Source of the DNA: Microbacterium sp. LWO14-1.2 | Lineage (GTDB): Bacteria > Actinomycetota > Actinomycetes > Actinomycetales > Microbacteriaceae | Assembly: GCF_038397715.1 (NCBI RefSeq) | Contig: NZ_CP151633.1 | Coordinates: 1,922,001 to 1,986,000, forward strand | DNA: 64,000 bases | Reading direction: 5' to 3' | The notes under the pieces: model-generated | The model's input: the letters and a program-made list of their open reading frames with translations, nothing else | Told to the model about the DNA's origin: nothing | The model's database searches: none | In this document: positions 1 through 64,000 of the stretch, in pieces | Layout: every line of letters starts with the position of its first letter | Numbering within the stretch: position 1 is the first letter of the stretch | Program-made: the position numbers and the translations under genes

Positions 1-684
1 ATGTCGAGCTGTCTGCCTCTGCTGGTGCAGATGCCGGTGTTCTTCTCGCTCTACAGCGTGCTGAGCGACGTGAGCAAGCACGCCAAGGCGGGTATCGGTG
101 GCGTCGGCTTCCTCAGCCCGGAGCTCACCAAGGAGTTCTATGACGCCAAGCTGTTCGGTGTCGCCTCACTCCACGAGACGCTGGGTAACGCTGTCGACGC
201 AGAGAACACCACGGCGATCATCATCCTGGTCACTCTCGTGGTGCTCATGATCGCGTCGCAGTTCTTCACGCAGCTGCAGATCATCTCGAAGAACCTGTCG
301 CCCGAGGCCAAGACCGGCCAGGCGTACCAGATGCAGAAGATCATGCTGTACGTGCTGCCGCTGGGCTTCATCTTCTCGGGTGTGTTCTTCCCGCTCGGCG
401 TCGTCATCTACTGGTTCATCTCGAACCTCTGGACCATGGGTCAGCAGTTCCTCGTGATCCGCGAAATGCCGACCCCCGGTTCGGACGCGGCGAAGGCACG
501 CGAGGAGCGCCTCGCTCGCAAGGGCAAGGCCATCGACTCGTCGGGCAAGGTCGTCTCGATGGCGAGCTACGAGGCGGAGCAGAAGCGTCTGCTGGAAGAG
601 GCCGAGCGCGTCAAGGCGGAGGCCCCCAAGCGACAGCAGCCGGTCGGCAAGAAGCGTGCGAAGAAGAAGGGGAGCGGTTCATGA
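1..684 (+). CDS. yidC: YidC membrane protein insertase, 5' end missing
   Basis: C-terminal part of the YidC/Oxa1 insertase, which places proteins into the cytoplasmic membrane with or without SecYEG. The first visible residues (SSCLPLLVQMPVFFSLY) match the conserved internal segment that follows the first core membrane helix, so the ATG at position 1 is internal and the gene begins upstream. Hydrophobic helices are visible near residues 70-90 and 115-150, followed by a basic Lys/Arg-rich cytoplasmic tail typical of actinobacterial YidC. The stop overlaps the jag start by 4 bp, so the two are probably translationally coupled. The order yidC-jag-rsmG-parA-parB is the usual origin-proximal arrangement in Actinobacteria. 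Confidence 0.95.
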   Translation: MSSCLPLLVQMPVFFSLYSVLSDVSKHAKAGIGGVGFLSPELTKEFYDAKLFGVASLHETLGNAVDAENTTAIIILVTLVVLMIASQFFTQLQIISKNLSPEAKTGQAYQMQKIMLYVLPLGFIFSGVFFPLGVVIYWFISNLWTMGQQFLVIREMPTPGSDAAKAREERLARKGKAIDSSGKVVSMASYEAEQKRLLEEAERVKAEAPKRQQPVGKKRAKKKGSGS

Positions 685-1172
685 CCGACAACCTGACCGA
701 GACCGTCGAGCCGACGGTCGCCCAGTTGGAGAACGAAGGCGACGTCGCCGCGGACTACCTCGAGGAACTCCTCGACATCGCGGACATCGACGGCGACCTC
801 AACCTCGATGTGCGTCAGGGACGCGCGTACGTCTCGGTCGAGGCTGAGGGTGACGCGCTCTCGCTTCTGTCGGCTCCCGACACCGTGCAGGCGCTGCAGG
901 AGCTCACGCGCCTGGCGGTGCAGAACAAGACCGGATCGTTCTCGCGCCTGATCCTCGACATCGGCGGGTCGCGCGACACGCGTCGTCGTCAGCTCGAGAC
1001 CCTCGTGAGTGCTGCTGCCGCCAAGCTCGAGGATGGCGCCTCGCAGGCGTCGCTGCCGGCCATGTCGAGCTATGAGCGCAAGCTCGTGCACGACATCGCG
1101 GCCGATCACGGACTCGTCTCCGAGTCGTACGGCGAGGGTGCGGACCGACACACGGTCCTGCGTCGTCACTGA
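681..1172 (+). CDS. jag: Jag-like KH/R3H RNA-binding protein
   Basis: 163-residue protein of the SpoIIIJ-associated Jag family, a single-strand nucleic-acid binder encoded next to yidC in most bacteria; in firmicutes it is linked to cell elongation and division. The N-terminal half is acidic, the middle resembles a KH domain, and residues about 100-160 form the R3H region (SYERKLVHDIAADHGLVSES). It starts on ATG within the last codons of yidC (4-bp overlap). A parS site sits directly after its stop codon, before rsmG. Confidence 0.92.
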   Translation: MTDNLTETVEPTVAQLENEGDVAADYLEELLDIADIDGDLNLDVRQGRAYVSVEAEGDALSLLSAPDTVQALQELTRLAVQNKTGSFSRLILDIGGSRDTRRRQLETLVSAAAAKLEDGASQASLPAMSSYERKLVHDIAADHGLVSESYGEGADRHTVLRRH

Positions 1173-1173
1173 C

Positions 1174-1187
1174 GTTTCACGTGAAAC
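1174..1187. other. parS centromere site 1
   Basis: Perfect palindrome GTTTCACGTGAAAC, the core of the ParB-binding site parS, in the short jag-rsmG spacer. The wider 16-mer matches the TGTTTCACGTGAAACA consensus at 15 of 16 positions. Confidence 0.95.
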
Positions 1188-1203
1188 ATCGGGGATCCCT
1201 CCA

Positions 1204-1836
1204 GTGAGTGAGCTCGAGGCGGAGCCGTCGGCTGCCGCAGAGTTGTTCGGTGCGCGCATCGGACTCGCTCGCCAGTTCACGACCGCGCTCGCTGAGGAGG
1301 GCGAAGAACGCGGCCTCATCGGCCCGCTCGAACTTCCGCGCCTGTGGACGAGGCACATTCTGAACAGTGCGATCGCCGCCCCGCTCTTTCACGGTTCTGT
1401 GGCGGATGTGGGCTCGGGAGCAGGACTCCCCGGCATCGTTCTCGCTATCGCCCGCCCCGACGTGCACTTCACGCTGGTCGAGCCCATGGAACGCCGAGTC
1501 ACGTGGCTCACAGAACAGAAGCGTGAACTCGGGCTCGACAATGTGGAAGTGCTTCGCGCACGGGCGGAGGACGTCGAGCGACCTGGAGGGTTCGACGTCG
1601 TCACCGCGCGAGCCGTGAGCGCCCTCCGCACCCTGCTGCCCTGGACCGCGCCGCTCGTTCGCAACGGGGGAGAGCTGACGCTGCTCAAGGGCAAGAACGC
1701 CACCAACGAGATCGACGCGGCGCAGAAGCAGATCAAGAAGTACCGCCTGTCCGACGTTCGCGTGGAGATTCTGGGTGAAGGGGTTCTCCCGGAGGCCGAA
1801 GTCACTCGTGTGATCAGGGCCTCCGTTCGATCCTAG
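1204..1836 (+). CDS. rsmG: 16S rRNA (guanine-N7) methyltransferase RsmG
   Basis: 210-residue class I SAM methyltransferase that modifies a guanine in the 530 loop of 16S rRNA (G527 in E. coli); its loss is classically associated with low-level streptomycin resistance. The glycine-rich SAM loop (VADVGSGAGLPGI) is near residues 62-74, followed by the acidic LVEPMERR motif, DVVTARAVSAL and LLKGKN blocks diagnostic of GidB/RsmG. I chose the GTG at 1204: it follows the parS site, and the frame upstream reads through the palindrome without a better start. Length is normal for the family. Confidence 0.93.
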   Translation: MSELEAEPSAAAELFGARIGLARQFTTALAEEGEERGLIGPLELPRLWTRHILNSAIAAPLFHGSVADVGSGAGLPGIVLAIARPDVHFTLVEPMERRVTWLTEQKRELGLDNVEVLRARAEDVERPGGFDVVTARAVSALRTLLPWTAPLVRNGGELTLLKGKNATNEIDAAQKQIKKYRLSDVRVEILGEGVLPEAEVTRVIRASVRS

Positions 1837-2136
1837 GTTCCGGCGGTCGGATTCTTGCGGGGGCCGAGCTGCGGTGCGTTTCCTTTCGCGAGAAGGAGTC
1901 CCGCTGGGTGAGCCCTTTCCACACTCGTTTCCGCAGACCTCCGCGCTCATGCTCTGGTGGTTGCTTTCTTCCGGAGCGGGGAGGGATGGGCGCGGTGATG
2001 AGCGTCGCGAGGGGAGCGTCCTACGCCACTGGGTGATGTGCCTGCACGGAAGTGGGTGATGGCGGTGCCCGGTTTGTTTCACGTGAAACACGACCGTCGG
2101 AACGCCGGTGTCTCCTTCCGACGATAGGTTTGGGGC
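1837..2136. other. intergenic spacer with parS site 2
   Basis: 300 bp between rsmG and the kinase-like gene. It holds parS site 2 at 2076-2089. A 61-codon open frame at 1874-2059 has no recognisable motif or good ribosome site, so I do not call it a gene. No clear promoter or terminator was seen. Confidence 0.6.
2076..2089. other. parS centromere site 2
   Basis: GTTTCACGTGAAAC, here within a perfect 16-bp parS (T before and A after the core). It lies 902 bp from site 1, about 50 bp upstream of the kinase-like gene. Confidence 0.95.
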
Positions 2137-2595
2137 GTGGCGCGGGTTCTGGTGACAGGTATGTCGGGAGTCGGGAAGTCGACGGTGGTCGAGGCCCTGT
2201 CGGCAGGAGGTGTGCTCGCTATCGACACGGACCACGGGGAGTGGAAGGTCTCGCGGGAGCAGTGGGATCTCGACCGGGTTCGGGCGCTGCTCGACGAGCA
2301 CGAGGATATCGTGGTCGCCGGAACGGTCGAGAACCAAGGGCTGCTCTACGACGTCTTCGATCACGTCGTCCTCCTATCGGCGCCGACGTCGGTGATGATC
2401 GAGCGGATCGCTCGTCGTCATGGGAACCCGTACGGAAAGACAGATGCCGAGCGACAGGAGATTCTCGAGTACACGGTGTCGGTCGAGCCGCTGCTCCGTG
2501 CGACCGCGACGGCGGAGATCGATACCACGCACCCGGTTGCCGAGACCGTTGAGCGCATCCGCCATCTCCTGCACACACCCCGCCGTTTCACGTGA
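2137..2595 (+). CDS. small P-loop NTPase / nucleoside-kinase-like protein
   Basis: 152-residue P-loop protein. The Walker A motif is GMSGVGKST at residues 8-16, followed by an acidic IDTDHGEW segment, a switch-like IVVAGTVENQG and a lid-type IERIARRHGNPYGKT, as in the AAA_33/adenylate-shikimate kinase superfamily. Substrate unknown. It starts at GTG 2137. Its last codons (CGC CGT TTC ACG TGA) run into parS site 3, so the site supplies the stop codon and the final FT residues. It sits alone between rsmG and parA with parS sites on both sides. A small-molecule kinase is more likely than a segregation factor. Confidence 0.7.
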   Translation: MARVLVTGMSGVGKSTVVEALSAGGVLAIDTDHGEWKVSREQWDLDRVRALLDEHEDIVVAGTVENQGLLYDVFDHVVLLSAPTSVMIERIARRHGNPYGKTDAERQEILEYTVSVEPLLRATATAEIDTTHPVAETVERIRHLLHTPRRFT

Positions 2596-2598
2596 AAC
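2585..2598. other. parS centromere site 3, overlapping a stop codon
   Basis: GTTTCACGTGAAAC with the TGA inside the palindrome ending the kinase-like gene. The coding frame and the ParB site share 11 bp. Confidence 0.94.
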
Positions 2599-2919
2599 AT
2601 CCGAGCGTGGTTCGGAGACAAGAACGGGAGGTTTCGCTTAGGTTCGTGCGCACTCGTGACGCCGCAACGGGCGACCGTCGATCCTGCGACACGGCTCCGT
2701 GCGCGAGTCGCGATCCTCGTGCCGCGACGGCATTACGGGCGAATGTGCCAGGTGGCCCACCGAAAGTCTGCCTGAAGTCCAAGACGACCGGCGTCGATGA
2801 GTACGACTCGGGATCGGCACGTGCGATCCACGCGGTTGTGGCCAGCCGCCCGCAGGTCATTCGACCTTGGAGTAGCGCACAGGGGGTTCCGGCCGGCCGC
2901 GTGCTGCAGGTACCGCAGC

Positions 2920-2933
2920 GTTTCACGTGAAAC
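2920..2933. other. parS centromere site 4
   Basis: GTTTCACGTGAAAC core with C before and G after it, 335 bp from site 3. Confidence 0.93.
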
Positions 2934-3457
2934 GCTCACGCAAGGGTTGAAGCTCGATCGGCATGGGGCTACATGTCGGATCAACGAGGGGGAGACTGCC
3001 CGTTGTCTTGCGACCCTTCATGCGCGCTCCTACCTCCACGAGGTTGCATGAGCTCTGCTCGGGGACCGCGGTTTGCTGGCCGGATCCCCGAGTGCGTGCG
3101 TGGGGTGATCCTGCCCGGGGCCTGGGGCTCTCGGGGCTCTAGGGGAGTTGCGTCAACGACCGCGCGAGCGACGCGCCGGCTTGGCGTCCTCGCACGCATC
3201 ACTGTATGAAGCGCATCATGCGGGTGGGGATGACGGGGCCTGTGGCTTCCGCGGAGACACAGGCAGCCGCGATGCGACGGTCCGAGACGAATCAATGCAT
3301 TTCGGGTGGCTTCCCGTGTGGGCAAGACCCCATGAGCCTCCGCAGCGCGTATTACCGCCGGACGCACAGCGCCGCGAACGCGCTGTGAGGGCGCCACCAC
3401 GCTGTGAGTATGGATGGATGAGGTGTGGCCGAGCTGGCCTTGCTTGGATCAGGGGCC

Positions 3458-3471
3458 GTTTCACGTGAAAC
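3458..3471. other. parS centromere site 5
   Basis: GTTTCACGTGAAAC core followed by A, 538 bp from site 4, inside the gene-free region. Confidence 0.93.
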
Positions 3472-3757
3472 AATCACCGTCCGATACACCACCGCACGAG
3501 GACATCTCTTCACGCTGAGCTCACGGGGGAGCGGTGGCTACCCGGCGGAGATGAGATGGATCGCAGTGGCTCTGACGTGACCGACCAACCCCGAGCTCAT
3601 GCTCCGCTCGTGCTGACCCGGCGGGCGCGGTTTTCGATGCTGTGGACAGGCGAGCCAACTCTCACGGACCACACGACCTCCGGGCGGCGGTACACAGGCG
3701 GCAATGACACGACGCCGTTCAGTGAGTTGGGAAGCTCCCGCGGCGCATACGATCGAT

Positions 3758-3771
3758 GTTTCACGTGAAAC
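3758..3771. other. parS centromere site 6
   Basis: GTTTCACGTGAAAC core preceded by T, 300 bp from site 5, inside the gene-free region. Confidence 0.93.
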
Positions 3772-4296
3772 GTCCGCCTTTCAGCGAAGGAGATGACCCG
3801 ACCGCGCGACCGGCGGCTCCACGCTCGTGATGTAGGATCCAGCACTGGTAGCCAGGGGCCCAGGCGAACCCAGCTCACGCGTACCGGCACGTCGCGCATC
3901 GCTGCCTCGCGTTGCGGAGACATCCGGAAGAACGACGGGAGGTGTGGAGAGACGCTTGCGGCGAGCACCACGAAGCAGAGAGGTGGGGTTCCACCCGACG
4001 AGGCTTCGGCTCAATCGGACAGCCGTCATCGTCGGTCGTCGTCACACCATTCCTCTGAAAGGCCACGCTAGGGGAGTGGGGTGCCAGGTTCATCGACCGA
4101 GCGAGTAGCAAGGGGATTCGCAGACGGGCGGCAGGTGACGGCTGTCCCCGGAGCGAGCATGAAGTGGGTCACCACCGCGGGGAACAGAGGGATCACTGGG
4201 CTCCCGTGACAAGAGCCATGGCGCAACCGAGACCACCCTGACGCGAGCAACGTCCGACTGAGCGATTAGAGTGGAAGACGGCCCCGAAAGGAGTGG

Positions 4297-5223
4297 ATGT
4301 TTCACGTGAAACAGTCCGAACAGGCATCGTCGAAGGACTCCTTCGGGATGGACACACCGCTCGCGCGGGAACTCGCAGACCTCTCCGCTCGCCGTCGGGC
4401 ACTGGAGAACGTTCAGGTCGAGTTCGCGGGGGACACCCGCATCTTCACCGTCTCCAACCAGAAGGGCGGCGTCGGCAAGACCACCAGTGCCGTCAACATC
4501 GCCTCGGCGCTCGCGAGCCTCGGTGCAAAGGTCCTGGTGATCGACCTCGATCCGCAGGGCAACGCCTCCACTGCTCTGGGCGTGCCGCACAACGCGGATA
4601 CGCCAAGTGTGTACGACGTCTTGATCGAGGAGTTCCCGCTCGCCGACATCGTGCAGCAGAGCCCGGAGAGCGAGAACCTGTTCTGCGCTCCGAGCACGAT
4701 CCACCTGGCCGGCGCCGAGATCGAGCTCGTGGCGCAGGTGGCGCGCGAGCATCGCCTGCGCCGAGCTCTGCTCGACTACCTCGAGACGACGAGCCTGGAC
4801 TTCGTCATCATCGACTGCCCGCCGTCGCTGGGTCTCCTGACGATAAACGCTTTCACCGCGGCATCCGAGGTGTTCATCCCGATCCAGTGCGAGTACTACG
4901 CGCTCGAGGGCTTGAGCCAGCTGCTGGGCAGCATCCAGATGATCCAGAAGCACCTGAATCCCAGCCTCCACCTCTCCACGATCCTGCTGACGATGTACGA
5001 CGGACGCACGCGTCTGGCGCAGCAGGTGGCGGACGAGGTGCGCAGTCATTTCCCGTCGCAGGTGCTCGCCACCGTCATCCCGCGTTCAGTGCGGGTGTCG
5101 GAGGCGCCGAGTTTCGGGCAGACCGTGATCGCCTATGACGGACAGTCCGCGGGCGCGATCGCTTATCGTGAGGCCGCAGTCGAGATCGCGTCGCGCGCAG
5201 CGGCGCAGAGCAAGGAGAAATGA
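4297..5223 (+). CDS. parA: chromosome-partitioning ATPase ParA
   Basis: 308-residue Walker-type ATPase that binds DNA non-specifically when ATP-bound and moves ParB-parS complexes. The deviant Walker A KGGVGKTTS is at residues 56-64, the DLDPQGNAST signature follows near 80-90, and the DFVIIDCPPSLG Walker B near 170. The N-terminal 46 residues precede the ATPase fold. I chose ATG 4297 because AAAGGAG lies just upstream; an in-frame ATG at 4348 is the alternative. Its start lies in a parS site, suggesting feedback by ParB. The stop overlaps the tandem ATGATG of parB. Confidence 0.96.
   Translation: MFHVKQSEQASSKDSFGMDTPLARELADLSARRRALENVQVEFAGDTRIFTVSNQKGGVGKTTSAVNIASALASLGAKVLVIDLDPQGNASTALGVPHNADTPSVYDVLIEEFPLADIVQQSPESENLFCAPSTIHLAGAEIELVAQVAREHRLRRALLDYLETTSLDFVIIDCPPSLGLLTINAFTAASEVFIPIQCEYYALEGLSQLLGSIQMIQKHLNPSLHLSTILLTMYDGRTRLAQQVADEVRSHFPSQVLATVIPRSVRVSEAPSFGQTVIAYDGQSAGAIAYREAAVEIASRAAAQSKEK
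4299..4312. other. parS centromere site 7, overlapping the parA start codon
   Basis: Perfect 16-bp parS at 4298-4313 beginning inside the parA ATG (4297-4299). Codons 1-6 of parA (Met-Phe-His-Val-Lys-Gln) are written by the palindrome. ParB bound here would sit on the translation start, directly after the AAAGGAG ribosome site. Confidence 0.94.
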
Positions 5224-6188
5224 TGGCGAAGCGCACCGGTTTGGGTCGCGGGATCGGGGCCCTCATCCCCACGGCGGATCAGGCGGAGCGTCCGGTGGAC
5301 GTGTTCTTCCCGGGTGCCAGCATTCGACCGGCAGAGCAGGCGGATTCCGAGACAGTCGACGCCCCTGACCTCGAGGCCGTTCCCGGCATCCATCTCGTGC
5401 AGGTCGACCCGCAGAAGATCGTGCCGAACCCGCGGCAGCCGCGCACGCACTTCAATCCCGAGGACCTCGCGGAACTCGTGCACAGCGTGCGCGAGTTCGG
5501 CGTTCTGCAGCCTGTCGTCGTTCGCAAGAACAGCGACGGCGACTACGAGCTCATCATGGGGGAGCGGCGCACCCGCGCCGCCCGTGAGGCGGGTCTCGAC
5601 GCGATCCCGGCGATCGTCCGGGAGACGGCCGATGAAGACCTGCTCCGCGACGCTCTGCTCGAGAACCTGCATCGCTCCGAGCTGAACCCCCTGGAGGAGG
5701 CCTCCGCGTACCAGCAGCTCCTCGACGACTTCGGCATCACGCAGGAGGAGCTCGCGACCCGCATCGGACGCTCGCGTCCGCAGATCAGCAACACGATCCG
5801 TCTCCTGAAGCTCCCCGTCCCGGTGCAGCAGCGCGTGGCGGCGGGCGTGCTCACGGCAGGTCACGCTCGCGCGATCCTCAGCCTCGACTCGCCCGAGGCG
5901 ATGCAGCGCCTCGCCGACAAGGTCGTGAACGAAGACCTGTCGGTCAGGGCGACGGAGGAGGCCGCGAAGAGCGTCCCGTCGGCGCCCGGACGTTCGGTCA
6001 AGCCGACCCCTGGCGCACGCCGCGCGTACCTCGACGAGGTCGCGGGCGGGCTCGGCGACCGACTCAACACTCGCGTCAAGATCTCGCTCGGCGCTCGCAA
6101 AGGCCAGGTCACGATCGATTTCGCTTCGATCCAGGACCTCAATCGCATTCTGGAGGAGCTCGGGCAGTCCGGGTACGGCTCGGCGTGA
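5223..6188 (+). CDS. parB: ParB/Spo0J-family partition protein
   Basis: 321-residue CTP-dependent DNA clamp that loads at parS and spreads. The N-terminal MAKRTGLGRGIGALIP resembles the ParA-interacting peptide; the CTP-binding boxes are NPRQPR near residues 69-74 and GERRTRA near 113-119. The helix-turn-helix that reads parS follows (ITQEELATRIGRSRPQISNTIRLLKLP, described here in two stretches: ITQEELATRIGRS and RPQISNTIRLLKLP), and the C-terminal dimer domain lies after residue 250. AAGGAG at 5212-5217 is better spaced to the second ATG (5223) than to the first (5220). Its targets are the seven parS sites in this window. Confidence 0.96.
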   Translation: MAKRTGLGRGIGALIPTADQAERPVDVFFPGASIRPAEQADSETVDAPDLEAVPGIHLVQVDPQKIVPNPRQPRTHFNPEDLAELVHSVREFGVLQPVVVRKNSDGDYELIMGERRTRAAREAGLDAIPAIVRETADEDLLRDALLENLHRSELNPLEEASAYQQLLDDFGITQEELATRIGRSRPQISNTIRLLKLPVPVQQRVAAGVLTAGHARAILSLDSPEAMQRLADKVVNEDLSVRATEEAAKSVPSAPGRSVKPTPGARRAYLDEVAGGLGDRLNTRVKISLGARKGQVTIDFASIQDLNRILEELGQSGYGSA

Positions 6189-6252
6189 TGCCGCCCCGCT
6201 GAGGGGGTGCGTCCCTTAGACTCGCGTCATCGTGAGGATGGGGGGGACGACA

Positions 6253-7701
6253 ATGTCCACAACACAGAATCCGGCGGGCATCCAGCGCAGGGTGATCGCG
6301 GTCAGCATCGCAGCGGCTCTCGGAGGCTTCCTCTTCGGATTCGACACGGCGGTCATCAACGGAGCAGTGGATGCTCTCGCGGGAACGGTGTCGGGCTTCG
6401 ACCTCAACGTCGGTCTCAAGGGCTTCGCGGTGTCGTCGGCGCTGATCGGCTGCGCGGTCGGCGCCTGGTTCGCCGGCCCGATCGCGAACAGACGCGGACG
6501 GATCCCCGTGATGGTCGTCGCCGCTGCGATGTTCTTCATCTCGGCGATCGGATCGGGCCTCGCGTTCAGCGTGGTCGACCTCATCATCTGGCGTGTCATC
6601 GGCGGACTCGGGGTGGGTGCGGCATCCGTCATCGCCCCGGCGTACATCGCCGAGGTGTCGCCGGCGGCCATCCGTGGCCGCCTCGGCTCCCTGCAACAGC
6701 TTGCGATCGTCACCGGCATCTTCGCGGCCCTGCTGTCGGACGCCCTCCTCGCGGGAATCGCAGGCGAGGCCGATCAGCCGCTGTGGGGCCTCACCGCGTG
6801 GCGGTGGATGTTCATGGTCGCGGCGATCCCCGCCCTCGTCTACGGCCTGGTGTCGCTCCGACTGCCCGAGTCACCGCGGTATCTCGTGCGCAAGGGCGAG
6901 ATCGACAAGGCCTCCGAAGTCCTGCAGACCGTCACGGGAACGGTCGATGTCGAGGCCAAGATCACGGAGATCACCGGCACGATCGACACCGAGAAATCCG
7001 AGTCGCTTCGCGATCTGCGTGGCAGTCGTCTGGGTCTGAAGCCGATCGTCTGGGTCGGCATCCTGCTGTCGGTGTTCCAGCAGTTCGTCGGGATCAACGT
7101 GATCTTCTACTACTCGACGACGCTGTGGCAGTCGGTCGGTTTCGACGAGTCCAGCGCCCTGCTGACGTCGGTGATCACGTCGGTGACGAACATCGTGGTG
7201 ACGATCGTCGCGATCCTCCTCGTCGACAAGGTCGGCCGCCGCATCATGCTGCTGGTCGGCTCTGTGGGCATGACCGTGACGCTCGGCCTCATGGCTGTCG
7301 CGTTCTCGTTCGGCACTCTCAACGCGGAAGGGACGGCGACGCTGCCCGACCCCTGGGCGACGGTGGCCCTCATCTGCGCGAACGGGTTCGTCGTGTTCTT
7401 CGGCGCGACGTGGGGCCCGCTGGTGTGGGTGCTCCTGGGTGAGATCTTCCCGAACTCCATCCGCGCGGGCGCCCTCGCCGTCGCTGCGGCGGCGCAGTGG
7501 GCGGCGAACTTCTTCATCTCCACCACGTTCCCCGTGTTCGCGGAGATCGGCCTCACCTTCGCCTACGGCTTCTACGCGTTCTTCGCGCTGCTGTCGTTCT
7601 TCTTCGTGTACTTCAAGGTTCCCGAGACGAAGGGCCGCGAGCTCGAGGAGATGTCGGACGAACTGGTCGTCGAGCGCCGAGGGCGTCGCAAGCAGACGTA
7701 G
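6253..7701 (+). CDS. MFS sugar:proton symporter family transporter
   Basis: 482-residue major facilitator of the sugar-porter family, with twelve predicted helices. Diagnostic motifs are GFLFGFDTAVING in helix 1, RRGR in loop 2-3, PESPRYL at the end of the first half, QQFVGINVIFYYS in helix 7, and the terminal PETKGRELEEM. These indicate uptake of a monosaccharide or polyol; the substrate cannot be read from sequence. ATG 6253 follows a G-rich ribosome site and is preferred to the in-frame GTG at 6232. It follows parB with only a 64-bp gap. This position is held by cwlM in the mycobacterial version of the locus. Confidence 0.9.
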   Translation: MSTTQNPAGIQRRVIAVSIAAALGGFLFGFDTAVINGAVDALAGTVSGFDLNVGLKGFAVSSALIGCAVGAWFAGPIANRRGRIPVMVVAAAMFFISAIGSGLAFSVVDLIIWRVIGGLGVGAASVIAPAYIAEVSPAAIRGRLGSLQQLAIVTGIFAALLSDALLAGIAGEADQPLWGLTAWRWMFMVAAIPALVYGLVSLRLPESPRYLVRKGEIDKASEVLQTVTGTVDVEAKITEITGTIDTEKSESLRDLRGSRLGLKPIVWVGILLSVFQQFVGINVIFYYSTTLWQSVGFDESSALLTSVITSVTNIVVTIVAILLVDKVGRRIMLLVGSVGMTVTLGLMAVAFSFGTLNAEGTATLPDPWATVALICANGFVVFFGATWGPLVWVLLGEIFPNSIRAGALAVAAAAQWAANFFISTTFPVFAEIGLTFAYGFYAFFALLSFFFVYFKVPETKGRELEEMSDELVVERRGRRKQT

Positions 7702-7710
7702 GCTGGAAGC

Positions 7711-8046
7711 ATGACCGAGTCCGTTCCCCGCCGCGCCAGCCTCGAAGTGCTGCGCGCCGAAGCGTCGGACGAGCTCGCCGTGCTCATCCAGGAGCGCCTG
7801 CTGGGCGGTGAAGACCCGTGGGAGTTCATGGAGGAGCTGCCCAGCGTCGACGAGCTCGTCGTGTACCTGCTGCGCGCCGACAACATCACCGCGAACGACG
7901 GAGTGCGCCCGAACGAGGCCCGTCACTACCGTGTGCTGCGTCAGATCGCCCTGGAGTACCCCGAGCTCACGCCGGCTGTCTGGGGGCTTCTCGATGAGAA
8001 GCAGCGCCACCGCCGGTGGGATCCCACGATCGCCGACGCCTCCTGA
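7711..8046 (+). CDS. conserved small acidic protein, function unknown
   Basis: 111-residue soluble protein with no signal peptide or membrane segment. Acidic and helical in character, with blocks such as LLGGEDPWEFMEEL, VVYLLRADNITANDGVRP and a C-terminal DEKQRHRRWDPTIADAS. It appears to be one of the small conserved proteins of Microbacteriaceae, which are sometimes mislabelled as tryptophan synthase subunits; that comparison is from memory. It starts at ATG 7711, ten bases after the transporter stop, so co-transcription is likely. I assign no function. Confidence 0.65.
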   Translation: MTESVPRRASLEVLRAEASDELAVLIQERLLGGEDPWEFMEELPSVDELVVYLLRADNITANDGVRPNEARHYRVLRQIALEYPELTPAVWGLLDEKQRHRRWDPTIADAS

Positions 8047-8065
8047 CGTCACCCCGACAGCGCAC

Positions 8066-8350
8066 ATGCCACGGATGCTGGTCGCCTACGACCCCGCCTG
8101 GCCCTCGCTGTTCGAGGCGCTGGCCGACGGCATCCGCTCGGCAGGGGATCCCGACTGGATCGTCGAGCACATCGGGTCGACGGCCGTCCCGGAGCTGCGC
8201 GCGAATGCCGTCGCTGCCGCCGCCCGGGGAACCGCGTCGTACAACGCCGCGAAGACGCCGTTGATCCAGGAGCTCGTCGACGCGGCGCGCCATGCGCGAG
8301 GGCTGCCGTCGGTCCCGGTGTCGGACAAGCGTCAGGCCGAGCGGGAATGA
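8066..8350 (+). CDS. short protein carrying a truncated GrpB-like motif
   Basis: 94 residues. The first 40 (YDPAWPSLFEAL ... VEHIGSTAVPEL) match the start of the GrpB/UPF0157 nucleotidyltransferase-like fold, including the HIGSTAVP signature. In full-length GrpB proteins the next residues are GLxAKPIIDI with the catalytic acids; here the sequence instead continues into an Ala-rich, basic helix (TPLIQELVDAARHARGL). The catalytic half is therefore missing, and the gene may be a remnant or a fusion. Starts at ATG 8066 or 8075 are equally possible. It is convergent with trxA, with a strong hairpin between them. Confidence 0.5.
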   Translation: MPRMLVAYDPAWPSLFEALADGIRSAGDPDWIVEHIGSTAVPELRANAVAAAARGTASYNAAKTPLIQELVDAARHARGLPSVPVSDKRQAERE

Positions 8351-8352
8351 CG

Positions 8353-8384
8353 ACGGGCCGCCACCCGGAGGGGTGACGGCCCGT
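8353..8384. terminator. bidirectional hairpin terminator
   Basis: A 14-bp stem (ACGGGCCGCCACCC pairing with GGGTGACGGCCCGT, one wobble) around a GGAG loop in the 51-bp gap between convergent genes, so it can serve both strands. There is no long U-tract, as is usual in high-GC actinobacteria. Confidence 0.75.
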
Positions 8385-8401
8385 GAGGTCGTGACGGCGG
8401 A

Positions 8402-8725
8402 TCAGCCGATGAAAGCGGCGAGATCCTGCTCGAGGGCGAACTTCGGCTTCGCGCCGATGATGGTCGTCTTGACCTCACCGCCCTGGAACACCTTCATCGC
8501 CGGGATCGACGTGATCTGGTACTGCATCGCCAGCTGCGGGTTCTCGTCCACGTTCAGCTTGAGGATGGTGATCTTGTCGGGGTTGTCGGACTGGATCTCG
8601 TCCAGAACCGGCGAGACCATGCGACACGGTCCACACCACTCGGCCCAGAAGTCCACCAGCACGGGACCTTCGGCCTGCAGAACGTCCTGCTCCCAGGTCG
8701 CCTGGCTCGTAGCCTTTGCACTCAT
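8402..8725 (-). CDS. trxA: thioredoxin
   Basis: 107-residue cytoplasmic dithiol carrier. The active site WCGPC has cysteines at residues 31 and 34, followed by the conserved cis-proline region (ITSIPAMKVFQGGEV). Length is normal. It is read leftward 67 bp after trxB, so trxB-trxA form a reductase-substrate operon, as in mycobacteria (trxB2-trxC). Confidence 0.96.
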   Translation of the reverse strand: MSAKATSQATWEQDVLQAEGPVLVDFWAEWCGPCRMVSPVLDEIQSDNPDKITILKLNVDENPQLAMQYQITSIPAMKVFQGGEVKTTIIGAKPKFALEQDLAAFIG

Positions 8726-8792
8726 CAGAGTTCTCCTTGATTCGAGGTTCGCCTGCTACAACAGCGGGCGAGGGAAAAGTGTTCCCGACCGG

Positions 8793-9767
8793 TCAGGCCG
8801 TGATGATCTCCGCCGCCTCGGCGGCCGGCACCTCGACCGAGGCGTCATCGAAATCCGCGAGGAAGTGCTCCGCGTCGAGAGCCGCGACCGTGCCCGACCC
8901 CGCAGCCGTGATGGCCTGACGGTAGGTCGGGTCGATGACGTCGCCCGCGGCGAAGACACCGGGCACAGAGGTCTTCGACGAACGGCCGTCGACCCAGATC
9001 GTGCCCTCGGGGGTGAGGTCGAGCTTGTCGTGCACCAGGTGCGTGCGCGGGTCGTTGCCGATCGCGATGAACAGACCGTCGAGCGCGAGGTCGCGCAGCG
9101 AACCGTCGACCGTCGACTTCAGCTGCACGCCGGCGACCGAGTCGCCGCCGAGGATCTCGACGACCTCGCTGTTCCACACGAACTCGATCTTCTCGTTCGC
9201 GAAAGCGCGCTCCTGCATGATCTTCGACGCACGCAGGGAGTCCTTGCGGTGGATGACGTAGACCTTGTCGGCGAAGCGGGTGAGGAACGTGGCCTCTTCC
9301 ATGGCCGAGTCGCCGCCGCCGACCACGGCGATCGTCTTCTCGCGGAAGAAGAAGCCGTCGCACGTCGCGCACCACGAGACGCCGTAGCCGGACAGGCGCT
9401 CTTCGCCCTCGATGCCGAGCTTGCGGTAGGCGGAGCCGGTCGCGTAGATGAGCGAGCGCGTCTCGTGGGAGGCGCCGCTGCCGAGCGTGACCTTCTTGAC
9501 GGGTCCGGCGAGGTCGAGCTCGGTGACGTCGTCATAGACGACCTCGGTGCCGAACTTCTCAGCCTGCTCCTGGAACTTCGCCATGAGCTCGGGGCCCTGG
9601 ATGCCCTCGGGGAAGCCGGGGTAGTTCTCGACCTCTGTGGTGTTCATCAGCTCGCCGCCGACCTCCACCGAGCTCGCGATGAGCAGCGGGTTGAGGTTCG
9701 CGCGCGCCGCGTAGATGGCGGCGGTGAATCCGGCGGGGCCGGAGCCGATGATGATGACCTGACGCAT
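8793..9767 (-). CDS. trxB: thioredoxin-disulfide reductase
   Basis: 324-residue FAD/NADPH flavoenzyme reducing thioredoxin. The FAD dinucleotide-binding motif GSGPAG is at residues 8-13, the redox pair CATC at 133-136, a second nucleotide motif (VVGGGDSAMEEA) near 150-161, and the terminal FAD motif (GVFAAGDVIDPTYRQAITAAG, here split as GVFAAGDVID and YRQAITAAG). I placed the start at the ATG encoding MRQVIIIGSG; an upstream extension of 20 residues has no family support. It lies between murJ and trxA on the same strand. sigM and its anti-sigma gene, usually found here in mycobacteria, are absent. Confidence 0.96.
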   Translation of the reverse strand: MRQVIIIGSGPAGFTAAIYAARANLNPLLIASSVEVGGELMNTTEVENYPGFPEGIQGPELMAKFQEQAEKFGTEVVYDDVTELDLAGPVKKVTLGSGASHETRSLIYATGSAYRKLGIEGEERLSGYGVSWCATCDGFFFREKTIAVVGGGDSAMEEATFLTRFADKVYVIHRKDSLRASKIMQERAFANEKIEFVWNSEVVEILGGDSVAGVQLKSTVDGSLRDLALDGLFIAIGNDPRTHLVHDKLDLTPEGTIWVDGRSSKTSVPGVFAAGDVIDPTYRQAITAAGSGTVAALDAEHFLADFDDASVEVPAAEAAEIITA

Positions 9768-9860
9768 GTGCTCTCCGTGATCGAGGCGTTGCAGAGACGT
9801 CGGTGGACGCTCGACTGGTTCAACCAATGGTAACCGCGTCGCATTCCCTCGTGCGGGGGC

Positions 9861-11480
9861 TCAGCGACCGGGGAGGAAACGGCGCAGCAGCGACCCGGCG
9901 ACCGCCAGCTCCGGGGCACGGAGCAGGGCCAGGATGCCGAGGTAGACGACCAGCACGGCGATGCCGATGATGCCGGTGCCGAGCGCGCCCTGGAGCTTGT
10001 CGGCCGTGGTCCATCCCTGCGGTCCGCCGAGCAGGAGGAAGACCCCCCAGCCGGCGAGACCGGCGGGGATGCCGGCGATCGCGAAGCGCCCGATCGCGGC
10101 GAGCCAGGAGCGCACGCGCAGCCCGCCGATCTTGCGGTGCAGCAGCCACGTGGCCACGACCGTCTGGATCGTGCTGGCGATCGACTGGCCGAGGGCGATC
10201 GTCGCGGCGACCGCCGTGACATCGATCACCTCGGCTGCGAGCAGCCACTGCGCGACCAGAGCGGTGACCACGACGAGCACGCACTGGAAGAGCGTGAACA
10301 GGAACGGCGTGCGGGTGTCGCCGTAGGCGTAGAACGTGCGCTGCACGATGAACAGCACCGTCAGCGGGATCAGGCACACGAGGAACCCGAGGAGCACGAG
10401 GGCGGCGGCCTCGGCATCCGACGCCCTGTTCGTGAACACGCGGGAGGCCGGGATGGCGGCGGCGGCCACGGCCGCGACCGCTGCGACGATGAAGAACAGG
10501 AGGGTGCGGATGCTGCGCGCGATGTCGGCGCGGACCTCGTCGTCGCGTCCGGCCGCCGCGTGCTCGCTGATCTGCGTGAAGTACGGCGTCCCGATCGACA
10601 GCACGATGATCGAGTAGGGGAGCATGAAGATCAGCCACGCGTACTGGAACGTCGCGACCGAGGCGCCCTTGCCCGCTGCCTCGATGAGCATCTGTGTCTG
10701 CACGAGGCCGGCGAGGAGGCTCGCGACCGCCATGAAGAAGGTCCAGCCGGCGAGCTTGCCGACGCCGCCGAGTCCGACACCGCGCCAGCGGAAGTCGGGT
10801 CGGAGCGACAATCCCGTGCGGCGCCAGAACACGAGCAGGATGGCGGCCTGGATGAGGATGCCGAGCGTCGCGGTGCCGCCGAGGGCGGCGATCATCTCGG
10901 GCGTCCAGTCGGACACGCGGGTGAGCGGACCGCCGAAGACCGCGCCGATGACGAGGAACCCGATGATCGAGACGACGTTGTTGACCACGGGCGCCCAGGT
11001 GAAGGGGCCGAAGATGCGGCGGGCGTTGAGGGCCTCGCCGAGCAGCGCGTAGAGCCCGTAGAAGAGGATCTGCGGCATGCACCAGTACGCGAACGCCGTG
11101 GCGAGGGCGACGAGCTCGGGCGTACCCTCTTTCCCCGCGTAGAGCCACACGAGCCAGGGTGAGGCGATCGTCGCGACTGCCGTGATCGCCACGAGAGCCA
11201 CGGTGCCGAGGGTGAACAGTTTCGAGATGAAGGCGTTGCCGCCGTCGGCATCCGCTGTCGCCTTCACGATCTGGGGGATGATCACGGCGGTCAGCACGCC
11301 CACCGAGATGAGGGAGAAGACGTTGTTGGGCAGCTGGTTCGCGACGGCGAACGCATCGGCGGCGTCGGCCCCGACGGAGCCGATGACGGTGACGAGCACG
11401 ATGGTGCGAAGGAGGCCGGTGACCCGCGAAATCATGGTCCCCGCGCCGATGATGGCGCTCGCGCGGCCGAGACTACTCAT
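9861..11480 (-). CDS. murJ: lipid II flippase MurJ (MviN family)
   Basis: 539-residue polytopic membrane protein of the MOP superfamily that flips lipid-linked peptidoglycan precursor. About 14 hydrophobic helices are visible from residue 8 onward, with the early family block SRVTGLLRTIVLVTVIG and many conserved glycine/proline breaks. The start at MSSLGRAS (11480) overlaps the end of the upstream DUF6049 gene by 8 bp, so translation is probably coupled. This mirrors Rv3909-Rv3910 in Mycobacterium tuberculosis. The C-terminus ends shortly after the last helix, without the pseudokinase extension seen in mycobacteria. Confidence 0.93.
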   Translation of the reverse strand: MSSLGRASAIIGAGTMISRVTGLLRTIVLVTVIGSVGADAADAFAVANQLPNNVFSLISVGVLTAVIIPQIVKATADADGGNAFISKLFTLGTVALVAITAVATIASPWLVWLYAGKEGTPELVALATAFAYWCMPQILFYGLYALLGEALNARRIFGPFTWAPVVNNVVSIIGFLVIGAVFGGPLTRVSDWTPEMIAALGGTATLGILIQAAILLVFWRRTGLSLRPDFRWRGVGLGGVGKLAGWTFFMAVASLLAGLVQTQMLIEAAGKGASVATFQYAWLIFMLPYSIIVLSIGTPYFTQISEHAAAGRDDEVRADIARSIRTLLFFIVAAVAAVAAAAIPASRVFTNRASDAEAAALVLLGFLVCLIPLTVLFIVQRTFYAYGDTRTPFLFTLFQCVLVVVTALVAQWLLAAEVIDVTAVAATIALGQSIASTIQTVVATWLLHRKIGGLRVRSWLAAIGRFAIAGIPAGLAGWGVFLLLGGPQGWTTADKLQGALGTGIIGIAVLVVYLGILALLRAPELAVAGSLLRRFLPGR

Positions 11481-13581
11481 CCGACTCCTCGATGGTGACG
11501 GCATCCGCCGCCTCTTCTGCACGCTTGTCGCGCCGACGGCGCACGATCGTGCGGATGGTTCCGAGACCGAGGAGCAGCACGATCAGGGCGCCGAACAGCA
11601 CCAGGCCGATCGTCTCCCACTCCGCGCGCACCGAGACGCGCACGCTCTCGGGCTGGCTGATCGGCACGCCCGTGGGGCTCGAGAGCTGGAGGCCGAGCCG
11701 CAGCTCGCCGCTGCCGACGCGGGCCGACACCGGGACCTTGATGCGCGTGGTGGCACCGGGCTGCAGGGTCGCCGCGGTGACGGACTGCACCTCGAGGCGA
11801 GGATCGCTCGGCGAGACCGTGAGGAGCACGTTCACGGGCCAGGGCAGGTCGTTGCGCACCGAGAACGGCAGATCGGCGTTGGCCGAGAGGAGCTGGATCG
11901 TGCTCGCGGGAGGGATGTCGACGGCCGCGAGGGTGTCGCGGGTGGCGTCCTTCACGTCGGCGACGGCCTCGTCGAATGCCTTCGCGCCGAGTCCGACCGC
12001 GGTCGCCCGCATGATCTGCATGCGCTTGGGGCTCAGCATGTCCTGCGGGTCGTCGAGGATCGTCGAGAACTCGCCCAGCACCGCCTCGTCGGCGAGCATG
12101 CGCTGCAGGTCGGTGCCGCGGTCGGTGTCGGGCTCCGTGGCCAGGGTGGTCGTCGCCGCCGGTGCCGCGAGAACGCCGGACAGCGAGAAGCCGGGGGTGT
12201 CGACCGAGCCGATCGTCTCCTTGAGCGCGTCGGCCGAGCGGGTGTCGTCGCGGCTGAGGCCGACGAGGACCGGCGCCGTGGTGCTCGCGCGGCCGGAGAG
12301 CGAGAGGTGCGCGCTCGCCTGCGCGAGGAACTGCTGGCGGACGGCGGCGTCGTTCTGGCTGGCCGCCTTCGACAGGGCGCTGGAGGCCGCAGCATCCGTC
12401 ACCAGCACGCTGTGGCCGTCGATGAGCGAGTGACCGCCGACCGTGCCGCTCGTGGCCGACGACGACAGGATCGTGACGGCGTCGTCGCCGAGGTAGGCGG
12501 AGAAGGCGGCGAGGTCGGCGTCGGTGACGTCGCTGCGGGGCCAGACGATGCCGTCGACGGCTCCGTCGACGGCGGTCAGCGTCGCGTCGTCGGGGAGCTG
12601 CGGGCTGCCGTCTGCGGGCTGCGGGGTCGGATCCGCTGCGCCGTCGGAGGGAGTCGGAGTGGGCGTCGCGACGTTCGTGAAGCGGCTCGGGTCGAGGTAC
12701 GGCGCGAGACTCGTCGGCTGCAGGGGAGCGGTGAGACCGGCCTGCGACTGCGTGGTCAGGTCGGCGTCGCCGAACTGCAGCGCGAACCGCTCGTTGGGGA
12801 GGGCGTCGAGCCGGCGCAGCCACTCGACCGCCGGCGCAGGAGCCGCCGATCCGAGCACGCGGATGGATGCCGGGATCGCAGGGTCGACGGCGAGCACCGC
12901 GGAGGTTCCGGACACGCCCTCGAGCACGGCGGTGAGGGCCCCGTCGGCGGCGGTGAGGAGATTGAGCTCCTCGGAGGTGAGCAGCGCGCCGTCGGCCGGT
13001 GTGGCTGTGAGGGGGACGACCACGGCGATCGGAGCGGCCGGGGGCTCGGAGACGACGAGCACCGAGGTCGAGGTGACGTCCTCGTCGATGTCGGCGGTCG
13101 CCGCGCCGGTGAGCGTCGCCCGGAGGGGGTAGACGCCCGGGGCCAGGTCGGCGAGGGTCTCCGCGGGGATGAAGATGCTCGTCGTCGCAGAGGAGTCGGG
13201 GTCGACGGGCGTCGTCGAGTCGGTGCCGATCTCCTCGAAGGATCCCGTCGTCTCGGCGTCGTCGAGCCAGCTCTGCAGCGTGGTCTCGTCGCCGAGGGGC
13301 GTGCGGTTGAGTTCGACGGTGACCCGCCCGGCCGGCAGCTCGGACGTCGACTCGTTCTGCACCGTGAGGGATGCGGTGGTCGCGTTGCCCGGGGCCACGG
13401 TGCCGCGCAGACCGGCGGAGACGTGCACCTCGACCGACGGTTCGTCGGACGACGAGTCGGCGACCGCGGGAGCGGCACCGCCCGTGGCGCAGAGGCCGAG
13501 CACGGCCGCGACGACGACGGAACCGCGCGCCAGGCGGTGCAGGCGCGCGCGCAGGCCGTTCTGGGAGGTGCTCGCGGTCAT
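11473..13581 (-). CDS. DUF6049 secreted, membrane-anchored protein coupled to murJ
   Basis: 702 residues. An N-terminal signal peptide (hydrophobic stretch about 20-40 ending near APAVADSS) is followed by a long extracellular region with beta-rich segments and Thr/Ala/Pro linkers, one near residues 300-325. A single C-terminal helix (IGLVLFGALIVLLLGLG) precedes a basic, then acidic cytoplasmic tail. The layout matches the DUF6049 family encoded with murJ throughout Actinobacteria (Rv3909 type); its biochemical role is unknown, but linkage to peptidoglycan export is constant. The start at 13581 lies about 100 bp from the divergent methyltransferase gene, leaving room for two promoters. Confidence 0.88.
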   Translation of the reverse strand: MTASTSQNGLRARLHRLARGSVVVAAVLGLCATGGAAPAVADSSSDEPSVEVHVSAGLRGTVAPGNATTASLTVQNESTSELPAGRVTVELNRTPLGDETTLQSWLDDAETTGSFEEIGTDSTTPVDPDSSATTSIFIPAETLADLAPGVYPLRATLTGAATADIDEDVTSTSVLVVSEPPAAPIAVVVPLTATPADGALLTSEELNLLTAADGALTAVLEGVSGTSAVLAVDPAIPASIRVLGSAAPAPAVEWLRRLDALPNERFALQFGDADLTTQSQAGLTAPLQPTSLAPYLDPSRFTNVATPTPTPSDGAADPTPQPADGSPQLPDDATLTAVDGAVDGIVWPRSDVTDADLAAFSAYLGDDAVTILSSSATSGTVGGHSLIDGHSVLVTDAAASSALSKAASQNDAAVRQQFLAQASAHLSLSGRASTTAPVLVGLSRDDTRSADALKETIGSVDTPGFSLSGVLAAPAATTTLATEPDTDRGTDLQRMLADEAVLGEFSTILDDPQDMLSPKRMQIMRATAVGLGAKAFDEAVADVKDATRDTLAAVDIPPASTIQLLSANADLPFSVRNDLPWPVNVLLTVSPSDPRLEVQSVTAATLQPGATTRIKVPVSARVGSGELRLGLQLSSPTGVPISQPESVRVSVRAEWETIGLVLFGALIVLLLGLGTIRTIVRRRRDKRAEEAADAVTIEESDE

Positions 13582-13679
13582 GGGGTCTTTCCTCGAGCGC
13601 CGTGTTCTCAGGCGGCTCGTGAGTCGTGACCTTGCGATTCTAGGCGTCCGGCCGAAAGAGAACCCTGAAGACGCGTAGA

Positions 13680-15212
13680 GTGACGGCCGTGTCCGACACT
13701 GCAGCGCCCGTCCCCGATCACTCTCTGAGCACCGCGCTCGCCGCCGATCTCGACGCCGCCGATCTGCGGTCGGAGCCCCTCCGACGCCTCTGGGGCGAGG
13801 AGGCCGACGACGCCCTCGCCCGCGGCATGCGCGAACCCATCCTGCGTGCGACGGCCGGTGACGACGGGGTGCTCGCGACTCTCGGACGCCTCTTCGTGCT
13901 CGGGATGCCGCAGCTGACGGCATCCGTCTCCGCCGCTCTCCCGCGGCTCGGCGTCGACGGGCTCACGGCACTCGGTCTCGCGCGGATCGACGGCGAGCAC
14001 GTCGTGCCGACCGCGCTGCTGCGCCCGCAGTCGTTCGTGGACGCCGACGGCATGGGGGAGTGGTGGATCGCGAGCGACCTCGACGAGGTCGCCCTCGACG
14101 GCGCCCTTCCGCCCGATCACGTGCTCGGCGTCGGCGGGGCGTCACGGACGCTGGCGGAGATCATCATGCCGATCGAGGTCGACCGGGCGCTCGATCTCGG
14201 CACCGGCTGCGGCATCCAGGCACTGCTCGTCGCACGTCACGCGGGTGCCGTCGTCGCCACCGACATCTCGGCGAGGGCGCTCGCGTACGCCGAGCTCAAC
14301 GCGCAGCTGAACGGCGTCGCGAACATCGAGTTCCGCCAGGGCAGCATGTTCGAGCCCGTCGAGGGCGAGGCGTTCGATCTCATCGTCTCGAACCCGCCGT
14401 TCGTCATCACCCCGCGAGTCGACGGTGTTCCCGAGTACGAGTACCGCGACGGCGGCCTCGTCGGCGACGCGCTCGTCGAGCAGTTCGTGCGTGCGGCGCC
14501 GCGCTTCCTCACGGTCGGCGGTGCGGCTCAGCTGCTCGGCAACTGGGAATCGCGCGGCGGTCAGGCCGAGCTCGCGCTCCGCGCCGGACTCGACCGGCTC
14601 TCGTCCTGGGTGCCCGCCGAGCTCGACCTGTGGGTCGTGCAGCGCGAGGAGCTGACGCCGCTCGGCTATGCGGAGCTGTGGATCCGCGACGGCGGCACGA
14701 CGCCCCGCGACCCCGAGTTCACGCCGCTGCTCACCGCCTGGCTCGACGACTTCGCGGAGCGCGGCGTCACCGGGGTCGGTTTCGGGTACATCCTCATCCG
14801 CCGTCCGTCCGGAGCCGCGCCGCTGCGGCGACTGGAGCGCGTCACGCAGCCGGTGTCGAACGTGGGAGGGGCGCTGCGCGCCGGGCTCGCCGCCCACGAC
14901 CTGCTCGCCGAGGGGCTGCCGATGACGCTCGTCACGGCATCCGACGTCACGGAGGCCCGCCACCTGCTGCCGGGCAGCGACGACCCGAGCATCATCGAGC
15001 TGCGTCAGGGCGGCGGATTCGCCAGGACGGTGTCGGTCGACCCCGCGCTCGCCGCGTTCGTGGGCGCCTGCGACGGCGAACTGACCGTGATGCAGATCGC
15101 CGCTGCGCTCGCCGACCTGTTCGAGGTGCCGTTCCCCGCGCTGTGGGCCGACCTCGAGCCGCGGATCCGGGCGTTCGTGATCGACGGGTTCCTGGCTCCG
15201 GCTGCCGCATGA
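13680..15212 (+). CDS. class I SAM-dependent methyltransferase with NPPF motif
   Basis: 510 residues. An N-terminal helical domain (about 1-155) precedes the methyltransferase fold: SAM loop LDLGTGCGIQALL near 167-179, acidic VVATDISARAL near 191-201, and catalytic-type NPPF at 238-241. NPPF marks enzymes that methylate amide or ring nitrogens, including RsmC/RlmG/HemK types. The C-terminal 150 residues form an additional domain. It resembles the actinobacterial DUF7059 methyltransferases; the target is unknown. GTG 13680 is used, with GTG 13689 as alternative. It is divergent from the DUF6049-murJ operon. Confidence 0.85.
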   Translation: MTAVSDTAAPVPDHSLSTALAADLDAADLRSEPLRRLWGEEADDALARGMREPILRATAGDDGVLATLGRLFVLGMPQLTASVSAALPRLGVDGLTALGLARIDGEHVVPTALLRPQSFVDADGMGEWWIASDLDEVALDGALPPDHVLGVGGASRTLAEIIMPIEVDRALDLGTGCGIQALLVARHAGAVVATDISARALAYAELNAQLNGVANIEFRQGSMFEPVEGEAFDLIVSNPPFVITPRVDGVPEYEYRDGGLVGDALVEQFVRAAPRFLTVGGAAQLLGNWESRGGQAELALRAGLDRLSSWVPAELDLWVVQREELTPLGYAELWIRDGGTTPRDPEFTPLLTAWLDDFAERGVTGVGFGYILIRRPSGAAPLRRLERVTQPVSNVGGALRAGLAAHDLLAEGLPMTLVTASDVTEARHLLPGSDDPSIIELRQGGGFARTVSVDPALAAFVGACDGELTVMQIAAALADLFEVPFPALWADLEPRIRAFVIDGFLAPAAA

Positions 15213-15214
15213 AT

Positions 15215-15287
15215 TTCTGCGGCCTCGGGCATGTTCTGCGGCCGTTCGCGCGCGCAGAGGCCGCAGAAGGTGACGATGGCCGCAGAA
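15215..15287. repeat. four-half-site intergenic repeat, element A (TTCTGCGGCC)
   Basis: TTCTGCGGCC occurs at 15215-15224 and 15234-15243; its reverse complement GGCCGCAGAA occurs at 15259-15268 and 15278-15287. Each pair is exactly 19 bp apart, with different 9-bp spacers. An RNA copy could fold as two 10-bp helices around a 9 by 9 internal loop. It lies between the methyltransferase stop and the LLM oxidoreductase start. Elements B (50915-50995) and C (53747-53819) share the layout with other words. Confidence 0.85.
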
Positions 15288-15330
15288 GTTGCACGGAATA
15301 CCCCGCGGCATCCATGCGTTCGAATACACC

Positions 15331-16386
15331 ATGAAGGCTTTCGGATTCCTCTCCTTCGGCCACTATGCCGATGTGCCGGGTTCGGCGACCCGCACGGCCG
15401 GTGACATGCTCAAGCAGACGATCGAGATCGCGGAGGGCGCAGACGAGCTCGGCGTGAACGGCGCCTCAGTGCGCGTCCACCACTGGGCGCGCCAAGCCGC
15501 GTCCCCCATGCCGGTGCTGGCGGCGATGGCCGCGCGCACCCAGCGCATCGAGGTCGGCACCGGCGTCATCGACATGCGGTACGAGAACCCGTTCCAGTTC
15601 GCCGAGGAGGCCGCGGCCCTCGACCTCATCGCCGACGGACGCATCGCCCTCGGCGTGAGCCGCGGGTCACCCGAGACGGCGCTGCGCGGCTACGAGACCT
15701 TCGGGTTCCACGATGAGGAGGACCCCGAGCGCGGATCGGTGCTCGCCCGCGAGAAGTTCGACCTGTTCCTCCGCGCGATCGACGGCGAGGGGCTCGCACC
15801 GGGCGACCCGCGCATGGTCGGTGCGGGGCGCTACCTGCAGATCGAGCCGCAGTCGCCGACCCTGCGCGATCACATCTGGTGGGGCTCCGGGTCGCGGGCG
15901 ACCGCCGAGGAGACCGGCCGCAAGGGTCTCAACATGATGAGCTCGACCCTCGTCACGGAGGCGACGGGTCAGCCGTTCCACGAGCTGCAGCGCGAGCAGA
16001 TCGACCTCTTCCGCGCGGCGTACAAGGATGCCGGTCACACCGGCGCTCCGCGCGTCTCGGTGAGCCGCAGCGTCTTCCCGCTCGTGTCGGACATGGACCG
16101 GGCGTACTTCGGTCTGCGCAGCGAGGAGAACGCCGACCAGGTCGGCATCATCGACGGATTCCGTTCGACGTTCGGCAAGACCTACGCGGCCGAGCCCGAT
16201 GTGCTCATCGAGCAGCTGAAGGCCGACGAGGCCGTGATGTCGGCCGACACCCTGCTGCTCACGATCCCGAACCAGCTCGGCCCGGCCTACAACCTGCACG
16301 TGCTCGAGGCGTTCGCCGAGCACGTCGCGCCGGCGCTGGGCTGGAAGCCCAACACCGAGGGGCCCGTGCAGGGCGACCCGGTCTGA
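15331..16386 (+). CDS. LLM-class flavin-dependent oxidoreductase
   Basis: 351-residue bacterial luciferase-like monooxygenase (F420 or FMN dependent). It shows the TIM-barrel pattern of the family: an opening KAFGFLSFGHY strand, a VHHWARQAASPMPVLAA helix, IEVGTGVIDMRYENPFQFAEEAA, and LGVSRGSPETALRGYETFG in the phosphate-binding region. Substrate is unknown; many relatives act on alkanes, aldehydes or sulfonates. The start at ATG 15331 matches the first barrel strand. It is convergent with a TetR gene and separated from it by a strong hairpin. Confidence 0.85.
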   Translation: MKAFGFLSFGHYADVPGSATRTAGDMLKQTIEIAEGADELGVNGASVRVHHWARQAASPMPVLAAMAARTQRIEVGTGVIDMRYENPFQFAEEAAALDLIADGRIALGVSRGSPETALRGYETFGFHDEEDPERGSVLAREKFDLFLRAIDGEGLAPGDPRMVGAGRYLQIEPQSPTLRDHIWWGSGSRATAEETGRKGLNMMSSTLVTEATGQPFHELQREQIDLFRAAYKDAGHTGAPRVSVSRSVFPLVSDMDRAYFGLRSEENADQVGIIDGFRSTFGKTYAAEPDVLIEQLKADEAVMSADTLLLTIPNQLGPAYNLHVLEAFAEHVAPALGWKPNTEGPVQGDPV

Positions 16387-16401
16387 GGTCGATCGATGAC
16401 G

Positions 16402-16433
16402 AGAGGGGCGGATGCTGCGGCATCCGCCCCTCT
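16402..16433. terminator. bidirectional hairpin terminator built on GGATGC/GCATCC
   Basis: A perfect 14-bp stem (AGAGGGGCGGATGC with its complement) and a TGCG loop between convergent genes, followed by TTCGTCTT. The inner 18 nt are identical to a hairpin in the ssb-rpsR spacer (52887-52904), and contain the over-used GGATGC word as an inverted pair. Confidence 0.85.
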
Positions 16434-16439
16434 TCGTCT

Positions 16440-17039
16440 TCAGCGCACGGGCGCGGAGGGGAAGGGCACGTCGAACACGGCGTCGACGGCGCGCGCGAGC
16501 GTGGCGGCCTCGTCTTCGAGGTGCGTGCCACGGCGGGGGAGGACTCTCGCGATCGAGAGGCCGTCGACCACCGTGAGCAGGAAGTGGGTGCGGCGCGCGT
16601 TGTCGCCGGCCGTGAGCGCGCCCTCGGCCTCGAGGATCGCCAGCCAGGCGCCGACGCGGCGGGCTGCCTGTGCTTCGAGCACCTCATAGCCGGCCCGCGC
16701 TTCGGGGGTCGCGTCGGGTCCGGCGAACGCCTCGAAGATGCTGAGCCACACATCGCGCGCGGCATCCGGTCCGCCGAACGGCTGGAGCAGGCGGAGGAGG
16801 CATTCGCGCAGACGTTCGCGCGGGGGGACGGAGGTGTCGCGGATCCGCTCGTCGGGCATCGCCGCCTCGTACGTCGCGGTGAGCGCCGCGTTGAGGAGGT
16901 CGCGTTGCGTGGGGAAGTAGTGGCGCAGCGTGCTCGCGCCGCACCCCGCGCGCTTCGCGACCGCCCGCACGCTCAGCCGTTCGCTGCCCTCGCGGATCAT
17001 CTCCGTGGTCGCTTCGAGGATTCGCTCCCTGGTTCCCAT
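16440..17039 (-). CDS. TetR/AcrR-family transcriptional regulator
   Basis: 199-residue repressor. The N-terminal helix-turn-helix is typical (RERILEATTEMIREG, then LSVRAVAKRAGCGASTLRHYF at about residues 23-43, given in part), and the variable C-terminal ligand/dimer domain follows. ATG 17039 is preferred to the GTG one codon upstream. It is divergent from the GPP34 gene with an 81-bp shared region holding a 20-bp imperfect palindrome, so self-repression and control of the GPP34 gene are likely. The ligand is unknown. Confidence 0.88.
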   Translation of the reverse strand: MGTRERILEATTEMIREGSERLSVRAVAKRAGCGASTLRHYFPTQRDLLNAALTATYEAAMPDERIRDTSVPPRERLRECLLRLLQPFGGPDAARDVWLSIFEAFAGPDATPEARAGYEVLEAQAARRVGAWLAILEAEGALTAGDNARRTHFLLTVVDGLSIARVLPRRGTHLEDEAATLARAVDAVFDVPFPSAPVR

Positions 17040-17085
17040 CACTGCCTCCGGAGAAGAGTCTAGACGGTTGGCACAGCGTTCCGGT

Positions 17086-17105
17086 ACACCGTGCTAGTAC
17101 AGTGT
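17086..17105. promoter_or_regulatory. probable TetR operator between TetR and GPP34 genes
   Basis: ACACCGTGCTAGTACAGTGT is an imperfect palindrome (16 of 20 positions symmetric) centred on CTAG, 15 bp before the GPP34 start codon. A -35-like TTGGCA lies upstream at 17068-17073, so a bound repressor would cover the GPP34 promoter. Confidence 0.6.
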
Positions 17106-17120
17106 GCTAACCTGTTGATC

Positions 17121-17816
17121 ATGACCGACGACAGCCTTCACACGCAGCGCACCGGCACCCTTCTCGTGGAAGACGTGCTGCTGGCGCTCTTCGACCCTTC
17201 CTCCGGCACGATCGCCGGAGAGAGCACTCTCTTCTACGTGCTCGGCGGCGCCGTGCTCGCCGATCTCGCGAGCACGGGACACGCCTCGAGTGAGGACGCC
17301 GGCATCCGCGGCGTGCGCATCCGGGCCGAGGGGGACGCGCCAGACGACGCGCTGCTGCGTCCGGCCTGGGACTACATCTCCGAGAAGCCGCGCGAAGTGC
17401 AGGGCGTGCTCGCCGCCATCGGACCGAACCTGCGCGCTCCGCTGCTCGACCGCCTCGTCGAGCGCGGGCACCTCCATCGCTCCGAGCATCGGGCGCTCGG
17501 GGTCTTTCCGACGACGAAGCTCTCCGAGGGCGATACGGGCCGTCGCGCCGAGATCGTCGACGCCATGCGCCGGGCGCTCGTCGACGGCGAGCAGCCCGAA
17601 CCGCGCATCGCCGCCGTGATCGCGCTCGTCTCGGCGAGCGGCGGACTGCCGACCCTGCATCGGGAGATCCCGTGGTCCGGTACTACGGCGACCCGTGCCA
17701 AGGAGATCGAACGCAGCGACTGGGCAGCCGGTGCCGCGGCCGCCGCCGTCACCCGCACCATGATCGCGATCATCACGAACACCCTCGTCGCCACCGCCGT
17801 CATCACGAACCGCTGA
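17121..17816 (+). CDS. GPP34 (Golgi phosphoprotein 3-like) domain protein
   Basis: 231-residue protein of the GPP34 family: early LLVEDVLLALFDPSSGTI, then LFYVLGGAVLADLAS, and the GVFPTTKLSEG region that forms the beta-hairpin in the eukaryotic homologue. GOLPH3 binds phosphatidylinositol-4-phosphate in eukaryotes; bacterial members are frequent in Actinobacteria and have no settled role. ATG 17121 is the only well-placed start. The C-terminal helix (AAAAVTRTMIAIITNTLVA) is moderately hydrophobic. Control by the divergent TetR is likely. Confidence 0.82.
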   Translation: MTDDSLHTQRTGTLLVEDVLLALFDPSSGTIAGESTLFYVLGGAVLADLASTGHASSEDAGIRGVRIRAEGDAPDDALLRPAWDYISEKPREVQGVLAAIGPNLRAPLLDRLVERGHLHRSEHRALGVFPTTKLSEGDTGRRAEIVDAMRRALVDGEQPEPRIAAVIALVSASGGLPTLHREIPWSGTTATRAKEIERSDWAAGAAAAAVTRTMIAIITNTLVATAVITNR

Positions 17817-17904
17817 CCCCGCGGCATCCCGCCCGCTGCGCTCTCGGGTGCAGCGGTGCTCGGGGTGCCCGCCACCAACCACGCACTCACTCCGAGGAGA
17901 GAAC

Positions 17905-18459
17905 ATGAACGTCTTCGAATTCCTGCAGAACCTCGCGTCCGAGGTTCCGCTGCTCATCCAACCGCTGATCGTCGCGCTCGCCGCAGCCATCCCGTTCATC
18001 GAGGGCGAGCTCGCCTCCGTGCTCGGCGTCTGGGCCGGACTCCACCCGGTCGTGGCCGCGCTCGCCGCGGTGACCGGCAACTTCCTGTCGGTTCTGCTCG
18101 TCGTCTTCTTCGGCGCACGGATCCGTGCGGCGATCCTCGCGCGGCGTGCTCGCCGGGCGTCGGCGGTGCCCGTGCCCGCCGGATCGGAGGTCGCCCGAGC
18201 CGAGGCGAACGACCCCGAAACCACGACCGAATCGAAGGGAGTGAAGCGGCTCAAGCGCTTCCTCGTGCGTTTCGGCGTGCCGGGAGCCAGCATCCTCGGT
18301 CCGCTCGCTCTTCCGACGCAGTTCACGGCCGCAGTGCTCGTCTCGACGGGTGTGTCGAAGCAGTGGGTGCTGCTGTGGCAGGCCGTGGCCATCGTGCTGT
18401 GGACGAGCCTCACCACACTCATCGCGACCGGTGTGCTGAGCCTGGTCACAGCCGCCTGA
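17905..18459 (+). CDS. small multidrug export family membrane protein
   Basis: 184 residues with four to five hydrophobic segments: PLLIQPLIVALAAAIPFIEGE at 15-35, VVAALAAVTGNFLSVLLVVFFG, a central charged loop, then a GVPGASILGPLALPTQFTAA re-entrant-like block and a final helix. The two Gly/Pro-rich repeats match the Sm_multidrug_ex family (PF06695), related to DedA proteins. The transport activity implied by the name is poorly established. ATG 17905 is preceded by GAGGAGAG. It follows the GPP34 gene with an 88-bp gap and may share its transcript. Confidence 0.78.
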   Translation: MNVFEFLQNLASEVPLLIQPLIVALAAAIPFIEGELASVLGVWAGLHPVVAALAAVTGNFLSVLLVVFFGARIRAAILARRARRASAVPVPAGSEVARAEANDPETTTESKGVKRLKRFLVRFGVPGASILGPLALPTQFTAAVLVSTGVSKQWVLLWQAVAIVLWTSLTTLIATGVLSLVTAA

Positions 18460-18489
18460 GATCCGCTCTGCCCCACGAAGGTGCATCGG

Positions 18490-18503
18490 TATACTCGAAG
18501 TAT
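18490..18503. promoter_or_regulatory. antitoxin promoter -10 with overlapping operator
   Basis: TATACT at 18490-18495 is a strong -10 box whose expected transcription start falls on the A of the antitoxin ATG at 18502, so the mRNA is probably leaderless. The perfect inverted repeat ATACT-CGA-AGTAT (18491-18503) covers the -10 and the start codon and is a natural site for autorepression. The -35 region is weak. Confidence 0.6.
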
Positions 18504-18735
18504 GACCACGACCATCAAGGTGAGTGACGACCTGCGCGACCGCCTGAAGACGCAGGCCGCCCGCGACGGTCTCACCCTCGGCGCCCATCTCGAGCGCCTC
18601 GCCGATGCGGAGGACCGCCGACGTCGGCTCGCCGCGGTCAAGGATGCCGTCGCGCAGACGTCCTCGGCGGACGCGAGGAGCTATGCCGAGGAGACCGCCG
18701 AGTGGGAGCGGCTCGACCACCCCGCCGCGTCGTGA
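18502..18735 (+). CDS. ribbon-helix-helix antitoxin of a type II toxin-antitoxin pair
   Basis: 77 residues. The N-terminus (MTTTIKVSDDLRDRLKTQA) is a typical ribbon-helix-helix DNA-binding and dimer strand; the acidic C-terminal half (YAEETAEWERLDHPAAS) would wrap the toxin. No ribosome-binding site is visible, in keeping with leaderless translation. The stop overlaps the toxin GTG by 4 bp (GTGA). It probably represses its own promoter through the palindrome at 18491-18503. Confidence 0.82.
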   Translation: MTTTIKVSDDLRDRLKTQAARDGLTLGAHLERLADAEDRRRRLAAVKDAVAQTSSADARSYAEETAEWERLDHPAAS

Positions 18736-19076
18736 CGGAGTTCGAACTCCTACCCGGCGCCGTCGCCTGGGCAAGTCTCGCCCCCGTCCGCGGGCGCGAG
18801 CAGGGTGGGCACCGCCCGGTTCTCCTCGTCGCATCGGCGGGATACCTGGACGCCGTGACGACCCTCGCGATCGCGCTGCCCATCACGACCGTCGATCGGG
18901 GGTGGCCGAACCACGTGCCGGTCGAGGGGCCGAGCGGGCTGGACCGTCTCTCGTGGATCATGACCGAGCAACCGCGCACGCTGTCGCGCGAACGTCTCAC
19001 CGGTGTCGCGGGTTCGGTGAGCCCGCGATGTCTCGCCGAGGTGCGCACCTGGCTGGGAGACTTCCTCGACCTCTGA
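18732..19076 (+). CDS. MazF/PemK-like mRNA interferase toxin
   Basis: 114 residues in the MazF/PemK fold: a first strand LLPGAVAWASLAPVRGREQGG with the catalytic-type arginine and RPVLLVAS, then LPITTVDRGWPNHVPVE, the conserved core before the active-site Ser/Thr strand. MazF toxins cleave mRNA at short sequences; the specificity here is unknown. It starts with GTG overlapping the antitoxin stop, and ends 5 bp from the convergent phospholipase gene, leaving no room for a terminator between them. Confidence 0.83.
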   Translation: MTEFELLPGAVAWASLAPVRGREQGGHRPVLLVASAGYLDAVTTLAIALPITTVDRGWPNHVPVEGPSGLDRLSWIMTEQPRTLSRERLTGVAGSVSPRCLAEVRTWLGDFLDL

Positions 19077-19081
19077 CCGCG

Positions 19082-20839
19082 TCAGGCGCTCTTGGGCGGA
19101 CCGAACAGCTCCTCGCCGTGCTCGTGCAGCAGGCGGTAGGCGTCGGCGAACGTCTTGGGCTCGGGCTCGTCGGGGCGCCCGTACTTCGCGATGAGCAGGC
19201 CCAGCAGTCCGCGGGCCGGCGGAGTGAGCGGCTTCATCTGCGCCTCCGCGCCGTCCTGCGGCGTCCGCTCCTCGGGATTCGGCGGGGTGTACGCCGGCGT
19301 CGTGATGGGCCAGTCGGCCGGATGCCGGGGCTTGTCGAGGTTCACGACGGTGAAAAGCGTGTTCGCCGATTGATCGCGATCGTTCAGGGGCTCCAGACCG
19401 TGCAGGCGCGAGAGCGTGGCGGTGACGGATCCGTGATGCATCTCGTCGTGGATGATCGTGTTGCGCTTCGTGTAGGCCGACACCGCGATGGCCGGCACGC
19501 GGCATCCGAGGCGGTCGAACGTGAAGTCCATCTCGCCGGGACCCGTATCCTTCGTCGGCTTCGTGGCCGCGGGCGGCGGCACGTGGTCATATGTCCCGCC
19601 GTGCTCGTCGAAGGTGATGAGCAGCAGCGTGTTGACGGCGTTCGACCCCTTCGGGGACGCGCTCGTGCGGATCGCCTCGTAGATGTCGTGGATCAGCCGA
19701 TCGCCCGCTCTGACGTCGGAGATGGCGCTGTCGAACACCTCGCGCCCGTCGACCTCGCCCTCGCGGGGGGACCCGAAGGGCGGGTGGAAGTCGTTGTGGT
19801 CGTAGACCATGCGCGGTTCGATGAAGGCGTACGCGGGCAGGGTGCCGTTCTTCGCGTCGGCGTAGAAGTCCTCCATCGTTCCGAAGTGCTCGGTGCGCCA
19901 GTACTTCTCCAGCACGGCGACGTGCAGCATCCCCGTGTACGAGACGAGCTGCAGCTTGTCGATGTAGATCTTCCAGCTGACGTCCTTGTCCTCCAGGCGG
20001 TTGAACACCGTGGGGGCCGCCGGAGCCGACAACCACTTGCCGAAGCCCGCTCCGCCCTGGTTGGTGACGAACCCGTGCGAGGTCGAGGCGTGGAAGAAGG
20101 AGCGGTTGCAGAAGGTCTGCGACGGGACCCCGGCGAACCAGTGGTCGAACACGGCGAACTCTGTCGCGAGAGTCGACAGCACCGGCAGCATCTCGGGAGA
20201 GAACGACCCCATGATGTGCGCCGCTTCGGCGGGCTGGGGAGGCTCGCCCTGCCGCAGACGGCGGAAGTTGATGATGTAGTCCTCGAGGAACCCCGACATC
20301 GTGGCCTTCTCGCCGTGCGTCGGGGCGTTGAACGGAGCGGTCATCTGCTCGGCGAAGAGATCGGCGTTCCCCTTCGGGTCGACCGTGCCGAAGATCTGCG
20401 TGTTGACGTGCGGGTACTCCTCGCCCGGATCCGGGTCGGGGTAGCTCATGATCCGGTCGGTGTCACCGGTGTAGATGTGGGCGTCGACGACGGTGCCGTC
20501 GGATGCGGTGTTGCTGTGCTTCCCGAAGGCGAGGCCCTCGAAGGTCTCGCCCTTCGGAAGGTTCTCTGCCGTGTAGAGATAGCCGAGCAGGTTGTCGAAC
20601 GAGCGGTTCTCACCCATCACGACGACGAGATGGTCGAACCCGGGTTCGCTGCGAGGCGTGAGTGCGGAGAACGGGTCGGGATCGGCGGCGAACCCGTCCC
20701 TCGGGCCGCCGGCGACGCTCGCGCCGATCGCCGCACCGCCCGCGCCGCCGACGACGGCACCCGCGAGAGCCGCCCCTCCCATCTTCAGGAAACCGCGCCG
20801 GGAGGTGTCGCCGGGGCCCTGCTTCTCGTCTGCCGTCAC
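19082..20839 (-). CDS. Tat-exported phospholipase C / acid phosphatase family protein
   Basis: 585 residues. A twin-arginine signal (SRRGFLKMGGAALAGAV, Arg 14-15) is followed by the alkaline-phosphatase-like fold of bacterial phospholipases C and AcpA. The catalytic opening is FDHLVVVMGENRSFDNLLG, and metal ligands are expected around FAVFDHWFAGVPSQT and ITFDEHGGTYDHVPPP. These enzymes hydrolyse phospholipids or phosphate esters outside the cell. GTG 20839 gives a correctly placed Tat signal. It is downstream of, and codirectional with, the metallophosphoesterase gene, so both may scavenge phosphate. Confidence 0.88.
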   Translation of the reverse strand: MTADEKQGPGDTSRRGFLKMGGAALAGAVVGGAGGAAIGASVAGGPRDGFAADPDPFSALTPRSEPGFDHLVVVMGENRSFDNLLGYLYTAENLPKGETFEGLAFGKHSNTASDGTVVDAHIYTGDTDRIMSYPDPDPGEEYPHVNTQIFGTVDPKGNADLFAEQMTAPFNAPTHGEKATMSGFLEDYIINFRRLRQGEPPQPAEAAHIMGSFSPEMLPVLSTLATEFAVFDHWFAGVPSQTFCNRSFFHASTSHGFVTNQGGAGFGKWLSAPAAPTVFNRLEDKDVSWKIYIDKLQLVSYTGMLHVAVLEKYWRTEHFGTMEDFYADAKNGTLPAYAFIEPRMVYDHNDFHPPFGSPREGEVDGREVFDSAISDVRAGDRLIHDIYEAIRTSASPKGSNAVNTLLLITFDEHGGTYDHVPPPAATKPTKDTGPGEMDFTFDRLGCRVPAIAVSAYTKRNTIIHDEMHHGSVTATLSRLHGLEPLNDRDQSANTLFTVVNLDKPRHPADWPITTPAYTPPNPEERTPQDGAEAQMKPLTPPARGLLGLLIAKYGRPDEPEPKTFADAYRLLHEHGEELFGPPKSA

Positions 20840-20906
20840 GAGGCCGATCCTAGGCTCCCTGCCGCGCGGGCGCACCCGCTCTCGGCACGGCGGGGCTGCG
20901 ACGACG

Positions 20907-20940
20907 GAGGGCGCCGCCGGGGTGACCCGACGACGCCCTC
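20907..20940 (-). terminator. possible terminator after the metallophosphoesterase gene
   Basis: GAGGGCG (20907-20913) pairs with CGCCCTC (20934-20940), with an inner GGGTGACCC hairpin, 15 bp past the stop codon on the minus strand. No U-tract. Confidence 0.45.
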
Positions 20941-20955
20941 AGGGGGTTGCCGCGA

Positions 20956-23493
20956 CTACTCGGCCGAATCCGCGCCGTGCACGCGGCGACGGCGCAGCAC
21001 GACCAGGCCGAGGCCGAGGGCGAGCAGCACCACCGCGCCGACGATGTACGGCGTGCTGTCGGCACCCGTGTTCGCGAGGGCACCGGCGGTCGCGCCTCCC
21101 GTGCCCGGGGTCGTCGCGCCGCCGCTGGGCGCCGCGGCCGTGACGGTCAGCGAGGAGGTCACCTCCGTGCCGTCGGCGAGGATCACAGCGAGCGTGTGCA
21201 TCCCGGCCGGGGTGTTCGCGGGGATCGTGAGCGTGCGGCGGAAGGCGCCGTTCGCGTCCGCCGTCGTCGTGCCCAGATCGACCGGGTCGGAGCGCAGTTC
21301 GAAGCGCAGGACCGCGCCGGCTGCGAACCCGGAGCCCGACACCGTGACGGTGCCGCCCGCCGTGACGGATGCCGTTCCCAGCTCGACCGTGGGCTTCTCC
21401 GGCTCCTCGATGACGGGAGGGGTGACGCCCGCCTCGGTCACGTACTTCTCGCCCGCATCCGACTTCGTCACCGTGAAGGTGTCGTAGACAGCGCCGACGG
21501 GGAGGTCGGTCGTGGCATCCGGCTGCTTCTCCGCGAGGTACGAGCGGTAGACGAGCTGGTCCTTCGAGACGTCGATGACCTGGTAGGTCGTGACGCCCTG
21601 GCCGCGGAGCACCTGCGTCGCGCCGTTGTTGGTCCACACGTTCTTCTCGGGCGTCTCGAGCTCGTAATGCTTCGCGCCCGAGTTCGACACGACGTACACG
21701 GGACCCGACGTCATGCCGGCTGTGCCGGTCGCGTCGGTGTCGACGAAGCCGCGAGCGTACGTGTGGTCGTGACCCATGAGGACCAGGTCGATGTCGTTGC
21801 GCTGGAACACGGGCAGCCACTCGGCGCGCAGCACCGGCTCGTCACGACCCTCGGATGCCGAGAACACCGGCTGATGGAAGGTGACGACGTTCCACTTCGA
21901 CGGGCTGTTCTGCAGCAGCAGGTCGAGCCACGCGGCCTGGAAACGGGTCCACAGCACTGCCACCTGACTCGACGGGCAGTCCGCTCCCGTGCAGGACGGG
22001 AGGCCGGCCGGCGTGAGGAACGTCGTGTCACGAGTCGCATTGAGGGTGATGAACCGCACGCCCTGGTAGTCGGTGTAGTACGCCGTCTCGGCCGCGAACG
22101 ACGACCAGTGGTCGAAGTACGCGCGGTACTGCTGCGCCACCGGGGTGTCGCCCTTCGCGAGGTCGGCGAGGCTGCCGATCGTGCTCGTCGACGGGTTGTT
22201 GTGCGGGTACTCGAACGCGGCCTTCCAGGCGGTCAGGAGCTTGTCGCCCGAGTACTCGTGATTGCCGGGCGCCGCCATGACGTTGGTCCGCACGGCGGAG
22301 TCCTCCATGCCCTTGAACCAGTTCAGCCACTCGTTCTCGTTGCTGGACGTGTTGATGAGGTCGCCGGCGTGCACCGACCCGATCGACCGGGGCGCGTTCG
22401 CCTCGGCCTGCTTCACCACGCTCGGCCACGTGGTGTCGAGGCCGATCTGGGCGTCGCCGTAGTAGATGAACTGGAAGTCCGTCGCCGACGGATCGGCGGT
22501 GCGGAACTCGAACCACTCACTCCAGCTGCCGGGCAGACCGACGCGGTAGCGGTATGCGGTCGCGGGCTGAAGACCGGTGATCGTCGCCGAGAAGTGCTTG
22601 TTCGGGTTGCCGTTCACGACGCCCGCGTCGTACGCGTCGACCGTGCGGGTCTCGCCGCCCGCGGCCGGTGCGATCTCGACCTGGCCGACGGTGTGGGATG
22701 CATCGCCGGCGAGCCACGACACCGACTGCGACACGGCAGGCTGCTCGGTGGGTGTGAGGATCACGCGCGTCGGCGGCGCGACCACCGGCGAACCGGGATC
22801 GGATGCCTCGACGAGCGTGAGCGACGACATGTCGAAGTAGATGTCGGAGCTCGTCTCGCGGTCCTGGAACAGCGCGACCGCGATGTCGTTCTCACCGTCG
22901 TGCAGCAGCGTCCCCTCGGCGCTGAACGTGCTGGTCAGCGGGTCGCCGTTCGAGTCGCCGGCGTATTCGACGTTGACGGTGTCGGTGATGCGGCCGTCGA
23001 CATAGCGGGCGACCTCTTCGCCGTTGATCCACACGATGACCGCGTCGTCGTACGTGATCGTGCTGCGCAGCGCGGCGACCTGCTCGGCGACGCCCTCCTG
23101 CAGATCGAACGTCGTGCGGAAGAAGTAGGTGGGGACCGTGGGGGCCGCCGTGCCGTCGAGGTAGTGGTTCAGCAACGTCTTCGGCGTCTGCGGTCCGACC
23201 GCGGCGAGTGCGCCGTTCTTGGCGCCGAATGACCCGGGAGCGGTCTTCCAGGCGCTGTCGTCGAAGTCGGGCAGCGTCCAGTCGCGCAGGGCGGCCGGAG
23301 CCGGGGACGGGTCCGAGCCGTCGTCGAGGTAGCGCCACGTCGTGTCGCCGGTGATCAGCGAGCCCGTCGGCACCTCGGGGTCGGGTGCGGCAGCGGCGAT
23401 CGGGGCGACGACGGCGCCGCCGAGCAGGGCGACGACGGCGGCGGACGCGAGTCCGTAGCGCCGCCACCGCACCGCAGGGGTGGGGGAGGTCAT
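20956..23493 (-). CDS. secreted, LAxTG-anchored metallophosphoesterase
   Basis: 845 residues. A signal peptide (hydrophobic about 12-35) precedes a beta domain, then a purple-acid-phosphatase-like fibronectin type III segment and the calcineurin fold. Metal-binding motifs are YYGDAQIG (Asp 347), HAGDLIN, GNHEY (411-413), VTFHQPVF and MGHDHTY (574-577). A C-terminal Ig-like segment leads to LANTG (806-810), a hydrophobic helix and RRRR, the signal for a class E sortase. It is probably a wall-bound phosphatase or phosphodiesterase. The start at 23493 (MTSPTPAVRWRR) fits the signal peptide; an upstream frame extension does not. Confidence 0.88.
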   Translation of the reverse strand: MTSPTPAVRWRRYGLASAAVVALLGGAVVAPIAAAAPDPEVPTGSLITGDTTWRYLDDGSDPSPAPAALRDWTLPDFDDSAWKTAPGSFGAKNGALAAVGPQTPKTLLNHYLDGTAAPTVPTYFFRTTFDLQEGVAEQVAALRSTITYDDAVIVWINGEEVARYVDGRITDTVNVEYAGDSNGDPLTSTFSAEGTLLHDGENDIAVALFQDRETSSDIYFDMSSLTLVEASDPGSPVVAPPTRVILTPTEQPAVSQSVSWLAGDASHTVGQVEIAPAAGGETRTVDAYDAGVVNGNPNKHFSATITGLQPATAYRYRVGLPGSWSEWFEFRTADPSATDFQFIYYGDAQIGLDTTWPSVVKQAEANAPRSIGSVHAGDLINTSSNENEWLNWFKGMEDSAVRTNVMAAPGNHEYSGDKLLTAWKAAFEYPHNNPSTSTIGSLADLAKGDTPVAQQYRAYFDHWSSFAAETAYYTDYQGVRFITLNATRDTTFLTPAGLPSCTGADCPSSQVAVLWTRFQAAWLDLLLQNSPSKWNVVTFHQPVFSASEGRDEPVLRAEWLPVFQRNDIDLVLMGHDHTYARGFVDTDATGTAGMTSGPVYVVSNSGAKHYELETPEKNVWTNNGATQVLRGQGVTTYQVIDVSKDQLVYRSYLAEKQPDATTDLPVGAVYDTFTVTKSDAGEKYVTEAGVTPPVIEEPEKPTVELGTASVTAGGTVTVSGSGFAAGAVLRFELRSDPVDLGTTTADANGAFRRTLTIPANTPAGMHTLAVILADGTEVTSSLTVTAAAPSGGATTPGTGGATAGALANTGADSTPYIVGAVVLLALGLGLVVLRRRRVHGADSAE

Positions 23494-23635
23494 GGGTGTC
23501 CTTCGTGGGGTGGGGTGTTCCGTGCTCAGCCGCACGGGGCCCGACCAGCCCATCGGAGCGGGATGACGGCGGGTTGACGCCGAGGCGACGGGGAGGTGAA
23601 CGACGGCATCCACCCGCTCTCAGTAGGGTGAAGGC

Positions 23636-23929
23636 ATGAGCTACGCGGGGGATTCGTCGATCGGTGCACGGGTGCGAGCGGTCGAGAAGGAGTACGCGGC
23701 GAAGCAGACGCGTCTGTTCGTGACGTTCGCCCTCGTCGAGGGACCCGTCCTGCTGCTGGGCGTCGTGCTGATCTACGGCCTGAAGGTCATCGATCCCGAG
23801 ATCGGCGTCTGGTTCCTCATGGGTGTGGCGCTGGTCGGCGGCTTCGTGCTGAGCGCCCTGCTGCTGCGCCTCATCCGGACGAGAGCCGCGGCGGTGGCGC
23901 AGGCGAAGGGCGAGAACCCTCTCTTCTGA
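23636..23929 (+). CDS. small two-helix membrane protein, function unknown
   Basis: 97 residues. A charged N-terminus is followed by two hydrophobic helices (FVTFALVEGPVLLLGVVLIYG near 29-49, in part, and WFLMGVALVGGFVLSALLL near 59-77), with a basic C-terminus. No family recognised. It is divergent from the metallophosphoesterase gene and 70 bp upstream of pcnA, where mycobacteria have other genes. Confidence 0.6.
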   Translation: MSYAGDSSIGARVRAVEKEYAAKQTRLFVTFALVEGPVLLLGVVLIYGLKVIDPEIGVWFLMGVALVGGFVLSALLLRLIRTRAAAVAQAKGENPLF

Positions 23930-23999
23930 GGCCCTGTCCTGACGTCGGCGTCGGTCTGCGTTTTCCAGGCCCCGGAGGCCGCCGAGTACGCTGGAACCC

Positions 24000-25427
24000 A
24001 TGCTCAACATGGCCGACGGCCTCGCCCGCCTCGGCGCGCTCGCCGAGAATCCGGTGGTCCGCACCCTCGCTGACGCGTTCGCCGCAGCGGGGTTCGACCT
24101 GGCCGTCGTGGGCGGTCCGGTGCGCGATGCGATCCTCGGACGCGAGACCCACGACCTCGACTTCACGACGAACGCGCAGCCCGACGACATCCTGCGCATC
24201 GTCACACCCGTGTCGACCGCTCAGTGGGACATCGGCCGGGCCTTCGGCACGATCGGCGCGCGCGTGCAGGGCGAGCAGGTCGAGATCACGACCTACCGCG
24301 CCGACAGCTACGACGGAGTGACCCGCAAGCCGACCGTCGAGTTCGGCGACACGATCGACGGCGATCTCATCCGCCGCGACTTCACCGTGAACGCGATGGC
24401 GCTGCAGGTGCCGGCGGTGAAGCTGATCGACCCCACGGGCGGCGTCGAGGATCTCGTCGCGGGAGTGCTGCGCACGCCGGCCGATCCGCAGGTGTCGTTC
24501 GGCGACGATCCGCTGCGCATGCTGCGCGGTGCGCGGTTCAGCGCGCAGCTCGGATTCGCGATCGACGCCGCGACGACCGCGGCGATCGAGCAGCTGCGCG
24601 GCACCCTCTCGATCGTGAGCCCCGAACGCATCCAGTCCGAGCTCGTGCGCCTCATGCAGACCGACGACCCCGTGCGCGGCATCCGCGTGCTCGTCGACAC
24701 CGGACTCGTCGACGAGTTCCTGCCCGAGATCAGCGCGCTGCGCCTCGAGGTCGACGAGCACCACCACCACAAGGACGTCTACGAGCACTCGCTCACCGTG
24801 CTGCGGCAGGCGATCGAGCTCGAGCACTCGCGGCATCCCGGTGCGGCCCCCGACGTGCCGTTGCGCATCGCGGCACTGCTGCACGACATCGGCAAGCCCC
24901 GCACCCGCAGGCTCGAGGACGGGGGAGCGGTCACGTTCCACCACCACGACATCGTCGGGTCCCGCATGGCGCGCAAGCGCCTGCAGGCCCTGCGCTTCGA
25001 CACGGCGACCACCGAGACCGTCGCGACGCTCATCGAACTGCACCTGCGCTTCTTCGGCTACGCCGAGGGCGCGTGGACGGATGCCGCAGTGCGCCGCTAC
25101 GTGCGCGATGCCGGCGACGAGCTGGAGCGCCTGCACATCCTCACCCGCGCCGACGTCACCACGCGCAACAAGCGCAAGGCGTCGCGGCTCGCCTCGGCCT
25201 ACGACGACATCGAATCGCGCATCGCGGCACTTCGCGAGCAGGAGGAGCTCGATTCGATCCGCCCCGAGCTCGACGGCAACCGAATTCAGGAGGTGCTCGG
25301 CATCCGTCCGGGCCGCGAGGTCGGCGACGCCTACCGCTTCCTGCTCGAGCTGCGCCTCGACGAGGGCGTCATCGGGACGGATGCCGCGGAGCAGCGCCTC
25401 CGCGAGTGGTGGGCCGCTCGGGGCTAG
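24000..25427 (+). CDS. pcnA: CCA-adding tRNA nucleotidyltransferase (PcnA/Rv3907 type)
   Basis: 475 residues. The class II polymerase-beta head has GGPVRD at 38-43 and catalytic acids DLD at 52-54, then RRDFTVNAMAL, GGVEDLVAGVLRTP and RMLRGARFSAQLGF, all hallmarks of CCA-adding enzymes or poly(A) polymerases. An HD phosphohydrolase domain follows, with LLHDIGKP (His 295, Asp 296). The product matures tRNA 3' ends. It is annotated as a CCA enzyme because actinobacterial members usually add CCA. In mycobacteria it adjoins the murJ cluster; here about 10 kb of other genes lie between. Confidence 0.93.
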   Translation: MLNMADGLARLGALAENPVVRTLADAFAAAGFDLAVVGGPVRDAILGRETHDLDFTTNAQPDDILRIVTPVSTAQWDIGRAFGTIGARVQGEQVEITTYRADSYDGVTRKPTVEFGDTIDGDLIRRDFTVNAMALQVPAVKLIDPTGGVEDLVAGVLRTPADPQVSFGDDPLRMLRGARFSAQLGFAIDAATTAAIEQLRGTLSIVSPERIQSELVRLMQTDDPVRGIRVLVDTGLVDEFLPEISALRLEVDEHHHHKDVYEHSLTVLRQAIELEHSRHPGAAPDVPLRIAALLHDIGKPRTRRLEDGGAVTFHHHDIVGSRMARKRLQALRFDTATTETVATLIELHLRFFGYAEGAWTDAAVRRYVRDAGDELERLHILTRADVTTRNKRKASRLASAYDDIESRIAALREQEELDSIRPELDGNRIQEVLGIRPGREVGDAYRFLLELRLDEGVIGTDAAEQRLREWWAARG

Positions 25428-25544
25428 CCCGCCGCTCGCTTGCAGGACCGGGAGCTGCATCCGCGTCCGCGAACACTCCTGACACACCACCCGCACAACC
25501 CGTATCGCCCGCGACACCCGGCTCGTACACTGAGACCACCCGCG

Positions 25545-26885
25545 ATGACGATCGGAGACGATGTGGTTGCGCCGTGGCAGGTGTCGCGTGACGGCCCAGA
25601 GGCCTCCCGACTCCTCGTCGAGCGCGCACACGAGGAACTGATCGCCGGCAACCTCGACGACGTGCGGCTGCAGCAGGTCCGTCCGCTCGTGCGCGAGTCG
25701 TGGGTGCGATCGTGGCGCGGACGCGTCGGCCCCGAAGGCATCCCCCCGATCGACCTCATGAGCGAGGAGCTCGACGAGTACCGCCGTGCGCACCCGCTCG
25801 CCTCGGCGATGGACATGATCCGCGCCCTCCTGCTGCCCGGCTCGGCCGAGGATTCGGGTGTCGTCGTCGCCGTCGGCGACCAGGCGGGCCGCCTGCTGTG
25901 GATCGAGGGCGACCGCCAGCTGCAGTCGCTGACCGACGGCATGGGATTCGTCGCCGGTGCGAACTGGGCGGAGGATGCGGTGGGCACCAGCGCGCCGGGC
26001 ACCGCACTCACGCTCGGCCAGTCCGTGCAGATCCGCGGTGCCGAGCACTACAACCGGCTCGTGCATCCCTGGTCGTGCTCGGCCGCCCCGGTGCGGGACC
26101 CCGAGACGCAGCGCGTGCTCGGCGTCATCGACGTCACCGGCGGGGAGGAGGTCGTGTCGACGCAGGCCAGACTGCTCGTCGATGCGACCGCGCGCGCCGT
26201 GGAGTCGGAGCTGCTCGTCGCCCGGCTCCGGCAACGGGCCGAGACGCAGCGCCCGGCATCCGTCTCCACGAGGGCCAGACCGACGACCCGTGCCACCCTG
26301 CACGTGCTCGGACGCGATCGGGCGCGGCTGGAGACCGAGACCGAGCACGAGGAGTCCGTCATCGAGCTGAGCGCCCGGCACGCTGCGATCCTGCTCATGC
26401 TCGCCACGCACCGCCAGGGCCTGTCGGCCGAGCGCCTCAGCGAGCTCGTCTACGGCGCAGACGCCTCGCCCGACACGCTGCGGCCCGAGATGGTGCGACT
26501 GAGGAAGGTGCTCGAGAAGCACGCTCCGAGCCTCGTGCCCGAGTCGCGTCCGTACCGTCTGCCCGTGCCGCTGGAGACGGACGCCCACGACGTGCTGTCG
26601 CTGCTCGACCGAGGAGCGCACCGCGTCGCGCTGACCGCCTACCGCGGCCCGGTACTGCCCGAGTCGACGTCGCCGGGCGTCGAGGACTTCCGCGACTCGG
26701 TGCGTGCTGCGCTGCGCGAGGCGATGCTGTCGGAGGCGAGCCTCGACGTGCTGCTCGCCTACGCCGAGATCCCCGAAGGACAGGCGGATGCCGAGGCGCT
26801 GCGCCTCGCACTCGAGATGCTGCCGGCGCGCTCGCCGAAACGCGCGGGCCTCGTCACCCGGATCGAGCGGCTCGAAGCGCGCTGA
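25545..26885 (+). CDS. GAF-domain transcriptional regulator (AcoR-like sensor)
   Basis: 446 residues. The N-terminal region ([16 protein letters not shown]) and following GAF domain (about 95-215; [54 protein letters not shown], quoted in part) match the sensor half of AcoR-type activators. There is no sigma-54 AAA+ domain; a winged-helix segment near 290-345 ([20 protein letters not shown]) is followed by a helical tail, the usual actinobacterial version. It sits directly upstream of an aldehyde dehydrogenase operon with phased repeats in the spacer, and likely activates it in response to an aldehyde or alcohol. Confidence 0.82.
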
Positions 26886-26900
26886 CGGTTCGCCGGGCAC

Positions 26901-26942
26901 GCAACCTCCTGCAACGTTGCGCACCGGGGTGCAACGTCACGC
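26901..26942. promoter_or_regulatory. helically phased GCAAC repeats upstream of the aldehyde dehydrogenase gene
   Basis: GCAAC begins at 26901, 26911 and 26931, that is, at offsets of one and two further helical turns, and the middle copy belongs to the 10-bp palindrome GCAACGTTGC (26911-26920). TGCAACGT occurs at 26910 and 26930. The array lies 60-100 bp before the dehydrogenase start and is the best candidate operator for the upstream GAF regulator. Confidence 0.6.
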
Positions 26943-27001
26943 GACCTACCTTCGGAGGATCAGCCGCCGCACCGAAGCGCGGCCCGTCGAAGGAGTCACC
27001 G

Positions 27002-28560
<1,559 letters not shown>

Positions 28561-28561
<1 letters not shown>

Positions 28562-28995
28562 TGGCCGATCTCGACAGCCACCGGCGGGTCGCGGTGACGG
28601 ATGCCGCGGCATCCCTCATCCGCGACCTCTCGGCGCAGCACGGTCCGCTGATGTTCCACCAGTCGGGCGGATGCTGCGACGGGTCGTCGCCCATGTGCTA
28701 CCCCGTCGGGATGTTCCTCACCGGGCCGAGCGACGTGCTGCTGGGGGCGCTCGACGTGGGTCTCGACGCTCCGGTCGAGGTGTTCATGTCGGAGTCGCAG
28801 TTCGAGTACTGGAAGTACACGCACCTCACCATCGACGTCGTGCCGGGCCGGGGTGCCGGGTTCAGCGTGGAGGGACCGACGGGGATGCGGTTCCTCATCC
28901 GCTCGCGGATGCTGGACGACGCGGAACTGGTGTACTTCGGCCTCGCGAACGAGACTCGTAAACGTGCGGAAACCGCAGGAAATACTCCGGTTTGA
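28561..28995 (+). CDS. DUF779 protein, aldehyde dehydrogenase partner
   Basis: 144-residue protein of the DUF779 family, nearly always encoded beside acetaldehyde-type dehydrogenases; its role is not established. It has a conserved cysteine cluster (GGCCDGSSPMC; Cys 38, 39, 46) that could bind metal or be redox active, and a core FEYWKYTHLTIDVVPGRG. ATG 28561 overlaps the dehydrogenase stop by one base, so the two are translationally coupled. A perfect 16-bp palindrome GGATGCCGCGGCATCC lies within the gene at 28599-28614. Confidence 0.88.
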
Positions 28996-29003
28996 CCAGG
29001 AGA

Positions 29004-29138
29004 TCGAACCGGTTCGACTCGACGGCGGTGCAGATCGAGCGTCGCAATTCCCTGCAACGTCCCCCGGGATACCATCGACGTACACGCGTTGATACGTCAG
29101 TCCCCAGCTGACCACGCGTCCGGACGGTTCGACCGTCC
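29004..29138. other. palindromes after the aldehyde dehydrogenase operon
   Basis: TCGAACCGGTTCGA (29004-29017) is a perfect 14-bp palindrome 8 bp past the DUF779 stop. GGACGGT-TCG-ACCGTCC (29122-29138) is a compact hairpin that could end the operon. I saw no gene between 28996 and 29232. Confidence 0.5.
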
Positions 29139-29181
29139 TGCGGAGGGAGAGTCAGATCTTCTTCTGATCCCGAGGGGGGAT

Positions 29182-29216
29182 GGGGTGGGCCGCTGATCCC
29201 CAACAGCACCCACCCC
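29182..29216 (-). terminator. possible terminator of the zinc-ribbon gene
   Basis: GGGGTGGG (29182-29189) pairs with CCCACCCC (29209-29216) around a 19-nt loop, just after the minus-strand gene ending at 29233. Confidence 0.4.
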
Positions 29217-29232
29217 CACACACTCCGCCGCG

Positions 29233-30063
29233 TCACCGCAGGTAGGCGTCGACCAGGAGGTCGCCGCGGATGCCGCGGAACGCGTCGAGCAGGCGGGTGA
29301 TGCCGCGCACGCCGACCGAGGTCATCTGCAGGTCGAACGGGCCGATCGGCGCGAGCGGCCCCGTGCGGATGCGCACGACCTCCCAGCCGGCTCCGCGCAG
29401 CGCGCGGTCCTTGCGCTGATCGGCATCCTGTCGCTTGCCGACGTGCTCGAGACCGTGGCGTCCGACCGTGTCGTACTCGACGGCGATGCGCAGTTCGGGG
29501 ATCACGATGTCCGGCCACACCTCGGTGTGCCGGAAGAAGGGCCGCGACACCTTGACCGCGTTGACCCCGCTGTCGAAGAGCAGGCGCTCGGTGAGCCCCG
29601 CCCGCAGCGCAGCCTCGGCCGCGGATGCCGACTGAGGCGCGCATGTGCTGAGGAACGCCGTGCCGGAGGGGAGGTCGGGCGTCTTCGTGCACAGCGCGGG
29701 CGAGGGCCGGCGGGGTGCCCGGGGGATCGCGCGGGCCTCGCCCAGGACGACGGGTTGCGGTCGTGCGAGGGTCGAGCACTCCGGACACCAGGCCGAACGG
29801 CGGCGGACGCGCCCTGGTCGCTCGCGCTGCTCGGTCGGGGTCGCGGCGAAGCGGTGCCCGACGGCGCACTCCCAGCACAGCAGCACATCGGCGGCGAGGG
29901 GGATCTGCGACAGGGTCACACCGTGATTCAGCTCCGGGTGGTACTGGCGGATCAGCTCCGGGTAGGCGGCCCAGGCTGTGCGGAACGTGCCGACCTCGTA
30001 GGGCACGGCGCTGCCGCGCGAGAACTGCCTCCTCGCCCACCACTGCTGCACCGGCTCCGCCAC
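29233..30063 (-). CDS. zinc-ribbon protein with Vsr/DUF559-like nuclease fold
   Basis: 276 residues, not a named family. The N-terminal part has two metal-binding knuckles, CWEC (63, 66) with HRF just after, and CPEC (93, 96), in the treble-clef style of short zinc-ribbon repeats. The C-terminal part (WPDIVIPELRIAVEYDTVGRHG, in two pieces, then DADQRKDRALRGAGWEVVRIRTG) follows the Vsr/DUF559 restriction-endonuclease pattern: an acidic Asp in PDIVI, an EYD motif and a late Lys/Arg strand. A DNA-acting enzyme is plausible. No methyltransferase or other defence gene is adjacent. Starts near 30063. Confidence 0.7.
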   Translation of the reverse strand: MAEPVQQWWARRQFSRGSAVPYEVGTFRTAWAAYPELIRQYHPELNHGVTLSQIPLAADVLLCWECAVGHRFAATPTEQRERPGRVRRRSAWCPECSTLARPQPVVLGEARAIPRAPRRPSPALCTKTPDLPSGTAFLSTCAPQSASAAEAALRAGLTERLLFDSGVNAVKVSRPFFRHTEVWPDIVIPELRIAVEYDTVGRHGLEHVGKRQDADQRKDRALRGAGWEVVRIRTGPLAPIGPFDLQMTSVGVRGITRLLDAFRGIRGDLLVDAYLR

Positions 30064-30121
30064 ATCGCGACAGTAACCGGACGCACCGACACCGGCCGTG
30101 GTCCGGTGCGAGACGGGGGAG

Positions 30122-31249
30122 TCAGAATGCGTTCCGCAGGTACCAGAACGCGATGAAGCCGAGGATGACCACCACCGGCAGCCAGCGGAAGCCGCGCTTG
30201 AGGCGCCGTCCTTCGGCGGCCACCCCGGGCGGCGGCGCGAGCAGACCGGCAGGCGGCGCGAACGGCAGCTGGGCGCTGGCCGTCTGCGGGTCCACGGCCG
30301 GAACCACGGATGCCGGAGCGCTCGCCGCCTCCTCTCGCAACCGGTCGTCGCGCCACCGCGCCCACTGGTCGAACTTGGTGATGAGCGCGCCGACCGCGCC
30401 GAACAGCCACGACCAGGTCGCGGGGTCGAGCGTCGATGCGCGTCGCTGCGTGTAGAGGAACAGCCAGTCGTCGACGATCTCCACGTCGAGTTCGGCGGCG
30501 TTGTCGATGAAGCGCGCCATGATGTCGGGCGTGAAGAGGTACAGCGCGTCGCGCTCGTAGCCGGCAGGGCAGTAAAGCGTGAAGTACTTGTCGAAGTCCC
30601 CTTCGAGCGACAGCCGCTGCTCGCGCTGGAACGAGGCGGGCAGATTGGAGCCGAACGCGTTGTTGCCCTTCGCGTCGAGCACGATGTTCGGCAGAGGCAC
30701 GTCGAGCTTCACCGCGACGTACCCCCAGCGGTAGGTGGTCGAGTTCTTCCCCGACTGCACCGTGTACTGGTAATTGCCGAATTCGACGAACCGCGGGTTC
30801 GTGCCCCGCACGAGGTTTGTCGAGACACGTGAGCGGCCGAGGCTGAAGATCATGCCGGGCAGCGGAGGGTCGGCGATCCGCGCCTCGTAGGTCATGCCGT
30901 TGGCCCGGGCGAACCTGTCGAGCCGGTACCGCGTGACCCGTGCTCGCCGCCAGCCGACGAGCGCTCCGATGCCGATCGCGACGCCCACGCCGCCGAAGAG
31001 CAGCAGCCCGATCCCGGCGAACCCGAAGTCGCGCGGACTGGTGGCGAGGCCGATGAGCACGGAGGCCGCGATCGGGACGGAGACGAGCACCACGATCACG
31101 ACGACCACGAGACCGATCACGGTCGAGACCGACATGCCCAGCGAACCGCGGGCGCGGAGCTCCGCCGCGAAGGAGCTGACCGCTCGGGGGTCGACGGGAT
31201 CGGTCAGAGGTCGGCTGTCGAAGCTCGTGGCGGGCTGCGGGTGGCTCAT
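30122..31249 (-). CDS. membrane protein of unknown function (actinobacterial family)
   Basis: 375 residues. Two N-terminal helices (SVSTVIGLVVVVIVVLVSVP and FAGIGLLLFGGVGVAIGIGA) precede a soluble domain with many aromatic and acidic residues: RFVEFGNYQYTVQSGK, YRWGYVAVKLDVPLPNIVLD, LSLEGDFDKYFTLYCP, YERDALYLFTPDIMARFID. A last helix (LPVVVILGFIAFWYL) ends the chain. I recall this type as widespread in Actinobacteria without a function. Its ATG overlaps the stop of the upstream gene by 4 bp. Confidence 0.72.
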   Translation of the reverse strand: MSHPQPATSFDSRPLTDPVDPRAVSSFAAELRARGSLGMSVSTVIGLVVVVIVVLVSVPIAASVLIGLATSPRDFGFAGIGLLLFGGVGVAIGIGALVGWRRARVTRYRLDRFARANGMTYEARIADPPLPGMIFSLGRSRVSTNLVRGTNPRFVEFGNYQYTVQSGKNSTTYRWGYVAVKLDVPLPNIVLDAKGNNAFGSNLPASFQREQRLSLEGDFDKYFTLYCPAGYERDALYLFTPDIMARFIDNAAELDVEIVDDWLFLYTQRRASTLDPATWSWLFGAVGALITKFDQWARWRDDRLREEAASAPASVVPAVDPQTASAQLPFAPPAGLLAPPPGVAAEGRRLKRGFRWLPVVVILGFIAFWYLRNAF

Positions 31250-32217
31250 CGGTTCACCTCGTCGCTGTCCCCGTGCAGCTCGGCGCCCTCGCTGATCGCG
31301 AAGGCCTCCAGCGCGGCGTCGGCGCACAGGGCGGCGACGAGCTCGGCCGACCCGGCGACGACCGTGGAGTCGTAGTCGATCTCGCTGACCAGCACCCACG
31401 CCCGATCCTCGGGCCAGAGGATGCTGGGGCTCTGCGCGCTCGGGGGGAATCCGTGCTGCTCGCCGGGGAGGTCGCGCCATGGCGCACGCAGCACCCAGTC
31501 GGCATCGGCGAACTCGGCGACGCCGGCCGAGAACAGCACGTAGGCGCGGTCCCGCGTGTGGAAGCGCGGTCCCTCGGAGATCTCCTTCGACAGGATGCCC
31601 TCCTGCCACGTCTTCCTGCGGAAGACGTTGTTGAACGGGTCGTGCACGCTGCGGTCGAGCATCGCCCGGTGGTTCGGATCGTCGACGGGCGTCAGGAACG
31701 CGCGCGACGGGGTGTGCCCGAAGTGGCCGAGCAGACCGCCGAAACCCTCCCACAGTGCGGACACTCCGTCGTCGGGCGTGCCCGTGGCCGCACGCAGGTG
31801 CGTCGCGATCGCGGCGACGGTCTCCGGCGCGAGGGCGCCCTCGGCCGGGGCGCTGAACTCCCGACCGTCCGGGGCGACGCGGGTCTGCCAGTCTTCGTCC
31901 ATCGGCGTGCGCACCACGCGCTGCCACTGGGCGAGAGGATGCAGCACGGTGCCGAAAGCCCGGGCGGTCTCGGCCCAGGTCGTGGGCTCGTCGACGAAGA
32001 GCTCCATCAGTCGCTGCTGCTCGGCTCCCGGCATCCGCTCCCAGTCGTCGAACGTCGGAACGGGCCGATCGGGGAGTGAGCGCACGATCGCCGGATGCAG
32101 GATGCGCGCGTAGGCCGGGTATCCGTGGGGGACGACCGAGTGCATCGACGAGTTCCACGGGTCGTCGAGCCTGTCGCGCAGCCATGATCCGGCCGAGGGG
32201 TCGGGCATCCAGTGCAT
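31246..32217 (-). CDS. hypothetical soluble protein coupled to a membrane protein
   Basis: 323 residues, no signal peptide or membrane segment. Rich in Trp, Pro and acidic residues (DDWERMPGAEQQRLMELFVDEP, LHPLAQWQRVVRTP, FNNVFRRKTWQEG, quoted in pieces). No domain recognised. It is translated just before the membrane protein at 30122-31249 with a 4-bp overlap, which suggests they work together. The start at 32217 (MHWMPDPSAG) is chosen; an 11-residue upstream extension is possible. Divergent from another membrane protein gene. Confidence 0.65.
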   Translation of the reverse strand: MHWMPDPSAGSWLRDRLDDPWNSSMHSVVPHGYPAYARILHPAIVRSLPDRPVPTFDDWERMPGAEQQRLMELFVDEPTTWAETARAFGTVLHPLAQWQRVVRTPMDEDWQTRVAPDGREFSAPAEGALAPETVAAIATHLRAATGTPDDGVSALWEGFGGLLGHFGHTPSRAFLTPVDDPNHRAMLDRSVHDPFNNVFRRKTWQEGILSKEISEGPRFHTRDRAYVLFSAGVAEFADADWVLRAPWRDLPGEQHGFPPSAQSPSILWPEDRAWVLVSEIDYDSTVVAGSAELVAALCADAALEAFAISEGAELHGDSDEVNR

Positions 32218-32302
32218 GCGACCCACGCTACCCGGGGGAGTGCGCGGCACGACGGTTCGCCGCTACTGTGCGAGAGGAAGTCCAGAGCGGGGAGGGCCGG
32301 GG

Positions 32303-33316
32303 ATGGTCGACGGGGTCGCTGTGGTGCCGGGCGAACGGGTGTTCCGTCGTCATCCGGCACGGGCCGTGATGAGCGCGGTCGTGACGACGGCGGTGCTGTC
32401 GACGTTGACCCTCTTCGTGCTGCCGCAGTTCCTGCCGCGCCGCATGGACATCCCGACGCGCGGGATCATCGTGCTCGTCGTGGCGCTCGCCCTGACCGCG
32501 GCGGTGTGGCTCGGTATCTTCTGGTTCCGCAACGTCCGCGTCGTCGTCCGCCCCACGACGGTCGAGGTCGGACGCGGCGGAGACCGCGAGGTCTTCGACC
32601 GCGCCACGACCGTGTTCCGCTCGAAGATCACGGAGCACCGCACGAACGGCATCCGCAGCGGGGTCACCCGCGCTCTCATCGTCTACAGCAACGGGCGCGA
32701 GATCGTCGTGGAGCTGCCGGGCTTCACACGCACGACCTTCAACGAGCTCATGGCCGTGCTCAGCCCGGTCGACGAGCCGCCGGCGGTGGATCCCGTCGCG
32801 GCCGCTCGCGCGAGAGCGCACCTGCCGACGTCGTTCGCGGTGGACGCGTCGAAGGAGCGCGGGTTCGCGAACGGCCTGCTCGTCGGAGCGGTCGCAGCCC
32901 TGCTCGTGACCCTCGCCACGGTCGCCGTCGCCGTCACCCCGGGATTCCTCGACGGCGAGCTGTCGGCGCTCGTCCTCATCGCGCCGTTCGCGGGCGTCGC
33001 CGGCGTCGGACTGCTGATCGGCGCGGTGCAGCGGCGGAGGATGCTGCGCGGCATCCCGTCGCGCATCGGGGTCAGTCAGCAGGGTCTCCGCCTCGACGAC
33101 CTCGACGTCCCGTACGCGCAGCTGAGCCGCATCTGGCTCACCCCGACGGGCTACCCGGTGCGTCGCCTCGGCCTCGAGCGGCAGGGCGGCCGATCGACCA
33201 CCCATGTGCTCGGATCGTCGCGCGTGCAGATGGTCCCGGAGTACGAGACGTTCCTCGTCACGGTGCGCGCGCAGACAGCGCATCTGCCCGGTCTGCTGCG
33301 CCTCGACCTGGAATGA
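32303..33316 (+). CDS. membrane protein with PH-like segments, function unknown
   Basis: 337 residues with four hydrophobic helices in two pairs (about 20-65 and 190-240). The soluble parts between them (VRVVVRPTTVEVGRGG, ALIVYSNGREIVVELPG, RIGVSQQGLRLDDLDVPYAQ) are short beta-rich stretches like bacterial PH domains found in small membrane proteins. ATG 32303 follows GGGGAGGG. It is divergent from the coupled pair to its left, and the three may form one functional group. Confidence 0.65.
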   Translation: MVDGVAVVPGERVFRRHPARAVMSAVVTTAVLSTLTLFVLPQFLPRRMDIPTRGIIVLVVALALTAAVWLGIFWFRNVRVVVRPTTVEVGRGGDREVFDRATTVFRSKITEHRTNGIRSGVTRALIVYSNGREIVVELPGFTRTTFNELMAVLSPVDEPPAVDPVAAARARAHLPTSFAVDASKERGFANGLLVGAVAALLVTLATVAVAVTPGFLDGELSALVLIAPFAGVAGVGLLIGAVQRRRMLRGIPSRIGVSQQGLRLDDLDVPYAQLSRIWLTPTGYPVRRLGLERQGGRSTTHVLGSSRVQMVPEYETFLVTVRAQTAHLPGLLRLDLE

Positions 33317-33448
33317 CGGTCAGACGAAACGGATGCCGCGGCAGGCCCGCGGAGCGTTTCGTCTCGCCCCTGCTGCGCGTTCGCCGGGCGCGGCAGACGC
33401 CTGGATGCCGGGTGGGAGCGCCCCCACGGAGCGCCGCATAATCGGAGG

Positions 33449-33808
33449 GTGACCTCGCCTACGACGACTATCCCCTCCCTCGACGGCCGCCGCTTCCGCA
33501 TGGTGTCATCGACCACCTCCGCCGTTGACCCGGAGGCGCCGAGCGAGTTCGTCTACTGGGAGAAGGACGGCGCGATCTGGGGCGATTACTCGGGCGACAC
33601 CGTGACCTTCGGGCGCTTCGTCGGCACCCGCACCGGCGACACCATCTGGGTGTCGTTCGTGCACGTGCTCGTCGCCGACGGAACGGTCGTCACCGGCAAC
33701 GGCGAGAGCGACCTCGAACTGACGGATGCGGGGCTCATCCGGCTCGTCGAGCACTACGAGATGCACGGCCTGCCCCAGCTGAGCGTGTGCGAAGAGGTCG
33801 CTGCCTGA
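33449..33808 (+). CDS. small conserved protein, probable beta-barrel
   Basis: 119 residues starting at GTG 33449. The alternation of aromatic and charged residues (FVYWEKDGAIWGDYSGDTVTFGRFVG in pieces, then IWVSFVHVLVADG) suggests a small beta-barrel. No signal peptide and no family name that I can give. It ends about 20 bp before a 28-bp direct repeat array. Confidence 0.6.
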   Translation: MTSPTTTIPSLDGRRFRMVSSTTSAVDPEAPSEFVYWEKDGAIWGDYSGDTVTFGRFVGTRTGDTIWVSFVHVLVADGTVVTGNGESDLELTDAGLIRLVEHYEMHGLPQLSVCEEVAA

Positions 33809-33827
33809 ACGCTCGTTCAATCTAAGA

Positions 33828-33951
33828 CCCCTCGCGGGTCAATGAGCGAGCGAGCCCCCTCGCGGGTCAATGAGCGAGCGAGCCCCCTCGCGGGTCAATG
33901 AGCGAGCGAGCCCCCTCGCGGGTCGTTGAGCGAGCGAAGCGAGACGAAACG
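33828..33951. repeat. 28-bp direct repeat array, left arm
   Basis: Three near-identical units of CCCCCTCGCGGGTCAATGAG plus CGAGCGAG start at 33828 (one C shorter), 33855 and 33883. A fourth variant at 33911 continues as GGTCGTTGAGCGAGCGAAGC and GAGACGAAACG. The array is intergenic and has no variable spacers. Its inverted counterpart lies at 34938-35063, on the other side of one gene. Confidence 0.88.
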
Positions 33952-34049
33952 CACCGATCCCCGGAACGCCCTCGCGCGACACCGATATCCCAGCATCCAA
34001 TCCCTCTCGCCCTCGTCGGGACTCCCGCTCCCGACGAGGGACCGACAGG

Positions 34050-34904
34050 ATGGTCGCCATGAGCCTCGATCCCTCCGCCCGCGCTCCTCGCCGCATCCCC
34101 GGCGGCGCCGAACTCGACGTCCTGATGCGGCTCTACGGGTATCGGTTCACCCGCACCGGCGGAGTCGCCGGCGCGGAGGCCTCGCACGATCCTGCGGACA
34201 TCGAGGCCGCCGAGAGCCACGGATGGCCCGTGCGCGTGCCCGAGCACTTCACAGCGAACGAGGTCTTCACCAGGTCGATCGAGGCGGCCTCGCACCTCGA
34301 CGACGATGCCGTGCTCGGAGCCTTCATCGCCGGCCTGCACAGCGCTCCCCGCGGACGGCAGACCGTGATCTCCGTCGGCTGGTGCCGACACCTCGCCGAG
34401 GCAGCGGTCGCCGCCGACGGCCTGCCCGACTGCGGACTCGCGAGGGAGGAGGCACTCGAGATCGACGTGACCGAGCAGCTCCTGCGTCTGGCTCTCGGCT
34501 GGGCGTGGAACGAGCAGCCGCACCACTACCTCGCCGACCTCGACGCAGCGAGCGCGGAGGGACTGCCCGTGCCGACCGACGACGACCGCGAGCGACTGCG
34601 CTCCCTGCTCGACCTCATCGCCGGCCTCCCCGACGGTACCCGGCCCGGTGAACTGGAGAAGGCGGTCGCGCGCGCGAGGATCATCCCCCGCGCGGACAGG
34701 TATCAGCGCTACGGCATCCTTCTGGGGCTCGCCGAGTTCGGGGTGCTCCCCGGCAGTGTGACCCCGAGCTGGGACGGCTTCGTGTCGCGGCGCGAGGTCG
34801 CCGAGGCGTGTACCGGAGGACCGCGGTCAGACGTGCCCCCGCCGCTGTCGGGCTGGCGCGGAGGGATCGACGAGCGGAAGGCCGCGCGGCTGCGGAGTCT
34901 CTGA
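34050..34904 (+). CDS. unrecognised gene flanked by inverted repeat arrays
   Basis: 284-residue soluble protein, mostly helical and acidic, with blocks LMRLYGYRFTRTGG, TANEVFTRSIEAASHL, QTVISVGWCRHLAEAA, LALGWAWNEQPHHYLADLD and a C-terminal YGILLGLAEFGVLPGS. No domain recognised. ATG 34050 and ATG 34059 are both possible. The notable feature is context: inverted arrays of related 28-bp repeats lie 100 bp before the start and 34 bp after the stop, like the ends of a cassette. Confidence 0.6.
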   Translation: MVAMSLDPSARAPRRIPGGAELDVLMRLYGYRFTRTGGVAGAEASHDPADIEAAESHGWPVRVPEHFTANEVFTRSIEAASHLDDDAVLGAFIAGLHSAPRGRQTVISVGWCRHLAEAAVAADGLPDCGLAREEALEIDVTEQLLRLALGWAWNEQPHHYLADLDAASAEGLPVPTDDDRERLRSLLDLIAGLPDGTRPGELEKAVARARIIPRADRYQRYGILLGLAEFGVLPGSVTPSWDGFVSRREVAEACTGGPRSDVPPPLSGWRGGIDERKAARLRSL

Positions 34905-34937
34905 CCGTCGCCGCGCGGGAGCGTTGACGAGGGGACG

Positions 34938-35063
34938 GCGTTTCGTCTCGCTTCGCTCGCTCCACGACCCGCGGGGGAGAGCGTCTCGCTCACCGACCCG
35001 CGGGGAGAGCGTCTCGCTCAACGACCCGCGGGTGGTCTCGGTCGACGACCCCTGGGTCAGCGG
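34938..35063. repeat. 28-bp repeat array, right arm (inverted)
   Basis: GCGTTTCGTCTCGCTTCGCT leading into CGCTCCACGACCCGCGGG, then CGTCTCGCTCACCGACCCGC at 34982 and CGTCTCGCTCAACGACCCGC at 35010 (28-bp spacing), and a decayed copy near 35036. These are reverse complements of the left-arm units at 33828-33951, with several substitutions. Confidence 0.82.
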
Positions 35064-35644
35064 GGCGGGAGGGCGTCGCGACCGGGGGATGCCGGAGTCC
35101 AGCGCGTCATGCCGAGGGGCACCGCCATGTCGCGTTCGGGAAGGTCTGTCGGCAGCAGGTACGAGCGGCGCACGACCTCGTCGAGCACGACCACGCTCAC
35201 CACCGTGCGCACCTCGGGCAGCTGCGCGATGACTCCGGTCGAGAACTCGTGCACGCCGCTGACGTCGACCGCGCGGATGAGCAGCATCGCGTCGTGCTCG
35301 CCCGTCGTGATCGCGCACCACTCGACGTCGGGCATCTCGACGACGCGGTCGCGGAACGACGCCCACGCCTGCGGGTGCACCGTGACGAACACCAGTGCCC
35401 CGATGGACAGGCCGGCCTTGGCCTGATCGACCGTCGCGCTGAACCCGGTGATGACACCGTCCTGCATCAGCGACTCGACACGCGTGTAGGCGTTGGCGCG
35501 GGAGATCCCGACGCTCTCGGCGAGAGCGGCGATCGAGATACGACCGTTATCGCGCAGGGTGTCGAGGATTCTGTACGCGGTGTCGTCCAAAGGGGTGGCA
35601 CTTCGTCCAGAATGCTGCGAACCTTCGCTGTTCTTGCTGGACAT
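35057..35644 (-). CDS. Lrp/AsnC-family transcriptional regulator
   Basis: 195 residues. An N-terminal helix-turn-helix (LDDTAYRILDTLRDNGRISI, then ALAESVGISRANAYTRVESL) reads DNA; the C-terminal RAM ligand domain (ALVFVTVHPQAWASFRDRVV, VEWCAITTGEHDAMLLIRAV) binds an amino acid and forms octamers. It is divergent from a peptide-type ABC transporter operon, whose promoter region holds ACATATGT-like palindromes, so it likely controls that operon and itself. Confidence 0.9.
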   Translation of the reverse strand: MSSKNSEGSQHSGRSATPLDDTAYRILDTLRDNGRISIAALAESVGISRANAYTRVESLMQDGVITGFSATVDQAKAGLSIGALVFVTVHPQAWASFRDRVVEMPDVEWCAITTGEHDAMLLIRAVDVSGVHEFSTGVIAQLPEVRTVVSVVVLDEVVRRSYLLPTDLPERDMAVPLGMTRWTPASPGRDALPPR

Positions 35645-35794
35645 ATGTCTCCTCCCGTGCGAGGTGCTGGGACAGACCGTGAGTTCGGTTGCATCCTCGC
35701 TGGACACATCGTCCCATATGATGCGAATCTGATCACCGGTCGTCCACCCGGCATCGACCGAACCCGAATGTACTCCTCGCCTCTGGAGGCTCTC
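35645..35794. promoter_or_regulatory. divergent Lrp / ABC-operon control region
   Basis: 150 bp between divergent starts. ACATATGT (35641-35648) abuts the Lrp start codon and CCATATGATG (35715-35724) contains TATGAT (35717-35722), a -10-like box for the ABC operon. The two CATATG palindromes are about 74 bp (seven helical turns) apart, suiting a wrapping Lrp-type regulator. Confidence 0.45.
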
Positions 35795-37381
35795 ATGTCG
35801 TCACGTCGCAGCACGTCCGTCATCGCGATCGGAGCGGTCTCGCTCCTCGCGCTCGCAGGATGCTCCGGAGGCAACTCCGCGAACAACAGCGATGGCAACT
35901 CGTCGTCCGGTTCGCTCGTCATCGACACGGCGTTCTCGATCGAGACCGCCGACCCCGGCCACACCTATGACCCGACCGGCAACATGATCGCCAAGGCGCT
36001 CTACGAGACGCTCGTCGACTTCGAGGGCTCCGACGTGTCGACTCCGGTCCCCGGTCTCGCGTCCTGGGAGCAGAACGACGCCGCGACCGAGTTCACCTTC
36101 ACGCTCGAGGGCGACCGCGTCTTCTCCGACGGCTCGCCGATCGAGGCGAAGGACGTCGTCTTCACCCTGCAGCGCATCCAGGGCATGGAAGACGCGAAGC
36201 CGAACTTCCTGCTCGGCGGTCTCACCATCACCGAGGTCGACGACAAGACCATCAGCATCACCTCCGAGACGCCGCTGCTGCAGCTGCCCGCGATCCTCGC
36301 GAACCCCGCACTCGGCATCGTCAACTCCGACGTCGTGATCGAGAACGGCGGCACGACCGACGGCTCCGACTCGGCGCAGAAGTTCCTCGACGGCGCCTCC
36401 GCCGGTTCCGGACCCTTCGTGCTCGACACCCTCGACCTCTCGTCGCAGGTCGTGCTGACGAAGAACGACGAGTACAACGGCGACGAGGAGGCCGGCTACG
36501 ACCGCGTCGTGGTGCGCAACGTCTCGGAGAGCGCGACCCAGCTCGCGAACCTCAAGGGCGGCGACTCCATGGTCGCGATGGACCTCAACGGCGACCAGGT
36601 CGCCGGTCTGGGCGATGGCCTCCAGGTCGAATCGGTCCCCTCCGGTCAGACCATCTTCCTGCTGCTGAACCAGTCCTCGGCCGTCGCCGGCGACCTCGCG
36701 AACGTGAAGATCGCCGAGGCCATCCGCTACGCGCTCGACTACGACGCTCTGCTCGAGCTCGCGGGTTCCGGTGCCGTGCAGGCGACCGGTGTCATCCCGC
36801 CCGGATTCGAGGGTGCCCTCGACAGCGGTGTGGAGCAGGACCTCGAGAAGTCGAAGGCCGCGCTCGCCGAGGCCGGCTACACCGGTCAGACGCTGAAGCT
36901 GCAGTTCCCGAACGACTACCCCGTCGGCGGCGTGGAGTTCACCCCGCTCGCCGAGCGCGTGCAGGCGCAGCTCGAGGATGCCGGCATCACGGTCGAGCTC
37001 GCTCCGGCGCCGTTCGCCACCGAGCTCGACGCGTACGTCAACGGCACCGAGGGCTTCGGCCTGTGGTTCTGGGGTCCCGACTACGCCGACTCCGCGAACT
37101 TCCTGCCCTTCGCCCCCGGCCTGAAGGTCGGCCTCCGCGCCGGCTGGACCGCCGAGGCGAACCCCGAGATCGCGGGCATCGCCGCCGGTGCGGCCGCCGC
37201 GACCGACGAGGGCCAGCGCAGCGAGGCGTTCACCGCGTTCGCCGAGGCCATGCAGGTCGAGGGTCCGTTCGTGCCGCTGATCGTCCCCGGTCGCAACATC
37301 GCCACGGCGGATGCCGTCTCCGGCGCCGTGTACAACTCGGTGTGGGAGATGGACATCGCCGAGATCCAGCCCGCCGGCTGA
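35795..37381 (+). CDS. peptide/nickel-type ABC transporter substrate-binding lipoprotein
   Basis: 528 residues. The lipoprotein signal ends LLALAGC, with the lipidated cysteine at 23. The mature part has the SBP_bac_5 pattern: TADPGHTYDPTGNMIAKALYETLVDFEG, described in pieces (GHTYDPTGNMIAKALYETL), FTLEGDRVFSDGSPIEAKDVVFT, and RYALDYDALLELAG. Such proteins bind di/oligopeptides, opines or similar ligands. ATG 35795 follows TGGAGG; an upstream ATG at 35768 is less well placed. It is the first gene of a five-gene import operon. Confidence 0.93.
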   Translation: MSSRRSTSVIAIGAVSLLALAGCSGGNSANNSDGNSSSGSLVIDTAFSIETADPGHTYDPTGNMIAKALYETLVDFEGSDVSTPVPGLASWEQNDAATEFTFTLEGDRVFSDGSPIEAKDVVFTLQRIQGMEDAKPNFLLGGLTITEVDDKTISITSETPLLQLPAILANPALGIVNSDVVIENGGTTDGSDSAQKFLDGASAGSGPFVLDTLDLSSQVVLTKNDEYNGDEEAGYDRVVVRNVSESATQLANLKGGDSMVAMDLNGDQVAGLGDGLQVESVPSGQTIFLLLNQSSAVAGDLANVKIAEAIRYALDYDALLELAGSGAVQATGVIPPGFEGALDSGVEQDLEKSKAALAEAGYTGQTLKLQFPNDYPVGGVEFTPLAERVQAQLEDAGITVELAPAPFATELDAYVNGTEGFGLWFWGPDYADSANFLPFAPGLKVGLRAGWTAEANPEIAGIAAGAAAATDEGQRSEAFTAFAEAMQVEGPFVPLIVPGRNIATADAVSGAVYNSVWEMDIAEIQPAG

Positions 37382-37395
37382 GAGGGCTCTGACGC

Positions 37396-38457
37396 ATGAC
37401 GACGGTGGCCGTGCAACGCCAGGCGCAGCGTCGCAGGTCGCCGCTCGTCGGCTACCTGCTGCGCCGGGCCGGAACCTCCCTGCTCCTGCTGGTGGGGGTC
37501 ACGATCGTGACCTTCGCGCTGACGAACCTCGTGCCCGGCGACCCCGTGTCGGCGGCACTCGGCGAGGGCGCGTCGCAGAACCCCGCGACGCGTGAGGCGT
37601 TCATCAAGGAGCACGGGCTCGACCAGCCGTTGTTCGTGCAGTACTTCATCTACATGGGGAACCTGCTCCGCGGGGACCTCGGCACATCGCTGGTGACCGG
37701 GCGACCGGTCACCAGCGATCTCGCCACCGCCGTGCCGGCGACCATCGAGATCGCGATCGGCGCGATCATCCTGAGCCTCGCCGTCAGCATCGTGCTCGGC
37801 ACGCTCGCCGCGTACCGCCGCGGGCTCGTCACCGATCAGGTCATCCGGGTCGTGACGCTGGTCGGCCTCAGCGTCCCCACCTTCTGGCTCGCTCTCGTGA
37901 GCTTCTACGTCTTCTTCCTCGAGCTGCGCATCGCGCCCGGATCGGGCCGCATCTCGCCCTCGATCACACCGCCGCCCCGCATCACCGGGCTGTACACGGT
38001 CGACTACCTCCTCAACGGCGACGGGGTCGGCTTCTTCGACGCCCTCGCGCACCTCGCCCTGCCGGTCATGGTGCTGTCGCTCGTGACGATCGGTCTGCTC
38101 ACGCGGTTCATCCGCACGTCGGTGCTCGAGGTGCTCGGCAGCGACTACGTGCGCGCGGCCAGGGCCAAGGGGCTCCCCGCGATGCGCGTCATCCTCGACT
38201 ACGTGCTGCGCGGCGCGTCGCTCCCGATCCTCACCGTCGTGGGCGTCGCGTTCGGCTCGCTGCTCTCCGGCACGGTGCTCGTCGAGTCGGTGTTCGCGTG
38301 GCCGGGGCTCGGCACGTACGCCTACAACTCCGCCGCCAACCTCGACCTGCCGGGCATCATGGGCGTCGGTCTCGTCGTCGGCGTCATCTACCTCCTCATC
38401 AACTTCGTCGTCGATCTGCTCTACGGCGTCCTGGACCCGAGAGTGAGGATCGCATGA
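37396..38457 (+). CDS. ABC transporter permease, DppB type
   Basis: 353 residues, six helices, with the DppB/OppB entry motif (LLVGVTIVTFALTNLVPGDP), the conserved HGLDQPLFVQYFIYMGNLLRGDLG loop (quoted in part) and the EAA motif DYVRAARAKGLPAMRVI that contacts the ATPases. It pairs with the next permease; their genes overlap by 4 bp. Confidence 0.93.
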   Translation: MTTVAVQRQAQRRRSPLVGYLLRRAGTSLLLLVGVTIVTFALTNLVPGDPVSAALGEGASQNPATREAFIKEHGLDQPLFVQYFIYMGNLLRGDLGTSLVTGRPVTSDLATAVPATIEIAIGAIILSLAVSIVLGTLAAYRRGLVTDQVIRVVTLVGLSVPTFWLALVSFYVFFLELRIAPGSGRISPSITPPPRITGLYTVDYLLNGDGVGFFDALAHLALPVMVLSLVTIGLLTRFIRTSVLEVLGSDYVRAARAKGLPAMRVILDYVLRGASLPILTVVGVAFGSLLSGTVLVESVFAWPGLGTYAYNSAANLDLPGIMGVGLVVGVIYLLINFVVDLLYGVLDPRVRIA

Positions 38458-39365
38458 GCCGCATCGACTCGGCATCCGGGCCCTGGCGGTTCCGCTTCCG
38501 CTGGCCGCGCGCCTGGCGCACCCCGCTCGGCGTGATCGGCACCGTGATCGCCGCCGCCTGGATCATCGTCGCGTTCACGGCGCAGTGGTGGGTGCCGTAC
38601 GGGCCGAACGCCCAGGTGCTCCCGCGCCTGCAGGAGCCGGGGATCGACACCCTGCTCGGCACCGACGGCAACGGTCGCGACATCTTCTCGCGTCTGATGA
38701 CCGGCGCGACGGTCAGCCTGCCGCTGGCGCTCATGCTCGTGATCGCCGCGATGATCATCGGCACCACGATCGGCGCCGTCGCCGGGTACTTCGGTCGCGG
38801 CGTCGACGAGACGCTCATGCGCATCACCGACCTGTTCATGGCGTTCCCGACCGTCATTCTCGCGATGGTCGTGGCGGCGTCGCTCGGTCCGTCGCTGTTC
38901 AACGCCGTGATCGCCGCGATCGTCGTGTCGTGGCCGCAGTACGCCCGTGTCACCCGCAGCATCGTGCTCGGGCTGCGCGGACAGAACTACGTCATCGCCG
39001 GACGCCTGCTCGGCCATTCGCCCGTCCGCACGCTCTTCGTCGACATCCTCCCCAACATCGCCGGACCCATGCTCGTGCTGGCGACCCTCGACATCGGCGC
39101 GGCGATCCTGCTGCTCTCCGGCCTGTCGTTCCTCGGACTCGGCGCGCAACCGCCGACCGCCGAGTGGGGGTCGATGATCTCCGCGGCCATGCAGAACTTC
39201 GACGCGTGGTGGCTCGGGGTGTTCCCCGGACTCGCGATCCTCACCGTCGTGCTCGCGTTCAACTTCCTCGGTGACGCGATGCGCGACGTGCTCGACCCGA
39301 CGGCCGAGGTCACGCACGAGAAGCAGGCCGACCACGTCGCCTCGGCGAAGGGAGCGGCGGCATGA
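38454..39365 (+). CDS. ABC transporter permease, DppC type
   Basis: 303 residues. The N-terminal helix and GTDGNGRDIFSRLMTGATVS motif identify the DppC/OppC subfamily; the EAA loop is QNYVIAGRLLGHSPVRTLF. It overlaps both neighbours by 4 bp (ATGA). Confidence 0.92.
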   Translation: MSRIDSASGPWRFRFRWPRAWRTPLGVIGTVIAAAWIIVAFTAQWWVPYGPNAQVLPRLQEPGIDTLLGTDGNGRDIFSRLMTGATVSLPLALMLVIAAMIIGTTIGAVAGYFGRGVDETLMRITDLFMAFPTVILAMVVAASLGPSLFNAVIAAIVVSWPQYARVTRSIVLGLRGQNYVIAGRLLGHSPVRTLFVDILPNIAGPMLVLATLDIGAAILLLSGLSFLGLGAQPPTAEWGSMISAAMQNFDAWWLGVFPGLAILTVVLAFNFLGDAMRDVLDPTAEVTHEKQADHVASAKGAAA

Positions 39366-40222
39366 ACGCGTCCGCAGCAGCGCCGGCCCTCCGCATCCGC
39401 GATCTGACGATCGAGATCGGCCGCCCTCTCGTGCACGGCATCTCACTCGACCTGCAGGCGGGGCGCATCCACGGACTCGCCGGCGAATCGGGATCGGGCA
39501 AGACCCTCACCTCGCTGGCCGTGCTCGGCCTCCTGCCGCGCCAGGCGCGCACCGGCGGCTCGATCACCCTCGCGGGCGAGGAGCTCGTCGGACTCCGTCG
39601 GCGCGGTTTCAACCGCATCCGGGGAAAGCGCATCGCGATGGTCTTCCAGGACCCGTCCGCCTCGCTGCACCCCCAGCTGCCCGTCGGCCGCCAGCTCACC
39701 GACCACATGCGGGTGCACCTCGGACTCCGCGGCGCCGCCGCGACGGCCAGGGCGATCGAACTGCTCGAGACGGTGCAGGTGCCGAATCCGGATGCTGCGC
39801 TCAAGCGCTACCCGCACCAGTTCTCCGGGGGTCAGCGTCAGCGCATCGCGATCGCGTGCGCGCTCGCCTGCGATCCGGAGGTGCTGCTCGCCGACGAGCC
39901 GACCACGGCCCTCGACGTCACGGTGCAGGCCGGCATCCTGAAGCTCCTCCGCGACCTCGCCACCGAGCGCGATCTCGCGGTGCTGCTTGTCACGCACGAC
40001 CTGGGCGTGATGAGCGCGATCGCCGACGAGGTCGCCGTCATGAAGGACGGTCGGATCGTCGAGAAGGCCGACCGCGAGACGCTGTTCCGCGACCCGCAGC
40101 ACGAGTACACCCGCACGCTGCTCGCCGCACTCCCCGGCTCGAAGGTCGAGGAAGCGGCCGGCGGACCCGTCGCGGATGTCGACCCGGTCGCGCCCAGCGA
40201 GAAGGAGGATGCCGATGAGTGA
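39362..40222 (+). CDS. ABC transporter ATPase, DppD type
   Basis: 286-residue nucleotide-binding subunit: Walker A GESGSGKT near 39-46, Q-loop VFQDPSASL, signature FSGGQRQRIAIA, Walker B LLADEPTTALD, and H-loop LLVTHDLGV. It ends with an acidic tail overlapping the next ATPase gene by 8 bp. It forms a heterodimer with that ATPase. Confidence 0.93.
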   Translation: MNASAAAPALRIRDLTIEIGRPLVHGISLDLQAGRIHGLAGESGSGKTLTSLAVLGLLPRQARTGGSITLAGEELVGLRRRGFNRIRGKRIAMVFQDPSASLHPQLPVGRQLTDHMRVHLGLRGAAATARAIELLETVQVPNPDAALKRYPHQFSGGQRQRIAIACALACDPEVLLADEPTTALDVTVQAGILKLLRDLATERDLAVLLVTHDLGVMSAIADEVAVMKDGRIVEKADRETLFRDPQHEYTRTLLAALPGSKVEEAAGGPVADVDPVAPSEKEDADE

Positions 40223-41054
40223 CGTCTCCGTCCTCGACGCGCGGGGCGTCGTCGTGCGCTACCCGGGCAACCCGCCGGTCGTCGCCGTCGACCAGGTGTC
40301 GATGCAGGTCGCACCCGGGGAGACCGTCGCGCTGGTCGGCGAGTCGGGCAGCGGCAAGTCGAGCCTCGCCCGCGCGGTCGTCGGCATCGAGAAGATCGCC
40401 GCCGGTGAAGTGCGGTTCCGCGATGCGCCGGTCACGCCGCTCGGCATCCGCCGCCGGAAGCTCGCGCTCACCGGCATCCAGATGGTGTTCCAGGACCCGT
40501 CGACGTCGCTGAACCCGCGCCGCCGGGTGGGCGACCAGATCGCCGACGGCATCACGACCGCTCGGGCACGCGGCGCCGAGGGCTCGCGCGTGGAGGAGTG
40601 GCTCGAGCGCGTCGGGCTCCCGGCTCAGGTCGCGACCCGGTTCCCGCACCAGTTCTCGGGCGGGCAGAAGCAGCGCATCGCGATCGCCAGGGCGCTCGCA
40701 GCGCGGCCGTCGCTGCTCGTGGCCGACGAGCCGATCTCGGCCCTGGACGCCTCGACGCAGACCAGCGTCGCCGGACTCATGCGCGACCTCGTCGCCGAGG
40801 CCGGAGCGGGGATGCTGTTCATCTCGCACGACCTCGCCGTGGTCCGCCGCATCGCCGACCGCACCTTCGTCATGTACGCGGGCCGCGTGCTGGAGTCGGG
40901 GCCGACCGATCGCGTGTGGGCTGCGCCGCAGCATCCGTACACCCGGGCTCTGCTCGCGGCGATCCCGGAGCCGGACGGCACCGGGCGCATCCCCGCCGCT
41001 CCGTCGACCGACGAGCGGATCGCCTGGTCGGAGATCCCGCCCGTCATCGGCTGA
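40215..41054 (+). CDS. ABC transporter ATPase, DppF type
   Basis: 279 residues: Walker A GESGSGKSS, Q-loop MVFQDPSTSLNPRRRVGDQI, signature FSGGQKQRIAIA, Walker B LLVADEPISALDAST, and H-loop LFISHDLAV, followed by the oligopeptide-family C-terminal motif HPYTRALLAAIPEPD. ATG 40215 is 7 bp after AAGGAG and preferred to ATG 40209. Last gene of the operon. Confidence 0.93.
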   Translation: MSDVSVLDARGVVVRYPGNPPVVAVDQVSMQVAPGETVALVGESGSGKSSLARAVVGIEKIAAGEVRFRDAPVTPLGIRRRKLALTGIQMVFQDPSTSLNPRRRVGDQIADGITTARARGAEGSRVEEWLERVGLPAQVATRFPHQFSGGQKQRIAIARALAARPSLLVADEPISALDASTQTSVAGLMRDLVAEAGAGMLFISHDLAVVRRIADRTFVMYAGRVLESGPTDRVWAAPQHPYTRALLAAIPEPDGTGRIPAAPSTDERIAWSEIPPVIG

Positions 41055-41092
41055 CGTCCGGGTCGGGGGTCGGCGCGTGCTTCCGGTACCAG

Positions 41093-41108
41093 CCCCGAAG
41101 TGTCGGGG
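41093..41108. terminator. bidirectional hairpin between ABC operon and lacI gene
   Basis: CCCCGA-AGTG-TCGGGG in the 64-bp gap between convergent genes. Short, strong stem with no U-tract. Confidence 0.6.
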
Positions 41109-41118
41109 ACGGGCCGGG

Positions 41119-42111
41119 TCAGCGGGCGATGAGGCGGTGGGGCACCTCGTGGTGCGATCCGGGTGCGGTCTTCGCGTCCTGCAGGATGTCGAGGATGACG
41201 GATGCCGCCTGCTCGACGCCGTGGTCGACGGTCGAGAACGCCGGGATGTGGAAGCGTCCCTCCTCGATGTCGTCGAAACCCATCACCTGCACCCGGTCGG
41301 GCACCGAGATGCCGTGGCTGCCGAGTGTGTACAGCGCGCCCAGCGCCAGGCTGTCGCTGAAGCAGAACAGGGCGTCGAAGTCGGTGCCCTCCGCGATGAG
41401 CCGCTCGACGGCGATCGATCCCTCGGCGCGGTTGAACTGGTCGACCGTGGCGTAGAGCGCGGGGTCGTCGGCGATGCCCGCGGCGGCCAGCGCCTGTCGA
41501 TAGCCGTCGAACCGGAGGCGGGAGGTGGCGGTCGGCCCCGACTGCTGCACGCCGACCGCGGCGATGCGCCGGCGCCCCTGTTCGATCAGGTGCGCGGTGG
41601 CGGCGGCTGCCGCTGACACGTTGTCGATGCCGACGTGGTGCACGGCGGGGGTCAGCAGTTCCTCGGCCTGCTCGCCGATGAGCACGAGCGGGGGAGAGGC
41701 CGGTCGGCCCACGAGGTCGTCGGGGCGCAGAGCCAGGGGGCTCATGACGATCCCGTCGAGCGCGGGGAATCCCTCACCGGCCATCATGGCGAGCTCGGCC
41801 GCGCGGTCGGCGCCGGTCTGCGCGATGAGCACCGTGAGGGACCGTGTCTGAGCCGCGCTCACGAACTGCGAGGCGAACTCGGCGAAGTACGGCTCGCGCA
41901 GGTCGGGGAGCACGAGGGCGATGAGCCCGCTGCGGCCGTTGCGCAGCTGTCGAGCCGCGAGGTTGGGGCGGTAGCCGAGCTCGTCGATCGCGGCGAGGAT
42001 GCGCTGGCGCACCTCGTCGCCGACCCAGCCGGTGCCGTTCACGACGTTGGAGACCGATTTGGCGCTGACGCCGACCCGGGCGGCGACGTCGGCGAGCGTG
42101 ACGCGGGGCAT
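41119..42111 (-). CDS. LacI-family transcriptional repressor of the glycan operon
   Basis: 330 residues. The N-terminal helix-turn-helix and hinge are textbook (VTLADVAARVGVSAKSVSNV, then LGYRPNLAARQLRNGRSGLI); the rest is the periplasmic-binding-protein-like sugar domain (LIAQTGADRAAELAMMAGEG, HHVGIDNVSAAAAATAHLIE, VMGFDDIEEGRFHIPAFSTV). It is divergent from the glycoside hydrolase operon, with two matching palindromic operators between the two genes. The effector is probably a sugar released or imported by that operon. Confidence 0.92.
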   Translation of the reverse strand: MPRVTLADVAARVGVSAKSVSNVVNGTGWVGDEVRQRILAAIDELGYRPNLAARQLRNGRSGLIALVLPDLREPYFAEFASQFVSAAQTRSLTVLIAQTGADRAAELAMMAGEGFPALDGIVMSPLALRPDDLVGRPASPPLVLIGEQAEELLTPAVHHVGIDNVSAAAAATAHLIEQGRRRIAAVGVQQSGPTATSRLRFDGYRQALAAAGIADDPALYATVDQFNRAEGSIAVERLIAEGTDFDALFCFSDSLALGALYTLGSHGISVPDRVQVMGFDDIEEGRFHIPAFSTVDHGVEQAASVILDILQDAKTAPGSHHEVPHRLIAR

Positions 42112-42145
42112 GCGGGGCTCCTCTGAGACGGACGGCGTTCTTCGG

Positions 42146-42193
42146 TTGACTCTAGTTCAACGTGGAACTATCGTGTAGTTCAACGTGGAACGG
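42146..42193 (+). promoter_or_regulatory. glycan operon promoter with two LacI operators
   Basis: The -35 TTGACT (42146-42151) and -10 TATCGT (42169-42174) are 17 bp apart. Operator 1, TAGTTCAACGTGGAACTA (42153-42170), fills the spacer; operator 2, TAGTTCAACGTGGAACGG (42176-42193), covers the start site. They are 23 bp apart, so a repressor would block the promoter twice on nearly the same face. Confidence 0.8.
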
Positions 42194-42274
42194 AAAGCGA
42201 TTTCCGAGCCGCCGACGACGGCGGATCAGACGACGAGAACCGGCGCAGATGCCGGAAGAGGGAGCCCACCCGTG

Positions 42275-44131
42275 GTGACGCACGACGCCGACCGAACGAA
42301 CGAGACCCTGCGCGCGAGCGCGCTGGAGTCGGCCCGCCCGCGGCCGCAGCTCGTGCGCGAGTCGTTCCTCCTGCTCGACGGAGAGTGGGGCTTCGCGCAC
42401 GACGACGCCGACCGCGGCCTCGCGGAGCGGTGGTTCGACGGACGCGCGCTGGGCGGCAGCATCCTCGTCCCGTTCCCGCCCGAGTCGCCGGCGTCCGGCG
42501 TCGGCGAGACGGGGTTCCACCCGGTCGTCTGGTACCGCCGCTCGCTCACCGGCGCGCAGCTCGCCGAGGTCGGCCACGCAGCGGGGGAGCGGGCCGTCCT
42601 CCACTTCGGGGCGGTCGACTACCGGGCCTCCGTCTGGATCGACGGGCAGCTGGTCGGATGCCACGAGGGCGGCCACACGCCCTTCGCGCTCGACATCACC
42701 GACGCGCTCGACCCCACGACCGACGAGCACGCGATCGTCGTACGCGCCGAGGACGACCCGCACGACCTCTCCCAGCCGCGCGGCAAGCAGGACTGGGAGG
42801 AGCACCCGCACGCGATCTGGTACCACCGCACGACCGGCATCTGGCAGTCGGTGTGGCTGGAATCGGTCGCCCCGCAGCACATCACGGGGCTGAACTGGAC
42901 CAGCGACCTCACCGCCGGCACGGTGACGCTCGACCTCACGCTCAGCCGCGGCGACCGGGCGAGCGCGCGCGTTCGGATCGCCCATGCGGGACGCGAACTC
43001 GCCGCGGCGACCGTGCAGACGACCGGCACGAGGGCCACCCTGACGGTCGCCCTCGACGGGCAGAGCAACGGCCAGAACTACGAGGGACTGCTGTGGCGCC
43101 CCGGACAGCCCACGCTGCTCGACGCCTGGATCGAACTCGACGACGGGGAGCGGACGGATGCCGTCGCCAGCTACCTCGGCCTGCGCAGCGTCTCGTGGAG
43201 CGACGGAGCACTCCTGCTCAACGACCGGCCGGTGACGCTGCGCTCGGTGCTCAGCCAGGGCTACTGGCCGGAGTCGCACCTCGCCGCACCCTCGCCCGAC
43301 GCGCTGCGCCGCGAGGCCGAGCTGATCGCGGAGCTGGGGTTCAACTCCGTGCGCGTGCATCAGAAGGTCGAGGACGACCGTTTCCTCTACTGGGCCGACC
43401 GGCTCGGGCTGCTCGTGTGGGGCGAGATGGCCGCGACGTACACGTTCGACGAGCGGGCCGTGCAGCGCACCACCGCCGAGTGGACGGCCGCCGTGCTGCG
43501 CGACCGCGCCCACCCGAGCATCGTCACGTGGGTGCCGCTCAACGAGAGCTGGGGAGTGCAGCACATCGCCTCGCGGGCGGATCAGCGGGCGTTCGCCGAG
43601 GGGCTGTACCAGCTCACCAAGGCCCTCGATCCCACGAGGCCCGTCATCTCGAACGACGGCTGGGAGCTCGGCACGTCCGACCTGTGGACCATGCACGACT
43701 ACGAGGCCGACGGCGAGGTCCTCGCCGACCGCTACGACATCGACGACGCCGAGCTGCGCGCGTACATCTCGGGCATCGGCCCGGCCGGGCGCCGGGTGCG
43801 ACTGCCCGGCACCTCCGACGACGGCCAGCCGATCATGCTCACCGAGTTCGGCGGCGTGAAGTGGGCGGCCGACGCGAGCCCCGAGGACTCGTGGGGCTAC
43901 TCCGAGGCCGCCGGTGCCGAGGACTACACCCGCATGCTCGCGTCGATCCTCGGTGCCGTGCAATCGGGGACCCGCGGTTTCCGAGGTCGCGCACGCGGTC
44001 TCTCCGGCTGGTGCTGGACCCAGCTCACCGACACGATGCAGGAGCGCAACGGCCTGCTCACCGAGACCCGCGAGCCCAAGCTGCCCGTCGAGATCATCCG
44101 CTCGCTGATCCAGGGGACCGAGATCGCCTGA
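42275..44131 (+). CDS. glycoside hydrolase family 2 (beta-galactosidase/glucuronidase type)
   Basis: 618 residues. A sugar-binding jelly-roll (VDYRASVWIDGQLVGCHEGG), an Ig-like domain and a TIM barrel follow in the usual family-2 order. The acid/base is in VPLNESWG (Glu 424) and the likely nucleophile in LTEFGG (Glu 524). No signal peptide, so it acts on imported oligosaccharides. I chose GTG 42275, behind GAGGGAG; a GTG at 42185 would lie inside operator 2 and only a few bases from the transcription start. It leads an eight-gene operon. Confidence 0.9.
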   Translation: MTHDADRTNETLRASALESARPRPQLVRESFLLLDGEWGFAHDDADRGLAERWFDGRALGGSILVPFPPESPASGVGETGFHPVVWYRRSLTGAQLAEVGHAAGERAVLHFGAVDYRASVWIDGQLVGCHEGGHTPFALDITDALDPTTDEHAIVVRAEDDPHDLSQPRGKQDWEEHPHAIWYHRTTGIWQSVWLESVAPQHITGLNWTSDLTAGTVTLDLTLSRGDRASARVRIAHAGRELAAATVQTTGTRATLTVALDGQSNGQNYEGLLWRPGQPTLLDAWIELDDGERTDAVASYLGLRSVSWSDGALLLNDRPVTLRSVLSQGYWPESHLAAPSPDALRREAELIAELGFNSVRVHQKVEDDRFLYWADRLGLLVWGEMAATYTFDERAVQRTTAEWTAAVLRDRAHPSIVTWVPLNESWGVQHIASRADQRAFAEGLYQLTKALDPTRPVISNDGWELGTSDLWTMHDYEADGEVLADRYDIDDAELRAYISGIGPAGRRVRLPGTSDDGQPIMLTEFGGVKWAADASPEDSWGYSEAAGAEDYTRMLASILGAVQSGTRGFRGRARGLSGWCWTQLTDTMQERNGLLTETREPKLPVEIIRSLIQGTEIA

Positions 44132-44205
44132 TCGCCCACCGCCGTCCGGCGCATCCTGCCGCCGACACACACCAGGGCTGACGCCCGCTCAATGAGGAGA
44201 CACCC

Positions 44206-45516
44206 ATGTCGAAGAGATTGCCCGCATCGCTCGCCCTCGCCGGCGTCGCCGCCCTCGTGCTCGCCGGCTGCGGCACGGGAGGCGGCTCCGACGCCGCCCC
44301 CGAAGAGGTCACGTTCGACGAGGACACCGCCGCCGAGATCAGCTTCTCGTGGTGGGGGAACGAAGACCGTGCCGCCCGCTTCGAAGAGGTCGTGGCGCTG
44401 TTCAACGAGCAGTACCCGAACGTCGAGGTCGTGCGGAACTTCAACGCCTGGGGCGACTACTGGACCGCGCGCAACACCGAGGCCGCGGGCAAGTCGCTCC
44501 CGGACGTGGTGATGATGGATGCCGGATACCTCGGCGAGTACGCGAGCAAGGGGCTGCTCGCCGACCTGTCTCCCTACCGTGACACGCTGCTGCCGCTCGA
44601 CGGCATCACCGACCAGGTGCTCGGATCGGGCACGGTCGACGATCAGCTCGTCGGGGTCCCGCTCGGCACCAACGCCTGGTCGATGATGTACAACAAGGAC
44701 ATCCTCGACTCGTTCGGCATCGACTACCCGACCGACGACATGACGTGGGACGAGCTGAACGACTTCATCCTCGAGGTGAACGAGGCGGGCGCGGCATCCG
44801 ATCCGAAGATCTACGGCGCCGAAGACTACACGGGCGGCCTCCCCAACTTCATCTACCACCTGATGCAGGACGGCAATCCGGTCTTCGAGGAGGACGGCAC
44901 CCCCGCCTTCGACGAGGACGACGTGATCGAGTACCTCGACAGCGCAGCCGACCTCCGCGAGGACGGTGAGTTCTACCCGGTGGAGCGCAGTGTCGCCCTC
45001 TCGCCGAGCGGCGGATTCCTCGCCGGCGAGGCTGCGATCTGGTTCAACTTCTCGACCACGGTGCTGCAGGGCATGACGGATGCCGGCACCGAGAACATCG
45101 GCATGGTGCAGCCTCCGCTCGAGAAGGGCGAGAAGGAGCACGTGCTCGCCCCCAAGCCGAGCATGCTGCTGAGCGTCGCGAAGAACTCCGACCAGCAGCA
45201 GGCCGCCGCCGCGTTCGTGAACTTCCTCACCACCTCGCCCGAGGTCGCCGAGGTCTTCGGAACCTCGCTCGGCACCCCGCCCACCGAGGAGGGTCGCGCG
45301 GCCATCGACCAGACGCCCGCCGACACCGTCAACCTCGACTACCTCGCGTCGGTCGACGACGAGCTCACCGCCAGCTACCCGATCCTCCCCGCCGGCTACG
45401 GCACGATCGAGGCGAAGTGGGGCGAGCTGCACGAGCAGCTGCGCTACGGCGACCTGACGACGAAGCAGTTCGCGCAGGAGCTGTTCTCCGAGATCTCCCT
45501 CGTGCTCGGATCCTGA
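44206..45516 (+). CDS. sugar ABC transporter substrate-binding lipoprotein
   Basis: 436 residues; lipobox LVLAGC with Cys 22. The mature protein has the SBP_bac_1 pattern (ISFSWWGNEDRAARFEEVVA, FNEQYPNVEVVRNFNAWGDY, DVVMMDAGYLGEYASKGLLA, VGVPLGTNAWSMMYNKD). It captures an oligosaccharide for the two following permeases. No ATPase gene is present; as in other actinobacterial sugar importers, a shared MsiK-like ATPase elsewhere probably powers it. Confidence 0.93.
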   Translation: MSKRLPASLALAGVAALVLAGCGTGGGSDAAPEEVTFDEDTAAEISFSWWGNEDRAARFEEVVALFNEQYPNVEVVRNFNAWGDYWTARNTEAAGKSLPDVVMMDAGYLGEYASKGLLADLSPYRDTLLPLDGITDQVLGSGTVDDQLVGVPLGTNAWSMMYNKDILDSFGIDYPTDDMTWDELNDFILEVNEAGAASDPKIYGAEDYTGGLPNFIYHLMQDGNPVFEEDGTPAFDEDDVIEYLDSAADLREDGEFYPVERSVALSPSGGFLAGEAAIWFNFSTTVLQGMTDAGTENIGMVQPPLEKGEKEHVLAPKPSMLLSVAKNSDQQQAAAAFVNFLTTSPEVAEVFGTSLGTPPTEEGRAAIDQTPADTVNLDYLASVDDELTASYPILPAGYGTIEAKWGELHEQLRYGDLTTKQFAQELFSEISLVLGS

Positions 45517-45577
45517 CCGTCTCGCATCCCCCTGCCGCACGGCCGTGGCGCCCGGCTGCAGGAGAAAGGAACATCCC

Positions 45578-46519
45578 ATGACTGCTCCTGCAGCCACCTC
45601 ACCGCCCCGTGCGCGGTCGAGCGCGCGGGCACGGCGCGAGACACGGGCCGGCTACCTCTTCCTCAGTCCCTGGCTCATCGGGTTCTTCGCGCTGACCGCC
45701 GGACCGATGGTCGCGTCGCTCGTGCTGTCATTCACCGACTACAACCTGTTCAACGACCCGGAGTTCATCGGGCTCGAGAACTACACCCGCATGTTCACCG
45801 ACCCGAACTTCCTGCAGGCGGTGAAGGTCACCGGCATCTACGTGCTGATCGGCACCCCGCTGAAGCTGGTCGCCGCGCTCGGTGTCGCGATGCTGCTCAA
45901 CGCGCCGCGACGAGGGCAGGGGTTCTACCGCTCGGCGTTCTACCTCCCGTCGCTGATCGGGGGGAGCGTGTCGATCGCGATCGTGTGGAAGGCGATGTTC
46001 ATCGACAACGGCATCGTCGCCCAGATCGGGTCGTTCTTCGGCGGGCCGCCGGCATCGGAGGGCGGATGGGTCGGCGATCCGGCCCGCACCCTGCCGCTGC
46101 TGATCCTGCTGACGGTGTGGCAGTTCGGGGCGCCGATGGTGATCTTCCTCGCCGGACTCAAGCAGGTTCCGCCGGAGCTGTACGAAGCGGCATCCGTCGA
46201 CGGCGCGGGCCCGGTGCGGCGCTTCTTCTCGATCACGATCCCGATGCTGTCGCCGGTGCTGTTCTTCAACCTGCTGCTCGAGACGATCCACGCGTTCCAG
46301 GTGTTCAACTCGGCGTACATCATCTCGAACGGCAGCGGAGGACCCGCGGGATCCACGCTGTTCTACACGCTCTACCTCTACCTGCGCGGGTTCCGCGACT
46401 TCCAGATGGGATACGCCTCGGCGATGGCCTGGGTGCTCGTGATCGTCGTCGGTCTCGTGACCCTCATGCTGTTCCGCAGCTCCCGCGCGTGGGTGCACTA
46501 CGCAGGAGACGAACGATGA
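45578..46519 (+). CDS. sugar ABC transporter permease, MalF/UgpA type
   Basis: 313 residues, six helices, starting LFLSPWLIGFFALTAGPM. The EAA loop is LYEAASVDGAGPVRRFFSIT, the standard ATPase contact of carbohydrate permeases. Start ATG 45578 follows GGAGAAAGG. The next permease gene overlaps by 4 bp. Confidence 0.93.
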   Translation: MTAPAATSPPRARSSARARRETRAGYLFLSPWLIGFFALTAGPMVASLVLSFTDYNLFNDPEFIGLENYTRMFTDPNFLQAVKVTGIYVLIGTPLKLVAALGVAMLLNAPRRGQGFYRSAFYLPSLIGGSVSIAIVWKAMFIDNGIVAQIGSFFGGPPASEGGWVGDPARTLPLLILLTVWQFGAPMVIFLAGLKQVPPELYEAASVDGAGPVRRFFSITIPMLSPVLFFNLLLETIHAFQVFNSAYIISNGSGGPAGSTLFYTLYLYLRGFRDFQMGYASAMAWVLVIVVGLVTLMLFRSSRAWVHYAGDER

Positions 46520-47436
46520 CCAGGGCGATCACGCAGACCGAACTCATCACGACCGACCCCTCCGGACCGCGCGCCCGCGGCGAGGCGAGCGGGTTGCGCT
46601 GGCGTCGCGGCGCGCGCACGGCGGTGTTCCACGTGCTCACGCTCGCGGTGCTCGTCGTCATCCTCTACCCGGCGGTGTGGATGGTGATGTCGTCCTTCAA
46701 ACCGGGGAACGAGATCATCGGCTCGGTGAGCCTCGTGCCGGAGTCCTTCTCGTTCGACAACTACGCGAAGGCGCTCTCCGGCATCGGCGGCGTCTCGTTC
46801 TGGACGTTCGTGGTGAACTCGCTCATCCTCGCGGTGGCCTCGGTCGTCGGCGTGGTGCTGTCGTGCTCGATCACGGCGTACGCGTTCGCGCGCATCCGAT
46901 TCGGCGGCAGCAAGCTCTTCTTCCTCTGCATGATCGCGACGATGCTCCTGCCGTTCCACGTCGTGATCATCCCGCAGTACATCGTGTTCAACCAGCTCGA
47001 CATGATCAACACCTACTGGCCGCTGCTGCTGGGCAAGTTCCTCGCCGCCGACGCGTTCTTCGTGTTCCTCATGATCCAGTTCATCCGGGGTCTCCCGCGC
47101 GATCTCGACGAGGCGGCGCGCATCGACGGCGCGGGGCACGTGCGCACCTTCACGGCCGTGATCCTGCCGCTCATGAAGCCCGCGCTCGTGACGAGCTCGA
47201 TCTTCGCGTTCATCTGGTCGTGGAACGACTTCTTCGGTCCGCTGCTGTACCTGAAGGACCCGGGCATGTACACGATGCCGCTCGCGCTGCGGCTCTACGT
47301 CGACCAGACGTCGACGAGCGATTACGGAGCCCAGATGGCCATGGCGATCCTCGCGCTACTCCCCGTGGTGCTGTTCTTCCTCGCGTTCCAGCGCTACCTG
47401 GTGTCGGGCGTCGCGACCGAGGGACTCAAGGGATGA
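46516..47436 (+). CDS. sugar ABC transporter permease, MalG/UgpE type
   Basis: 306 residues, six helices; the opening VILYPAVWMVMSSFKPGNEI and the EAA loop LDEAARIDGAGHVRTFTAVI mark the MalG subfamily. Its partner is the preceding permease. 4-bp overlaps on both sides. Confidence 0.93.
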   Translation: MTRAITQTELITTDPSGPRARGEASGLRWRRGARTAVFHVLTLAVLVVILYPAVWMVMSSFKPGNEIIGSVSLVPESFSFDNYAKALSGIGGVSFWTFVVNSLILAVASVVGVVLSCSITAYAFARIRFGGSKLFFLCMIATMLLPFHVVIIPQYIVFNQLDMINTYWPLLLGKFLAADAFFVFLMIQFIRGLPRDLDEAARIDGAGHVRTFTAVILPLMKPALVTSSIFAFIWSWNDFFGPLLYLKDPGMYTMPLALRLYVDQTSTSDYGAQMAMAILALLPVVLFFLAFQRYLVSGVATEGLKG

Positions 47437-48107
47437 CCGCCGACAGGGGCACGGCGATGCGGACCGAGACCCGGCGCGTGTTCGGCGGCTCGTGGGTCGC
47501 GGCCTTCGGCGAGATGCTCGTCATCGGGCTCGCCGTTACGCTCATGTCGCTTCCGCTCCTGACTCTCGTCCCCGCGTTCGCGGCGGGTGCGCGGCACTTC
47601 CGTGCGCACCTCGACGACGAGCCGGATGCCGTGCGGCTGCTCGCGTTGCGCGGCGTGCAGGCCGTGCGCTCCGGGTGGTGGTTCGGCGCGGCATCCGCTC
47701 TCGTGATCGGCCTCCTCGTCGTGAACGCGCTCGGCGCCGCGCAGGGACAGCTGCCCGGCGGCATCCCGTTCGCGATCGTCAGCGGAGGGCTGGCAGCGCT
47801 CGTCGCGGTCGCCGTGCTGCGCACCGCAGCTCTCTGGACACCGGAGGCGCGCTGGGGCGATCTCTGGCGACAGGGCCGCGGACTCGCGATCGACGATCCG
47901 ATCGGCAGCGCGCTGGTGCTCGCCGGGATCGGCGTGAGCGCGGTCGTCGTCTGGATGCTGCCGCCGTTGGTCGTGATCGCCCCCGGTCTCATCGTCGTGG
48001 CGCTCGTCGCCGCGGAACGCCGCCGCACGGCGGGTTCCCCCACGCCGTCGTCCGTCTCATCGTCGTCCGTCTCATCGTCGTCCGTCTCATCGAAGGGAAA
48101 CGCATGA
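47433..48107 (+). CDS. DUF624-like membrane protein with serine-repeat tail
   Basis: 224 residues with four to five helices (GEMLVIGLAVTLMSLPLLTL, ASALVIGLLVVNALGAA, and a C-terminal pair). This resembles the YesL/DUF624 proteins often encoded in sugar ABC operons, role unknown. The tail ends in three tandem SSVSS units written by a 15-bp direct repeat (48048-48092). Coupled to both neighbours by 4-bp overlaps. Confidence 0.72.
   Translation: MTADRGTAMRTETRRVFGGSWVAAFGEMLVIGLAVTLMSLPLLTLVPAFAAGARHFRAHLDDEPDAVRLLALRGVQAVRSGWWFGAASALVIGLLVVNALGAAQGQLPGGIPFAIVSGGLAALVAVAVLRTAALWTPEARWGDLWRQGRGLAIDDPIGSALVLAGIGVSAVVVWMLPPLVVIAPGLIVVALVAAERRRTAGSPTPSSVSSSSVSSSSVSSKGNA
48048..48092. repeat. three tandem 15-bp repeats in a coding tail
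   Basis: TCGTCCGTCTCATCG occurs three times head to tail at the 3' end of the DUF624-like gene. The 15-bp unit keeps the frame, so copy-number change would lengthen the serine tail without a frameshift. Confidence 0.9.
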
Positions 48108-49213
48108 CCACCCATCCACCGGCCGTCCGCGTCGGGATCATCGGCACCGGCGGCATCGCGCACGCGCACGCCGCGGCGATCGCCGACCTCACGGGCGAGA
48201 TGGAGCTCGTGGTCGTCGCCGACATCGACGCCGACCGGGCCACCGCCTTCGCCGCGCAGTACGGAGCGACGGCGGTGACGGATGCCGAGGAACTGCTCGC
48301 CGTCGAGGGACTCGGCCTCGTCCACATCTGCACGCCTCCGGGAACGCACGCGCCCCTGGCGATCGCCGCCATGCGCGCCGGCGTGCCGGCGCTGGTCGAG
48401 AAGCCCACGGCGCTGAGCCTCGCCGAGCTCGACGAGATCGCGCGCGTCGAGGCGGAGGCGGGCGTGCCGACGCTCACCGTGTTCCAGCATCGGTTCGGCC
48501 CCGCGGCCGTGCACCTGCGACGCATGATCGACGACGGCGACCTCGGGCGTGCGCTCGTCGCGACGTGCGAGACCCTCTGGTACCGCGACGACGAGTACTT
48601 CGCCGTGCCGTGGCGCGGACGGTGGGAGGTCGAGGGCGGCGGCCCCACCATGGGTCACGGCATCCACCAGTTCGATCTGCTGCTCTCGCTGCTCGGCCCG
48701 TGGGCCGAGGTCACCGCGATCGCCGCGCGGCAGACCCGCCCGACCGACACCGAGGACGTGTCGGCCGCGCTCGTGCGCTTCGAGAGCGGTGCGGTCGCGA
48801 CCGTCGTGAACTCCCTCGTGTCGCCGCACGAGACCTCGCGCCTGCGCCTCGACTTCGAGCACGCGTCGGTCGAGCTCCGGCACGTGTACGGCTACACGAC
48901 CGACGACTGGACCTTCACGCCCGCCCCCGGCCACGAGGAACTGGCCGAGCGCTGGGCCGCCGGACCGTCGGCCGCGCGGGCCAGCGCGCACCGCGATCAG
49001 TTCGCCGCGCTCGCCGCGGCGCTGCGCGAGGGCGGCACACCGCCGGTTGCGCTGTCGGACGCCCGGCGGACGCTCGAGTTCGCCGCAGCGACGTACGCCT
49101 CGGCCTTCCGCGGCGAGGCGGTCGCGGCAGGCCGGATCGTCGACGGCGACCCGTTCCACACCTCGATGAGCGGCGGGCTGGTGCCCTGGCCGCCGCGGAA
49201 GGAGAAGGCATGA
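48104..49213 (+). CDS. Gfo/Idh/MocA-family sugar dehydrogenase
   Basis: 369 residues. The N-terminal Rossmann fold has VGIIGTGGIAHAHAAAI; the EKP motif (ALVEKPTALS) carries the conserved lysine, and HGIHQFDLLLSLLG supplies the catalytic histidine region. NAD(P)-dependent oxidation of a sugar or sugar acid from the imported glycan is likely. 4-bp overlaps on both sides. Confidence 0.9.
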   Translation: MTTHPPAVRVGIIGTGGIAHAHAAAIADLTGEMELVVVADIDADRATAFAAQYGATAVTDAEELLAVEGLGLVHICTPPGTHAPLAIAAMRAGVPALVEKPTALSLAELDEIARVEAEAGVPTLTVFQHRFGPAAVHLRRMIDDGDLGRALVATCETLWYRDDEYFAVPWRGRWEVEGGGPTMGHGIHQFDLLLSLLGPWAEVTAIAARQTRPTDTEDVSAALVRFESGAVATVVNSLVSPHETSRLRLDFEHASVELRHVYGYTTDDWTFTPAPGHEELAERWAAGPSAARASAHRDQFAALAAALREGGTPPVALSDARRTLEFAAATYASAFRGEAVAAGRIVDGDPFHTSMSGGLVPWPPRKEKA

Positions 49214-50139
49214 CCGAGGCGTTCCCGGCGAGCCAGGCGTTCCAGGCGATCCACGACATCGGCCGCAGCGTGACCGTGCGCGACGGGGAGATCGAGCTGT
49301 TCCGGTACACCTACGCCCCCGACCACCCGCAGCTCGAGTCGCCGCGGCCGTACCTGCATCCGCTCCGCACCCGTGGCGGCGACCTCGTGAGCCTGTACCG
49401 TCCGCACGACCACGTGTGGCACAAGGGCATCTCCTGGGCGCTGCCGGTCATCGACGACGAGAACTTCTGGGGTGGCTGGTCGTACGTGCACGGGCAGGGG
49501 TACGTATCGCTGCCGAACAACGGCGAGCAGCGTGCGATGGGCGAGGTCGCGGTCACGGTGGGGGAGGCCGTGACCATCGCGCACGAGCTGCAGTGGATCA
49601 CCCAGGCGGGCGAGCACTGGTTCGACGAGAGGCGCGTGCTGACCGCGGCGCCGGTCTCGGAGACCGCGTGGGCCCTGAGCTTCGAGACGAGGATGACCAA
49701 CGTGCGGGGGAGCGCCGTCTCCTTCGGGTCGCCGACCACGAGGGGGCGGGAGAACGCCGGCTACGGCGGCCTCTTCTGGCGCGGACCGCGGTCGTTCACG
49801 GGCGGCACCCTCGTCGCGCCGGGTGTGCAGGGGCGCGACGAGCTCCGAGGGCAGCGGCACGAGTGGATGGGGTTCGCCGGGCGGCACGACGGTGTCGACC
49901 GTTCGTCGCTGCTGCTCATGCTCGACGACGACCGCAACCCGCATCATCCACCGCAGTGGTTCGCGCGCTCCGACGAGTTCGCGGCCCTCAACCCCGCTCC
50001 GTTCTTCAGCGAGGAGACGGTGGTCGCGGCGGGGGACACCCTGCACCACCGCTACGGTGTCGGGGTCGCCGACGGCACGGTCGACGACGCCGCAGGGCTC
50101 GCGGATGCCGTGCGCGACCTGGTCCGGAGCGCGGGATGA
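49210..50139 (+). CDS. DUF6807 (PmoA-like) protein
   Basis: 309 residues, beta-rich with several histidines (YLHPLRTRGGDLVSLYRPHD, VWHKGISWALPVI, VQGRDELRGQRHEWMGFAG). It matches the DUF6807/PmoA family, frequently found beside Gfo/Idh/MocA dehydrogenases in plant-glycan and sugar-acid loci. Despite the name, the family is not methane monooxygenase. Its exact reaction is unknown to me. Coupled by 4 bp at both ends. Confidence 0.82.
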   Translation: MTEAFPASQAFQAIHDIGRSVTVRDGEIELFRYTYAPDHPQLESPRPYLHPLRTRGGDLVSLYRPHDHVWHKGISWALPVIDDENFWGGWSYVHGQGYVSLPNNGEQRAMGEVAVTVGEAVTIAHELQWITQAGEHWFDERRVLTAAPVSETAWALSFETRMTNVRGSAVSFGSPTTRGRENAGYGGLFWRGPRSFTGGTLVAPGVQGRDELRGQRHEWMGFAGRHDGVDRSSLLLMLDDDRNPHHPPQWFARSDEFAALNPAPFFSEETVVAAGDTLHHRYGVGVADGTVDDAAGLADAVRDLVRSAG

Positions 50140-50852
50140 CGTCGGCCTCGACGTTCCCCGGGGGCATCGGGGTCTCGGAGCTCGCGGTCTACGACACCGC
50201 CGCCGTCGACGGACTCAGCGGCGGGAGCCCGCACATGCATCTCGTGTCGACCGAGGCCTACGCCGTGATCGGCGGGCGCGGCGCGCTGCAGACGATCGAC
50301 GCGACGGGATTCCGGGAGACGCCGCTGTCGTCGGGATCGGTGGTCTGGTTCACGCCGGGCACCATCCATCGAGCGATCAACGACGGCGAGCTGCGGGTCA
50401 TGGTGCTCATGAGCAACGCCGGTCTGCCGGAGGCGGGGGATGCCGTGATGACGTTCCCGCCCGAGCACCTGGTGGATGCCGAGACCTATGCCGCAGCGGC
50501 GTCTCTCGACGGGCCGGGCGGGACGGCAGAGCGGGGGCAGCGCGCGGAACGGAGGCGAGACCTCGCGGTGCAGGGGTTCCTGCGGCTGCGGGATGCCGTG
50601 CGCGACGGCCGTCTGGAGGAGCTGCGCGCCTTCTACGCGGCGGCGGGGGCGCTGGTCCGCGACGCCAGTGCGGAGTGGGGGGCGCTCGTGGAGGAGGGGC
50701 CGCTCGCCCAGGCGCGCCGCAGTCTCGACCTGGCCGGCCGGGTGGCGGAGGGTGACGTGAGCCATCTGGCCCTCGCGTCCGTGACTGCGGCGCCGGAGCG
50801 CGCGGCGGAGGCGGCCTTCGGGATGTGCGGGCGACTGCATCCGCGTCTCTGA
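50136..50852 (+). CDS. cupin-domain protein at the end of the glycan operon
   Basis: 238 residues. The cupin barrel carries HMHLVSTEAYAVIGGRG (motif 1, with His and Glu ligands) and SGSVVWFTPGTIHRAIN (motif 2). A C-terminal helical domain (LRLRDAVRDGRLEELRAFYA) follows. Possibly an isomerase or a sugar-binding regulator; not determinable. The last gene of the LacI-controlled operon. Confidence 0.8.
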   Translation: MTSASTFPGGIGVSELAVYDTAAVDGLSGGSPHMHLVSTEAYAVIGGRGALQTIDATGFRETPLSSGSVVWFTPGTIHRAINDGELRVMVLMSNAGLPEAGDAVMTFPPEHLVDAETYAAAASLDGPGGTAERGQRAERRRDLAVQGFLRLRDAVRDGRLEELRAFYAAAGALVRDASAEWGALVEEGPLAQARRSLDLAGRVAEGDVSHLALASVTAAPERAAEAAFGMCGRLHPRL

Positions 50853-50860
50853 GCGGGTTC

Positions 50861-50911
50861 CGCACGCGGCATCCGCTCGCACGCGTCATCCGCTCGCGCG
50901 CGGCATCCGCC
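50861..50911. repeat. three 17-bp tandem repeats
   Basis: CGCACGCGGCATCCGCT and two variants at 50861, 50878 and 50895, just past the cupin stop; each carries GGCATCCGC or GTCATCCGC. They run directly into element B. Confidence 0.82.
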
Positions 50912-50914
50912 CGC

Positions 50915-50995
50915 ACGCAGCGAAGGAGATCGCACGCATTGCAGGACCCGACACGACGGATGCTCCTTCGCAGCGTGCGATCTCCTTCGCAGCGT
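50915..50995. repeat. four-half-site intergenic repeat, element B
   Basis: ACGCAGCGAAGGAG (50915) and a 10-of-14 copy at 50934 are 19 bp apart; the inverted CTCCTTCGCAGCGT occurs exactly at 50963 and 50982, again 19 bp apart. The outer copies extend to an 18-bp perfect inverted repeat (50920-50937 with 50973-50990). Located between convergent genes; same layout as elements A and C. Confidence 0.82.
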
Positions 50996-51019
50996 CACCG
51001 CGGATACAGCGAAGTGGGC

Positions 51020-51035
51020 CGGGGCATCAGCCCCG
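51020..51035 (-). terminator. hairpin after the lipoprotein gene
   Basis: CGGGGC-ATCA-GCCCCG, 31 bp past the minus-strand lipoprotein stop. No U-tract. Confidence 0.5.
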
Positions 51036-51065
51036 ACCCGCTCGGTTCCGCGTCCGATCAGACGA

Positions 51066-51770
51066 TCAGAGCGGTGCGACGATGTCCTGCTTCACGTCCC
51101 ACTCGGTGATCTCTTGAACGCTCTCGAGCTTCTGCCCCTGGACCTCGGTGGAGCCCGTGGCCGCGAGTGCGACGTAGTCCTTCGTGAGTTCGAAGACCAT
51201 GTTGACGGTCGTGCCCTGCTCTTCGGTCGTTCCCGACACCAGGTACACGTCCTGGCCGAGACGCGTGCTCTTCCCGGTGACGGTGTACTCGCCGCTCAGC
51301 GACGCCGCGACACCCATCGGGTCGGCCGGGTCGGTGGCCTTCGCCGCCGTGCTCAGCGTCGACACCATCTGGTCGCTCGACGCCGGATCGGCGACCTGCC
51401 ATTCGCCGTCCGTGGTCTTCACCCACGCATCGTCTCCGATGGCGATGATCGACCCGAAGGTCGTCGTGGTCTCGAGAGCCTCATCGCCCGGGTTGAACTT
51501 GGTGGTCGATTCCATCCCGAGCGTCGTCATCTTCGCGGCGAAGCCCTCCGACGCCAGCATGGCTGCGGAGACGCACTCCGCCAGCGTGGCTCCGTCGACG
51601 GTCGCACCCTCGGTGAGCTCCGGGCAGTCGGATGCGGGAGCGGTGCTCTCCTCCGCGGCGGGCGTGGACGACGCGGTGTCGTCCTTCGGCTCGTCCGCGG
51701 GTGCGGAACAGCCGGTGAGCAGGATGGCGGCGGCCAGGACGATGCCGGCCCCGATCTTGTTGACGCGCAT
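51066..51770 (-). CDS. secreted lipoprotein, function unknown
   Basis: 234 residues; lipobox LLTGC with Cys 21, then a Ser/Thr/Glu/Pro-rich linker and a folded domain ([60 protein letters not shown]). The layout resembles the LppX/LprG or DUF6612-like lipoproteins, but I cannot assign a family firmly. It is divergent from rpsF, with about 230 bp between starts. Confidence 0.75.
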
Positions 51771-51920
51771 GCGCGTTCCCCCTTCGGTCGTCTGTGGGCG
51801 CTGACGATCAGCACGCACCCCACCAGCATGCCAGGCCGGTCCCGACCGGGTGGGAGCAGTTCAGAGGAAACTCCGCTAGACTGACGAGGTTGTCTGCCCT
51901 CAGGCGCCCATTCGGATGCC

Positions 51921-51984
51921 CGGACGGACGACGTGCTACACACCCTCCTGCTTCCGGGAAAGTCCCGGAAGCCGTTCTAGTCCG
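51921..51984 (+). promoter_or_regulatory. probable S6:S18-binding leader of rpsF
   Basis: A perfect hairpin GCTTCCGGGA-AAG-TCCCGGAAGC (51950-51972) sits inside an outer CGGAC/GTCCG pairing (51925-51929 with 51980-51984). The 3' internal loop holds CCG. This layout, a closing stem, a loop with CCG and an apical hairpin directly before rpsF, matches the known S6:S18 mRNA motif by which the ribosomal proteins repress their own operon. The exact secondary structure was drawn by eye. Confidence 0.55.
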
Positions 51985-51998
51985 AAGGAGGTGGGTAA

Positions 51999-52367
51999 GT
52001 GACGCACCAGTACGAACTCATGGTCATTCTGACCCCCGAGATCGACGAGCGCCAGGTCGCTCCTACGCTCGACAAGTTCCTGAAGGTCATCACCAACGAT
52101 GGTGGCTCGATCGAGAACGTCGACGTCTGGGGCAAGCGCCGTTTCGCGTACGAGATCCAGAAGAAGACCGAGGGCATCTACGCCGTCGTCAACTTCACCG
52201 CGACCAGCGAGGCCACGCAGGAGCTCGACCGTCAGCTCAAGCTGAACGAGCAGATCATGCGCACCAAGGTGCTGCGCGCCGAGGAAGCTCAGGCGATGAT
52301 CGCTTCCGAGGCCAAGCGTGCCGAGGAGAAGGCTGCTCGCAAGTCCGCCAAGGCAGCGAAGGCGTAA
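51999..52367 (+). CDS. rpsF: 30S ribosomal protein bS6
   Basis: 122 residues ([38 protein letters not shown]), with the basic Ala/Lys tail common in actinobacteria. It starts at GTG behind a near-perfect AAGGAGGTG. S6 binds S18 on the small subunit. First gene of rpsF-ssb-rpsR-rplI, with the autoregulatory leader just upstream. Confidence 0.97.
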
Positions 52368-52372
52368 GTCTC

Positions 52373-52876
52373 ATGGCCGGCGAAACAGTCATCACCGTGG
52401 TGGGAAACCTCACGGCCGACCCCGAACTGCGCTACACGCAGAACGGACTGCCGGTGGCGAACTTCACCATCGCGTCGACCCCGCGCAACTTCGACCGTCA
52501 GGCGAACGAGTGGAAGGACGGCGAAGCGCTGTTCCTCCGCGCGTCGGTCTGGCGCGAGTTCGCCGAGCACGTGGCGGGTTCGCTGACCAAGGGCATGCGC
52601 GTCATCGCGCAGGGCCGTCTGCGTCAGCGCTCCTACCAGGACCGTGAGGGCAACCAGCGCACCGCGATCGAGCTGGAGGTCGATGAGATCGGCCCCTCGC
52701 TCCGGTACGCGACCGCGCAGGTCACCCGTGCGGCGTCGAACGGTGGTGGCGGCGGCGGACAGTCCCGTCCCGCCCAGCAGCAGGTGTCGGAGGAGCCGTG
52801 GTCCACGCCCGGCTCGTCGACCAGCGCCGATGCCTGGAGCACTCCGGGCAGCTTCGGCGACGACACCCCCTTCTGA
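52373..52876 (+). CDS. ssb: single-stranded DNA-binding protein
   Basis: 167 residues. OB-fold core ([40 protein letters not shown]), a Gly-rich linker (GGGGGG near residue 125) and the acidic C-terminal tip DDTPF that recruits replication and repair proteins. Placed 5 bp after rpsF. Confidence 0.96.
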
Positions 52877-52886
52877 AACAGATCTC

Positions 52887-52904
52887 CGGATGCTGCGGCA
52901 TCCG
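52887..52904. terminator. CGGATGC hairpin in the ssb-rpsR spacer
   Basis: CGGATGC-TGCG-GCATCCG, identical in all 18 nt to the core of the terminator at 16402-16433. In mid-operon it may attenuate or protect mRNA ends. Confidence 0.55.
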
Positions 52905-52925
52905 TCTCATAACTAAGGAAAACCA

Positions 52926-53180
52926 ATGGCTGGAAAGTCGAGCGGCGACCGCCGCAAGCCGCGGAAGGGCGCGAAGAACGCCGCTCCCGCGAAGTCGATC
53001 CGGGTCGGTGTCATCGATTACAAGGATGTCTCCACCCTTCGCAAGTTCATCTCGGAGCGTGGAAAGATCCGCGCCCGTCGTATCACCGGTGTCTCCGTGC
53101 AGGAGCAGCGTCTGATCGCTCGCGCGATCAAGAACGCTCGCGAGATGGCTCTCCTGCCCTACGCCGGCGCTGGCCGCTGA
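52926..53180 (+). CDS. rpsR: 30S ribosomal protein bS18
   Basis: 84 residues ([40 protein letters not shown]). It has no CxxC zinc motif, so it is a zinc-independent S18. TAAGGAAAACC precedes the ATG. With S6 it is a likely ligand of the rpsF leader. Confidence 0.97.
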
Positions 53181-53191
53181 GGGGTACCGAC

Positions 53192-53644
53192 ATGGCAAAG
53201 CTGATTCTCACGAACGAGGTCGCCGGGCTCGGAAGCGCCGGTGACGTGGTCGAGGTCAAGAACGGGTACGCCCGCAACTACCTCATCCCCCAGGGCTTCG
53301 CTACGGCGTGGACCCGCGGTGGCGAAAAGCAGGTCGCTTCGATCCAGGCTGCTCGTCAGGCTCGCGCGATCCACGACCGCGACGAGGCCGTGGCGCTGAA
53401 GAACTCGATCGAAGACACCAAGGTCCGCCTGGCTGTCAAGGCCGGTAACGAGGGTCGTCTCTTCGGTTCGGTCAAGACCGCCGATGTCGCCGACGCTGTC
53501 GCGGCCGCCGGTCTCGGTTCGATCGACAAGCGCAAGGTGCACATCACCTCCGCGATCAAGTCGGTCGGCGAGCACGAGGCCACCGTCCGTCTGCACGACG
53601 ACGTGACCGCTGTCATCACCCTGCAGGTCGTCGCCGCCAAGTAA
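53192..53644 (+). CDS. rplI: 50S ribosomal protein bL9
   Basis: 150 residues; N-terminal domain [36 protein letters not shown], a long connecting helix and the C-terminal domain ([18 protein letters not shown]). Last gene of the operon; a strong terminator follows. Confidence 0.97.
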
Positions 53645-53658
53645 GCGACGTCTTCGCG

Positions 53659-53694
53659 AGAACGCCCTCTGTCCCTCGGGACAGGGGGCGTTCT
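53659..53694 (+). terminator. rplI operon terminator
   Basis: AGAACGCCCTCTGTCCC pairs with GGGACAGGGGGCGTTCT (one G-T wobble) around a two-base loop, followed by GCATTC. Confidence 0.88.
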
Positions 53695-53746
53695 GCATTC
53701 CCGCCCATGCCGTCCCGCCCCCGCCCCCGTCCCCGTCCCCCGCCGA

Positions 53747-53819
53747 GACCCACCTTCCGCGTCGAGGCCCACCAACCGCGACGTGTGGGGTGGTGGGTCT
53801 GGGCGGGGGTGGTGGGTTT
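53747..53819. repeat. four-half-site intergenic repeat, element C (ACCCACC)
   Basis: GACCCACCTTCCGCG (53747) and GGCCCACCAACCGCG (53766) are 19 bp apart; GGGGTGGTGGGTCT (53787) and GGGGTGGTGGGTTT (53806) are 19 bp apart and carry the inverted core GGTGGGT. The nearest copies form AGACCCACC/GGTGGGTCT (53746-53754 with 53792-53800). Confidence 0.82.
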
Positions 53820-53889
53820 CGGCGCAGGCGGGGAGGAGCAGGGGGGCGGGGAGGAGCAGGGGCGCGGGAGGGGGGATGCCGAGGGCATG

Positions 53890-53924
53890 GCGGATGCCCC
53901 GTGCTGGGGACACGGGGCATCCGC
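53890..53924. terminator. strong hairpin between convergent genes
   Basis: A perfect 14-bp stem containing GGATGCC and GGCATCC as an inverted pair, loop CTGGGGA. Placed about 120 bp past the stop of the minus-strand surface protein gene. Confidence 0.7.
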
Positions 53925-54047
53925 ATGCTGCGCGGCGTCGCGATCTGCCGGCGGGCGAGGAAGGGGTCCCCCTCCCGACGGCCCGGGACCCGCGCACCGG
54001 CGGTGCGGCGCCTCCTCCCCCGAGGACGACTGCACCGCCGGGACCTG

Positions 54048-55895
54048 TCACACGGTCAGGCGGCGACGCAGCAGCATCCCTGCTCCGAGGAGCAGCAGCA
54101 CTGCGGCGAGAGCGGCGAGACCCGTGGAGGAGGCGTCACCCGTCTGGGCGAGTCCCTGCGACGAGCCGGCGGCCGTCACGGCTCCGCTCGACGACAGCAC
54201 AGCTGCCGTCGTGGTCGGGGTCGTTCCGGGCGTGGTGCCGGGGTCGGTGCCAGGATCCGTTCCGGGGTCCGTTCCCGGGTCGGTGCCGGGGTCGGTTCCC
54301 GGGTCCGTTCCGGGGTCGGTGCCGGGACCGGTCACCGTACTGTCGCCTCCGACCGAGATGGCGTTGCCGCCGAGGGTGATCGGGAGGGTGATGGGCGCGG
54401 TGATCTGGGTTCCGCCGAGGATGCCGTCGTCACCGGTGGTCACGCCACCCGTGGTCGGGCCACCCGTCGTCGGGGCTCCGGTGGTGGAGCCACCGGTGAC
54501 CTCGCTGTCTCCGAGGACGGAGATCGCGTTGCCGGTGCCCGTCACCGGAGCGGTGACGGGAGCGGTGATCTGGGTTCCGCCGAGGACGCCGTCGTCACCG
54601 GAGGTGGTTCCTCCGGTCGAGGTGCCGCCGGTGGCCGGAGCGGCCGGAGCCGTTCCGCCCGCGACATCGCTGTCTCCGAGGACGGAGATGGCGTTGCCGG
54701 TCGCGGTCACGGGGGCCGTGACGGGAGCGGTCACCTGCGTGCCACTCGCGACACCGTCGTCGCCGTTCGTGGTCGCGCCCGTGGACGGAGCCGTCGAACC
54801 GACCGGAGCGGCCGGCGTGGAGCCGCCGTCGGTGGCGCTGTCGCCCAGGAGGGAGATCGCGTTGCCGGTGGCGGTCACTGGAGCCGTGACGGGAGCGGTC
54901 ACCTGCGTGCCGCCGAGGACGCTGTCGTCACCCGAGGTCGAGGCCTCGGTCGACGGAGTGCCCGAGCCGGCCGGAGCGGCCGGGGCCGTGCCGCCCTCGC
55001 TCGAGCTGTCGCCCAGGAGGGAGATGGCGTTGCCGCTGACGTTCACCGGGGCGGTGATGGGAGCGGTGACCTGGCTGCCGCCCAGGATGCCGTCGTCTCC
55101 GGTCGTGGTCGAACCCGTGGCGGGTGCGGAGGAACCGGCCGGAGCAGCCGGGGCCGTGCCGCCCTCGCTCGAGCTGTCGCCCAGGAGGGAGATGGCGTTG
55201 CCGCTGACGTTCACCGGGGCGGTGACGGGAGCGGTGACCTGCGTGCCGCTCGCGACGCCGTCGTCACCCGAGGTGCTCGGCGCTGCGGCATCCGACGTGC
55301 CGGACCCGGATGCCGGTGCCGCGGCGTCCTGTCCGGTGGAGGCGCTGTCGCCGAGGAGCGAGAGCGAGTTGCCGGTCACGGTGATCGGCACGTCGACGTC
55401 GAGCAGCGCCTGCGAACCCGAGAGCACGCCGTCGGCGCCGTTCGTGGTGACCGACGGGGTGGCGGCGGGGGCTGCCGGTGCGGGTGCGGGTGCTGCGGGA
55501 GCGCTCGACGAGTCGCCCAGGAGGCTGATGCCGTTGCCGCTCACCGTCACGGGGACGGTGACGGTGACGACCGCCTGGGTGCCCGACGCGACACCGTCCG
55601 CGCCGCTCGTCGCCGGAGCGGGAGCCGGAGCGGGAGCGGGTGCGGGAGCCGGGGCCGGAGCGGGTGCCGGTGCCGGGGCGGGCGCCGGAGCCGCCTGCGC
55701 GGAGGAATCTCCGAGCAGCGAGATCGCGTTGTCGACGATCGTGACGGGCACCGAGATGGGGGCGTCCGCCTGCGTTCCCGAGAGCAGTCCGTCTGCTCCC
55801 GAGGTGTCGGCCGCGTTGGCGGCCGTCGCGCCGAACAGGGTGACCCCGCCGGCGATGAGCGTGCCCCAGAGGGCCCGCTTGAGGATGGTGCGCAT
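54048..55895 (-). CDS. surface protein with nine chaplin-like repeats and LAxTG anchor
   Basis: 615 residues. A signal peptide (ends ATAANA, about residue 28) precedes nine repeats of about 35 residues with the pattern SGDDGVxSGTQVTAPVTAPV then NVSGNAISLLGDS. This resembles the ChpA-C (DUF320) chaplin domain (SG-Q-P-PV-GN-G), but the chaplin cysteines are absent. Linkers are Ala/Pro- or Gly/Ser/Ala-rich. After the ninth repeat come eight PGTD-type units, a Thr/Ser stretch, LAQTG (582-586), a helix and RRR, a class E sortase signal. Probably a wall-bound, surface-active or adhesive fibre protein. Confidence 0.85.
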   Translation of the reverse strand: MRTILKRALWGTLIAGGVTLFGATAANAADTSGADGLLSGTQADAPISVPVTIVDNAISLLGDSSAQAAPAPAPAPAPAPAPAPAPAPAPAPAPATSGADGVASGTQAVVTVTVPVTVSGNGISLLGDSSSAPAAPAPAPAAPAATPSVTTNGADGVLSGSQALLDVDVPITVTGNSLSLLGDSASTGQDAAAPASGSGTSDAAAPSTSGDDGVASGTQVTAPVTAPVNVSGNAISLLGDSSSEGGTAPAAPAGSSAPATGSTTTGDDGILGGSQVTAPITAPVNVSGNAISLLGDSSSEGGTAPAAPAGSGTPSTEASTSGDDSVLGGTQVTAPVTAPVTATGNAISLLGDSATDGGSTPAAPVGSTAPSTGATTNGDDGVASGTQVTAPVTAPVTATGNAISVLGDSDVAGGTAPAAPATGGTSTGGTTSGDDGVLGGTQITAPVTAPVTGTGNAISVLGDSEVTGGSTTGAPTTGGPTTGGVTTGDDGILGGTQITAPITLPITLGGNAISVGGDSTVTGPGTDPGTDPGTDPGTDPGTDPGTDPGTDPGTTPGTTPTTTAAVLSSSGAVTAAGSSQGLAQTGDASSTGLAALAAVLLLLGAGMLLRRRLTV

Positions 55896-56002
55896 GATGT
55901 CCTTCTCCTGACTGGAATTGGGTGTCCGATGTGGGTGCGCGCGAGGGTGAGTGCGCGCGCAGCACGGCATCTGTCGCTCACGAGGAGCGACCGGACCACC
56001 CG

Positions 56003-57004
56003 TCAGTCAGGAGAGACGTCGGTGTCGGCGACCAGCGACGTCGGCAGGACGTCGTCGGGTGCACCGGGGGTGCGCTCCACGGCACGGAGCGCGGGGAATC
56101 CCACGTCACTGAGACGCGCGTGGGAGAGACCGGAGGCGCCGCCGGAGCCGGCGGACGCGGGGATGGCGGGCGAACCGCCGTGCGAGGGAGACGGGGCCTT
56201 CTCCTCGTCGGATGCGGGCACACTCGTGGCCGGGGCAGCGGGGGTGGCTACCGGCTCGACTGCGGCGGTCGCGGGGTTCCCTGGTGTCGCGGCAGCGGGC
56301 GCACGGGTGCCCCGCGGGTGCGAGCTCGACACGGCGGATGCCGCGGAATCAGGGCGATCCGCAGCGATGCCCGACCCAGGATCGAGGGCGACGAGCACCG
56401 GCGGAAGCGTGTTCTCGACGACCCCGCCGACGACGGCAGTGGTCTCGTCGACGACGCCCACGACGTCGGTGAGCAGGGTGTTCACGCCCAGGCCGTCGAT
56501 GAGGCTGCCGACGATCGGCAGGGCCGAGACGGCATCCTGCACCGGGCGGACGATCTGCGAGACCGGAGCATCCTGCAGCAGGTCGGTGACCGGAGCCACG
56601 GCGGCCTGAGCGGTGTCGGTGACGGTCTCGACGACGGGTGCGGTCGCCGGTCCGACGACGGGAACGGCCGCGACGGTCTCGGTCACGGTCTCGACCACGG
56701 CCGGGGCCGCCTGCTGCACGGGCGCTGCCACATGGGTGACGACCGGAGCGACGACCTCGGTGACGACCGGAGCCACGACCTGGGTGACCACGGGCTGCGT
56801 GACAGCGGTCACGGTGCTGCCGACGGTGGAGACGGTCTGGCTCACGAGCGAGGAGACGCTGTCGAGAAGGGGGGCATCGGACTGCTCATCGGCGTGCGCG
56901 GAGGAGCCACCCGTGAGGATCGTGATCGCGGCCCACGCGACAGCGCCCACGCCACCCCACAGGACGGCGGCGGGTACGCCGCGTCGGGTCGCTTGAGCGT
57001 TCAC
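56003..57004 (-). CDS. secreted Val/Thr/Pro-rich protein upstream of the repeat surface protein
   Basis: 333 residues with an N-terminal membrane/signal segment (VLWGGVGAVAWAAITILTGG) ending near SSAHA. The mature part is a low-complexity, amphipathic Val/Thr/Ala chain (VTQPVVTQVVAPVVTEVVAP and relatives), then a Pro/Ala/Ser-rich tail. No anchor motif. GTG 57004 follows GGGGAGGG; ATG 57043 is the alternative. It is read in the same direction as the chaplin-like gene, 107 bp upstream of it, so the two may be co-expressed. Function not recognised. Confidence 0.7.
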   Translation of the reverse strand: MNAQATRRGVPAAVLWGGVGAVAWAAITILTGGSSAHADEQSDAPLLDSVSSLVSQTVSTVGSTVTAVTQPVVTQVVAPVVTEVVAPVVTHVAAPVQQAAPAVVETVTETVAAVPVVGPATAPVVETVTDTAQAAVAPVTDLLQDAPVSQIVRPVQDAVSALPIVGSLIDGLGVNTLLTDVVGVVDETTAVVGGVVENTLPPVLVALDPGSGIAADRPDSAASAVSSSHPRGTRAPAAATPGNPATAAVEPVATPAAPATSVPASDEEKAPSPSHGGSPAIPASAGSGGASGLSHARLSDVGFPALRAVERTPGAPDDVLPTSLVADTDVSPD

Positions 57005-57063
57005 GTCGGCTTCCCTCCCCGAAAGACCTTCGTTCCGATGCATCCTGCGTTGATGTGGGGGCG

Positions 57064-57092
57064 ACGATACTCCCGGAATACCGGCTTGTCTA
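57064..57092 (-). promoter_or_regulatory. promoter of the secreted-protein gene
   Basis: On the minus strand, -35 TAGACA (57087-57092) and -10 TATCGT (57064-57069) have a 17-bp spacer. Transcription would begin near 57057, about 53 nt before GTG 57004. Confidence 0.55.
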
Positions 57093-57191
57093 GACCCCCG
57101 CGCGCGTGAATTGAACGATGGTTCACGGCGCATCAGCGAGGTCGCGGGCGGCCGACGCGCCCGGTGAAATCCCCGCTTGACTTTCCCCAGG

Positions 57192-57391
57192 TTCTACACA
57201 TCCCGCTCGCGATTCGATGAACCTTCAATGTTCACTTGAAGCACTTTCCCATCCACAGGGTGGGGAAAGGGTAAAGCCCCGATCAAACCGCAAAATAAAA
57301 CTCGCGCGACTAGTACTCCACCGGGTTATCCACACCCGTTCTGCACAGACACTCCGGACTTCTCCGCACGCTCTCCACATGGTTATCCACA
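57192..57391. promoter_or_regulatory. DnaA-box cluster upstream of dnaB
   Basis: Two perfect TTATCCACA boxes (57326-57334, 57383-57391) and two relaxed TTNTNCACA boxes: TTCTACACA (57192-57200) and TTCTGCACA (57339-57347), all on the plus strand. An A-rich patch lies just upstream of the first perfect box. Confidence 0.72.
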
Positions 57392-57546
57392 GCCCGTGTT
57401 GCGACCGGAAACACCCGCTCGTAGCGTGGTCCAGCGACCCGATGTCGGAGGCCTGTGATTTGCTGCGCAGATCGTCCTCCGGCCGGAATCAGAGCGCGAC
57501 GCGGTCGCGGCGCGCACCGGGGGACAGTCGCAGCGAAGGGAGCAGT

Positions 57547-58920
57547 GTGTCGATCGCCGACATCTCCGAGGAGCGCCTCGGGGGCCAGCGCAAGCCTGAG
57601 CGCACCCCGCCGCACGACCTGCTCGCCGAGCAGAGCGCGCTCGGCGGAATGCTGCTGTCGAAGGATGCCGTCGCCGATGTGATCGAGACGCTCAAGGGCG
57701 CCGACTTCTACATCCCCAAGCACGAGCTCATCTACGAGGCGATCCTCTCGCTCTACTCGCACGGCGAGCCCACCGACGTCGTGGCCGTCACCGACGAGCT
57801 CATCAAGACGGGCGAGCTGAGTCGCGCCGGCGGCGCCGACTACCTGCACACGCTGACCTCGATCGTCCCGACCGCGGCCAACGCCGGCTACTACGCGGGC
57901 ATCGTCTCGGAGCGCGCGATCCTGCGTCGTCTGGTCGACGCCGGCACGCGCATCGTGCAGCTCGGGTACGACGGTCAGGGCGATGCGACCGACATCGTGA
58001 ACAACGCCCAGGCGGAGATCTACTCGGTCACCGGGTCGGAGACGGCCGAGGACTACGTGCCGCTCACGGTGGCCGTCGACGCGGCGGTCGAGGAGATCGA
58101 GGCGGCCAACGGGCGCGACGGCTCGATGACCGGCATCCCCACCGGTTTCCGGGAGCTCGACGAGCTCACCAACGGCCTGCACGGCGGACAGATGATCGTC
58201 GTCGCCGCCCGACCCGCCATGGGAAAGTCCACCCTCGCCCTCGACTTCGCGCGCGCGGCCTCCATCGGCCACGACTACCCGTCGATCTTCTTCTCGCTCG
58301 AGATGGGCAAGAGCGAGATCGCCATGCGTCTGCTCAGTGCCGAGGGCGCGATCCCCCTGCAGAACATGCGCAAGGGAACGCTCGACCCGCGCGACTGGAC
58401 GACCGTCGCCTCGACCCGCGGGCGCATCAACGACGCTCCGCTCTACATCGACGACAGCCCGAACATGACGCTCGTCGAGATCCGCGCGAAGTGCCGGCGA
58501 CTCAAGCAGCGCGCCGGTCTGAAGATGGTCATCATCGACTACCTGCAGCTCATGACCTCGGGCAAGCGCGTCGAGTCGCGTCAGCAGGAGGTCTCGGAGT
58601 TCTCGCGAAGCCTCAAGCTCATCGCCAAGGAACTGCAGGTTCCCGTCATCGCCCTCTCGCAACTGAACCGTGGCCCCGAGCAGCGGCAGGACAAGAAGCC
58701 CGCGATCAGCGACCTGCGTGAGTCCGGCTCGATCGAGCAGGACGCCGACATGGTCATCCTGCTGCACCGCGACTCGGTCTACGACAAGGACGTGCGTCCG
58801 GGTGAGGCCGACCTGATCGTCGCGAAGCACCGCAACGGTCCGACCGCGACGATCACCGTCGCGTTCCAGGGTCACTACTCGCGCTTCGCCGACATGGCCC
58901 CGGGCGGCGACTTCAACTGA
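57547..58920 (+). CDS. dnaB: replicative DNA helicase DnaB
   Basis: 457 residues. The N-terminal primase-interacting domain (PPHDLLAEQSALGGMLLSKD) is followed by the RecA-like motor: Walker A ARPAMGKST near 220-228, SLEMGKSEIAMRLLSAEG, the Walker B region (MVIIDYLQLM) and the arginine-finger region (RESGSIEQDADMVILLHRD). I chose GTG 57547 behind AAGGGAG, which gives normal length; the frame stays open upstream to 57217 but that part crosses the DnaA boxes and lacks homology. No intein is present. Confidence 0.95.
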   Translation: MSIADISEERLGGQRKPERTPPHDLLAEQSALGGMLLSKDAVADVIETLKGADFYIPKHELIYEAILSLYSHGEPTDVVAVTDELIKTGELSRAGGADYLHTLTSIVPTAANAGYYAGIVSERAILRRLVDAGTRIVQLGYDGQGDATDIVNNAQAEIYSVTGSETAEDYVPLTVAVDAAVEEIEAANGRDGSMTGIPTGFRELDELTNGLHGGQMIVVAARPAMGKSTLALDFARAASIGHDYPSIFFSLEMGKSEIAMRLLSAEGAIPLQNMRKGTLDPRDWTTVASTRGRINDAPLYIDDSPNMTLVEIRAKCRRLKQRAGLKMVIIDYLQLMTSGKRVESRQQEVSEFSRSLKLIAKELQVPVIALSQLNRGPEQRQDKKPAISDLRESGSIEQDADMVILLHRDSVYDKDVRPGEADLIVAKHRNGPTATITVAFQGHYSRFADMAPGGDFN

Positions 58921-58930
58921 GTCGTCGTGA

Positions 58931-58950
58931 CCGCCGCGCTTTCGCGGCGG
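58931..58950. terminator. bidirectional terminator between dnaB and an SDR gene
   Basis: CCGCCGCG-CTTT-CGCGGCGG, flanked by GTGA/TCAC that extends the stem, between convergent genes; it abuts the SDR stop codon. Confidence 0.75.
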
Positions 58951-58953
58951 CCG

Positions 58954-59901
58954 TCACCGCAGCGCAGGCACCGGGATGGTCACGCCCGCGAGGTCTTCCA
59001 GCTGCGCCCAGACCGATGCCGCCGCCTCGGGGTCGGGGTCGTGCGTGCGCGCGAGCGGAGTGATGCGGATCGGCTGCCCGCGCAACGCCCCGGTGGGCGA
59101 GTAGTACTCCCCGCCCTCGGCCTGCGGATCGGTGAGGGCGCGGACCGAGGACCACGCAGCCGTGTCCTTGCCCTGCGCCCACGGCGTGTACGGATTGCGC
59201 TGGTACGGCGTCGTGGAGTCGCGGATGCCGGCGCGCTCGGGGGTCTTCGCATCGACGCCGACGCCGGGGCGGGCGACGAGTGATTGGACGGGCACCTCGT
59301 TCGCACGCAGTCGTCGGTCGAGCTCGAAGGCGAACACCTCGGTCACGGTCTTGGCCTTCGTGTACGCGCTGATCGCCAGTCGCGGGACGCGGGCGGGGTC
59401 GGACACATCGGCCGGGAAACGGCTGACGAATCCGGTGGACGTGTGCACGATGCGGCCGGTGGCGGCGTGTGCCTCGGCCGAGGAGACGAGAGCGGGCAGG
59501 ATGCCGGCGAGCAGCCGCACGGTCGACACGACGTGGGTGCCGAGGAGCAGCGGGAGCCCGTCCTGGGTCGTCGCGCCCCGGGCCTTCGTCAGCGTCATGG
59601 CGCCGCCGTTGAGCAGCAGTCCGTCGAGGCGGGGGAGAGAGCGCAGGGTGTCGGCCGCGCGGTCGATCGATTCGAGAGAGGCGAGGTCGACGACGACGCT
59701 CCGCACGGACGCGCCGGGCACCTGGTCGCGGATCGACGCCGCGGCGCGCTCCAGTTTGGAGGCGGAGCGTGAGGCGAGCACGACGTCTGCGCCGGCGCCG
59801 GCGAGCTGCTCGGCGGCGAAGTAGCCGATGCCGGCCGTGGCACCCGTGACGACGAGGGTGCGACCGTTCTGGTCGGGAAGGTGGGCGGGGTTCCAGGTCA
59901 C
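58954..59901 (-). CDS. short-chain dehydrogenase/reductase
   Basis: 315 residues. Cofactor motif TGATAGIG near residues 19-26, LLLNGGA in place of NNAG, a TSTGF serine strand and the catalytic SAYTKAK. It resembles the retinol-dehydrogenase/WW-oxidoreductase-like SDRs. The substrate is unknown. GTG 59901 starts it. Divergent from a TetR gene with two operator-like repeats between them, so the TetR likely represses it. Confidence 0.87.
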   Translation of the reverse strand: MTWNPAHLPDQNGRTLVVTGATAGIGYFAAEQLAGAGADVVLASRSASKLERAAASIRDQVPGASVRSVVVDLASLESIDRAADTLRSLPRLDGLLLNGGAMTLTKARGATTQDGLPLLLGTHVVSTVRLLAGILPALVSSAEAHAATGRIVHTSTGFVSRFPADVSDPARVPRLAISAYTKAKTVTEVFAFELDRRLRANEVPVQSLVARPGVGVDAKTPERAGIRDSTTPYQRNPYTPWAQGKDTAAWSSVRALTDPQAEGGEYYSPTGALRGQPIRITPLARTHDPDPEAAASVWAQLEDLAGVTIPVPALR

Positions 59902-59921
59902 GGGGGATCCTTCGAGTCAAT

Positions 59922-59975
59922 CGGATGAGTTATCCGCTTGAACATAGCACAAACGGATTCACTATCCGCTTGAAC
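59922..59975. promoter_or_regulatory. two tandem TetR operators
   Basis: CGGATGAGTTATCCG (59922-59936) and CGGATTCACTATCCG (59954-59968), each an inverted repeat with a 5-bp spacer and each followed by CTTGAAC. They are 32 bp, three helical turns, apart in the 89-bp divergent region. Confidence 0.78.
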
Positions 59976-59990
59976 TGCTAGACTTTTCTC

Positions 59991-60530
59991 ATGCGACAGG
60001 TGCGGGCGGATGCGGTGCGCAGCCGCCAGCGGATCCTCGATGTCGCTCGCGAGCATCCGCGCAGCTCTCTGAGCCTGAACGCCATCGCCCGAGACGCCGG
60101 GCTCGGTGTCGGGACCGTCTACCGCCACTTTCCGACCGTGCATGCGCTCGTCGAGGCGCTCTCCGTCGAGACGCTGGAGCGCATGGTCGAGATCGCGCGC
60201 GCCGCCTCCGCGCAGGACGACACCCGCTCCGCTCTCGCGACCTTCCTGGAGAACGCCCTCGCCCTGCAGCTGGAAGACGGCGGACTGCAGGCCGTCCTGC
60301 TCTCGCCCGACGACGAGGAAGACGACGTGCGGGCTCTCAAGGTCGAGATCTTCGAGTCGTTCGAGGCCGTGCTCGACCGAGCGCGCCGCGAGCGGCTGGT
60401 GCGCGACGACCTCACCATCGTCCAGCTCGAGCACCTCATCTGCGGTGTCGAGCACGCCGTCCGCCTCGGCGACCACGGCGACCGTCGCCTGTTCCTCGAC
60501 GTCCTCCTCGGCGGCATCCGACCTGAGTGA
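59991..60530 (+). CDS. TetR/AcrR-family regulator of the SDR gene
   Basis: 179 residues. Helix-turn-helix LSLNAIARDAGLGVGTVYRH near 28-47; the C-terminal part is acidic (LLSPDDEEDDVRALKVEIFE). ATG 59991 lies 16 bp after the second operator, so it can repress both itself and the divergent SDR. Ligand unknown. Confidence 0.9.
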   Translation: MRQVRADAVRSRQRILDVAREHPRSSLSLNAIARDAGLGVGTVYRHFPTVHALVEALSVETLERMVEIARAASAQDDTRSALATFLENALALQLEDGGLQAVLLSPDDEEDDVRALKVEIFESFEAVLDRARRERLVRDDLTIVQLEHLICGVEHAVRLGDHGDRRLFLDVLLGGIRPE

Positions 60531-60633
60531 CTCCCGCTTTCCGAGTGGCGCCCGCCGCTGCTCCTGGGTCGAAGCGACCTCCTGCGTTCTGCGAGACTCG
60601 TGGGATCACGACTCTGTTGGGGAGGACAGACTC

Positions 60634-62178
60634 ATGAGCACACCGATCGACAGCGCCGTCCTGCGTTCGCTGCAGGACGCGCGTGAGGCGGAGGACTGGG
60701 ATACAGTCCTCGTGCTGCTCCGAGACGAGTGGAGCGCCCTCGTGCAGGACGCTCCGCAGGCGGTGATCGACGTCATCCGCGCACTGCCGCCGGACGTGCT
60801 GGCGCAGAACTCGCGGCTCCGCCTCGCCGAGCAGTATCTGCGGCGCACCTTCGACGGCCAACCGGAGGGGCGCGCGTACACCGACATCATCTCCGACGAC
60901 CCGGCCGCTGCGCCGCTCGACCGTCTGGCCGCGCTGACGGGACGCATCGCCGTCGCCCGCGGGGCGGGTCGTCATCGGGATGCCGTCAGGGCCACCCAAT
61001 CCGCGGTGTCGATGCTGCGCAGCATCCCCGTCGAGGTGATCCCGACGTTCGCCAACGCCCTCCCCGAGTTCCACTACCACTGGGGCGTCGCGTTCCTGCT
61101 CGTGAGCCGGTTCGACGATGCTCTCGAGCAGTTCGCGCAGAGCCACGACTGGTCCGTGTCGGTCGGCAATCGGATGGTGGACTCCCGCTCGGTCGGCGCC
61201 GCGTCGCTGATCCACGCCCTGCACGGTCGCGGTCGGGACGCCGCGGAGTGGCTCGGCAGGATGCCGGAGATCCCCGAGGGCGCCTGGTGGGCGGATGACG
61301 CCGTCACTCCCGCGCGACTGGCGGAAGCCATCCTCCACACCGAGCGCCTGGAACCCGACGCCGCCCGTGTCGTGCTCTCCGGCGTCGACATCCGTCTCGC
61401 TCCGGACTACTGGGGGCCGTATTTCGCGCTCCGCGCCTTCCTGACGCCCGACGACCCCGGCGACGCGCAGGCGCTGCTGTCGGAGTTCGACGCGTTCGTC
61501 GGCGGGCTCGCCCCGGAGTATGCGAACGTCCCGCTCAACGCCGAGTACTCGAGCATCGTGCGGTACCTGCTCCTGCAGATCCTGCATCAGCCGCAGCGAG
61601 CGTCTCGGGCGCTCGGGGATCTGCCGGTCGACACCGCGTCGAGCGTCGTGCGGCAGACCGGCGCGACACTGCACGCCTTCCGGCTGTTCGCCCTCGACCG
61701 GGGTGCGGAGGCGCGCGCGGTCGTCGCACCCCTGCTGCAGGCCTCGAGTGCGCACCCGCGCGTGCTCGTCCCCTCGCTGCTGATCGCTGCTGACACCGAC
61801 GTCGTCGACCAGCGCGACGAACTGCTGCGCCGCGCGGCGGCGCTGGCGAGCTGGAATCGCTGCCACGCGGCCCTCGCCCTCGGATCGGCGAAGACCCGGC
61901 AGCGCCTCGCCGAGCTCGTGGACGAACGCGGCGACCACGACATCGCCGACAGGTTGCGCGCCGTCGTCGACAACGCAGCGATCGCGGGCACCGACGCTCT
62001 GACGAGACGCGAGAACGCGGTCGTGCGCGCTGCGGTCGCCGGTCGGTCGAACGTCGAGATCGCCGCCGACCACCACGTCAGCGTCAACACCGTGAAGACC
62101 CACCTGCGCACGGCGTATCGCAAGCTCGGGGTGTCGAACAGGGCCCAACTGCAGCAGCTGTTCCAACTCGGGCGCTGA
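60634..62178 (+). CDS. LuxR-family regulator with helical repeat region
   Basis: 514 residues. The first 430 are helical, TPR-like repeats (e.g. HYHWGVAFLLVSRFDDALEQ), without a Walker A, so this is not a full MalT/LAL-type ATPase. The C-terminal LuxR helix-turn-helix is clear: LTRRENAVVRAAVAGRSNVE, then IAADHHVSVNTVKTHLRTAY, ending RKLGVSNRAQLQQLF. ATG 60634 follows GGGGAGGA. It sits 261 bp upstream of the surface-protein gene and may control it. Confidence 0.86.
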   Translation: MSTPIDSAVLRSLQDAREAEDWDTVLVLLRDEWSALVQDAPQAVIDVIRALPPDVLAQNSRLRLAEQYLRRTFDGQPEGRAYTDIISDDPAAAPLDRLAALTGRIAVARGAGRHRDAVRATQSAVSMLRSIPVEVIPTFANALPEFHYHWGVAFLLVSRFDDALEQFAQSHDWSVSVGNRMVDSRSVGAASLIHALHGRGRDAAEWLGRMPEIPEGAWWADDAVTPARLAEAILHTERLEPDAARVVLSGVDIRLAPDYWGPYFALRAFLTPDDPGDAQALLSEFDAFVGGLAPEYANVPLNAEYSSIVRYLLLQILHQPQRASRALGDLPVDTASSVVRQTGATLHAFRLFALDRGAEARAVVAPLLQASSAHPRVLVPSLLIAADTDVVDQRDELLRRAAALASWNRCHAALALGSAKTRQRLAELVDERGDHDIADRLRAVVDNAAIAGTDALTRRENAVVRAAVAGRSNVEIAADHHVSVNTVKTHLRTAYRKLGVSNRAQLQQLFQLGR

Positions 62179-62205
62179 TCCGCGCCGTCTGCCGTCCGCC
62201 GCTCT

Positions 62206-62241
62206 TCCGACCCAGGGGTGATATATCGGTCGGAGGGGTGA
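62206..62241. promoter_or_regulatory. repeat-containing region upstream of the surface-protein gene
   Basis: AGGGGTGA occurs at 62214-62221 and 62234-62241, 20 bp (two turns) apart, as a direct repeat. TCCGACC/GGTCGGA (62206-62212 with 62228-62234) overlaps it and could form a hairpin after the LuxR gene. Confidence 0.45.
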
Positions 62242-62438
62242 ATTCGCTTCCTGTGCCTGAGCTGAATGCCCGCCCCGCTGAAAGACTCCCCCTGGACTCG
62301 GTCGCGCAGTTGCACCCGCGAACCGATCCGCAGTCATCGCGGCGTTGTGGAGCCGCGCTCATCGGTGCGAGCGGCGCACCCGAACGACAGCGCCGCATGC
62401 ACACAGGGTCTGCCCCACGGGTAGACGGGGAGGGAGTC

Positions 62439-64000
62439 ATGCGAAGGAACCACCGGGGGCGCTCGCGCCCATCATCGGCACGGGAGACGGGGCGCAGGAT
62501 CGCCGCCGCCCTCGGGCTTCTGGCTCTGGCGAGCGCCTCGCTCGTCGGCGTCGCGACCGCCGCGCAGGCGGCGCCGGGCACACCGGGCACACCGCAGCCG
62601 AACAGCGTCGTCTTCGAGGAGAACTTCGAGAACGGTCCGGGCACCGCGCCCGTCGTGCTCACCTCGTACGTCGGCGCGGGCGGTCAGACGTACACGGCCG
62701 ACACCGCTTGGCTCACGAACTGCAACGGCGCCATCGTCAACTTCAACATCCCGTACACGTCGCAGGGCAACTGCGCCAGCGCAGTCAGCTCGGCCAACCT
62801 GCGCCAGCTCGCGTACGGTCTGGGCGTCCACAGCGGCGCAGCGAATCCCAACACGAACGACGTCGTCGCCGCGTACACCGAGGGCAACCCGGGCGCGAAC
62901 GCGATCGAGTTCCAGACCGTGAACAACATCCCGGTCGCTCAGCCGTCCGGCCGGTTCCTGACCTTCAGCGTCGACACGGCCGCCGTGAACTGCGGGGTCT
63001 CTGCACCCCAGTACCAGTTCGCCTTCCTCAACGAGGGCGGCACGGCGACGAACGTCGGCGGTGTGCTGAACGCCTGCTCGTCGACGACCACTGTCGACGC
63101 GCCCGCCGTCGGACCGGTCGCCGCCAAGCCCGTCAACGTCGGCACGTACACCTCGAACGGCTCGGTGCTGTTCTCGGGGTCGAGCCTCGGCATCCGCATG
63201 ACGAACGCGAACGGCTCGGGTGTCGGCAACGACGCGGCCTTCGACAACATCCGCATCCTCGACGTCACGCCGCAGCTCGACAAGGTCTTCAGCCCGGCAT
63301 CCGTCGTCGCCGGTGGGGTTTCGACGCTCACCCTCACCGTGACGAACACCGCCGACCTGGCCGCCAAGAACGGCTGGTCGCTCACCGACGCCCTGCCGGC
63401 AGGTCTGACGATCGCCGACGGCGCGGCCGTGACCACGTGCCCCGCAGGAGTGGTGAACGCCCCGGCGGGCGGCACGACGATCACGGCCTCGGGCAACCTC
63501 ACGGCCGGGATGGCCTCGTGCGCGATCACGGTCAACGTCACGTCGCCGGTGGCCGGCTCGTTCACGAACGGTCCGGACAACATCACCAGCACCGGTCTCA
63601 ACCCGCCCGCCGACACCACCGTCGTGTTCGACGAGCAGGCACCGGCGATCCGCGTCGTGAAGTCGGCGACCCCCACCTCGGAGGAGCAGTTCACCGCCGG
63701 CCAGGCCGTCACCTACTCCTTCGTCGTCACCAACACCGGAAACGTCGCGCTCACCGACGTCGAGGTCACCGACACCGGGTTCACCGGAACCGGCATCCTC
63801 TCGCCGGTCGTCTGCCCGGCGGGCGCGGCGAACCTCGCGCCGGCTGCCTCCGTGACCTGCACGGCGACGTACACCGTCACGCAGGACGACGTCGACAACG
63901 GCTCGATCACGAACTCCGCGACCGCGACCGGCACCCCGCCGCAGGGGCCGCCGCCCGTATCGCCCCCGTCCGAGGTCACCATCCCGTCGGTCGACCCGGC
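62439..64000 (+). CDS. large DUF7507/DUF11-type secreted surface protein, 3' end missing
   Basis: An open frame from ATG 62439 runs off the right edge (520 codons seen, no stop). GGGGAGGGAG precedes the ATG. A signal peptide (LGLLALASASLVGVATAAQA, cleaved near AAPGT) leads to an N-terminal domain of about 250 residues with paired cysteines, then a first DUF11-like Ig repeat (LDKVFSPASVVAGGVSTLTL, FTNGPDNITSTG) and a DUF7507 repeat near 410-510 (VVKSATPTSEEQFTAGQAVT, VTDTGFTGTGILSPVVCPAG, VTCTATYTVTQDDVDNGSIT). Such proteins carry many repeats and usually end in a sortase signal, as wall-bound adhesins. Confidence 0.88.
   Translation, partial: MRRNHRGRSRPSSARETGRRIAAALGLLALASASLVGVATAAQAAPGTPGTPQPNSVVFEENFENGPGTAPVVLTSYVGAGGQTYTADTAWLTNCNGAIVNFNIPYTSQGNCASAVSSANLRQLAYGLGVHSGAANPNTNDVVAAYTEGNPGANAIEFQTVNNIPVAQPSGRFLTFSVDTAAVNCGVSAPQYQFAFLNEGGTATNVGGVLNACSSTTTVDAPAVGPVAAKPVNVGTYTSNGSVLFSGSSLGIRMTNANGSGVGNDAAFDNIRILDVTPQLDKVFSPASVVAGGVSTLTLTVTNTADLAAKNGWSLTDALPAGLTIADGAAVTTCPAGVVNAPAGGTTITASGNLTAGMASCAITVNVTSPVAGSFTNGPDNITSTGLNPPADTTVVFDEQAPAIRVVKSATPTSEEQFTAGQAVTYSFVVTNTGNVALTDVEVTDTGFTGTGILSPVVCPAGAANLAPAASVTCTATYTVTQDDVDNGSITNSATATGTPPQGPPPVSPPSEVTIPSVDP

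Follow-up and report, generated by a model that had tools for sequence, protein, structure and literature searches.

The three intergenic elements A, B and C found in the window, i.e., the whole 64,000-nucleotide stretch of the Microbacterium sp. LWO14-1.2 chromosome analysed here, are single copies of three dispersed families of short palindromes in this 3.78-Mb chromosome. We consider it probable that they represent solo copies of elements recognised by the products of three paralogous nuclease genes located elsewhere in the chromosome; genes bracketed by their own repeats in this way have the appearance of a gene-and-repeat system not described before.

Elements A, B and C and their repeat families

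All families share one plan, word-spacer-word, loop, inverted word-spacer-word, and in the window the parts are arranged as follows (window positions; no strand is assigned to whole elements).

15215..15287: element A, family TTCTGCGGCC, 73 bp, geometry 10-9-10-15-10-9-10
15215..15224, + strand: A word 1
15234..15243, + strand: A word 2, 19 bp from A word 1
15259..15268, - strand: A word 3, inverted
15278..15287, - strand: A word 4, inverted, 19 bp from A word 3
50915..50995: element B, family core CGAAGGA, 81 bp
50915..50928, - strand: B copy 1, the reverse complement of CTCCTTCGCAGCGT
50934..50947, - strand: B copy 2, diverged (10/14 match), the left pair also at 19 bp
50963..50976, + strand: B copy 3
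50982..50995, + strand: B copy 4, 19 bp from B copy 3, the right pair being exact over 14 bp
53748..53817: element C, family core ACCCACC, 19 bp within each word pair
53748..53754, + strand: C word 1, ACCCACC
53767..53773, + strand: C word 2, GCCCACC, one base off
53792..53798, - strand: C word 3, inverted, GGTGGGT
53811..53817, - strand: C word 4, inverted, GGTGGGT
13680..15212, + strand: gene adjoining element A, a methyltransferase-domain protein (PF23186 DUF7059, PF05175 MTS), outside the system
53192..53644, + strand: gene adjoining element C, ribosomal protein L9, outside the system

The four-copy layout with 19-bp pairs, described in the initial annotation, is real in all three: it is exact in A, which consists of four copies of TTCTGCGGCC / GGCCGCAGAA (starts 15215, 15234, 15259 and 15278), and one copy deviates in each of B and C. 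The gene neighbours also bear out the intergenic position claimed there, with convergent genes flanking B and C and codirectional genes flanking A, whose start lies two bases past a stop codon. Rfam returned no match anywhere in the window at gathering scores.

Across the LWO14-1.2 genome, family A occupies 16 unlinked places (excluding two isolated 3-mismatch matches at 1616819 and 3644450) and family B eight (BLAST), and families C and D are found at no fewer than about 22 and 24 places, respectively, counted by eye among the matches listed. According to approximate gene calls, only one of 42 elements in this genome lies between divergent genes and most follow gene 3' ends. The geometry is equally constant: among 81 distinct A elements (at most two mismatches per word), 74 read 19-15-19, five have a loop of 16, one a loop of 14 and one a 20-bp pair, so that spacing does not vary widely among homologous elements. 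Outside the words, the best pair of A elements in LWO14-1.2 agrees at 22/33 positions and none are near copies; therefore, no recent spread is seen.

The words are conserved between species while the remainder drifts. In 48 ortholog pairs, non-independent as species are shared among them, 83/1920 word positions differ (4%), against 352/864 in spacers and 314/720 in loops (41-44%). Presence counts at other-species A loci (103 present, 18 absent) are inflated because these loci were fetched for holding an exact A pair, and we therefore also give the differences for the selection-guarded arms, namely 53/940 in words versus 173/423 in spacers. Elements A, B and C all have orthologs in P30 and SZ1, where most B copies read CGCAGGA / TGCAGGA and the spacing of C is unchanged. 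The site downstream of rplI carries a C element in three species and an A element in SA39.

The predominance of period 19 was evident in a layout scan with 8-base words, at most one mismatch and spacings of 10-40. In 464 kb of LWO14-1.2, 16 of 24 layouts fell at spacing 19 (six of the 16 from two of the 20 stretches, at 1.48 and 3.57 Mb, placed at known copies, and two from the window); no other spacing exceeded four layouts, and the four at 36 all belonged to one tandem repeat (L110). Scanning 400 kb each, we found five layouts at 19 and two at 18 in G005 (three of the five from three of 20 stretches, at 2.42, 2.74 and 3.62 Mb, placed at known copies), and eight at 19 and one at 18 in G007, sampled on an even grid, with no other spacing in either. 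When left and right spacings were left free, (19,19) came out on top with 16/91, 5/29 and 8/56 layouts in LWO14-1.2, G005 and G007, respectively. Same-composition random sequence does not produce such layouts as often, since first-order Markov simulations (five per sample) gave none at (19,19). The search was extended to 300 kb of P30 at spacings 12-30 (eight layouts at 19, none elsewhere) and to 100 kb of SZ1, with one stretch placed at a known copy (three at 19, one at 12).

Predicted nuclease genes paired with the elements

Each of the families A, B, C and D in LWO14-1.2 has one gene with elements of its own family on both sides. Those of A, B and C lie on the chromosome outside the window (chromosome positions):

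842666-843511, + strand: A nuclease gene
2106080-2106901, + strand: B nuclease gene
2833273-2834253, + strand: C gene

The A-type and B-type genes are predicted to encode two-part proteins in which an AbiEi-like winged helix is joined to a nuclease resembling homing endonucleases (EDxHD/Vsr, DUF559/MTES_1575); the C and D genes show a remote relationship to the A-type (hhalign probability 95, E 3e-8). The SZ1 protein matches PF18741 (Vsr-type REase MTES_1575) above the Pfam cut-off (2.4e-10), and the B protein matches AbiEi in PADLOC (8.2e-7). The predicted nuclease structure (pLDDT 91.6) resembles AbiEi 6y8q and the homing endonuclease I-Bth0305I 3r3p in fold, with the nuclease domain reaching a TM-score of 0.80 on 3r3p and a profile match of E 4.4e-5; the C/D protein was modelled with low confidence (pLDDT 42). 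Residues E181, D207, Q217, D219 and D237 are invariant in 29 proteins, and the A nuclease is under purifying selection (dN/dS 0.09-0.24 in 21 species pairs). Up to ten family matches occur per genome, with differing words.

The pairing extends well beyond LWO14-1.2. Within 300 bp of 30 A-type genes we counted 33 spacing-19 layouts, where control stretches totalling 1.2 Mb would lead one to expect 0.6. A flank score of at least 30/36 was reached upstream in 25/30 and downstream in 27/29 testable sides, compared with 2/150 random pieces; across 99 congeneric genomes, 29 of the 30 top-ranking A-type homologs reached it on at least one side. The control sequence used in both comparisons itself includes real elements. 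For the B-type, 28/30 best homologs scored at least 30 on one side or both at spacing 18 or 19, taking the best of four spacings and with no null computed for this choice; both flank counts cover the best 30 matches of longer lists, and the flank scan of a third such list comprised 29/30 loci (L302 repeats the A gene).

Gene and word also agree with each other. Among 32 genes scoring at least 31 on both sides, upstream and downstream spacings were equal in all 32, word similarity was 0.83 within a gene versus 0.40 between genes, and the own partner word ranked first in 24 and among the top three in 30. Protein identity correlated with word similarity over 55 genes (r=0.29; 0/2000 permutations). 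Words had to score at least 31 to enter this word-agreement set; the DUF559 loci L227, L232, L233, L234, L236, L239, L240 and L241 were left out for having no layout at 19, L229, also a DUF559 locus, was excluded as its gene is broken, and three genes appear under two labels each (L228/L243, L231/L272 and L235/L242). The spacing follows the protein phylogeny: on a tree of 42 genes (at least 31 on both sides with equal spacing, or at least 33 on one side), the state 18 or 19 changed three times versus 7.5 times in shuffles, none of 500 being as low. Additionally, as a prediction test, the genomes were searched for the word TTCTGAAGG, which stands beside nuclease genes in G042 and G069: these two contained 9/9 and 7/6 pairs, respectively, and the remaining 97 only three single matches in all.

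The pairing has its exceptions. Elements are lacking beside 1/30 A-type homologs (G061), 2/30 B-type homologs (G062 and G051) and 8/15 DUF559 genes of three genomes, as well as beside homologs in other families; in two of the 32 two-sided genes the upstream and downstream elements have no word in common, and some side scores near 30 may be due to chance. Conversely, G083 (4/4) carries A elements, and G022 (6/2) degenerate ones, with no close A nuclease in either genome, a departure from strict one-to-one pairing. In K24, the missing A nuclease is accounted for by an assembly gap that falls between the two elements.

Competing explanations

Replication slippage or template switching, one of the origins suggested in the initial annotation, is refuted as the main cause and retains next to no probability. 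The A word recurs at 16 unlinked places and is preserved across species in spite of spacer drift, and the simulations contained no layouts at period 19, although the excess pairing at the loop ends could be a template-switch signature. It is very improbable, too, that the elements are RNA hairpins acting downstream of genes as terminators or mRNA stabilisers, with no dedicated enzyme. Their predicted folding is strong indeed (-54.8, -51.7 and -64.0 kcal/mol), they follow gene 3' ends, and the loop ends covary (0/2000 shuffles), so that the hairpin may matter for the inner part of the element. However, the spacers pair no better than chance (912/2000 shuffles reach the observed value), nor does a hairpin call for a repeated word within each arm. 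Six or more T in the 14 bases past either arm were seen in none of 75 A elements, and the intrinsic terminator was rejected on this ground. With spacers and T-tracts as they are, the RNA fold with an internal loop proposed earlier finds no support as the main principle, and RNA hairpins also leave the pairing with nuclease genes unexplained.

The enzyme itself invites two further readings. The rather unlikely one is homing (gene drive), whereby the nuclease would cut the element on a gene-less chromosome and its gene would be copied in by repair with the brackets as homology; the element would be target and not passenger, and solo elements would be targets, or scars of bracket recombination comparable to solo LTRs. 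The match to I-Bth0305I by fold and profile speaks for it; for this enzyme, dimerisation on a target just under 60 bp long has been reported (PMC3943268). The A and B loci fit as well: element-gene-element in LWO14-1.2 stands against one element and no nuclease gene at the A locus in EST19A and at the B locus in P30, with no B nuclease found in 300 kb around the syntenic place in P30. A hydrolase gene occupies the P30 locus where LWO14-1.2 has the nuclease, so the comparison there is not a clean presence/absence. Neither a target duplication nor a clean empty site was found in six junctions inspected, which differ by roughly 50-190 bp and have ragged edges or remnants. Against homing, the nuclease gene is flanked by two elements, although homing genes normally abolish the site they target, and the copies, 8 to about 24 for each gene and scattered over unrelated places, outnumber what targets would require. 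The strong conservation of words at solo sites is likewise unfavourable to homing; it would suit a host regulator, an explanation that we regard as distinctly improbable. Here, AbiEi-like DNA-binding proteins would use the upstream element as operator and the dispersed ones as a regulon or as chromosome-organising sites, with the nuclease domain secondary. Inverted repeats in the promoters of their own genes are the binding sites of AbiEi and Rv2827c (PMC7319586), and most upstream elements end about 95-130 bp ahead of the start codon. Nevertheless, a regulator accounts poorly for the second element past the stop codon, the single element of 42 between divergent genes, the invariance of E181, D207, Q217 and D219, and the many family matches per genome with different words.

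We therefore return to the probable reading of solo recognition elements of paralogous nucleases. The initial annotation had supposed a single process behind elements alike in spacing and unlike in sequence, which the paralogous bracketed nuclease genes bear out, and its guess of a family of paired-site DNA-binding proteins fits AbiEi-like/EDxHD nucleases whose words vary between genes. For these enzymes we infer binding, cutting and mobility. Each protomer would read one word; two protomers would sit in tandem on an arm at the fixed 18/19-bp step, and with the two arms mirrored, four protomers would be engaged, possibly on an extruded hairpin. Nicking or cutting at the element by the enzyme might then make or keep the solo copies and maintain its own bracketed gene as well, a mode of action that would be like REPIN-RAYT with an unrelated enzyme. 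The single elements without a nuclease gene at the A locus of EST19A and the B locus of P30 also count in favour of this reading, and the failure to find a target duplication or a clean empty site at the junctions inspected counts against it. We see about an even chance that AbiEi-EDxHD nucleases form an undescribed class, with several paralogs per genome in Microbacteriaceae, each reading its own ~10-bp word via the winged helix in four-protomer geometry and copying or preserving its bracketed gene and solo hairpin elements; word and protein would co-evolve, so that the family would hold a natural protein-DNA recognition code.

Known systems and significance

Close parallels exist with REPIN-RAYT, in which mostly extragenic palindromes are dispersed, several word families occur per genome, the cognate gene is flanked by its own repeats with more copies elsewhere, and the intervening sequence keeps length and pairing, not letters (compare PMC3116915). 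The enzyme here, in contrast, combines an AbiEi-like part with an EDxHD/Vsr-type nuclease and is not an HUH Y1 transposase, and an arm consists of two tandem non-palindromic words 18/19 bp apart instead of one REP. A RAYT was rejected as the enzyme: its domain PF01797 had no match in the LWO14-1.2 genome, and the same search was positive in 5/14 control genomes. The GTAG (or CGTC) foot is a feature of REP repeats (PMC3733652); inspected by eye, the words of A, B and C and the bases next to them contain neither GTAG nor CGTC. For a MITE of a DDE transposon, the mark would be a target-site duplication at precise ends, and on this point the six junctions inspected offer no clean empty site for comparison.

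The EDxHD homing endonuclease I-Bth0305I shares the catalytic-domain fold and profile, a separate DNA-binding part and a long target, whereas the genes described here stand alone on the chromosome as paralogs whose products have an AbiEi-like N-terminus, with multi-copy palindromes on both sides. AbiEi antitoxins (type IV toxin-antitoxin) have the winged-helix part and N-terminal fold (6y8q) in common with them and bind inverted repeats, yet here a nuclease domain is fused and the elements are spread genome-wide. As for the Vsr-type REase MTES_1575, whose profile the SZ1 protein matches, its original carrier is a different, roughly 2000-residue HEPN/helicase protein, and repeats are not mentioned in that part of the description (PMC3710099). 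Among the matches listed in our search of open-access PMC full text, none linked DUF559, MTES_1575 or AbiEi-nuclease genes with palindromic repeats.

If our reading is true, a DNA partner would be found for large unexplained protein families (DUF559/MTES_1575-type, with an AbiEi-like part), and an enzyme for a class of intergenic palindromes that so far lack an explanation. It would also suggest a second origin, with unrelated chemistry, of the REPIN-RAYT lifestyle, that is, short palindromes persisting with one cognate enzyme. Furthermore, many paralogs carry their own word beside the gene, and therefore protein and recognised word can be read in pairs from the genome sequence alone; such protein-word pairs would open the recognition code and its evolution to direct tests.

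Elements of period 19 and their families

The three intergenic elements A (15215-15287), B (50915-50995) and C (53748-53817) are present as the initial annotation had described them, each with two word copies facing two inverted ones, except that one copy in B has diverged and one in C is a single base off. We scanned for this layout (word-spacer-word, loop, inverted word-spacer-word) blind to the words, allowing all periods (the distance between the word copies of one arm) from 10 to 40. In 464 kb of this genome (G000), 16 layouts were found at period 19 and at most four at any other; 400 kb of the comparison genome G005 held five at 19 and two at 18, and 400 kb of another, G007, eight at 19 and one at 18. 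Stretches sited at known copies contributed six of the 16 period-19 layouts in G000 and three of the five in G005; G007 was sampled at even intervals. With left and right periods unconstrained, (19,19) was the most frequent combination in all three genomes, and simulated sequence did not reproduce it (0 in five sets for each sample). The relative P30 gave eight layouts at 19 in 300 kb and none at the remaining periods tested (12-30). Constancy of the spacing among homologous elements, on which the initial annotation had also depended, holds for family A, in which 74 of 81 distinct elements are exactly 19-15-19.

The exact A pattern occurred in 75 stretches of the species-genome collection, 69 of them from nine Microbacterium genomes; its conserved site approximates cAAC-TTCTGCGGCC-aT, and its spacers and 15-base loop have no fixed sequence. 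In this genome the A pair pattern, with up to three mismatches, is found 17 and 17 times on the two strands (reversed control, 2 and 1). Family A occupies 16 places, family B eight (BLAST), and family C and a fourth family, D (word GAGCCACCCC), at least about 22 and at least about 24, both counted by eye among the matches listed. By approximate gene calls, 42 elements of this genome comprise 17 codirectional, 16 convergent and one divergent intergenic, seven in predicted ORFs and one at an edge, the majority lying within 70 bp of some gene 3' end. Among the places listed, A, C and D copies fall within 0.73-2.87 Mb of the 3.78-Mb chromosome, the exceptions being the D gene and its bracketing elements (3.57 Mb) and a lone three-mismatch A match (3.64 Mb). 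Tandem repeats directly adjoin elements at 53827-53862 (18 bp, at C) and 50861-50918 (about 17 bp, at B), and downstream of rplI a gene at 54048-55970 (minus strand) encodes a protein with five ChpA-C (chaplin-type) stretches.

Nuclease genes bracketed by their own words

One gene, at a single locus, is flanked by two A elements in this genome and in the relatives SZ1, H83, P30 and SA39; its product matches the nuclease families PF18741/PF04480 and, under the cut-off, AbiEi_4. When all 15 DUF559 genes of three genomes were examined, seven had the layout at 18 or 19 inside their 3-kb locus. Six words occur there: the A word, seen at two genes, TCTCGCAG and the B word, and, at period 18, ATCAGGC, GAACAGG and CGGAGGA. 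A-type homologs were found in 95 of 99 congeneric genomes. For the 30 best of a longer list, each from a different genome, a score of at least 30/36 at period 19 was reached by 25 of the 30 flanks upstream and, downstream, by 27 of the 29 that could be tested; one flank or both did so in 29 of the 30 genes, against 2 of 150 random pieces. A simpler scan within 300 bp of A-type genes gave 33 layouts against 0.6 expected, and 28 of the 30 best B-type homologs had one or both flanks scoring 30 or more with period 18 or 19.

The word varies among nuclease genes and is common to close relatives. Upstream and downstream words are more similar within a gene (0.83) than between genes (0.40); the two sides differ in word in 2 of 32 genes and agree in period in 32 of 32. 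The period requires 3 changes on the protein tree against 7.5 in shuffles, and protein identity correlates positively with word similarity (r=0.29; 0 of 2000 permutations).

The D gene encodes 340 residues between two D elements 1.1 kb apart, and its paralog (48% identity), the C gene, is bracketed by C elements, so that all three elements, A, B and C, have a bracketed gene in this genome. Pfam gave only a sub-threshold AbiEi_4 match for the C protein and none for the D protein; the pair nevertheless aligned with the A-type profile (probability 95, E 3e-8). Between element and start codon, both leaders share a stretch like CTGCACAAA...CCCTCCACATCG. A fifth family, F (word TCTCGCAG), keeps its elements on either side of a nuclease homolog now reading in two frames, and may have lost its enzyme recently.

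Leader sequences of the C and D genes: L085 before 1687; L111 before 5825 (minus)
G000:C1:1513454-1514270 (stretch L229): family F gene, a nuclease homolog in two frames

In family E, an element with the word TTCTCGGA (L101:3787 onward, about 1.524 Mb in this genome) had no adjoining gene in view; its word resembles that adjoining the G035 nuclease.

The prediction that a genome should be rich in the word beside its nuclease gene was borne out for TTCTGAAGG and partly for A. Among scanned genes TTCTGAAGG adjoins only the nuclease genes of G042 and G069, and in the 99 genomes it formed 9/9 and 7/6 pairs in these two, with two single matches in G033, one in this genome and none in the other 95. 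A matches numbered 13/16 in G000, 12/15 in G005, 7/9 in G066, 6/2 (degenerate) in G022 and 4/4 in G083, with single matches in six more genomes and none in 88. An A nuclease of at least 70% identity was found only in G000 and G005, and G083 and G022 have A elements without one. G066 we infer from its coordinates to be Microbacterium sp. K24, where each of the two bracketing A elements stands at the start of a contig (L168, L184), which leaves the gene in an assembly gap; short-read assemblies may drop such nuclease genes. The B element matched 8 of 99 genomes by BLAST; among the matches listed, the nearest B nucleases (G075, G092) lie within those eight, and the next-nearest (G033, G004, G096) outside.

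Selection, gain and loss

The A protein model, which is confident (pLDDT 91.6, pTM 0.75), matches AbiEi (6y8q) in its N-terminal part. C-terminally it matches I-Bth0305I, a homing endonuclease (3r3p, TM-score 0.80), and ngo0050 (3hrl); TnsA was insignificant in the fold search (E 0.39). Residues E181, D207, Q217, D219 and D237 do not vary among 29 proteins, and across seven species the nuclease has no stops and a dN/dS of 0.09-0.24, with dS above 1 in many species pairs.

Across 48 ortholog pairs, non-independent through common species, the fraction of differing positions is 83/1920 in words, 352/864 in spacers and 314/720 in loops; guarded for how the loci were fetched, it is 53/940 in words against 173/423 in spacers. 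Loop ends pair better within elements than between them (2.49 against 2.11 of 5; reached by 0 of 2000 shuffles), and spacers show no excess pairing within elements (912 of 2000 shuffles reach the observed value). No near copies outside the words were found among the A elements of this genome (best 22/33), which therefore look like old copies maintained by selection.

Some B elements have exchanged their word almost throughout the element between species (CGAAGGA in 3 of 4 own copies, TGCAGGA in 4 of 4 SZ1 copies), and P30 lacks a counterpart to one of the B elements found here. At the A locus, EST19A has one near-exact and an apparent degenerate second element, the gene being absent; at the B locus, the nuclease is missing in P30, which carries a single element and a hydrolase gene instead, and SZ1 has only a remnant. 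Downstream of rplI, a C element lies in this genome, P30 and SZ1, an A element in SA39, and neither in H83; an element has been gained or exchanged there in at least one lineage. The junctions inspected showed neither a precise empty site nor a duplicated target.

Order-wide, a homolog occurs in 102 of 149 genomes, this genus counted, and layouts adjoin homologs in this genus and one other of the family (G148 on one side, G118 on both). Among 23 homologs from seven other families, at the loci listed, no gene had both flanks scoring 30 or more with period 18 or 19; their best of eleven spacings scatter over 14-24, one of them (G208) scoring 31 and 30 at 21.

Relation to known systems

AbiEi proteins bind inverted repeats within their own promoters (PMC7319586), and I-Bth0305I acts as a dimer on a target of just under 60 bp (PMC3943268), which is compatible with four words spanning about 73 bp. 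In its logic, the combination of dispersed palindromes and a cognate gene is that known from REPIN-RAYT; however, enzyme and repeat foot, two defining features of REP/REPIN-RAYT that were looked for, are of another kind here, the words are arranged in a different geometry, and no paper pairing such nuclease genes with palindromic repeats was among the matches listed from open-access PMC full text. One protein family with a single geometry and many words would explain the 19-bp spacing common to elements whose words are unrelated.
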